IMG/VR virus record: IMGVR_UViG_3300040801_001383
Coordinates: 1 to 21,942 of that record
DNA length: 21,942 nt
Reading direction: 5' to 3' (one strand)
Source of the DNA: a virus
The notes beneath the pieces are model-generated. The model was not told the DNA's origin and searched no databases. It saw nothing but the letters and a program-made list of their open reading frames with translations. Made by a program: the position numbers and the translations under genes. Numbering within the stretch: position 1 is the first letter of the stretch; every line of letters starts with the position of its first letter. This document shows positions 1 through 21,942 of the stretch, piece by piece.

Positions 1-8
1 AGTTGCAT

Positions 9-22
9 AGCCAAAATTGGCT
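9..22. repeat. Small inverted repeat upstream of tnpB
   Basis: AGCCAA and TTGGCT form a perfect 6-bp stem around a 2-nt spacer (or a 5-bp stem with a 4-nt loop). It lies about 40 bases before the TnpB start and has no T-tract, so it is not a terminator. It could be a left-end hairpin of an IS200/IS605-type element, an operator, or chance. The window begins too close to it to decide. Confidence 0.25.
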
Positions 23-64
23 GAGATAGGAAAAAAATAATGAAAACATTAGAAGGTGAAAAAA

Positions 65-1306
65 ATGAAAATAGCAATGACAGCACCAAGAATTAGGCTT
101 ATTATTGCTGATGAAAATTACAAAGAACAACTTTATTGGCTATCGTGTGTTGCCAGTGATCTCAGAAGAGCAAGAAATGATATGATGAGAAGTTGTCTAG
201 TATATTGGCAAAAACAGATCAAAGGAGAAGATGTCCCCCTAAAGGATAATGGAAAACATTTAGAGTATAATACACATATACGGCGAGAATTGACAGAAGA
301 TTATGAGTTTGCTAATTCCACGTTGTTGTGGGAAGCGGCTTATAGAACAGCACAAATATTTAAAGCCAAAAAAAAAGATATTATCAAAGGAGACTGTAAT
401 CTCCCGATGTTTAAAGACAAGTCAATTCCTGTGCGAGGCTTGGGTACAGAGAAAAGTCCTAAAAGTAAACTTTGGGTTGAGGACGGTGTATATTATTTTA
501 AACCTCTTAGTTTAAATGGGATAGTATTTAAATTTGTGAATATCCACAAAGATAATAGTCTGAAAGTTATTCTTGGAAGGGTTATTGATGGTGAATATAA
601 ATTTGGTGATTCTCAGATAATAAAGGATGGCAAAACATGGTATTTACATATGTCATATAGTTTTGAACAAGATATGTCTACTAATAAGCTAAATCCTGAT
701 ATTGTTTGTGGTGTTGATTTAGGCTGGTCGATCCCTGCGGTTTGTGGTTTGAATAAAGGTTATAATAGAGTGTTTTTGGGAGATAGTCAGCAATTACAAA
801 GATTTAAAACTCAAATTAAGAATCGGAGAAAGAATTTAAGTAGGCAAAGAAATAATTTAGAATCTGGGCACGGCAAGATTTGTTCCATGAAAGCGTTGGA
901 TCGTTTATCCTGCAAGGAAAGTAATTTTGTTAAAACATATAATCATACTATAAGCAAAAATATAATTGATTTTTGTTTTAAGCAACAAGCAGGTACAATT
1001 CATTTAGAAAAATTAAATAAAGAGGTTAAGAAGAATAAATTTTTAACAGCTTATTGGTCTTATTATCAATTACAAAATATGATAGAATATAAAGCGAAAA
1101 AGGAAGGAATAGGAATAAAATATATTGATCCTGCTTACACTAGCCAGATGTGTTCTGAATGTGGACATACAGCGAGAGAGAATAGAAAGACACAATCTGA
1201 ATTTGTTTGTATTGAATGTGGATATAAGGGGAATGCGGATTATAATGCAGCGGTGAATATTGCAAGATCAACAGAAGTTAAAGTAAAGGCGAAAATCGCT
1301 TCGTAA
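65..1306 (+). CDS. tnpB: TnpB-family RNA-guided RuvC nuclease (IS200/IS605 OrfB type)
   Basis: This is a TnpB-type protein, an RNA-guided DNA endonuclease encoded by IS200/IS605-family elements and the ancestor of Cas12. Counting from ATG 65 (413 aa), RuvC-I is GVDLG with Asp218, RuvC-II is HLEKL with Glu315, and RuvC-III is NADYNAAVNI with Asp392. A four-cysteine zinc ribbon (Cys363, Cys366, Cys382, Cys385) lies before the last Asp. The length is normal for TnpB. A GTG at 56 is in frame, but it sits inside the AGAAGGTG ribosome site that serves ATG 65, so ATG 65 is preferred. No TnpA is in the window; it could lie upstream or be missing. All three acidic residues are present, so this does not look like a nuclease-dead repressor derivative. 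The guide-RNA scaffold of TnpBs normally overlaps the 3' end of the gene, which would place it around 1200-1360 here. That placement is inference. Confidence 0.9.
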   Translation: MKIAMTAPRIRLIIADENYKEQLYWLSCVASDLRRARNDMMRSCLVYWQKQIKGEDVPLKDNGKHLEYNTHIRRELTEDYEFANSTLLWEAAYRTAQIFKAKKKDIIKGDCNLPMFKDKSIPVRGLGTEKSPKSKLWVEDGVYYFKPLSLNGIVFKFVNIHKDNSLKVILGRVIDGEYKFGDSQIIKDGKTWYLHMSYSFEQDMSTNKLNPDIVCGVDLGWSIPAVCGLNKGYNRVFLGDSQQLQRFKTQIKNRRKNLSRQRNNLESGHGKICSMKALDRLSCKESNFVKTYNHTISKNIIDFCFKQQAGTIHLEKLNKEVKKNKFLTAYWSYYQLQNMIEYKAKKEGIGIKYIDPAYTSQMCSECGHTARENRKTQSEFVCIECGYKGNADYNAAVNIARSTEVKVKAKIAS

Positions 1307-1361
1307 TTTGAGGCGTTGAGAATAGTGATAAAAGCAACAATAAAAATGGGAGATTATAGGA
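1285..1361 (+). ncRNA. Possible 3' end of TnpB guide RNA (omega/reRNA)
   Basis: In characterised TnpB elements the guide RNA comes from the 3' end of tnpB and the DNA after it, and its guide matches DNA just outside the right end. Here the end of the gene and the 55-base gap hold a small hairpin, GCGA-AAA-TCGC at 1289-1299, extendable by one G-U and one A-U pair. The right end of the element cannot be placed by eye, so neither the scaffold limits nor the guide can be given. Position relative to the gene is the main support. Confidence 0.25.
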
Positions 1362-2654
1362 ATGATTTATTTGAAAAATTGTCCAATTTGTGAATCTGAA
1401 TTATGGCACGATTTAGATTATTTGAGGAACAAAGAGGTATGGGTTGATAAAGATTATTTATATGAAGATCCTGTGGGTTTTAAGGTTTGCGAAGAATGCG
1501 GTTTTTTGACTTATGATTACCAACAAGATGTAGTTTTAAAACAAAGATATAATCAAAACAGCAAGTTGGTTACGGCTAATAATATTATAACTCAAAACAG
1601 GAAAAAATATTATCATGAATTATTTTTAGAAGAATTTATGAAAGATATTAAAGGTAATGTATTGGATTATGGCTGTGCGACTGGATCTTTTTTGAAATGG
1701 ATAAAAGAAAAAACTTCATGCAGTGTTTACGGTGTAGAGATAATAGAAGCATTTGTAGCTTTTGCCAGGCAAGAATATTCTGTTGACATAACTGATGACT
1801 TGCAGTTGTTTAATGACTTTGTAAAATTTAATTTTATATCATTATACAAAGTTTTGGAACATTTACAATATCCTCATACAGTTTTATTAGACTTAATAAA
1901 TAGATCGACTGATGATGCTTTATTTTACATAAGCGTTCCAGTCTGGTTTGATATGGAGTTTGATGAGACATCAGGGGAGCTTACTGATAGTTTTGAAAAA
2001 TATTATCATCTTAATCATGTGAATGTATTTACATTTAATTCTTTTCATAATCTTTTGAGGAAAGTCGGATTGAAAATAATAAAATCAAATTCTATGATGT
2101 ATGGACATACGGTATTGTGTGAAAGATGTGAACCAGATTCAAATTACGATAAAGATGATTATAGATTAGTTGAGTTAGCATTACAGAAACAAAAAAATGC
2201 TTTTGAGTTGTTTCAACAAAAGAGATTTGAGGAAGCATATAAATTATGTCCAGATTATATTGATGCATATATCATGAATTGTTTTACAAAAGAAACGATG
2301 AAAGATTTTAACGTGCAAATTTCAATTTTAGAGGAAGGGCTTGAAAATAATCCGGGTTCTACTAAATTAAGGTTGCAATTAGCACGAACTTTGTATCAAT
2401 GGGATGAGAACACGCCTGATAAGCAGTTTTATTCTAATAACATTAGGCGTGCTGAAGATATTTTGCTTGATTTGTTAAATGCAAAGCCTGGATTTGAGGA
2501 AATTTATAATATTCTGGGTATGATTGAAGCAAAATACAAAAAGAACTATAAGAAAGCAAGAGAATATTTTTCTAAAGTTTTAGAAATAAATCCTTCCAAG
2601 TATGGCGAAATTACAAACTTGGTTGGATGGCTATGGAGGGAGGCTGTAAGATGA
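1362..2654 (+). CDS. Zinc-finger class I SAM methyltransferase with C-terminal helical (TPR-like) repeats
   Basis: This 430-aa protein has a class I SAM-dependent methyltransferase core. An N-terminal zinc-binding pair (Cys7/Cys10 and Cys43/Cys46) resembles the N-terminal zinc module of sugar C-methyltransferases and related families. The SAM-binding motif I, VLDYGCATG, is at residues 100-108, an acidic GVEI strand follows, and a motif-IV-like region VLEHL is at 164-168. Residues from about 270 to 430 are alpha-helical and end in a TPR-like unit (KAREYFSKVLEINP). That tail may bind a protein or carbohydrate partner. A GGGAG ribosome site at 1348-1352 serves ATG 1362. The gene overlaps the next one by ATGA. 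With a CMP-sugar synthetase and a radical SAM enzyme behind it, a role in modifying a sugar or glycan is a reasonable inference, but the substrate cannot be read from the sequence. Confidence 0.75.
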   Translation: MIYLKNCPICESELWHDLDYLRNKEVWVDKDYLYEDPVGFKVCEECGFLTYDYQQDVVLKQRYNQNSKLVTANNIITQNRKKYYHELFLEEFMKDIKGNVLDYGCATGSFLKWIKEKTSCSVYGVEIIEAFVAFARQEYSVDITDDLQLFNDFVKFNFISLYKVLEHLQYPHTVLLDLINRSTDDALFYISVPVWFDMEFDETSGELTDSFEKYYHLNHVNVFTFNSFHNLLRKVGLKIIKSNSMMYGHTVLCERCEPDSNYDKDDYRLVELALQKQKNAFELFQQKRFEEAYKLCPDYIDAYIMNCFTKETMKDFNVQISILEEGLENNPGSTKLRLQLARTLYQWDENTPDKQFYSNNIRRAEDILLDLLNAKPGFEEIYNILGMIEAKYKKNYKKAREYFSKVLEINPSKYGEITNLVGWLWREAVR

Positions 2655-3322
2655 TTGAAGAAAAGATCGAAGAAAAGAAAGTGATAGCTTTAATTATAAT
2701 GCGTCGTGGTTCGACTGGCATAAAAAATAAATGTATGGAAAAGCTTGGCGGGAAACCGCTTGCTAAAATAATGATTGATAAATGTTTTGAAAGTAGATAT
2801 ATTGATGATGTCTATGTTTCCACTTCTGATGATGAATATAAAGAAATTGTTCGGGAGTGGGGATGTAAAGTCATAGATCGTCCTGTTGAGTTGTCAGAAT
2901 GGGATGTTCCAAATTTAAATGTTTACAAACATGCAGTTACAGTGCTTGACATAGAAGATGATGATTATGTTGTTTGTATAGATATATGCAAGCCTATGAC
3001 AACAGTTAAAATGATTGATGATGTTATATCAGTAATGCATCAAGGATCCTTTGATTCAGTTTTCACAGTTAAGCCTTATTCTTTTCAGTTAGCAGATGAT
3101 AAAAATGCAGTAGTTAGACAAAAACTTGGCAAAAAGCCTTTTATGGCTGCTTTCGGTGCCGTAAGAGCTTTTACGAAAAAAACAATAAAAGATTCCAAAC
3201 TCGGTACTTGGGGAAAGGGAGAAAAGCATAATGATATTCCCCGTATCCCGAAGTATCATTTTGATATAAACGATATAGAAGATTTTATCGCGGTTGAATA
3301 TTTGATGATGGCTGGATTTTGA
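2651..3322 (+). CDS. CMP-nonulosonate / acylneuraminate cytidylyltransferase-like (NeuA family)
   Basis: NeuA-family enzymes transfer CMP from CTP to a 2-keto acid sugar such as sialic, legionaminic or pseudaminic acid, or KDO. This 223-aa protein begins with the family's nucleotide-binding loop, IALIIMRRGSTGIKNK (residues 12-27), followed by LGGKPL. It continues with VSTSDDEY (57-64), an RP pair at 77-78, DSVFTV (135-140), and a C-terminal YHFDINDIEDF (202-212) that matches the usual DI(D/N)..EDF metal/substrate region. The segment that is normally LQPTSPLR reads CIDICKPMTT here, so substrate choice may differ. A strong GGAGGGAGG at 2635-2643 fixes ATG 2651 as the start, overlapping the methyltransferase stop as ATGA; an in-frame ATG at 2627 lacks such a site. 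No synthase (NeuB type) is in the window, so the sugar would come from the host or from genes outside it. Confidence 0.75.
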   Translation: MIEEKIEEKKVIALIIMRRGSTGIKNKCMEKLGGKPLAKIMIDKCFESRYIDDVYVSTSDDEYKEIVREWGCKVIDRPVELSEWDVPNLNVYKHAVTVLDIEDDDYVVCIDICKPMTTVKMIDDVISVMHQGSFDSVFTVKPYSFQLADDKNAVVRQKLGKKPFMAAFGAVRAFTKKTIKDSKLGTWGKGEKHNDIPRIPKYHFDINDIEDFIAVEYLMMAGF

Positions 3323-4074
3323 TGAGAAAATTAGAAATAACAACACAAGTGCCTTGTTTGAACTTTTGTAATTATTGTCCTCAAGATAATTTAATTAAAA
3401 ATTATACTGGCAATAAGTTTTTAACACTTGATAGATTTAAGCATTACTTATGTAGTATATCGCGTACTATAAATATACATTTCTCAGGATTCTCAGAACC
3501 ATTTTTGAATCGAAAGTGTATTGATATGATTGAATTTGCTTATGATGGCGGTCATAAGATTGTTGTTTACACAACAACCATGGGTATGACCAAATCTATT
3601 ATAAACAAATTATCGGCTATAGATGTAGAGTTGTACATTCATATTCCTAATGTTTCCACACATTTTAATATAGATATTTGGTCTAGGAATGTATTGGAAA
3701 TAAGCAAAAAAATGGATTTTAAATTTGTTATCGTTTTGCCGTACAATGATAAAATAAAGCAAGTTATAGAGAAAACAAATAAATCGATTATTCAGCAACC
3801 ATTGATAAACAGAGCTGGAAATTTAGATATTTTGCAGATGGCACCTTTGACAGGGAAAGTAAAATGTCGTGGCAAGAGATACAATCAGAATGTTCTATTG
3901 CCGAATGGTGATGTGGTATTATGTTGTATGGATTATTCACTACAATATAAACTAGGTAATCTTAATGAGATATCTTATGATGAATTATTCAAATCAGATG
4001 TTTACAGAGAAGTTATAAAAGGAGAACGGGATGATTTGATATGTAGAAAATGTTCAAGGGGGGTGAAAGCATAA
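3322..4074 (+). CDS. Radical SAM enzyme with SPASM-like C-terminus
   Basis: This 250-aa protein carries the CxxxCxxC signature of radical SAM enzymes (Cys12, Cys16, Cys19, in PCLNFCNYCP), which binds the 4Fe-4S cluster that cleaves SAM. A SAM-contact motif, FSGFSEPFLN, follows in place of the usual GGEP. The C-terminal third has a cysteine-rich SPASM/twitch-like arrangement: a KCRG, then LPNGDVVLCCMDY, GNLNE, YDELFKSD, and a final ICRKCSRG. This layout is typical of enzymes that act on peptides, proteins or sugars through auxiliary clusters. ATG 3322 overlaps the previous stop by one base (TGATG), so the gene is translationally coupled to the cytidylyltransferase; an in-frame TTG lies at 3319. 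The protein is short for a full SPASM enzyme. Its substrate is unknown; co-transcription suggests glycan precursor or virion-protein modification. Confidence 0.8.
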   Translation: MRKLEITTQVPCLNFCNYCPQDNLIKNYTGNKFLTLDRFKHYLCSISRTINIHFSGFSEPFLNRKCIDMIEFAYDGGHKIVVYTTTMGMTKSIINKLSAIDVELYIHIPNVSTHFNIDIWSRNVLEISKKMDFKFVIVLPYNDKIKQVIEKTNKSIIQQPLINRAGNLDILQMAPLTGKVKCRGKRYNQNVLLPNGDVVLCCMDYSLQYKLGNLNEISYDELFKSDVYREVIKGERDDLICRKCSRGVKA

Positions 4075-4075
4075 C

Positions 4076-4468
4076 ATGGAAGATGCACACGACGTATCAA
4101 ACAATAACAAATATGATGAATTGGACGATATAGATAGACGATTAATTGAATTAAAGCTGCAAACACCTAGTCTAACATATTGCAAGTTGTCTGAAATTGT
4201 AGGAGTTAATCGGTTTGTTGTGTCTCATAGAATGAAAAAAAACAAGGTAAAACAAGCTATAAATGATTTCCATAAATCAGCATTGCAAATATTGTTAGAT
4301 AGTCAAAATGAAGCTGCATTAGTATTGAGACAGCAATTGAAAAGCAAGGATGAGAAGATTGCTCAAGGGGCAGCTAAAGAGATAATAAAGGGTGTATTGA
4401 GCGATAGTGTAGATATCCCCAAGGGGCTTATGATAGAATTTGTCAATGGACACAAAAAAGAAAGTTAA
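4076..4468 (+). CDS. terS: Terminase small subunit-like DNA-binding protein
   Basis: This 130-aa protein is placed directly before, and overlaps, the large terminase gene, the standard position for the small terminase subunit that recognises phage DNA and regulates packaging. Residues about 20-60 read as a helix-turn-helix (DRRLIELKLQ, YCKLSEIVGVNRFVVSHRMK), followed by a charged, probably helical oligomerisation region. It starts one base after the radical SAM stop, with a purine-rich AAGGGGGG upstream at 4057-4064. Sequence similarity alone would be weak; the call rests on the helix-turn-helix, the size and the neighbour. Confidence 0.7.
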   Translation: MEDAHDVSNNNKYDELDDIDRRLIELKLQTPSLTYCKLSEIVGVNRFVVSHRMKKNKVKQAINDFHKSALQILLDSQNEAALVLRQQLKSKDEKIAQGAAKEIIKGVLSDSVDIPKGLMIEFVNGHKKES

Positions 4469-5675
4469 ATTCAATCTTTTGTCTCATCAATATCAATTCA
4501 CAGAATCAACAAATAGATATATAGTTAACTCTGGTGGAGTAGGCTCAGGCAAAACTTACGCTATAGTTTTAAAAACTTTGAAATTATGTATAGAGCATCC
4601 TGGAATTTTTATTTTAATTGGAGCTCAAACTTACCCTCTTTTGAGAGATACCACATTGAGAGAATTTGTTAATTTAATCCCACCTGAAATGATTAAAAGT
4701 TACAATAAAGCCAATCATCATTTTATTTTTGAAAATAATTCTGAGGTAATATTTCGGTCATTCGATGATCCCAATAAGCTTAAATCTTTGAATTTAGGAG
4801 CTTGCGGAATTGAAGAAATGTCAGATATATCTGAGGAAATATTTAAAATGTTAAGAACAAGGATGAGGCAAGACAGAATGCCTTGTTGTATATATGGGGC
4901 GACTAATCCTGGAACTTTTTCTAATTGGGTGTATAGAATATTTATAGAGAACCCTATACAGAATAGTGAAATAATTTACTCAATAAGTGCTGATAATGCA
5001 TATTTGCCTTTCGAATATTTAGAAGATTTAGAATACATGAAAGATAGTAACCCGGAATATTATGAGCGGATGGTGATGGGTAAATGGGGCGCTTTAGAAG
5101 GATTGATTTATAATTTACCGATTGAACAACGAATAACAGAATTGTTGAGGATTAAAGATTATGATAGGATAATAGCAGGATTAGATTTTGGTTTTACTCA
5201 TCCAACGGCTTTGGTTGTAATTGGGATAAGGGAAAACATTAGGCATGTCATAAGCGAAGTGTACAGGCACAAGATGACAAGCTCTGATATTATAGATATT
5301 GTAAAACAAAAAGAAAAAGAATTCAATATAGAAATAATATATTGTGATAGTTCCAGACCTGAAATAATAGAAGACTTGCAAAGAGAAGGAATACCCGCGG
5401 TTGAATCAATTAAAGATGTTTTTGACGGTATAATGTTTATTAAATCTCTAATTGGTAGTAAGAAATTATATGTTAATAAAGAATGTGTTTTCACTTTACG
5501 TGAGATGGATTCCTACATATGGGATGCGAAAAATATGATAAAGGAAGTTCCATTAAAAATTAATGATCATTGCTTAGATTCAATTCGTTATGCGTGTTAT
5601 ACTGATCATAAAAAATATGCTGGAGGTATTGAAAAATTTAATAGTGAAGAAGGCAGAGAACAATATGATTGGTAA
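4446..5675 (+). CDS. terL: Terminase large subunit (PBSX/XtmB-like packaging ATPase-nuclease)
   Basis: This motor pumps DNA into the prohead and cuts it. Counting from ATG 4446 (409 aa), the Walker A loop GGVGSGKT is at residues 30-37, the Walker B-like acidic pair is in CGIEEMSD near 121-126, and a coupling motif GATNP is near 151-155. The RuvC/RNase H-like nuclease follows, with acidic residues in AGLDFGFTHP (Asp247), IIYCDSSRPE (Asp301) and NDHCLDSIRYA (Asp378). The order and spacing resemble PBSX-type terminases. An in-frame TTG at 4440 is possible, but ATG 4446 is preferred. The start lies inside the end of the small-subunit gene, so the two are coupled. The full motif set suggests a functional enzyme. 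Confidence 0.93.
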   Translation: MDTKKKVKFNLLSHQYQFTESTNRYIVNSGGVGSGKTYAIVLKTLKLCIEHPGIFILIGAQTYPLLRDTTLREFVNLIPPEMIKSYNKANHHFIFENNSEVIFRSFDDPNKLKSLNLGACGIEEMSDISEEIFKMLRTRMRQDRMPCCIYGATNPGTFSNWVYRIFIENPIQNSEIIYSISADNAYLPFEYLEDLEYMKDSNPEYYERMVMGKWGALEGLIYNLPIEQRITELLRIKDYDRIIAGLDFGFTHPTALVVIGIRENIRHVISEVYRHKMTSSDIIDIVKQKEKEFNIEIIYCDSSRPEIIEDLQREGIPAVESIKDVFDGIMFIKSLIGSKKLYVNKECVFTLREMDSYIWDAKNMIKEVPLKINDHCLDSIRYACYTDHKKYAGGIEKFNSEEGREQYDW

Positions 5676-5680
5676 AAAGA

Positions 5681-5709
5681 TTGACAAAAAAACAATGATG
5701 TTGTATTTT
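5681..5709 (+). promoter_or_regulatory. Near-consensus sigma70-type promoter before portal gene
   Basis: A perfect -35 box TTGACA (5681-5686) is followed after exactly 17 bases by TATTTT (5704-5709), five of six matches to TATAAT. It lies in the only sizeable gap (5676-5749) between terminase and portal genes. Transcription would start near 5716. The same -35 box and spacing recur at 10800-10828. Confidence 0.65.
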
Positions 5710-5749
5710 ACGATCAAATGTGGTCAAGCAATTTGAGGTATAAGATGAT

Positions 5750-7945
5750 TTGCAAATTGGCAATATAGAAATAAGAAAGCTCAAACAAGAGGCCCCGCAA
5801 CCCAAATCACTTGGGAAAGAAATATCTTCAACTGATTCTTGTTATTTTGACGGTTATGCATTAAAGCCTTACAATCCTGCCTATTTATATCGAAAACGTG
5901 ACAGTTTTGAGCTTTATGATGACATGCGTGAAGATGATCAGATTTCATCTTTGCTGATGTTAAAAAAGCTAATTGTGTTGAATGCGGATTGGGAAATAGA
6001 ATGCGATGACGAAAATGTCAAGGAGTTTTTAGAGAAATGCTTTGATGAATATCTTGAAGGAATTTTTCTTAAAACTTTATATGATATCTTGTCTGCTATG
6101 GATTATGGATTTAGTGTATCTGAGAAGATATTTGACTATATAGAGCATGACGGCGGAACGAAGATTGTGTTGTCTAAGCTCAAGACTCGTGCACCTCACA
6201 CATTTACTCTGCCCACAGATAATCATGGTGAATTGATTGAAATAACCCAACATACGAATGGAGAGGATCTCCATCTTGACCCAGAAAAGTTTATTATTTA
6301 TTCATATAATAAAGAATTCGATAATCCTTATGGCCGGAGTGATTTGAACCGTGGGGTATATCGTGCTTATATTTCAAAAGATGCTTTAATCAAATTTTGG
6401 AATATCAGACTTGAAAGGTTTGGTATGCCAACGGCGGTTGGGAAGCTTCCTCGCGGTGCTGGTGAAGCTGAAAAAAATATATTTAAATCTATACTTAAAA
6501 ATATACAATCCAAAACATCAATAACAATGCCGGAGGATTTTCAACTTGATTTACTTGAAGCATCAAAGGGTCAAGCTGAATATGACAAAGCTATAGATAA
6601 ATACGATACTATGATAGCGAGAAAACTGCTTATACCTGATTTACTAGGTTTTTCAGGAAAGGAAACCGGTGGAGGGTCTTATGCCCTAGGTAAAGAGCAA
6701 TTTAATATATTTTACAATGTGATAGAATTTATAAGATTAGACATAGAGTCTATTGTTAATAAAGAGATAATCCAAAATTTGGTTTTTTGGAATTTTGGTA
6801 ACAAGATAGATGCTAAATTTAAGTTTAATAAAGCTGATGAAGATAGAAGAAATAAGGATATGGCCACCTGGATCGAAGCTGTTAAGACAGGTAAAGTGCC
6901 AGTCACTAACAATCACATAAACTGGCTCATGGCTTTAATAAATGCTCCTGAGATCACTGATGAAGAATTTAAGAAAATGGAAGAGGAGAAGGCCGCTTTT
7001 CGGGATGCAATTGGTAATAAAGAAAATGATAATAAGCAAGATGAGAAGAAAGACGATGGGGAAGACGAAAACGAATCAAAAGATCAGGAACAAAAGAAAA
7101 ACTTTAGTTTAGAGTTGAATCGTGAACTAAGTGTATATGAGAAAAAAATAGATTTTGCCAAGATTGCAAGAGAGACTGAGGGCATAGAAAATAAGTATAA
7201 GTCAGAATTAGCTAATGTTTTTGAATTATCTATAAATGCTCTTATGAATGATATTAAGTCCAAAAAAATAATTGAAAAGAAGCGATTTGATTTAGTCAAC
7301 AAGCTGTCATTGAAACACACGAACAAAACACACTCTTTGATTAAATCAATATTAAAAGATTCTTATAAATCCGGGGCATCATCTTTTGACAGAAGTAATT
7401 ATAAAATTGAAGTAGATATAACTGAATTGGATAATGATGATGTGGCCAAATGGGTAAATGAATATTCATTATACATAACTGGTGTAGAAGAAGAGTTTAT
7501 TCTTGGTAAAGTTAAAGCTGCACTTATTGAAGGCATTCGGGGTGGTATAGGCATCAAGGAAATGGTGGGAATGCTAGATGAAACATTAAAAGGATATAAT
7601 GTTTTGCTAGGTGCTTCGAGATTAGAGACAATAATTAGAACTATATCGTTGTCCGGTTTTAATGAAGCCAGGGCACAGCAATTTGAGAAATTTAAAGATG
7701 AAATAATAGCTTTTCAGTATAGCGCTATTTTGGATGGCAGGACATCAGAGATATGTTTAAAATTTGATAAGAATGGAAAGGGTTATTATCATCCTTCCGA
7801 GATAAGTAAGATAAACCCACCTAATCATTTTAATTGCAGATCTTTGCTTGTTCCGATTTTTAGTGATGAAGAAATGCCTGAAGTTGGCACACTTCCGTCC
7901 AATATATCACGAGCTCAAGGTAATTTTTGGAAAACAGGAGAATAA
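5750..7945 (+). CDS. Portal protein (Mu gp29/DUF935-like) fused to MuF/SPP1 gp7 head-morphogenesis domain
   Basis: This 731-aa protein appears to join two proteins that are usually separate. Residues about 40-420 resemble Mu gp29-type (DUF935) portals, the dodecameric ring through which DNA enters and leaves the head: MREDDQISSLLMLKKLIVLN, then AMDYGFSVSEKIFD, then FGMPTAVGKLPRGAGEAEK, and a GFSGKETGGGSYALG region near 300. A very charged linker (about 420-455, rich in K, D, E and N) follows. The rest ends in a MuF-type region, with RTISLSGFNEARAQQF and ILDGRTSEIC, closing in PPNHFNCRSLLVPI, the hallmark of minor head proteins. No stop or restart separates the halves. The first in-frame start is TTG 5750, with GAGGT ten bases upstream; the nearby ATG 5745 is in another frame and stops after seven codons. 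Confidence 0.87.
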   Translation: MQIGNIEIRKLKQEAPQPKSLGKEISSTDSCYFDGYALKPYNPAYLYRKRDSFELYDDMREDDQISSLLMLKKLIVLNADWEIECDDENVKEFLEKCFDEYLEGIFLKTLYDILSAMDYGFSVSEKIFDYIEHDGGTKIVLSKLKTRAPHTFTLPTDNHGELIEITQHTNGEDLHLDPEKFIIYSYNKEFDNPYGRSDLNRGVYRAYISKDALIKFWNIRLERFGMPTAVGKLPRGAGEAEKNIFKSILKNIQSKTSITMPEDFQLDLLEASKGQAEYDKAIDKYDTMIARKLLIPDLLGFSGKETGGGSYALGKEQFNIFYNVIEFIRLDIESIVNKEIIQNLVFWNFGNKIDAKFKFNKADEDRRNKDMATWIEAVKTGKVPVTNNHINWLMALINAPEITDEEFKKMEEEKAAFRDAIGNKENDNKQDEKKDDGEDENESKDQEQKKNFSLELNRELSVYEKKIDFAKIARETEGIENKYKSELANVFELSINALMNDIKSKKIIEKKRFDLVNKLSLKHTNKTHSLIKSILKDSYKSGASSFDRSNYKIEVDITELDNDDVAKWVNEYSLYITGVEEEFILGKVKAALIEGIRGGIGIKEMVGMLDETLKGYNVLLGASRLETIIRTISLSGFNEARAQQFEKFKDEIIAFQYSAILDGRTSEICLKFDKNGKGYYHPSEISKINPPNHFNCRSLLVPIFSDEEMPEVGTLPSNISRAQGNFWKTGE

Positions 7946-7946
7946 A

Positions 7947-8351
7947 ATGTCTGGATTAAGTCAAGCATTAAGATTAAATGTATTAGATCATTTTACAGGG
8001 GTGGCCGCATGGTCTGCACCAGCTGCCACATGGATTGCTTTATATTCTGCAGATGCATCAGCAACTGGAGCCGGAACAGAGCTATCTGGAAATGGATATG
8101 ATCGTGTGCAATGTAGCGCATGGAATGCAGCCGCTGCTTCTGGCACGGTAGCAGAAGCTACAAACAATGGGGCCTTATCTTTCCCTACGGCAACAGCTGG
8201 TTGGTCTACCGTAACCTGTGTCGGAGTTTACAATACACAAACAGCTGGAACATTTTTAGCTTATGCCACGATAACAGCCAAAACAATTGAAGCTAATGAT
8301 GTGGTAAGAATAGCCGACACAGCTTTGAAAATTAAATTAAAGGAAACATAA
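7947..8351 (+). CDS. Small virion protein, phage tail-fibre/Gp80-like family
   Basis: The likely start is ATG 7947, one base after the portal stop, with AGGAG at 7936-7940; the open frame extends further upstream, but only inside the portal gene. The 134-aa product is rich in Ala, Thr and Gly and predicted to be beta-stranded. It has the pattern MSGLSQALRLNVLDHFTG, W..P..TWIALYSADAS, GTELSGNGYDR, LSFPTATAGWSTVTCVGVYN, typical of a widespread small phage structural family usually annotated as tail-fibre or Gp80-like. Its place between portal and protease rather than in the tail module suggests a head-associated or adaptor role. The exact function is not established. Confidence 0.55.
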   Translation: MSGLSQALRLNVLDHFTGVAAWSAPAATWIALYSADASATGAGTELSGNGYDRVQCSAWNAAAASGTVAEATNNGALSFPTATAGWSTVTCVGVYNTQTAGTFLAYATITAKTIEANDVVRIADTALKIKLKET

Positions 8352-8356
8352 TTCAT

Positions 8357-8713
8357 ATGAGCAATTATCATGTCTTAGATGTAAACGATAAGGAAGATAA
8401 AATTAATGTCGCATTTCATATAGTCGTTCCTGATGAGTTAAACGCTGTTGGAGTTAATTTAATGGAATGTGTGTCTCAGTTTATAGACCAAACCACAAAA
8501 GTTCCTTGGTTGGAAGTTGATTTTCCTACAGAATATATTCAAATTGGCAACGGTGAAGTGTATGAGTATTCTATTACTGTTCAGGTTGACGCTAATCTTT
8601 CAGTTTTAGATAAAAGGACATTGTTAGATAATAGATTTAATACATTAAATACGGCAATCCCTGAAGTGTTAAGAAAAAGATTTAAATTTTGGGGATTAAA
8701 TAGGGATGTATAA
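8357..8713 (+). CDS. Phage protein of unknown function, 118 aa
   Basis: I do not recognise a named family. The 118-aa product has alternating hydrophobic strands (KINVAFHIVVPDE, YEYSITVQVDANL), an acidic, mildly hydrophobic middle and a basic C-terminus (RKRFKFWGLNRDV). There is no signal peptide or membrane segment. The compact alpha/beta look with a mid-chain EYIQIGNGEVYEYSITVQV strand pair is reminiscent of small phage neck or tail-completion proteins, but that is a guess. The start ATG 8357 follows the previous stop by five bases; the ribosome site (AAAGGA near 8338) is rather distant. The stop overlaps the next start as TAATG. Confidence 0.6.
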   Translation: MSNYHVLDVNDKEDKINVAFHIVVPDELNAVGVNLMECVSQFIDQTTKVPWLEVDFPTEYIQIGNGEVYEYSITVQVDANLSVLDKRTLLDNRFNTLNTAIPEVLRKRFKFWGLNRDV

Positions 8714-9117
8714 TGGCAACAGCTAAAAAAATATGGGCTACAGCAACAACTTTATTTTCAACGAATGCTTATGGAGGTGGAGATTCAGATATCGCTGCTG
8801 ATGGGGCATGGGATTATACGAGTAACATAGACTTAGAAACTGATGGATACGAGGGTGTTCATATTGCTATAGAGTATGATTCAGCTGGAACCACAGACGA
8901 TTTCGAGGTTGGGATATTCCCCTCTTTAGACGGTAGTGCCTTTGATGATCTTCCTAAGGCTATATACAAGTTCGACAACAATAGCGGAGCTGATACTCAA
9001 GTCTCGATTAAAGTATTCGATTGGGCGAATTTAAGGCTAGGTTTAAGAACGGCTGGGACTACAGATACTTTTGACGCTAGAATAATTCATCAACGTTGGA
9101 GATGGGATGTTAGCTAA
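8713..9117 (+). CDS. Beta-rich phage structural protein, unknown family, 134 aa
   Basis: This 134-aa acidic, glycine- and aspartate-rich product has alternating polar and hydrophobic strands (GVHIAIEYDSAGTTDDFEV, TQVSIKVFDWANLRLGLRT). This resembles a jelly-roll or Ig-like surface domain. The C-terminus RIIHQRWRWDVS is aromatic. It begins in a TAATG overlap and shares its last bases with the LamG-repeat gene that follows. No enzyme motif is seen. Position in the cassette of surface-type genes suggests a virion component, perhaps head decoration or a fibre subunit. Confidence 0.55.
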   Translation: MATAKKIWATATTLFSTNAYGGGDSDIAADGAWDYTSNIDLETDGYEGVHIAIEYDSAGTTDDFEVGIFPSLDGSAFDDLPKAIYKFDNNSGADTQVSIKVFDWANLRLGLRTAGTTDTFDARIIHQRWRWDVS

Positions 9118-10501
9118 ACCGGATCATAATACTATATTCAATCCTCCAACCGGATTAGTATCATTCTTTTTGTTCAATTCTCAAGCGACCGAAGAAGAAT
9201 ACGACGTATTCGGGGGCAATGATGGAGTTGTTACAGGTGGTTCATGGGAGAGCAATGACCAGGGTTTAACATATCTTCTTGAAGATGAAGATTATATCAA
9301 TTTTGGCGGGACTGAATGGAGCATAAGCGATGAATTTACTATCTTTATGAGATTATGCTTGAGATCGAATGTAGCCGGTATTGATTACGATTCTGTCATT
9401 CAACGCGGGAGGTACTTTTTCCCTTTCGCCGTTCGGTTAACGACTGGTAATAATTTAAACTTCGCAACACGAACAACAGCAATGAATTATTTAAACAGTA
9501 CATCAACTTTATCATTAAACGAATGGTATGACTTGGTATTCACAAGAGATAAAAACGGGGTTAAAAATATTTATATAAACGGTGTAAATGACGGAACTGA
9601 TACTCAAGCGGGTGATCTTGATTTCGGTTCAGGTCAGGAAACTATTCTGGGCAAAGACTACGATGCTGGTGTTTTGTATTCAGATATTGAAATAGCGTGT
9701 TTGATAATGTTTAATAAAGCATTAACGGAAGGTCGGGTTAAATATTTTGATCCTTTTGAGATGTTTTATAGAAACAGATTCAGAGGATTTTATGTCGCTG
9801 CTGGGGGGACTATACATGACATAACTCCAATTGTTGATAATGTTTTTGAGAAAACATCCGTATTGGCAGCGATTAAAGACGTTCAAGTTGAAGCTGAATC
9901 AATTAACGAAATAACCCTACAGCTAGGGGCAATAAAAGTTTTGTCTCCTGTTATAGATAATGTTTTTGAAATTGTTGCTAGTACGCATAATATTAAATCA
10001 GTTGATGTTGTAATTGATAATACGATAGAAATTTTAACAAGTTTGACTTCGGCTGGGTTAGTTAATATCTCACCTATTATCGAATGTGTTTCAGATACAA
10101 TAATTACATTGGGTAGTTTGAAGGCCATTTCTTTTATTATAGACAATCAAAGTGAAAATGTGGCTAGTGTATATAATGAAAAATTTTTAGATTCAATTAT
10201 AGAGTCAACTTTTGAAATAAATTCAACTCTTGCTAATATTAAAAATGTATCGGTTTCTATAGATAATTCTGTAGAGTTAGCTATCGCTTTGGGGTTATTG
10301 AAAGATTTATCTGTAATAATAGAAAACAGTTTTGATATTGCAGTAACGTTAACCACTGAGCAAATCACTGGATTAATTGAGCAATTATATTTATCAACTC
10401 CTTTGGCAAAAAGCATAAATGTTAAATCAATTTTAACAAAAGAACTATTTGAAAAAGCAAGATTAACGAAAGAAATATCAACTATTACAAAATTAAACTA
10501 A
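9107..10501 (+). CDS. LamG/concanavalin-fold protein with C-terminal 20-residue repeats
   Basis: This 464-aa protein is probably an exposed binding protein. Residues about 14-215 have the pattern of a LamG-type (Laminin_G_3) sandwich: YINFGGTEWSISDEFTIFMRL, then LSLNEWYDLVFTRDKNGVKNIYI..GV, then TILGKDYD, and a closing IACLIMFNKALTEGRVKYF. Such domains often bind carbohydrate. Residues 237-418 consist of nine degenerate repeats of about 20 residues, and the last 46 residues are helical and basic. ATG 9107 lies inside the end of the previous gene. Location between portal and protease, not in the tail-tip region, favours a head-borne fibre or decoration, though a tail fibre is not excluded. Confidence 0.7.
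   Translation: MLAKPDHNTIFNPPTGLVSFFLFNSQATEEEYDVFGGNDGVVTGGSWESNDQGLTYLLEDEDYINFGGTEWSISDEFTIFMRLCLRSNVAGIDYDSVIQRGRYFFPFAVRLTTGNNLNFATRTTAMNYLNSTSTLSLNEWYDLVFTRDKNGVKNIYINGVNDGTDTQAGDLDFGSGQETILGKDYDAGVLYSDIEIACLIMFNKALTEGRVKYFDPFEMFYRNRFRGFYVAAGGTIHDITPIVDNVFEKTSVLAAIKDVQVEAESINEITLQLGAIKVLSPVIDNVFEIVASTHNIKSVDVVIDNTIEILTSLTSAGLVNISPIIECVSDTIITLGSLKAISFIIDNQSENVASVYNEKFLDSIIESTFEINSTLANIKNVSVSIDNSVELAIALGLLKDLSVIIENSFDIAVTLTTEQITGLIEQLYLSTPLAKSINVKSILTKELFEKARLTKEISTITKLN
9815..10360 (+). repeat. Nine tandem degenerate ~60-bp coding repeats
   Basis: Residues 237-418 of the LamG protein align as nine units, eight of 20 residues and one of 22. Approximate consensus: K-x-hydrophobic-S-x-hydrophobic-I-(D/E)-N-x-hydrophobic-E-hydrophobic-x-x-x-L-x-x-I. 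Examples are KVLSPVIDNVFEIVASTHNI, KNVSVSIDNSVELAIALGLL and KDLSVIIENSFDIAVTLTTE. The IDN/IEN core recurs with the period. The units are well diverged at DNA level, with only short shared stretches such as GATAATGTTTTTGA, so this is an old protein repeat and not a fresh tandem duplication. Confidence 0.8.
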
Positions 10502-10502
10502 T

Positions 10503-10796
10503 ATGTCTAAAGTATATGTAAACCAAACAAAATTAAGAATCAATTTTGATTTTGAAACGTCAATTACTGGATGTTCATCTGTAATTATAAATGTGCGTCA
10601 ACCTGGAGGATCAACCACGACGTGGACGGCGACGGTAAACGATTTGGCTAGTGGTACTGCTTATTTTGAGAATTTTACAACAACCACATTGCCAACAAAG
10701 GGGACATATTATTTGCAGCCAACCACTACTTTTTCAGATGGTACAGGCGCATCATGTGAAACTTACAAGTTAAAAGTTTACGGTGAATATGAATAA
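10503..10796 (+). CDS. Small Ig-like/baseplate-type beta protein, 97 aa
   Basis: This 97-aa product is predicted all-beta. KLRINFDFETSITGCSSVIINVRQPGGSTTTWTA is followed by AYFENFTTTTLPTKGTYYLQP and a final strand ending in the charged YKLKVYGEYE. The pattern, two strands of an early sheet, a middle W-containing strand and a G-x-Y-x-L-x-P strand near the end, resembles Ig-like domains at the N-terminus of phage upper baseplate (BppU-type) proteins. It starts two bases after the LamG-repeat gene and is the last gene before the promoter at 10800. Function beyond a structural role is not known. Confidence 0.55.
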   Translation: MSKVYVNQTKLRINFDFETSITGCSSVIINVRQPGGSTTTWTATVNDLASGTAYFENFTTTTLPTKGTYYLQPTTTFSDGTGASCETYKLKVYGEYE

Positions 10797-10799
10797 GTA

Positions 10800-10828
10800 T
10801 TGACAAGTTATAGCGTTGAATATATATT
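10800..10828 (+). promoter_or_regulatory. Near-consensus sigma70-type promoter before capsid operon
   Basis: A perfect TTGACA (10800-10805), a 17-base spacer and TATATT (10823-10828, five of six to TATAAT) sit in the gap 10797-10882. Transcription would start near 10835, giving a leader of about 48 bases before the protease start. The same architecture occurs at 5681-5709. It would drive protease, scaffold, decoration and major capsid genes, which are needed in large amounts. Confidence 0.7.
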
Positions 10829-10852
10829 GAATTATATTGAATTTTTTTGTAT

Positions 10853-10885
10853 TGTTGTCAAACAACCATAAAGGTTTTGACAATG
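10853..10885 (+). promoter_or_regulatory. Leader hairpin over the protease/scaffold ribosome site and start codon
   Basis: TTGTCAAA (10855-10862) is perfectly complementary to TTTGACAA (10876-10883). Two G-U pairs extend the stem to 10 bp, reaching all of ATG 10883-10885. The 13-base loop holds the ribosome site AAAGG (10870-10874). A shorter, competing hairpin, GTTGT-CAA-ACAAC (10854-10866), uses the same 5' arm and would free the start codon. The pair looks like a translational switch, but only the base pairing is seen. Confidence 0.45.
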
Positions 10886-12040
10886 CCTCTTCCAATACCT
10901 CACGAAGATGAATCGAAAGATGATTTCGTTTCTCGTTGCATGAGTGACGATATCCTACTAGAAGAATACCCAGACGAAAATCAACGATTAGCTATTTGCC
11001 ATTCTCAATTTGAAAAAACTTTTGAAGAAAGAAAAGTTTATGATATTGATAATGTCGAAATATTTAAAGCAGGCATATGGAATGGCCATTCATTTAGTGA
11101 AAAAGATATTGATGATATTGTAAAAAGTTTTAATGATATCGGAAGCGAAATAAAACCTTATATTAAATTAGGCCATGATGATAAACAGAAACTACTTCAA
11201 AAAGACGGATATCCGTCTGCTGGATGGATAGTATCACTTAGGAAAAATGGCGGGAAATTATTAGCATCGTTTAGGGGCATACCTGAGAAAATATATAAAC
11301 TTATTAAAAAAAAGGCTTATGGTCGTTTTAGTGCTGAAATTTATCATAATTTAACTATTGGGAATAAGAAATATCCTTATGTATTAAAAGCGGTATCATT
11401 GCTGGGAGCGGACACTCCGGCCGTTGAGGGGCTGGATGATTTTATAGATTTATATACTGAAAATAATTATAGATATGATAAAATAATACTATATGACGAG
11501 GTATACAACATGGGGGAACTTGAAGAACTCCAAAAGAAAGTAGCTCAAATGGCTAATGATATGGATGGTCTCCAAAAGGCCAATTCGGAGCTTATTAAAG
11601 AAAATGATGTTATTAAAAATGAAAACATGGAATTAAATCGTAAAGCTGAAGAGCAAATAAGATTAAACAGAGAAGCCGAAATTCAAAGATTTATGAATGA
11701 CATGGTAAAAGAAGGAAAGGTTTTGCCAAGTCAAGTCGATTATTTTGTTGCATTGTGTATGAATAGCGATGTTTTAACATTTACTAATAGTCAAAATCAA
11801 AAAATTGAAGGCAGTTCTCTTGATCTTGTAAAACAAATTATTGAAAATAATGATGTTAATAAATTTTCTGAGAATAGTGAAAAGGGTAAATCCAAAGACA
11901 TGAAGTATTCAGATATGGATGATGAAGAAAAGGACGAATATCTCGATAAAGAAATCAAGAAATATTGTCGTGAAAATAAAGTAGATTATATCGATGCTTA
12001 CCAGATTGTCCTTGAAAAACTAGAAGAGGAGGGCGAATAA
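10883..12040 (+). CDS. Prohead protease (Mu gpI-like) with scaffold domain
   Basis: The 385-aa product starts with MPLPIPHEDESKDDFVSRCM and QRLAICHSQFEK, a short domain often found at the start of phage prohead proteases. Residues about 45-200 resemble Mu gpI: an opening strand VEIFKAGIWNG, then IKPYIKLGHDDKQK with the conserved GH (likely catalytic His), YPSAGWIVSL, KKAYGRFSAEIYHN with the RxSAE motif around the candidate Ser, and LKAVSLLGADTPAVEGL. From about residue 210 on it is coiled-coil and very charged, as in scaffolds. ATG 10883 has AAAGG seven bases upstream; the longer in-frame TTG 10847 has none. In Mu-like heads this protein directs coat assembly, is processed, and is removed during maturation. 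Confidence 0.83.
   Translation: MPLPIPHEDESKDDFVSRCMSDDILLEEYPDENQRLAICHSQFEKTFEERKVYDIDNVEIFKAGIWNGHSFSEKDIDDIVKSFNDIGSEIKPYIKLGHDDKQKLLQKDGYPSAGWIVSLRKNGGKLLASFRGIPEKIYKLIKKKAYGRFSAEIYHNLTIGNKKYPYVLKAVSLLGADTPAVEGLDDFIDLYTENNYRYDKIILYDEVYNMGELEELQKKVAQMANDMDGLQKANSELIKENDVIKNENMELNRKAEEQIRLNREAEIQRFMNDMVKEGKVLPSQVDYFVALCMNSDVLTFTNSQNQKIEGSSLDLVKQIIENNDVNKFSENSEKGKSKDMKYSDMDDEEKDEYLDKEIKKYCRENKVDYIDAYQIVLEKLEEEGE
11510..12040 (+). CDS. Nested in-frame scaffold protein (Mu gpZ / lambda Nu3-like), proposed
   Basis: Inside the protease gene and in the same frame, ATG 11510 is preceded by GAGGT (11498-11502) with eight bases between GAGG and the start. It is the best internal ribosome site in the gene and lies exactly at the junction between the protease domain and the coiled-coil region (MGELEELQKKVAQMANDMDG onward). 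The 176-aa product would be a free scaffold protein lacking the protease, as with Mu gpZ and lambda Nu3. Translation from it is inferred, not shown. Confidence 0.55.
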   Translation: MGELEELQKKVAQMANDMDGLQKANSELIKENDVIKNENMELNRKAEEQIRLNREAEIQRFMNDMVKEGKVLPSQVDYFVALCMNSDVLTFTNSQNQKIEGSSLDLVKQIIENNDVNKFSENSEKGKSKDMKYSDMDDEEKDEYLDKEIKKYCRENKVDYIDAYQIVLEKLEEEGE

Positions 12041-12041
12041 G

Positions 12042-12551
12042 ATGGCTATACATGGAATTGGAAAAGAATATGACGTCACATTTAAGTGTGATGGGAATAT
12101 GAAAACTACTACAAGTCAATATAAAGTAGTCGCAATGGTGCCAGGAACAACCGGTAATGCTGACTGGACAGTCCAACTATGCGGTTATACTGGAACGGCT
12201 GGCAATGCAACAGCTTCTTCGCTTGTGCCGATTGGGATAAATCAATCTTATTTAAGCTCTTCTTCTGAGTCATGTGACGTTCGTTTGTTTGGTCTCAGCA
12301 AGGCGACTTGTGCAGAATCTATAACTGCGGGTGAATTTGTAAAAGCTGCCTATGGTGCAGCTGCTTCTAGCACGGTTATTCACGGAAATATCGCAGCTAT
12401 AGACAGTGGTAAAACAAGTACTGTTTTTGCTGATACAACGGTAACGTCATCCCATGGAGTTTGCTTAGGTCGAGCCATGGAAGATGGTTCAACTGGAACG
12501 GTTATAACAATTTTCGTCAATCCGTCATTGTACGAATCGACATTTATGTAA
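12042..12551 (+). CDS. Putative capsid decoration/cement protein
   Basis: This 169-aa Ala/Ser/Thr-rich beta protein is encoded between scaffold and major capsid, the usual place of head decoration (lambda gpD-like or DUF2190-type) proteins that lock the expanded shell. Seen in the sequence are YKVVAMVPGTTGNADWTVQLCGYTG, CAESITAGEFVKAAYG and a closing SHGVCLGRAMEDGSTGTVITIFV strand pair. These fit the cement pattern of variable loops around an entering 'introduce a value, exit with G-x-A-x-E/D' region. GGAGGG just upstream supports ATG 12042, one base after the protease stop. Family assignment is tentative. Confidence 0.6.
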   Translation: MAIHGIGKEYDVTFKCDGNMKTTTSQYKVVAMVPGTTGNADWTVQLCGYTGTAGNATASSLVPIGINQSYLSSSSESCDVRLFGLSKATCAESITAGEFVKAAYGAAASSTVIHGNIAAIDSGKTSTVFADTTVTSSHGVCLGRAMEDGSTGTVITIFVNPSLYESTFM

Positions 12552-12563
12552 AAAGGAGGGCTT

Positions 12564-13484
12564 ATGCCTAGACAGGGTAGTGTAAGAGTTGTAAAGACTC
12601 TATCTAATATAGCATTGCAATACAAAAACTCTGCGTATATTTTCCAAGATATACTTAAAGATGTTTTTGTAGAACATGATACAGACAAGTACTGGGTTTT
12701 AAATTCAAGTTTTAAGTTGCCTGAAACGATTAGGGCAAATGGAACACCGTCTAAAATGCATACTTGGGATGCTTCAACATCGAGTTATACAGTTAATGAG
12801 CATGCTTTAAAAGATGTTATAACAGAAAATGATCGTGATAACTCAGATTTAAATCTTGACCAATTAACCACAGAAGAATTGACTGATAAAATTCTTCTCA
12901 GGCAAGAATATGAAGCACATGAGTTGTTGTTTACAATAACTACGTTCTCAAATTATGCAGGGACTCTAACAGGTGATAACCTCTGGGGGACTACATCTTC
13001 TGCTCCAGTATTAAATATGCTTTCAGCATCGAGTTACATTGAAAGATATTCAGGTAAAACACCCAACACGGTTGTCATGGGAAGGTCTGTACATGATGTA
13101 CTCAAGGAAAGTTCTGTTATTTATGGCAGAATCCAATATGTTGAAAGACAAATTGTAACCAAGGAGCTTTTAGCAGCGTTATTTGATGTAGATAATGTTT
13201 ATGTTGGATCGGCTGTTATTGATGCAACAAAGGAAGGTGAAACTGCAACAATGACTTACCTATGGGGTGGTGATGTGCTATTGGCTTATTTCGACCCGAA
13301 TCCAGGAGGAAGAAAGGTCACGGCTGCATGTCAATTTAGAGTAAAGAAAAAGGGATTGCCATATCGTGTCAAGAAGTGGTATGAAGAAGATATCGAGGGT
13401 GACTTTATAGAAGTACAAACTAAATGTAAACCCAAGGCGGTAGCGACGTCGTGTGGCTATCTTCTGAAAGGAGTTAATGGATAA
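12564..13484 (+). CDS. Major capsid protein (HK97-fold, Mu gpT-like class)
   Basis: The 306-aa length, position after scaffold and decoration genes, and sequence pattern all indicate the major head protein. Near the N-terminus, TLSNIALQYKNSAYIFQDI and VEHDTDKYWVLN are typical of HK97-like capsid proteins of this type, followed by a helix-rich middle (TTEELTDKILLRQEYEAHEL). The P-domain segment is TPNTVVMGRSVHDVLKESS, then VTKELLAALFDVDNVYVGSA, and LWGGDVLLAYFDPNP with a C-terminal strand near RVKKWYEEDIEGDFIEVQ. A strong AAGGAGGG precedes ATG 12564, consistent with high expression. Its stop overlaps the next start as TAATG. Confidence 0.85.
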   Translation: MPRQGSVRVVKTLSNIALQYKNSAYIFQDILKDVFVEHDTDKYWVLNSSFKLPETIRANGTPSKMHTWDASTSSYTVNEHALKDVITENDRDNSDLNLDQLTTEELTDKILLRQEYEAHELLFTITTFSNYAGTLTGDNLWGTTSSAPVLNMLSASSYIERYSGKTPNTVVMGRSVHDVLKESSVIYGRIQYVERQIVTKELLAALFDVDNVYVGSAVIDATKEGETATMTYLWGGDVLLAYFDPNPGGRKVTAACQFRVKKKGLPYRVKKWYEEDIEGDFIEVQTKCKPKAVATSCGYLLKGVNG

Positions 13485-13714
13485 TGTCAGAACAAATGGT
13501 AGTTGTTAAAGCAGATCCAGAACAAATGGAGCGTCACAAAAAAGGCTTTGAGGTAACTAGAGAAAAGCAGATTACAAAATATGCAAATGACGGCAAAAAA
13601 AAGATCATTAAAGAAATTCATTTCGCTAATGGGATCACAAAAAGTGTTCTGATTGGTTTAATGAAAAATAAAAGAGTCATATTTGATCGAGGGATCGACT
13701 TTAAGAAAATATGA
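13484..13714 (+). CDS. Small basic phage protein of unknown function, 76 aa
   Basis: This 76-aa, lysine-rich product starts in a TAATG overlap with the capsid gene and overlaps the next gene by ATGA, so it is coupled to both. Visible are MVVVKADPEQMERHKKGFEV and a middle KKKIIKEIHFANGITKSVLIG. No known motif is recognised. By place, between major capsid and connector, it might be a head-completion factor or a regulator of the capsid/connector step. Confidence 0.6.
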   Translation: MSEQMVVVKADPEQMERHKKGFEVTREKQITKYANDGKKKIIKEIHFANGITKSVLIGLMKNKRVIFDRGIDFKKI

Positions 13715-14193
13715 GTTATTCAACTGCTACATCAATTTTAGCTATTCTGCCCGGTCTTCCGGCGACAACTTCGGCTGATGGCTATTCTAGCACAGTCTCA
13801 CTAATAGAGTCTCACATTGTCCGGGCAGATAGTTTTATTGATGCTAAATGTTCAAGAAGGTATAGTTTGCCTTTCAGTCCTGTTCCGCCTTTCATTCGTA
13901 CAATTAGCGAAGATATTTCGTCATGGTTTGTGTACAGGTCTGAATTTTCAACAGATATTAAAACAGATTTTGAGAACAGGTTTGAAGATGCGGTGGAATG
14001 GCTTAACCAAATCCAAGCCGGTGAATTAAATCTTGTTGATACATCTGGTAGTTTGGTGGCTGAGCTGTCTACAACTTCAGCTGGATTTTTGGATTCAAAT
14101 ACAAAAGATTATCAACCGTTTTTTGATGAAGATGAACCAGTATCCTGGAAGATAGACGCTGATAAAAAAGACGGCATAGCGGATAATAGATGA
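13711..14193 (+). CDS. Head-tail connector (Mu gp36/DUF1320-like)
   Basis: This 160-aa protein has the pattern of gp36-type head-completion proteins that attach to the portal and prepare it for the tail. SLIESHIVRADSFIDAKCSRRYSLPFSPVPPFIRTISEDIS matches the alternating 'A..eID..l..RY.LP....P..l......ia' pattern. This is followed by a helix (FENRFEDAVEWLNQIQAGELNL). An acidic tail (DEDEPVSWKIDADKKDG) follows. It follows the major capsid and small basic genes and overlaps both neighbours by ATGA, consistent with the connector block. Confidence 0.75.
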   Translation: MSYSTATSILAILPGLPATTSADGYSSTVSLIESHIVRADSFIDAKCSRRYSLPFSPVPPFIRTISEDISSWFVYRSEFSTDIKTDFENRFEDAVEWLNQIQAGELNLVDTSGSLVAELSTTSAGFLDSNTKDYQPFFDEDEPVSWKIDADKKDGIADNR

Positions 14194-14603
14194 TAGCAGT
14201 TAAACTTGATTTAGGAAAAGTTGAAAAGAAATTCAAAAAGCTAGAGCAAAAGGCTTTAAGGCCTAAACGTACAATCGATATTATAGCTGCCAAGGCGTGG
14301 AGAAATGTATTAGATCATTTCAAAACACAATCTACACCCGAAGGAAAGAAATGGCAAGGATGGAAACATAAAGGAAAGAGGGTAAGGGTTAGACCTTATG
14401 GCCGTGGTGGAAGCATGTTATTGCAAGATACGGGATATTTAAGAATGTCTACTCGTTTTAAAACTGTTAAAAGTGATGCTATAGTATATACTAAGACAAA
14501 ATATGCTGATTATCAAAATAAAATGCGAAAATTTATGGGTATAGACAAAGCTACAAGGAAAAAACTAAAAAGTGTTTTGCAAAAAGGATTATTTAGATCA
14601 TGA
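14190..14603 (+). CDS. Virion morphogenesis protein (Mu gpG/P2 gpS-like tail completion)
   Basis: This 137-aa, strongly basic product carries the family's pattern: an N-terminal helical region, then EGKKWQGWKHKGKRV, then LLQDTGYLRMSTRF (the 'L..TG.L..S' motif), YADYQNK and a closing FMGIDKATRKKLKSVL. Family members help finish the tail end that joins the head. The gene overlaps its neighbours by ATGA on both sides and follows the gp36-like connector, as in Mu-related heads. The usual HQ.G histidine-glycine near the 'Y.D' strand is replaced by YQNK. Confidence 0.75.
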   Translation: MIAVKLDLGKVEKKFKKLEQKALRPKRTIDIIAAKAWRNVLDHFKTQSTPEGKKWQGWKHKGKRVRVRPYGRGGSMLLQDTGYLRMSTRFKTVKSDAIVYTKTKYADYQNKMRKFMGIDKATRKKLKSVLQKGLFRS

Positions 14604-15097
14604 ATTTAGTATCCATATTGGGAAGTATTGAGAATTTGATTATTAAAAACAATACGGCAACTTCTGATTATGACGTTAGCGATGGATTGCAAAACAGAGT
14701 CAAGAAAACCCATAAAGGCGTTTCAGGAATGCATGAAACTTTTCCAGTTATTAAATCTCAACAGCCAGTTATTTTTATTGAAATCGACTCTACAAGTGAT
14801 AATATTTCACAGATTGGTAATTCCGCAAGACGAAATGTTGAATTAAATTTTAATATTGTTTCAATTATGGATTATGGAATGGGCGTATCTTTGGAAGGTG
14901 AATCAAGAGAAAAACTATCTTTAGAATCGATAAGACTTTCTCAAAATATTGAAACATTGTTTAGAAACAATATTACAATATCAAATACTGTAGATTGGTG
15001 CAGAGTAGAAGCTGTAACCTACTCAACAAATATTGAAGACACAGCATATCAGAATATTTCCATAATTCCTGTTTATGCTGAATTATTGACAACTTAA
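14600..15097 (+). CDS. Probable tail terminator/neck protein
   Basis: The 165-aa product lies between the gpG-like protein and the tail tube, where the tail terminator that caps the tube is normally encoded. It reads FPVIKSQQPVIFIEIDSTS, then NSARRNVELNFNIVSIMDYG, a helical EKLSLESIRLSQNIETLF, then VDWCRVEAVTYST and a final NISIIPVYAELLTT strand. A middle pair of strands around a helix and a closing strand fits the alpha/beta plan of terminator proteins (for example lambda gpU-like), but no single diagnostic residue is seen. It starts in an ATGA overlap. Confidence 0.6.
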   Translation: MNLVSILGSIENLIIKNNTATSDYDVSDGLQNRVKKTHKGVSGMHETFPVIKSQQPVIFIEIDSTSDNISQIGNSARRNVELNFNIVSIMDYGMGVSLEGESREKLSLESIRLSQNIETLFRNNITISNTVDWCRVEAVTYSTNIEDTAYQNISIIPVYAELLTT

Positions 15098-15105
15098 GAG
15101 GTAAT

Positions 15106-16128
15106 ATGTTATCACAACAAGAAGTATTAGAACAATCAAGAAACGCATTTAATCAATCACATGAAGTATGGGTTAAGCATTGTGAAGAGAATGGAAGATT
15201 GTATCGTGAACAAGGAAATTCATTTCAAGATATAGCATTCCAGGGGTTAGGCAAAACTTTATTATGTGTAGCTTATGGCCCTAGTACTGAAAAATATATG
15301 GATACTATTACTAAGTATAAAGACAATGTAGATGTGGCTTGTGTTGATAAAGCATTTGGCAAATTATACGAAAATGGAATAAAAGCTAAATATGTTTTTC
15401 TTGCTGATGCAGGGATAAGTTATGAGCAGTGGTGCGAACCATTTTTGGATTATACTGAAGATATGGTTTTGTTATCAAATATAAATGCTAATCCGAAATG
15501 GACAAAAAACTGGAAAGGTAAAGTTATATTTTATGTCAATAAAGATAATATAAATAGCGAAAAGATATATTCTAAAGTATCAGGTTGTAATGAACTCATT
15601 CCGGCATCAAGTAACGTGGGAAACGCGGTTGTTATTTTTGCTGAACAAGTTTTAAAATATGATCAATATCTGTTGGTAGGTTATGACTACTGCTGGCGTG
15701 ATGATGAAAATTATTATGCTTATCATGATAATAATAAAAGATATTGGATGAAGCATTATGTTAGTATCGATCAATTTGGTAATCTTATAAATACGAGTGG
15801 TAATTTATTGTTTTCGGCAAGATGGTTGTCTGATTATGTTAAAGCGAAATTGCCGCATGTGAGAATATTTAATTGTAGTGGCTCAGGCATACTTAATCTA
15901 GGTTCTGCAAACTTAGAAGTTAAATTATCTAAGGCGGGACAAAGGAAATTAACAGATAGAGAGAAACAGCTTTTTATATTAAACAGAAGCAAGTCGATCA
16001 TGGTTAATCCTGAGGATGGTAATAATAAACTACAAGAAGTTTTAAGAGATAATAATGTTGTGAATGTTATAGTAAATTTTATAAGTGATGAAACTATAAA
16101 ATTCATGGAGGCTCAATGGGCAAATTAA
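15106..16128 (+). CDS. DUF115 / MptE-like, Maf-type glycosyltransferase-like protein
   Basis: This 340-aa protein has the plan of the DUF115/MptE-like family, which includes the motility accessory factors (Maf) that add nonulosonic acids to flagellin, and MptE of pterin synthesis. An N-terminal helical region precedes a Rossmann-like core. A short GPS loop is at 58-60, then VDVACVDKAFGKLYENGIK (75-93) and YVFLADAG (96-103). The second half has SSNVGNAVVIFAEQVL (168-183) with LLVGYDYCW (189-197) and a nearby His207. A closing IFNCSGSGIL (254-263) is the family's usual end of the core. The place is odd: between the tail-terminator and tail-tube genes, after GAGGT at 15098. With the NeuA-like gene upstream it suggests glycosylation of a virion protein. 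The donor and acceptor are not known. Confidence 0.65.
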   Translation: MLSQQEVLEQSRNAFNQSHEVWVKHCEENGRLYREQGNSFQDIAFQGLGKTLLCVAYGPSTEKYMDTITKYKDNVDVACVDKAFGKLYENGIKAKYVFLADAGISYEQWCEPFLDYTEDMVLLSNINANPKWTKNWKGKVIFYVNKDNINSEKIYSKVSGCNELIPASSNVGNAVVIFAEQVLKYDQYLLVGYDYCWRDDENYYAYHDNNKRYWMKHYVSIDQFGNLINTSGNLLFSARWLSDYVKAKLPHVRIFNCSGSGILNLGSANLEVKLSKAGQRKLTDREKQLFILNRSKSIMVNPEDGNNKLQEVLRDNNVVNVIVNFISDETIKFMEAQWAN

Positions 16129-16319
16129 AGTATATAGATCATAGATATATTTTTATACCAAAATTAAAAAATCATAAAACAGGAATTAGATTTCCAAATT
16201 CTTCAAATATTGCAATTGTAACTACAAGAGAAAAAATAAATTTATTGAAAATGAAAAATGGAAATAAAGAATGTTGGGAAGAAGTAAAAGAAGAGGAGGA
16301 AGTTAATGGCGATTGGTGA
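16116..16319 (+). CDS. Small basic phage protein before the tail tube, 67 aa
   Basis: This 67-aa product starts inside the end of the DUF115 gene (ATG 16116, GGAGG at 16107-16111) and overlaps the tail-tube start. The first half is basic and beta-like (KYIDHRYIFIPKLKNHKTGIRF) and the end is very acidic (KECWEEVKEEEEVNGDW). It resembles short phage proteins that carry a strand followed by a 'leucine-lysine, then W-E' tail, but no family is certain. Its own GC-poor codon use matches its neighbours. A role as a small tail or connector accessory protein is a guess. Confidence 0.55.
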   Translation: MGKLKYIDHRYIFIPKLKNHKTGIRFPNSSNIAIVTTREKINLLKMKNGNKECWEEVKEEEEVNGDW

Positions 16320-17343
16320 TAGTGCAAGATTTGGGTATGAAGCAAGTCTTGGCATAGCAGAAGAGACTACATTCGGAACAAAAGTGGATTCTTTTGCATA
16401 TGTTGAGTTTAATAGTGAATCTCTTAAGTTAAATAGAGAAGAATTGAAACTTGAGAGTATTAATACTTCCAGGGATTATATAAAACGCATGTTAGGCCAG
16501 GATAGTGTCGAAGGCAGCATCGAGTTGTTTTTTAATCCTGCAGAGGACGCATGTGTGAGATTGATGAAACAAGCTATGGGTGGTACTGTATCGAGTTCCA
16601 CGTTAACGGCTGGTGCGATAGCTCATACTTTAAATGCTGGAGACATGGAGAATAATCAATCAACATCTGGTGCAGCTGATGTTAAAAGTTTAAGTATTCA
16701 ACTTTCAATAGGAGATACTTCTACAAATTCAATCGGATGGGATTACCTTGGATGTAGAATTAATAGTTTATCACTGAAAGGTGAGATTGGTAGCCCGGTT
16801 GTAATGACTACTGAAATTATAGGAAAAGCAGCTTCAACAACTGCAAGTACGCCAACGGTTTCTTTTTCAGACATAAAACCTGTAAATTTCACAGGAATAA
16901 CATTGCAAACTGGAGATTCTATTACCAATGTTTCAGCTGAAACTTTTATTGGATTTGAGTTAACTATAAACAATAATCTCATTGGTGATACAAACGCTAG
17001 GGGACTGGGATCAAGAACTGTTAATGTATTACCGCCTTCCAGGCGAGAGGTAATGCTTAAGTTAACACAAAGATTTGACACACTTACTTCATACAATAGA
17101 GCTATCCAAGGCACGATGACTGCTATTAAAATAATATTGGATTCAGAACAAACAATAACAGCCGGTGGATCCACATATTCAACTGCTATAAATTTGCCAG
17201 CATGTTATTTCAATTCCAATCAGCCTGAGTTTAGTGATTTTGGGATATTGACACATGAAGTTGAAGTGAGTGCAATAAAAGAAAATACGACTTCTTCTTA
17301 TTCTGTGCAAATTCAAATAAATAATGCTACGAATAATTATTAA
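16306..17343 (+). CDS. Major tail tube protein (Phage_tube_2-like)
   Basis: This 345-aa protein would build the non-contractile tail shaft. It opens with GYEASLGIAEETTFGTKVDS, a frequent start of tube proteins, followed by FNSESLKLNREELKLESIN with a basic stretch, VEGSIELFFNPAEDACVRLM, and later a repeat of the strand plan (SLSLKGEIGSPVVMTTEIIG, then FIGFELTINNNL). The end is VEVSAIKENTTSSYSVQIQI. Two homologous-looking beta sandwiches in tandem are typical of Phage_tube_2-type proteins. GAGGAGG upstream of ATG 16306 is strong, fitting a highly made protein. No sheath gene follows, so the tail is most likely flexible and non-contractile. Confidence 0.8.
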   Translation: MAIGDSARFGYEASLGIAEETTFGTKVDSFAYVEFNSESLKLNREELKLESINTSRDYIKRMLGQDSVEGSIELFFNPAEDACVRLMKQAMGGTVSSSTLTAGAIAHTLNAGDMENNQSTSGAADVKSLSIQLSIGDTSTNSIGWDYLGCRINSLSLKGEIGSPVVMTTEIIGKAASTTASTPTVSFSDIKPVNFTGITLQTGDSITNVSAETFIGFELTINNNLIGDTNARGLGSRTVNVLPPSRREVMLKLTQRFDTLTSYNRAIQGTMTAIKIILDSEQTITAGGSTYSTAINLPACYFNSNQPEFSDFGILTHEVEVSAIKENTTSSYSVQIQINNATNNY

Positions 17344-17354
17344 GGAGATATTAA

Positions 17355-17666
17355 ATGATAATAAATATTGACGAATTAATACCAGAAGATAAAACAATAA
17401 TTTTTCATAATGAGGAATTAAAGATATCGAATGAAGTGCCTGTCAAAATGATTTTAAATCTAATGAAATGTAATGCTGATATGCAAGAAAATCCTGTTGA
17501 TGAAAAAATAAATTTAAATTTAATAAATGTTTTATCAGATATAATCAAATTCAAAAATCCTGATTTTGATAAACAAAAATTTGCAGACTCAGTTACATTA
17601 AGAGAAATTGGAGAATTATCAAAGGTCATATTTGACATTAAAGATGATATAAAAAAAAACATATAA
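17355..17666 (+). CDS. Tail assembly chaperone, upstream (G-like) part
   Basis: The 103-aa, acidic, helical product lies between tail tube and tape measure, the fixed place of the tail assembly chaperone. Its composition (MIINIDELIPEDKTIIF, then LKISNEVPVKMILNLMKC, then VTLREIGELSKVIFDI) fits the lambda gpG-type class: strands followed by helices, no Cys-rich or membrane region. AAGGAG supports ATG 17355. The frame ends at TAA 17664 just after an A9 run. A second frame takes over exactly there (next entries), so this is likely the short product of a frameshifted pair. Confidence 0.8.
   Translation: MIINIDELIPEDKTIIFHNEELKISNEVPVKMILNLMKCNADMQENPVDEKINLNLINVLSDIIKFKNPDFDKQKFADSVTLREIGELSKVIFDIKDDIKKNI
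17651..17659 (+). other. A9 slippery run: predicted programmed frameshift (net +1 or -2)
   Basis: Nine consecutive A (17651-17659) lie in the codons ATA AAA AAA AAC of the chaperone frame. The extension frame is closed upstream by a TAA at 17650-17652 and open from 17653. The chaperone frame stops at 17664-17666, so the shift has to take place within 17653-17666, which is the run itself. The required shift is +1 or -2; a -1 shift would give only six or so residues before a stop at 17678. Either ribosome slippage on AAA codons or RNA-polymerase slippage on A9 (loss of one A) could do this. Confidence 0.7.
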
Positions 17667-17829
17667 AAAAGTTGATATAAAGCTAATTATAGGGTGCTAT
17701 TGTGAATTTTATCATTTGTCAGGAGAACAGGCTTTAAACGAGATTTGGCCTGTTTTTTTGTCTAATTTGGAATATAGAAATTATATTATCAACAAAGAAA
17801 TAGAATGGCAAAAACAACAGAAGAAATAA
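17653..17829 (+). CDS. Tail assembly chaperone, frameshifted (T-like) extension
   Basis: There is no start codon of its own that would explain this frame; it continues the chaperone by a net +1/-2 shift at the A9 run. It encodes about 58 residues, including GCYCEFYHLSGEQALNEIWP, then VFLSNLEYRNYIINKEIEW and QKQQKK. This looks like real coding sequence (Tyr/Trp-rich, helical, charged end) and matches the usual style of chaperone extensions ('W..l...e...y......ewq..q'). It overlaps the tape-measure start by 25 bases, as lambda T overlaps H. The long form would recruit tail-tube subunits to the tape measure. Confidence 0.7.
   Translation, partial: KKTYKKVDIKLIIGCYCEFYHLSGEQALNEIWPVFLSNLEYRNYIINKEIEWQKQQKK
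17726..17759 (+). terminator. Terminator-like stem-loop inside the chaperone extension
   Basis: AACAGGC (17726-17732) pairs perfectly with GCCTGTT (17748-17754) around a 15-base loop, and the stem runs into seven consecutive T (17753-17759). That is the form of an intrinsic terminator, though the loop is long. It lies 46 bases before the tape-measure start and within translated sequence, so it may act as a partial attenuator or be silenced by translating ribosomes. Confidence 0.45.
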
Positions 17830-19916
17830 GATTAGTCGTTAAATCTGAACTAGATAAATTAGTTAAAGATTTAAAAAAGACTAATAACGAAATTGCAGAA
17901 TCCACAAAACAAAATAAGGGATTAACCAGCTCTCTTGCTAATGTGAAAGTTGGTTATCTGGCGTTGGCTAGCGGTCTTGTTGCTGTTACAGCTGCTTATG
18001 CTAAAACTGTTACGGCGGCATCTGATGCTGAAGAAGTAACGTCAAAGTTTAATACAGTTTTCAAAGGCGTTACGAAAGACATGGATGCTTCTGTCAGACT
18101 TTTGACTGATAGCTATGCAATGTCTACAACAGAAGCCAAGAAACATCTTTCTTCTGTACAAGATTTATTAGTTCCTATGGGCATGGCTTCTGATAGCGCA
18201 GCTCTAATGTCAGAGGAAGTTGTTAGATTAGCTGCAGACTTGGGTTCTTTTAACAAAATGCCAACCGCGCAAGTAATGGCAGACATACAAAGTGGATTAA
18301 TTGGTAATTTTGAAACCATGCAAAAGCATGGTGTCGTTATGAATGAAACAGTAATAAGACAAAAAGCGTTAAATTTAGGCTTAGACATTGGGAAAGGTGT
18401 TATTGACGCAAACACAAAAGCGCAAGTTGCTTTTAAGTTAATGCTTGAGGGATCGGCAGCCGCGATTGGCGATATGGATAGAAAACAAAACTCTTATGCT
18501 AATACAGTAAAAAGATTAAATGCTTATTTTGATGATTTTATGGTGGAAATAGGAAAAGAGTTATTGCCGGTATTGACTGATTTGATGAATCAAATTATAG
18601 ATACAACTAAAAGCTCTGAATGGTTTTTAAATGCTATTGTATCCACCACAAAAGGCATAGCACAAATGATAAGTTATGCTATATCGTTAGTTGAATGGAT
18701 AGGCAAGATAGGCGATTTTTTTGAGAGACATTCTGGTAAAATAAAAATTTTACATGCTGCATCGGCGGGCTTGTGGGGCGATGTTATTAAAAATTATAAA
18801 AATTACTTAGATCATGATAAAGAGATAGCCAAACAGCAAGATGCACGAGCAGCTAAAGTCAAGGAAGTAGCGAACATAGAAAAAGCATCAATTGCTGATT
18901 TAAACAATTTCAGAGTGGAAGCTAGCGAAAAACAGAAAAAAACAATGGAAAATGTGCATAATTCGCACAAGGCTACATTGGATGAATATAGGCAATATAT
19001 ATATGAGCAAAAGGAACTCGAGGAGTTAGAGGAAACCGAAAGGAGAGATAGGCTTCTAGAAGCATTTGGAGAGGATTTAGAGAAGCGGGAAGCTATTAAA
19101 CGGAAATATGAAGAAAATGTCGCTGCAATGGAAGCTGAATTTTTTAAACAAAAATTTGACGCTACGTTGGTTCATACTCAAAACGTGTTAGGCGTAATGA
19201 GTCAAATGTCATCACAATTAACTAATTTGTTTAATCAACGTATGCAAAACGAACAAATAGCATTAGAGAATAATTATAAACATGCAACAGACATTTTAGA
19301 TAAACAATATCAAGACGAGAAAAAAAGAATAGAGCAAAGCAATAGAGATCAGGAAACAAAAGATAAATTGTTGCGGGAATTAGATGAAAAATATGCTAAA
19401 GACAAAACAGCTTTGGATTCACATATGGAATCTGAAAAACGACGCATTGCAAGAGATGGCGCAGCAGCTGCGAAAAAATTTGCTGTATTTGAAACAATTG
19501 TTAATACGTTGGCTGGTGCAATCGCAGCTTATAAATCTTTAGCAGCGATACCAATTGTTGGCCCTGCTCTTGGTGCAGCAGCAGCAGCAGCAATAACGAC
19601 TGTAGGAGTCAAGACAGCACAAGCCATAAAAGCTCAACCATTGCCAGCGGCGTTCGAGGGAGCGTTTATTAAAGGTTCAGCGCAAGGAACTCCTGTTCTA
19701 GCTGGTGAAAAAGGTAAATCAGAAGCTATTATTCCGTTTGAAAACGAAGAAGCAATGGAAAAACTTTCCGGATTCGGTACTACCCAATATGTGTTTAACA
19801 TAGATAATTTATATGCTACTGAAGATATACCTTCGGAAGTTGCCATAGCTATAGATAGAGCTTTATTGAAGCTACACCAAAATAAAAATTCTGCTTTTGC
19901 CGAGGCTGTAGTATGA
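17805..19916 (+). CDS. Tape measure protein
   Basis: This 703-aa protein sets tail length and is ejected or moves into the host during infection. It starts with a coiled-coil region (residues 1-45), then a hydrophobic segment VGYLALASGLVAVTAAYAKTV (about 49-69). A region typical of tape measures follows (SFNKMPTAQVMADIQSGLIG, then FETMQKHGVVMNETVIRQKAL). The middle and following part (about 350-560) is long charged coiled coil. A second hydrophobic stretch is near 565-605 (AIPIVGPALGAAAAAA). The closing KGSAQGTPVLAGEKGKSEAIIPFENEE is the usual end signature. At about 0.15 nm per residue it predicts a tail near 105 nm. ATG 17805 has only a weak ribosome site, so translation may be coupled to the chaperone extension that overlaps it. 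Confidence 0.88.
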   Translation: MAKTTEEIRLVVKSELDKLVKDLKKTNNEIAESTKQNKGLTSSLANVKVGYLALASGLVAVTAAYAKTVTAASDAEEVTSKFNTVFKGVTKDMDASVRLLTDSYAMSTTEAKKHLSSVQDLLVPMGMASDSAALMSEEVVRLAADLGSFNKMPTAQVMADIQSGLIGNFETMQKHGVVMNETVIRQKALNLGLDIGKGVIDANTKAQVAFKLMLEGSAAAIGDMDRKQNSYANTVKRLNAYFDDFMVEIGKELLPVLTDLMNQIIDTTKSSEWFLNAIVSTTKGIAQMISYAISLVEWIGKIGDFFERHSGKIKILHAASAGLWGDVIKNYKNYLDHDKEIAKQQDARAAKVKEVANIEKASIADLNNFRVEASEKQKKTMENVHNSHKATLDEYRQYIYEQKELEELEETERRDRLLEAFGEDLEKREAIKRKYEENVAAMEAEFFKQKFDATLVHTQNVLGVMSQMSSQLTNLFNQRMQNEQIALENNYKHATDILDKQYQDEKKRIEQSNRDQETKDKLLRELDEKYAKDKTALDSHMESEKRRIARDGAAAAKKFAVFETIVNTLAGAIAAYKSLAAIPIVGPALGAAAAAAITTVGVKTAQAIKAQPLPAAFEGAFIKGSAQGTPVLAGEKGKSEAIIPFENEEAMEKLSGFGTTQYVFNIDNLYATEDIPSEVAIAIDRALLKLHQNKNSAFAEAVV
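19575..19592 (+). repeat. (GCA)6 trinucleotide repeat in the tape-measure gene
   Basis: Six perfect GCA units encode six alanines within the second hydrophobic segment of the tape measure. Gain or loss of units would keep the frame and alter tail length only slightly. Confidence 0.8.
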
Positions 19917-20704
19917 GCAACATGGAATTTTTAAATATTAATTTCTTGAATACTACAACTTTGGCGAGTTGTAGCTCTGGATCTACTACTGTTGCATATT
20001 TGTTTGATAGAAATATATCTAATCAATTTCAGAGTTCCGGAGACGATGACGATGCTACTACAACTACATTAGAAATTATTTTTCCTTCGGTTAAAGAAGT
20101 TGATAGAATTGTTTTGCAAAATATAAATCTTAAATCATTTCATATTTACTATGATAATACTACTACTAATAGATTTTCATTAACTTCAGCAGACACGGGC
20201 ACATCCGTATGGTCTCAAAATAGTGCCACTAGTTTATTTCTTAAATTAGAAACTATAAAAACAATATCATCATTACATATACAAATGACAGCGACAATTG
20301 ATGCAAATGAAAATAAAAAAATTGGTGAATTATGGATCACATCTAAAATATTAACATTAGAACACAACCCAGGTTCACAACAATATAAGCCAAAATTTGA
20401 TAGAAAAGAATATACTCATAACATGAGTGATGGCGGGACTGCACATTATATAATAGACAAATCTTTTATGTGTAATATGAAATTAACTTATCAATCGAAT
20501 TCAATGACTAATGCTTTATTAGACATTTATGAAGATGCAGATCCTTTTGTTTTTGTTCCATTCCCTACGGCTTCCTCTTGGGAAGGACGACACATTTATG
20601 AAGTAAACTGGGTCGGTGATTATGATTTTTTGCAACCAGCTAAAAATAATTATTCAAGTTATGGGTGGTCAGGGAACTTGCAATTAAAGGAAACACCACG
20701 ATGA
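19913..20704 (+). CDS. Distal-tail-like protein with discoidin-like domain
   Basis: This 263-aa product follows the tape measure with an ATGA overlap, the usual position of the distal tail (Dit-like) protein. Residues 1-150 read as a discoidin/F5-8C-like sandwich: AYLFDRNISNQFQSSGDDDD, then TLEIIFPSVKEVDRIVLQNI, LKSFHIYYDN and IGELWITSKIL. The C-terminal part is a second beta domain, with YKPKFDRKEYTHNMSDGGTA and YDFLQPAKNNYSSYGWSGNL. The first domain could bind sugar, or serve only as a structural sandwich. The ending, ELKETPR-like (QLKETPR), overlaps the next gene. No protease or hydrolase motif is seen. Confidence 0.65.
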   Translation: MSNMEFLNINFLNTTTLASCSSGSTTVAYLFDRNISNQFQSSGDDDDATTTTLEIIFPSVKEVDRIVLQNINLKSFHIYYDNTTTNRFSLTSADTGTSVWSQNSATSLFLKLETIKTISSLHIQMTATIDANENKKIGELWITSKILTLEHNPGSQQYKPKFDRKEYTHNMSDGGTAHYIIDKSFMCNMKLTYQSNSMTNALLDIYEDADPFVFVPFPTASSWEGRHIYEVNWVGDYDFLQPAKNNYSSYGWSGNLQLKETPR

Positions 20705-21942
20705 GTAATGATTTTTCACAAGATATAAACTGCAAAGCTGTATGGAATTTTGATGATGGTGCATTAACTACAGATTCTAAGGGTACTAATACTCTTACTG
20801 ATAACAATACTGTAGGGCAAAGTGTAGATTGCAAACAAGGAAGCAGGTCGGCTGATTTTGAATCTACTAATAGTGAATATTTGTCTATAACTGATGCTAA
20901 TTTAGATTCCGGGTTTCCTTTGAAAAGCGGTGAAAGTAATAAGAATATAAGTATATGCTTTTGGTTTTGCCCAGAAACAAAAGAGTCTGGTGATCTATAT
21001 ATGATTTTTACTAAATTTGATGAAGCAAGCAATAAAATGAGTATTTTGGTCGCGCTGGGATATGAATCATTAATCATATATTTTGGTTATAATAGTGGGG
21101 CAAGTTATCATTCTGTTGGATTTTCACATGATTTTAAAGTTGGGGAATGGTATCATGTAGGAATAACATATCAAAATTCTGATTATAGTTATTGTATTCG
21201 AGTGTGGGATGATAGCGCTCAAGAATCTTTAGATAACCAAACAGGCACATTGGCGAATGAAATATCAATTACGGATGCAGATGTTCGTATAGGATCGGTT
21301 GTTAATGCGGATTGGTTTGATATTTATGATGGCTTATTAGATGAGCTTGTTATATTCAATGATGTTTTATCTGTTACCGAAATAGATTATATCCGTGATG
21401 CAATTTATGGCGTCGGGATTAGTAATATAATCAAAAAAAACAAAAATGAAATGTTTAGACGTTTGTATTTTAAACGTCGAATTGCTGGAGAATACGATGA
21501 CGATTGGCAGCCTGTACCACAAAAATATATTATTCGATTTGGGACTAATTCTTTTTCGATTGATGATATAAAAGCTAATTTTTTAAAGTTCTCTGGGTTA
21601 ACATTTCAAGTTGACAATAAAGACGGATATTTTGCTGATACGGTAGATTCTAAATCTATATTTTATAACGTCACTTCAATTATGAAAACACTTGTAAAAG
21701 TTGAATGTGGTTATAAATTTCAGGGATATGAATTCCCTGTATCTCCAATTGTGTACTTGGGGGTAATTGGAGAAGATTATAAATATGTTGAAGATAGCAA
21801 GGTGTCTTTCAGTACTAAACATTTATCTAGTATATTTGATGATGTTCCGGCTGATCAGCTTCCTGGTTTAACTAATTCGGCTTATACGGCTAGTGAGATA
21901 ATGACTAAAATTAAAGATTTTGAGGACAGCAATGCCGTTATA
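20701..21942 (+). CDS. LamG domain fused to tail hub-like protein (3' partial)
   Basis: This frame starts in an ATGA overlap at 20701 and stays open to the window edge (414 codons, no stop). Residues about 10-240 are a LamG/concanavalin-type sandwich: KAVWNFDDGALTTDSKGTN, SADFESTNSEYLSITD, NISICFWFCPETKES, then KVGEWYHVGITYQNSD, and VRIGSVVNADWFDIYDGLLD with a final helix. A basic segment (about 245-270) leads into a second region, DDWQPVPQKYIIRFGTNSFS, NFLKFSGLTFQVDNKDGYFA and TSIMKTLVKVECGYKFQ, that resembles the start of phage tail hub/central tail proteins of related siphoviruses. The lectin-like domain at the front is probably exposed at the tail tip and could bind the host surface. Confidence 0.72.
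   Translation, partial: MSNDFSQDINCKAVWNFDDGALTTDSKGTNTLTDNNTVGQSVDCKQGSRSADFESTNSEYLSITDANLDSGFPLKSGESNKNISICFWFCPETKESGDLYMIFTKFDEASNKMSILVALGYESLIIYFGYNSGASYHSVGFSHDFKVGEWYHVGITYQNSDYSYCIRVWDDSAQESLDNQTGTLANEISITDADVRIGSVVNADWFDIYDGLLDELVIFNDVLSVTEIDYIRDAIYGVGISNIIKKNKNEMFRRLYFKRRIAGEYDDDWQPVPQKYIIRFGTNSFSIDDIKANFLKFSGLTFQVDNKDGYFADTVDSKSIFYNVTSIMKTLVKVECGYKFQGYEFPVSPIVYLGVIGEDYKYVEDSKVSFSTKHLSSIFDDVPADQLPGLTNSAYTASEIMTKIKDFEDSNAVI

Follow-up and report, generated by a model that had tools for sequence, protein, structure and literature searches.

The tail operon of a lineage of uncultured siphophage-like phages contains a gene for a Maf/DUF115-like protein, and we propose, with a probability of about 0.6, that a lineage-wide CMP-ulosonate pathway feeds this putative transferase, which would probably modify a virion protein. 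The combination of a Maf-like gene on the tail side with the usual presence of genes for making and activating a sugar makes it probable that such phages decorate their virions with a sugar. A broader proposition, that throughout the lineage a Maf-like enzyme puts a phage-made CMP-ulosonate, derived interchangeably from a DAHP-type or a NeuB-type synthase, onto a virion protein such as the tail tube, in the way that Maf modifies flagellin ahead of assembly, and that this is core to virion building, is advanced more tentatively.

The stretch of DNA analyzed (the window) is a 21,942 bp fragment of a tailed phage corresponding to an entire virus record, and it encodes a terminase, a Mu-type portal with a MuF domain, a protease, the capsid, gp36-like and neck proteins, the tail tube and the tape measure protein. 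Its left end is truncated at a TnpB gene. The features of interest are listed in Table 1. The methyltransferase and radical SAM genes that flank the cytidylyltransferase both have the domain matches expected from the original prediction; the start of the radical SAM gene overlaps the stop codon of the NeuA-like gene (TGATG), and a homologue adjoins the cytidylyltransferase in most relatives that have a complete cluster. There is indeed no sugar synthase gene in the window, as had been pointed out; the synthase gene of the relatives lies directly upstream of the methyltransferase, on the side where the window is cut.

Table 1. Features of the window discussed in the text (coordinates in bp).
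Feature	Coordinates	Strand	Evidence and remarks
TnpB (IS605 OrfB type)	56..1306	+	Cas12f1-like_TNB (1e-24), OrfB_IS605; cut left end, where relatives have synthase/epimerase genes
SAM methyltransferase with C-terminal TPR	1362..2654	+	Methyltransf_23 (5.1e-17) and TPR; in relatives the last gene of the sugar cluster, 3' of the synthase
Putative CMP-sugar (nonulosonate/ulosonate) synthetase, stand-alone, NeuA/PseF/KdsB-like	2651..3322	+	PF02348 (1.8e-18); PDB 6ifd, 1qwj; ribosome binding site at 2651
Radical SAM protein with SPASM domain	3322..4074 (start approximate)	+	SPASM (6.9e-11); spiro-SPASM TIGR04321 (5.9e-11), below cut-off
Tail terminator-like gene	14600..15097	+	Directly 5' of DUF115; follows the Mu gp36-like and neck genes; conserved order
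Maf/DUF115-like putative CMP-ulosonate protein transferase	15106..16128	+	PF01973 (8.5e-17); AF2 pLDDT 96.2; Maf 5mu5 Z 22.9; same slot in related viral loci
67-aa ORF between DUF115 and tail tube	16116..16319	+	Iterated HMM; kept in most, not all, relatives
Tail tube protein, candidate acceptor by position	16306..17343	+	Phage_tube_2 (1.7e-26)
ORF at the tail-chaperone position, between the tail tube and tape measure genes	17355..17666		Position in gene map

Searches of the kind that had been suggested, with profiles for both proteins and by fold for the DUF115 protein, recover the anticipated domains. The CMP-sugar synthetase gene is intact, and its product scores 67.6 bits against CTP_transf_3 (cut-off 22.6) and contains the motifs at both ends of that domain, RRGSTGIKNK at the N-terminus and FDINDIEDF at the C-terminus. 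The predicted start at 2651 is preferable to the position 2627 given by the ORF tool because a GGAGGG ribosome binding site serves the former. The PDB matches are to CMP-Neu5Ac synthetases, and among the NCBIfam models PseF (TIGR03584; 2e-17) ranks first, but the score of 63.6 bits is far below the equivalog cut-off of 205.7 and therefore does not name the sugar. Most relatives have the cytidylyltransferase as a fusion with a GT2 domain, whereas that in the window is stand-alone.

The DUF115/MptE-like core of the tail operon protein scores 61.9 bits against PF01973 (cut-off 34.6), and the GPS, SSNVGNAVV, LLVGYDY and NCSGSG elements on which its assignment had been based can each be located. 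All 52 members of an alignment of its relatives match PF01973 (with E values up to 0.01) and one of the 52 also matches Pfam CST-I; the best PDB sequence match of the profile is Maf. The match to NCBIfam FlagModPseD (2e-9) is below cut-off, as is that to the full-length PseD/Maf model NF050051 (36.6 versus 670 bits). There are 19 invariant columns in the alignment, mostly polar or aromatic, including D81, K82, D101, D147, S169, N170, N173, Y204, K211, S231, N233 and S237, and as judged from the sequences these look like a ligand pocket. GPS is not strictly kept, with several members having other residues before the Ser, and SPE or GAE in L004 and L020. A search of 79 genomes of the phylum to which the L069 metagenome-assembled genome (MAG) belongs supplied Maf sequences. 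The phage proteins share the GPS, ADAG, SS-V, GxD and Y elements with the Mafs of the MAG that holds a relative's contig, but one position that is Asn, Gly or Ser in these host-bin proteins (CVNTA, CVGTA) belongs to an invariant Asp-Lys pair in the phage family, opposite Asn-Thr or Gly-Thr of the Mafs compared. The phage Asp, which is part of a DKA motif, is closer to the Asp of MptE than to the residues of these Mafs.

An AlphaFold2 model of the DUF115 protein built with the 52-sequence alignment has a pLDDT of 96.2 and a pTM of 0.91 (a three-sequence alignment gave an unusable model with a pLDDT of 43.6). The predicted structure is closest to Maf, ahead of MptE and the sialyltransferases. 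The best PDB match with Foldseek is the Magnetospirillum Maf (2.3e-11), and VIA-align superimposes 247 residues of the model (residues 12-294) on Maf 5mu5 with an rmsd of 3.2, the aligned part of Maf (residues 238-528) being its catalytic domain only. The second-best match is the MptE kinase (HPPK 8sd5; Z 17.1, model residues 2-258), followed by SteA (Z 11), human ST8SiaIII (Z 10) and CstII (Z 9.5), with the GT29 and GT42 sialyltransferases at about 8-10. These last enzymes also use CMP-sugar donors but are weakly similar in sequence. The phage protein, at about 340 aa, differs from Maf in lacking the N-terminal Rossmann-like domain and hence the three-domain architecture, and in being encoded in a phage tail operon and not at a flagellin locus. 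Because this domain is missing and the score of the full-length model is not reached, "works like a Maf" is a safer description than "is a Maf", and we think it reasonably probable that it does work like one.

When single sequences were used as queries against viral contigs and the deposited phages, DUF115 gave no match and NeuA no phage relative, so alignments were needed to find relatives. A terminase search yielded three, two of which have DUF115 in exactly the same slot, and alignment searches extended this to 63 viral loci with DUF115, with only three examples in bacterial or archaeal genome contigs, whose MAGs fall in unrelated phyla. Wherever the flanks are present the gene order is gp36-like, neck, tail terminator, DUF115, usually an ORF of about 70 aa, tail tube and tape measure. 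The mean pairwise identity of the DUF115 proteins (39%) equals that of the major capsid proteins and is higher than those of the tail tube, portal and tape measure proteins. DUF115 is thus a fixed, vertically inherited core gene of the tail operon of this phage lineage and not accessory cargo. Its distances correlate best with those of the capsid (0.80) and the tail tube (0.79), and no single acceptor is singled out in this way. A 13-member capsid alignment was too diverse for searching, and a closer capsid set used in its place recovered no lineage member without DUF115 where the region is present; no internal negative control was consequently found for the lineage.

The genes of the sugar cluster also recur among the relatives. 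Upstream of the terminase genes of L002 and L004 there are genes for a radical SAM protein, a cytidylyltransferase::GT2 fusion and an NAD epimerase/dehydratase, then a small ORF, and finally genes for a member of the DAHP synthase family (5437-6150 in L002) and the methyltransferase-TPR protein, and the order common to most complete clusters, which lie near the terminase or portal genes, is rSAM, NeuA::GT2, (epimerase), h97, synthase, MTase. This order holds even in genomes with a terminase of another type. Among 37 whole records searched for the cluster genes (36 viral and one MAG) CTP_transf_3 is present in 20, of which 19 are viral, and 18 of these 19 also encode a synthase that is either DAHP-type (14) or NeuB-type (4) but never both. 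Linked CMP-ulosonate genes, as expected for a Maf, are thereby found in 18 of the 19 records, the window itself having the cytidylyltransferase only; in G033 there is a DUF115 gene and a cytidylyltransferase, and neither type of synthase was detected. In two further virus records (G009 and G020) a DAHP-type synthase gene is located near the end of the contig. Both genes are missing from 15 records, all fragments of 11.8-26.9 kb, most of those mapped beginning at or near the portal.

The DAHP-type synthases do not reach the scores that curated models require of aromatic DAHP synthases, some missing them by a wide margin (114 versus 335 bits in one, and 170-262 bits in others), and the NeuB-type proteins match N-acetylneuraminate and pseudaminate synthase models below cut-off. 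Of the DAHP-type metal ligands the His and Asp are kept throughout and the Cys and Glu in nearly all that extend to that part; in L004 the copy is shortened and without the region of the Cys, and L089 and L090 depart elsewhere. A reverse search with the phage-type synthase returned seven matches, all seven in this phage lineage, including two new loci that stop short of the DUF115 position. The original prediction is largely right, but it had the phage activating a host-made sugar acid, and this part is not borne out: because a synthase of the DAHP or NeuB type is encoded by the relatives themselves, the acid is probably phage-made. NeuB-type genes, which had been proposed as the ones to look for beyond the window, do occur in four relatives, but the synthase is mostly of the DAHP type instead. 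The exchange of two sequence-unrelated synthase families while activation and transfer remain constant would be expected if all members required a 2-keto-3-deoxy sugar acid of some kind. Activation and transfer genes paired in one phage, as seen originally in this contig, are a recurrent feature of the lineage, whose members almost always have both CMP-sugar synthetase and ulosonate synthase genes, and are therefore no coincidence of a single contig.

In the pathway that we envisage the synthase, presumably encoded beyond the cut end of the window, would form a 2-keto-3-deoxy sugar acid by condensing an aldose with PEP, which the epimerase, radical SAM protein and methyltransferase would probably tailor and the NeuA-like enzyme would activate as a CMP-sugar. 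DUF115, as a stand-alone Maf catalytic domain, would then move the sugar onto a protein from the same tail operon. The likeliest acceptor would be a protein of the tail or the virion, and position points first to the tail tube. A Clostridium Maf takes both CMP-Neu5Ac and CMP-KDO as donors, and Maf enzymes modify flagellin before its export (PMC11339370), so an ulosonate of the DAHP/KDO type is a plausible donor here.

The fused GT2 domain raises the question of whether the sugar has another destination, and GT2 may be the real transferase instead of DUF115. GT2 enzymes usually build surface glycans, and receptor-altering glycosyltransferases are common among phages. With the cytidylyltransferase joined to a GT2 of the teichuronic acid/EPS type in most relatives, the phage-made sugar could be put on the host surface (S-layer, flagellin, teichoic acid or a lipid glycan), blocking superinfection or changing a receptor. 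Against this, DUF115 is fixed in the late tail operon with capsid-level conservation, unlike the variable genes of receptor conversion, and no membrane-anchored flippase-type genes were recognised among the ORFs identified, which are a part of those in the mapped clusters; we regard modification of the host surface as unlikely. Since a transferase domain is already present in the cluster, which lies about 10-12 kb from DUF115, there could also be two separate systems, the one modifying glycans or DNA and the other having an unrelated role in tail assembly, as would suit the G033 combination. We judge this to be rather unlikely, in that the nearest fold to DUF115 is a CMP-ulosonate transferase and the two sets of genes occur together in deeply divergent members, remaining in L075 and L079 where the terminase has been exchanged (18-20% identity).

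The remaining alternatives concern the function of DUF115 itself. The Pfam name, the rank of HPPK 8sd5 among the fold matches and the MptE-like Asp of the DKA motif would fit an MptE-type 6-hydroxymethylpterin diphosphokinase, an assignment that would have told against the original prediction. The fold alone is compatible with pyrophosphokinase activity, but the match to Maf is both better and longer, a slot in the tail operon makes poor sense for pterin metabolism, and GTP cyclohydrolase I, the only pterin marker examined, is encoded by just one of 21 relatives, 20 of which encode a synthase; this role is accordingly very improbable. Equally remote is the notion that DUF115 is a former enzyme that now serves the tail in a purely structural or chaperone role: its fixed position would agree with this, but the pocket-like invariant residues do not, and a different ORF fills the chaperone slot. 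We thus continue to favor modification of a virion protein by a Maf-like DUF115.

The gene set appears to be peculiar to this lineage. In a collection of 50,697 deposited phage records no verified phage was matched by either DUF115 or the sugar genes: three DUF115 members gave no tblastn match, the sole match of the window NeuA is a mis-filed Moritella contig, no record matched the NeuA::GT2 fusion over 80% of the query, and the 11 records with a match to the synthase are short or unannotated, several of them resembling bacterial DNA. CTP_transf_3 is also absent from ten IMG/VR records with distant or unrelated terminases (0/10 versus 20/37; Fisher p of about 0.003, with a small control of mostly short fragments), and DUF115 is absent from those of their loci that were examined.

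Flagella, spores and capsules are the structures on which sugars resembling sialic acid are best known. An actinobacteriophage-encoded glycosyltransferase reportedly glycosylates virions (Freeman et al. 2023, as cited in PMC13313380), and no CMP-ulosonate or Maf-type enzyme is known to belong to that system. The adjacency of ulosonate synthase and cytidylyltransferase genes recalls the bacterial NeuB/NeuA and PseI/PseF pairs and Bacillus subtilis spsE/spsF (PMC7439481), but the genes described here are phage-borne, with mostly DAHP-type synthases, a cytidylyltransferase usually fused to GT2, and additional radical SAM/SPASM and methyltransferase-TPR genes. If our reading is correct, CMP-ulosonate chemistry would reach virions through phage-encoded synthesis and activation and a Maf-like transferase encoded beside the tail tube gene, and ulosonates on the particle could bear on host recognition, immune evasion or tail stability. 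The protein could also offer a compact Maf-type enzyme for glyco-engineering. A search of the literature found no functional work on DUF115 or MptE-like proteins in phages. BFVD contains DUF115 homologues of uncultured phages that are named as MptE-like, and the family labelled "6-hydroxymethylpterin diphosphokinase MptE-like" would then be a candidate for re-annotation.

The cytidylyltransferase of the related loci is commonly joined to a GT2 glycosyltransferase in a single protein, as in loci L002, L004 and L071-L090, and the fusion is kept in many of these phages; a search at 80% coverage found no such fusion among deposited phages. Directly upstream of the synthase is h97, a conserved ORF of ~100 aa that has no match in a Pfam search. 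The terminase large subunits of loci L075 and L079 are of a different type, with 18-20% identity to that of the window, and both loci retain the sugar cluster and the DUF115 (Maf/MptE-like) gene despite this exchange.

The same phage operon is present in L069 (JANQEB010000025.1), a 47 kb MAG contig (G037:C14) that also bears a DAHP-type synthase and a cytidylyltransferase; three Maf-like genes are located on other contigs of this MAG. One of the 21 relatives contains a gene for GTP cyclohydrolase I.

Coordinates of features in the window and its relatives
Feature	Sequence	Position
Cytidylyltransferase-GT2 fusion	L002	3006-4310
Cytidylyltransferase-GT2 fusion	L004	4842-6176
h97	L002	5147-5440
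Terminase large subunit, different type	L075	3299
Terminase large subunit, different type	L079	11914
GTP cyclohydrolase I	G034:C1	28658-29185
TnpB-type gene	window	56-1306
Laminin-G/ConA-like protein	window	9107-10501

The left edge of the window's contig holds a TnpB-type (IS605 OrfB) gene, within or adjoining the sugar cluster region. The head operon of the window encodes a protein with a Laminin-G/ConA-like lectin domain, which is possibly a carbohydrate-binding decoration.

Follow-up and report, generated by a model that had tools for sequence, protein, structure and literature searches.

A conserved long A/T run and a flipped extension frame at a phage tail-chaperone junction, with RNA polymerase slippage as a candidate mechanism

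Introduction

The frameshift that extends phage tail assembly chaperones is a textbook ribosomal event. In the virus record IMGVR_UViG_3300040801_001383, the frame overlapping the end of the chaperone gene sits at +1/-2 and the crossing lies on a run of nine A's. How is the chaperone joined to this extension: by a shift of the ribosome, by slippage of RNA polymerase, or only apparently, in a record from which a base is missing? We addressed this question in the window, by which we mean the whole stretch analyzed, a linear virus record of 21,942 bases, and in the equivalent junctions of its relatives.

An extension frame at +1/-2 behind the tail assembly chaperone

The window carries a tail tube, a chaperone, an overlapping extension and a tape measure, in that order, together with a Mu-type portal, a terminase and a phrog_1005 capsid protein. 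The junction and its flanking genes, all on the forward strand, are laid out as follows.

16306-17343, forward: tail tube protein (345 aa); PF18906 Phage_tube_2, E 1.7e-26; phrog_290, E 4.7e-28
17355-17666, forward: tail assembly chaperone, short form (103 aa); assigned by an HMM of 12 relatives, by position and by its model
17651-17659, forward: A9 run, proposed slippage site; a run of 9-11 A/T occurs at the same site in 29 of 38 distinct junctions
17653-17829, forward: T-like extension frame, 58 codons plus stop, at +1/-2 to the chaperone; assigned by an HMM of 12 relatives
17664-17671, forward: TAAAAAAG, the chaperone stop running into A6 and G
17805-19916, forward: tape measure protein (703 aa); phrog_2854, E 3.8e-6; phrog_31409, E 1.3e-4

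As in G/GT pairs, a gene lies between tube and tape measure and a conserved out-of-frame extension overlaps its 3' end. The chaperone itself is only weakly like PF23857 (Phage_TAC_19; 18.5 bits, below the cut-off of 27), a family that matches 6 of 15 relatives at E up to 0.01 (best 3.7e-4). Its name is supported by gene position and by fold neighbors in BFVD, 11 of the 50 listed being named tail assembly chaperone, with none reaching E 0.001.

Other genes of the window lie further left. An MptE-like domain protein (PF01973, E 8.5e-17) is encoded at 15106-16128, in the tail block just upstream of the tail tube. To the left of the terminase, three genes at 1362-4074 resemble sugar or surface modification functions, namely a methyltransferase with TPR repeats (PF13489), a cytidylyltransferase of the CMP-sugar type (PF02348) and a SPASM iron-sulfur protein (PF13186). 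The left end (56-1306) holds a TnpB-like gene (PF07282, E 1e-24) with an in-frame A9 of its own, starting at 368.

The extension frame opens directly after its own TAA (17650-17652), runs for 58 residues (codons 17653-17826) and stops at 17827-17829; the chaperone ends at the TAA at 17664-17666, and the tape-measure ATG at 17805 overlaps the extension by 25 bases. The possible shift window is 17653-17666, the same 14 bases that a preliminary description of this locus had delimited. That description had the A9 run fill these bases; the run does lie at the crossing, but only seven of its nine A's fall inside. In the assembled sequence, the extension can be reached from the chaperone only by a net +1/-2 shift, and the window shows no in-frame X_XXY_YYZ heptamer with a -1 extension, the arrangement typical of programmed -1 frameshifting. 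What the overlap does hold is a run in the range sought in slippage genes (about nine or more A or T). Downstream of A9, a run of A6 (17665-17670) belongs to an A_AAA_AAG heptamer (17665-17671) that is out of frame by one base; an A10 transcript, or one more A upstream, would be needed to bring it into the chaperone frame. By frame arithmetic, A9 encodes a product of 103 aa, A10 of 108, A8 of 157 and A11 of 158, so that a -1 shift yields only a few additional residues, as had been anticipated.

Because the extension frame lacks ATG and GTG codons and has its earliest TTG at 17716, the whole extension domain would be obtainable by fusion only. Separate translation of the extension, by re-initiation or coupling, is accordingly very improbable in the window, where that TTG lies beyond the first modeled helix (to 17712), even if a relative, L068, has an extension-frame ATG that overlaps the chaperone stop.

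Relatives recognize the extension as coding sequence

HMMs were built from 12 relatives, leaving the window out, and run on the six-frame ORFs of the window. They recovered the chaperone at E 9e-20 (next best window ORF, 0.077) and the extension frame at E 1.5e-10 (next best, 0.56). In a BLASTP comparison with the extensions of 21 relatives, that of the window matched L007 (2e-7), L003 (3e-5) and both L002 and L004 (2e-4); translations of the two remaining frames of this DNA, set against the same 21 relatives, reached no better than E 0.24. The extension is modeled as three helices with a pLDDT of 92.9, the first spanning residues 9-20, and the chaperone model reaches 89.6. The extension has no match in Pfam and no confident match in PHROGs, and a PDB fold search with chaperone and extension returned no match with E up to 0.001. 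A structural comparison with VIA-align gave a best Z of 5.6, too low for use.

Altogether, sequence comparison shows that the extension is real coding sequence. The hidden T-like extension that the preliminary description had placed at a net +1/-2, overlapping the tape measure, was thus recovered with relatives.

Long A or T runs are the rule at the junctions of relatives

We gathered 37 relatives by their tail tube protein, which served as the anchor gene, and added more from alignments. The window and 47 loci make 48 junctions, from which 10 near-copies were removed to leave 38 distinct ones. Within L002-L061, 19 loci were left out as truncated, too distant or without an assignable pair (L006, L014, L018-L020, L029, L031, L036, L037, L049 and L051-L059), as were, on the same grounds, L098, L099, L120 and L127 of ten further contigs, the other loci retrieved with these ten being duplicates of contigs already included; an overlapping pair may be present in L018, L036/L037, L051 and L055, which stand outside the count. 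Pairs in clades B and C and in L008, L039, L067 and L068 were assigned by gene position and visible similarity, not by HMM. A scan of genome contigs added two loci to the search results; among genomes from the phylum of L061's genome, 3 of 292 matched, including L061's own, and the other two loci are weak. The chaperone, capsid and tape-measure proteins found no relative as queries in viral contigs, nor did the window tail tube among isolated phages, and the base count at the junction is therefore not settled by near-identical phages.

A run of 9-11 A or T lies in the overlap of 29 of the 38 distinct junctions, the window included (A9 in 15, A10 in 7, A11 in 1 and T9 in 6), and none of the 38 has a run of length 8. 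Outside the overlaps, these loci contain just 8 runs of that kind over ~247 kb, from which 0.069 would be predicted for the overlaps. Every codon phase is represented among the starts of the 29 long runs (6, 16 and 7), and the A9 of the window shares its phase with those of L004, L045 and L067. We compared these runs with codon sampling in which the amino acids were fixed and the in-frame heptamer was retained: a run of at least 9 was expected in 17.7 of 32 junctions and seen in 29 (P 5e-7 if independent), although P values of this kind are too small because the 38 junctions are related. Codon-level support is weak in clade C (P 0.56-0.84 for long runs given the heptamer), since lysine triplets make long runs likely there anyway. 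Overall, these sequences point to a moderate excess of long runs over codon sampling.

Nine junctions have no long run. Six of them carry classic ribosomal heptamers (A_AAA_AAG in L007, L041 and L061; G_GGA_AAC in L008 and L039; G_GGA_AAG in L060), and the other three, L068, L017 and L048, have their extension at +1. Together with the window, these are the only +1 junctions (4/38), with L079 identical to L068 and L050 a near-copy of L048; the extension lies at -1 in the remaining 34, including the nearest relative, L002, whose tube is 59% identical. Run and overlap are thus conserved among the homologues, and it is the second frame that differs in the window. The +1 relatives are of two kinds. 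L068 and L079 (3547-4129), whose records are identical over the whole locus, are close to the window and have no run above A5. L017 (~4352-4449) and L048 (~4368-4468) are distant and read TTT then C where their -1 relatives have T9.

The prevalence of -1, down to the nearest relative, is what one would expect if this record lacked a base between the chaperone and its extension, through an assembly error or a real recent deletion. One absent base in A9 or A6 would restore an ordinary -1 shift, the A_AAA_AAG lying there off frame by a single base, and singleton frameshifts are described as often being errors or indels (PMC3711429). We nevertheless consider a missing base, the simplest of the alternatives, unlikely but by no means remote. 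A miscount of A9 is not the obvious explanation, given that A9 is the family norm and length 8 is absent. As A9 is also the commonest length and shares its codon phase with L004, L045 and L067, the frame difference sits somewhere between run and extension, and not obviously in the run. The second A9 of the window (368-376) lies in an uninterrupted TnpB-like ORF, and a tblastn match (query 4-403) continues through it without a break; this single case argues against A's being lost routinely in the assembly. The other genes of the window look intact, and two of the three other +1 cases occur in two records each (L068/L079 and L048/L050). The earlier suspicion that A9 is a miscalled A8 or A11 is weakened by these data, with A9 found in 15 of 38 junctions, window included; a missing base, if there is one, could equally well belong to the A6.

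We further considered whether the ribosome itself shifts +1 or -2 on the A run, with P-site tRNA-Lys re-pairing on AAA. By inspection of ATA AAA AAA AAC ATA TAA, a tRNA paired with AAA would meet AAA again whether it moved forward or back. The direction of shifting, -1, -2 or +1, is reported to vary among tail phages (PMC5009743), and two relatives that lack a long run, L017 and L048, need a +1 shift at TTT-C. Every run of nine contains an in-frame X_XXX_XXX, so the ribosome could always shift there, and a slippery heptamer does not separate polymerase from ribosome. Against a purely ribosomal event, no downstream RNA structure stands out (z 1.02 in the window; mean z -0.02 over the 29 long-run junctions), and selection for runs of 9 or more, whatever their codon phase, goes beyond what a ribosomal heptamer requires. 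Among the heptamer-class junctions, downstream z averages -1.29 over five of the six (L061 absent), owing mainly to L008 (z -5.08). Upstream hairpins were unconvincing as a signal (mean z -0.56). We regard a +1 or -2 shift by the ribosome as distinctly unlikely.

RNA polymerase slippage as the preferred reading

The best, still unproven, explanation is that RNA polymerase slips on A9 and so makes the fusion. We put at a little under one half the probability of this reading as a whole, in which the locus is a G/GT-like chaperone pair of a long-tailed phage, with both forms predicted, and polymerase slippage is the cause. Faithful A9 transcripts would give the 103-aa chaperone, and minority transcripts with one A dropped (A8) or two added (A11) would give a 157- or 158-aa fusion with the T-like domain. 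An A10 transcript could open a further route to the extension, through a conventional -1 shift on A_AAA_AAG. By analogy with lambda gpGT, the fusion would link the tape measure and the tail tube. Polymerase slippage on A9 takes the assembled base count as right, which we infer as part of the explanation.

More tentatively, we extend polymerase slippage to the family: the ratio of short to long chaperone would be set by the polymerase on a conserved run of 9-11 A/T, not by the ribosome, leaving the extension frame free to flip, with the window as a natural flipped case. A small indel downstream of the run could move the extension from the family's usual -1 to +1 with the fusion retained, since slippage would yield transcripts in all three phases, as it is described to do in PMC1088944. 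Enterobacterial RNA polymerase is reported in PMC6260861 to slip on A or T runs from length 9 upward, with insertions more frequent than deletions. Lambda makes short and long chaperone products at ~30:1 (PMC5009743), and at such a ratio a low slippage yield would suffice.

Several observations favor the polymerase, without proving it. The absence of runs of 8 and the concentration at exactly 9 agree with the enterobacterial threshold given in PMC6260861; runs of 9 or more occur whatever the codon phase; and long runs exceed the codon-sampling expectation. A flipped frame would remain of use as long as products of more than one phase are made, which slippage provides (PMC1088944), and the ribosomal heptamers in 6 of the 9 junctions without a long run recall, by analogy, the split of modes seen for dnaX (PMC1088944 and PMC3711429). 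Other observations weigh against slippage. Because insertions outnumber deletions in PMC6260861, the window would have to draw on the less frequent product or on a +2, and flipping does not need slippage, since three junctions that lack a long run (L068, L017 and L048) are flipped. The window junction is known from one record, as assembled sequence. The preliminary description had placed slippage on a par with ribosomal shifting; the family comparison now tips the balance toward slippage, short of proof.

Judged from these comparisons, the feature is real, and a conserved long run with a flipped frame is more interesting than one odd A run. If many phages let the polymerase set the ratio, chaperone dose would depend on RNA polymerase. 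If polymerase slippage is true, annotation tools that seek heptamers would miss such genes, and members with a long run are predicted to tolerate a flipped frame. Within the titles and abstract openings of the literature searched, a scope that puts many subscription papers outside, we found no claim of polymerase slippage for a tail chaperone.

Comparison with known systems

The shift of Listeria phage PSA is +1 and leads into the same net frame as in the window, and to our knowledge the slip motifs of PSA and of phage Mu are not pure A runs. Mu shifts by -2, again into that frame (PMC5009743). The comparison with Mu and Listeria phages made in the preliminary description is fair on this basis, both phages being likened to the window by shift direction only.

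Lambda gpG/gpGT, joined by a -1 ribosomal shift, shares with the window the order of tube, chaperone, overlapping extension and tape measure (PMC5009743), a likeness of gene order. A short main form and a rare long form, as in lambda, would be expected in the window by analogy. The window differs in its +1/-2 extension on a pure A9, without an in-frame heptamer leading to the extension. In a tail-chaperone cluster, the GeneTack work measured frameshifting of 6-7% (PMC3711429).

Three isolates have a tube that matches clade C: Rossellomorea phage phiT1, Bacillus phage Jayan and Haloarcula virus HCTV-16. They share the gene order of the window, and their extension, too, overlaps the chaperone in a different frame. 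They differ from the window in shifting at -1, phiT1 and Jayan with A_AAA_AAG and HCTV-16, as annotated in its record, beside CTGGGAAAC; in the stretches of the three that were read, runs of A or T stay below 8. In phiT1 (L136, 3857-4407) and Jayan (L137, 3414-4003), the extension is annotated as a separate gene despite the A_AAA_AAG that joins it at -1, and from the sequence the frameshift seems to have been missed in the deposited annotation.

Thermus thermophilus dnaX and the IS elements with A9 resemble the window in their run of nine A's inside a coding overlap, and a run conserved in homologues with the same two-ORF layout is the criterion for slippage used in PMC1088944. The window differs from them in that its gene is a tail chaperone, its second frame is flipped relative to its homologues, and slippage here is predicted.
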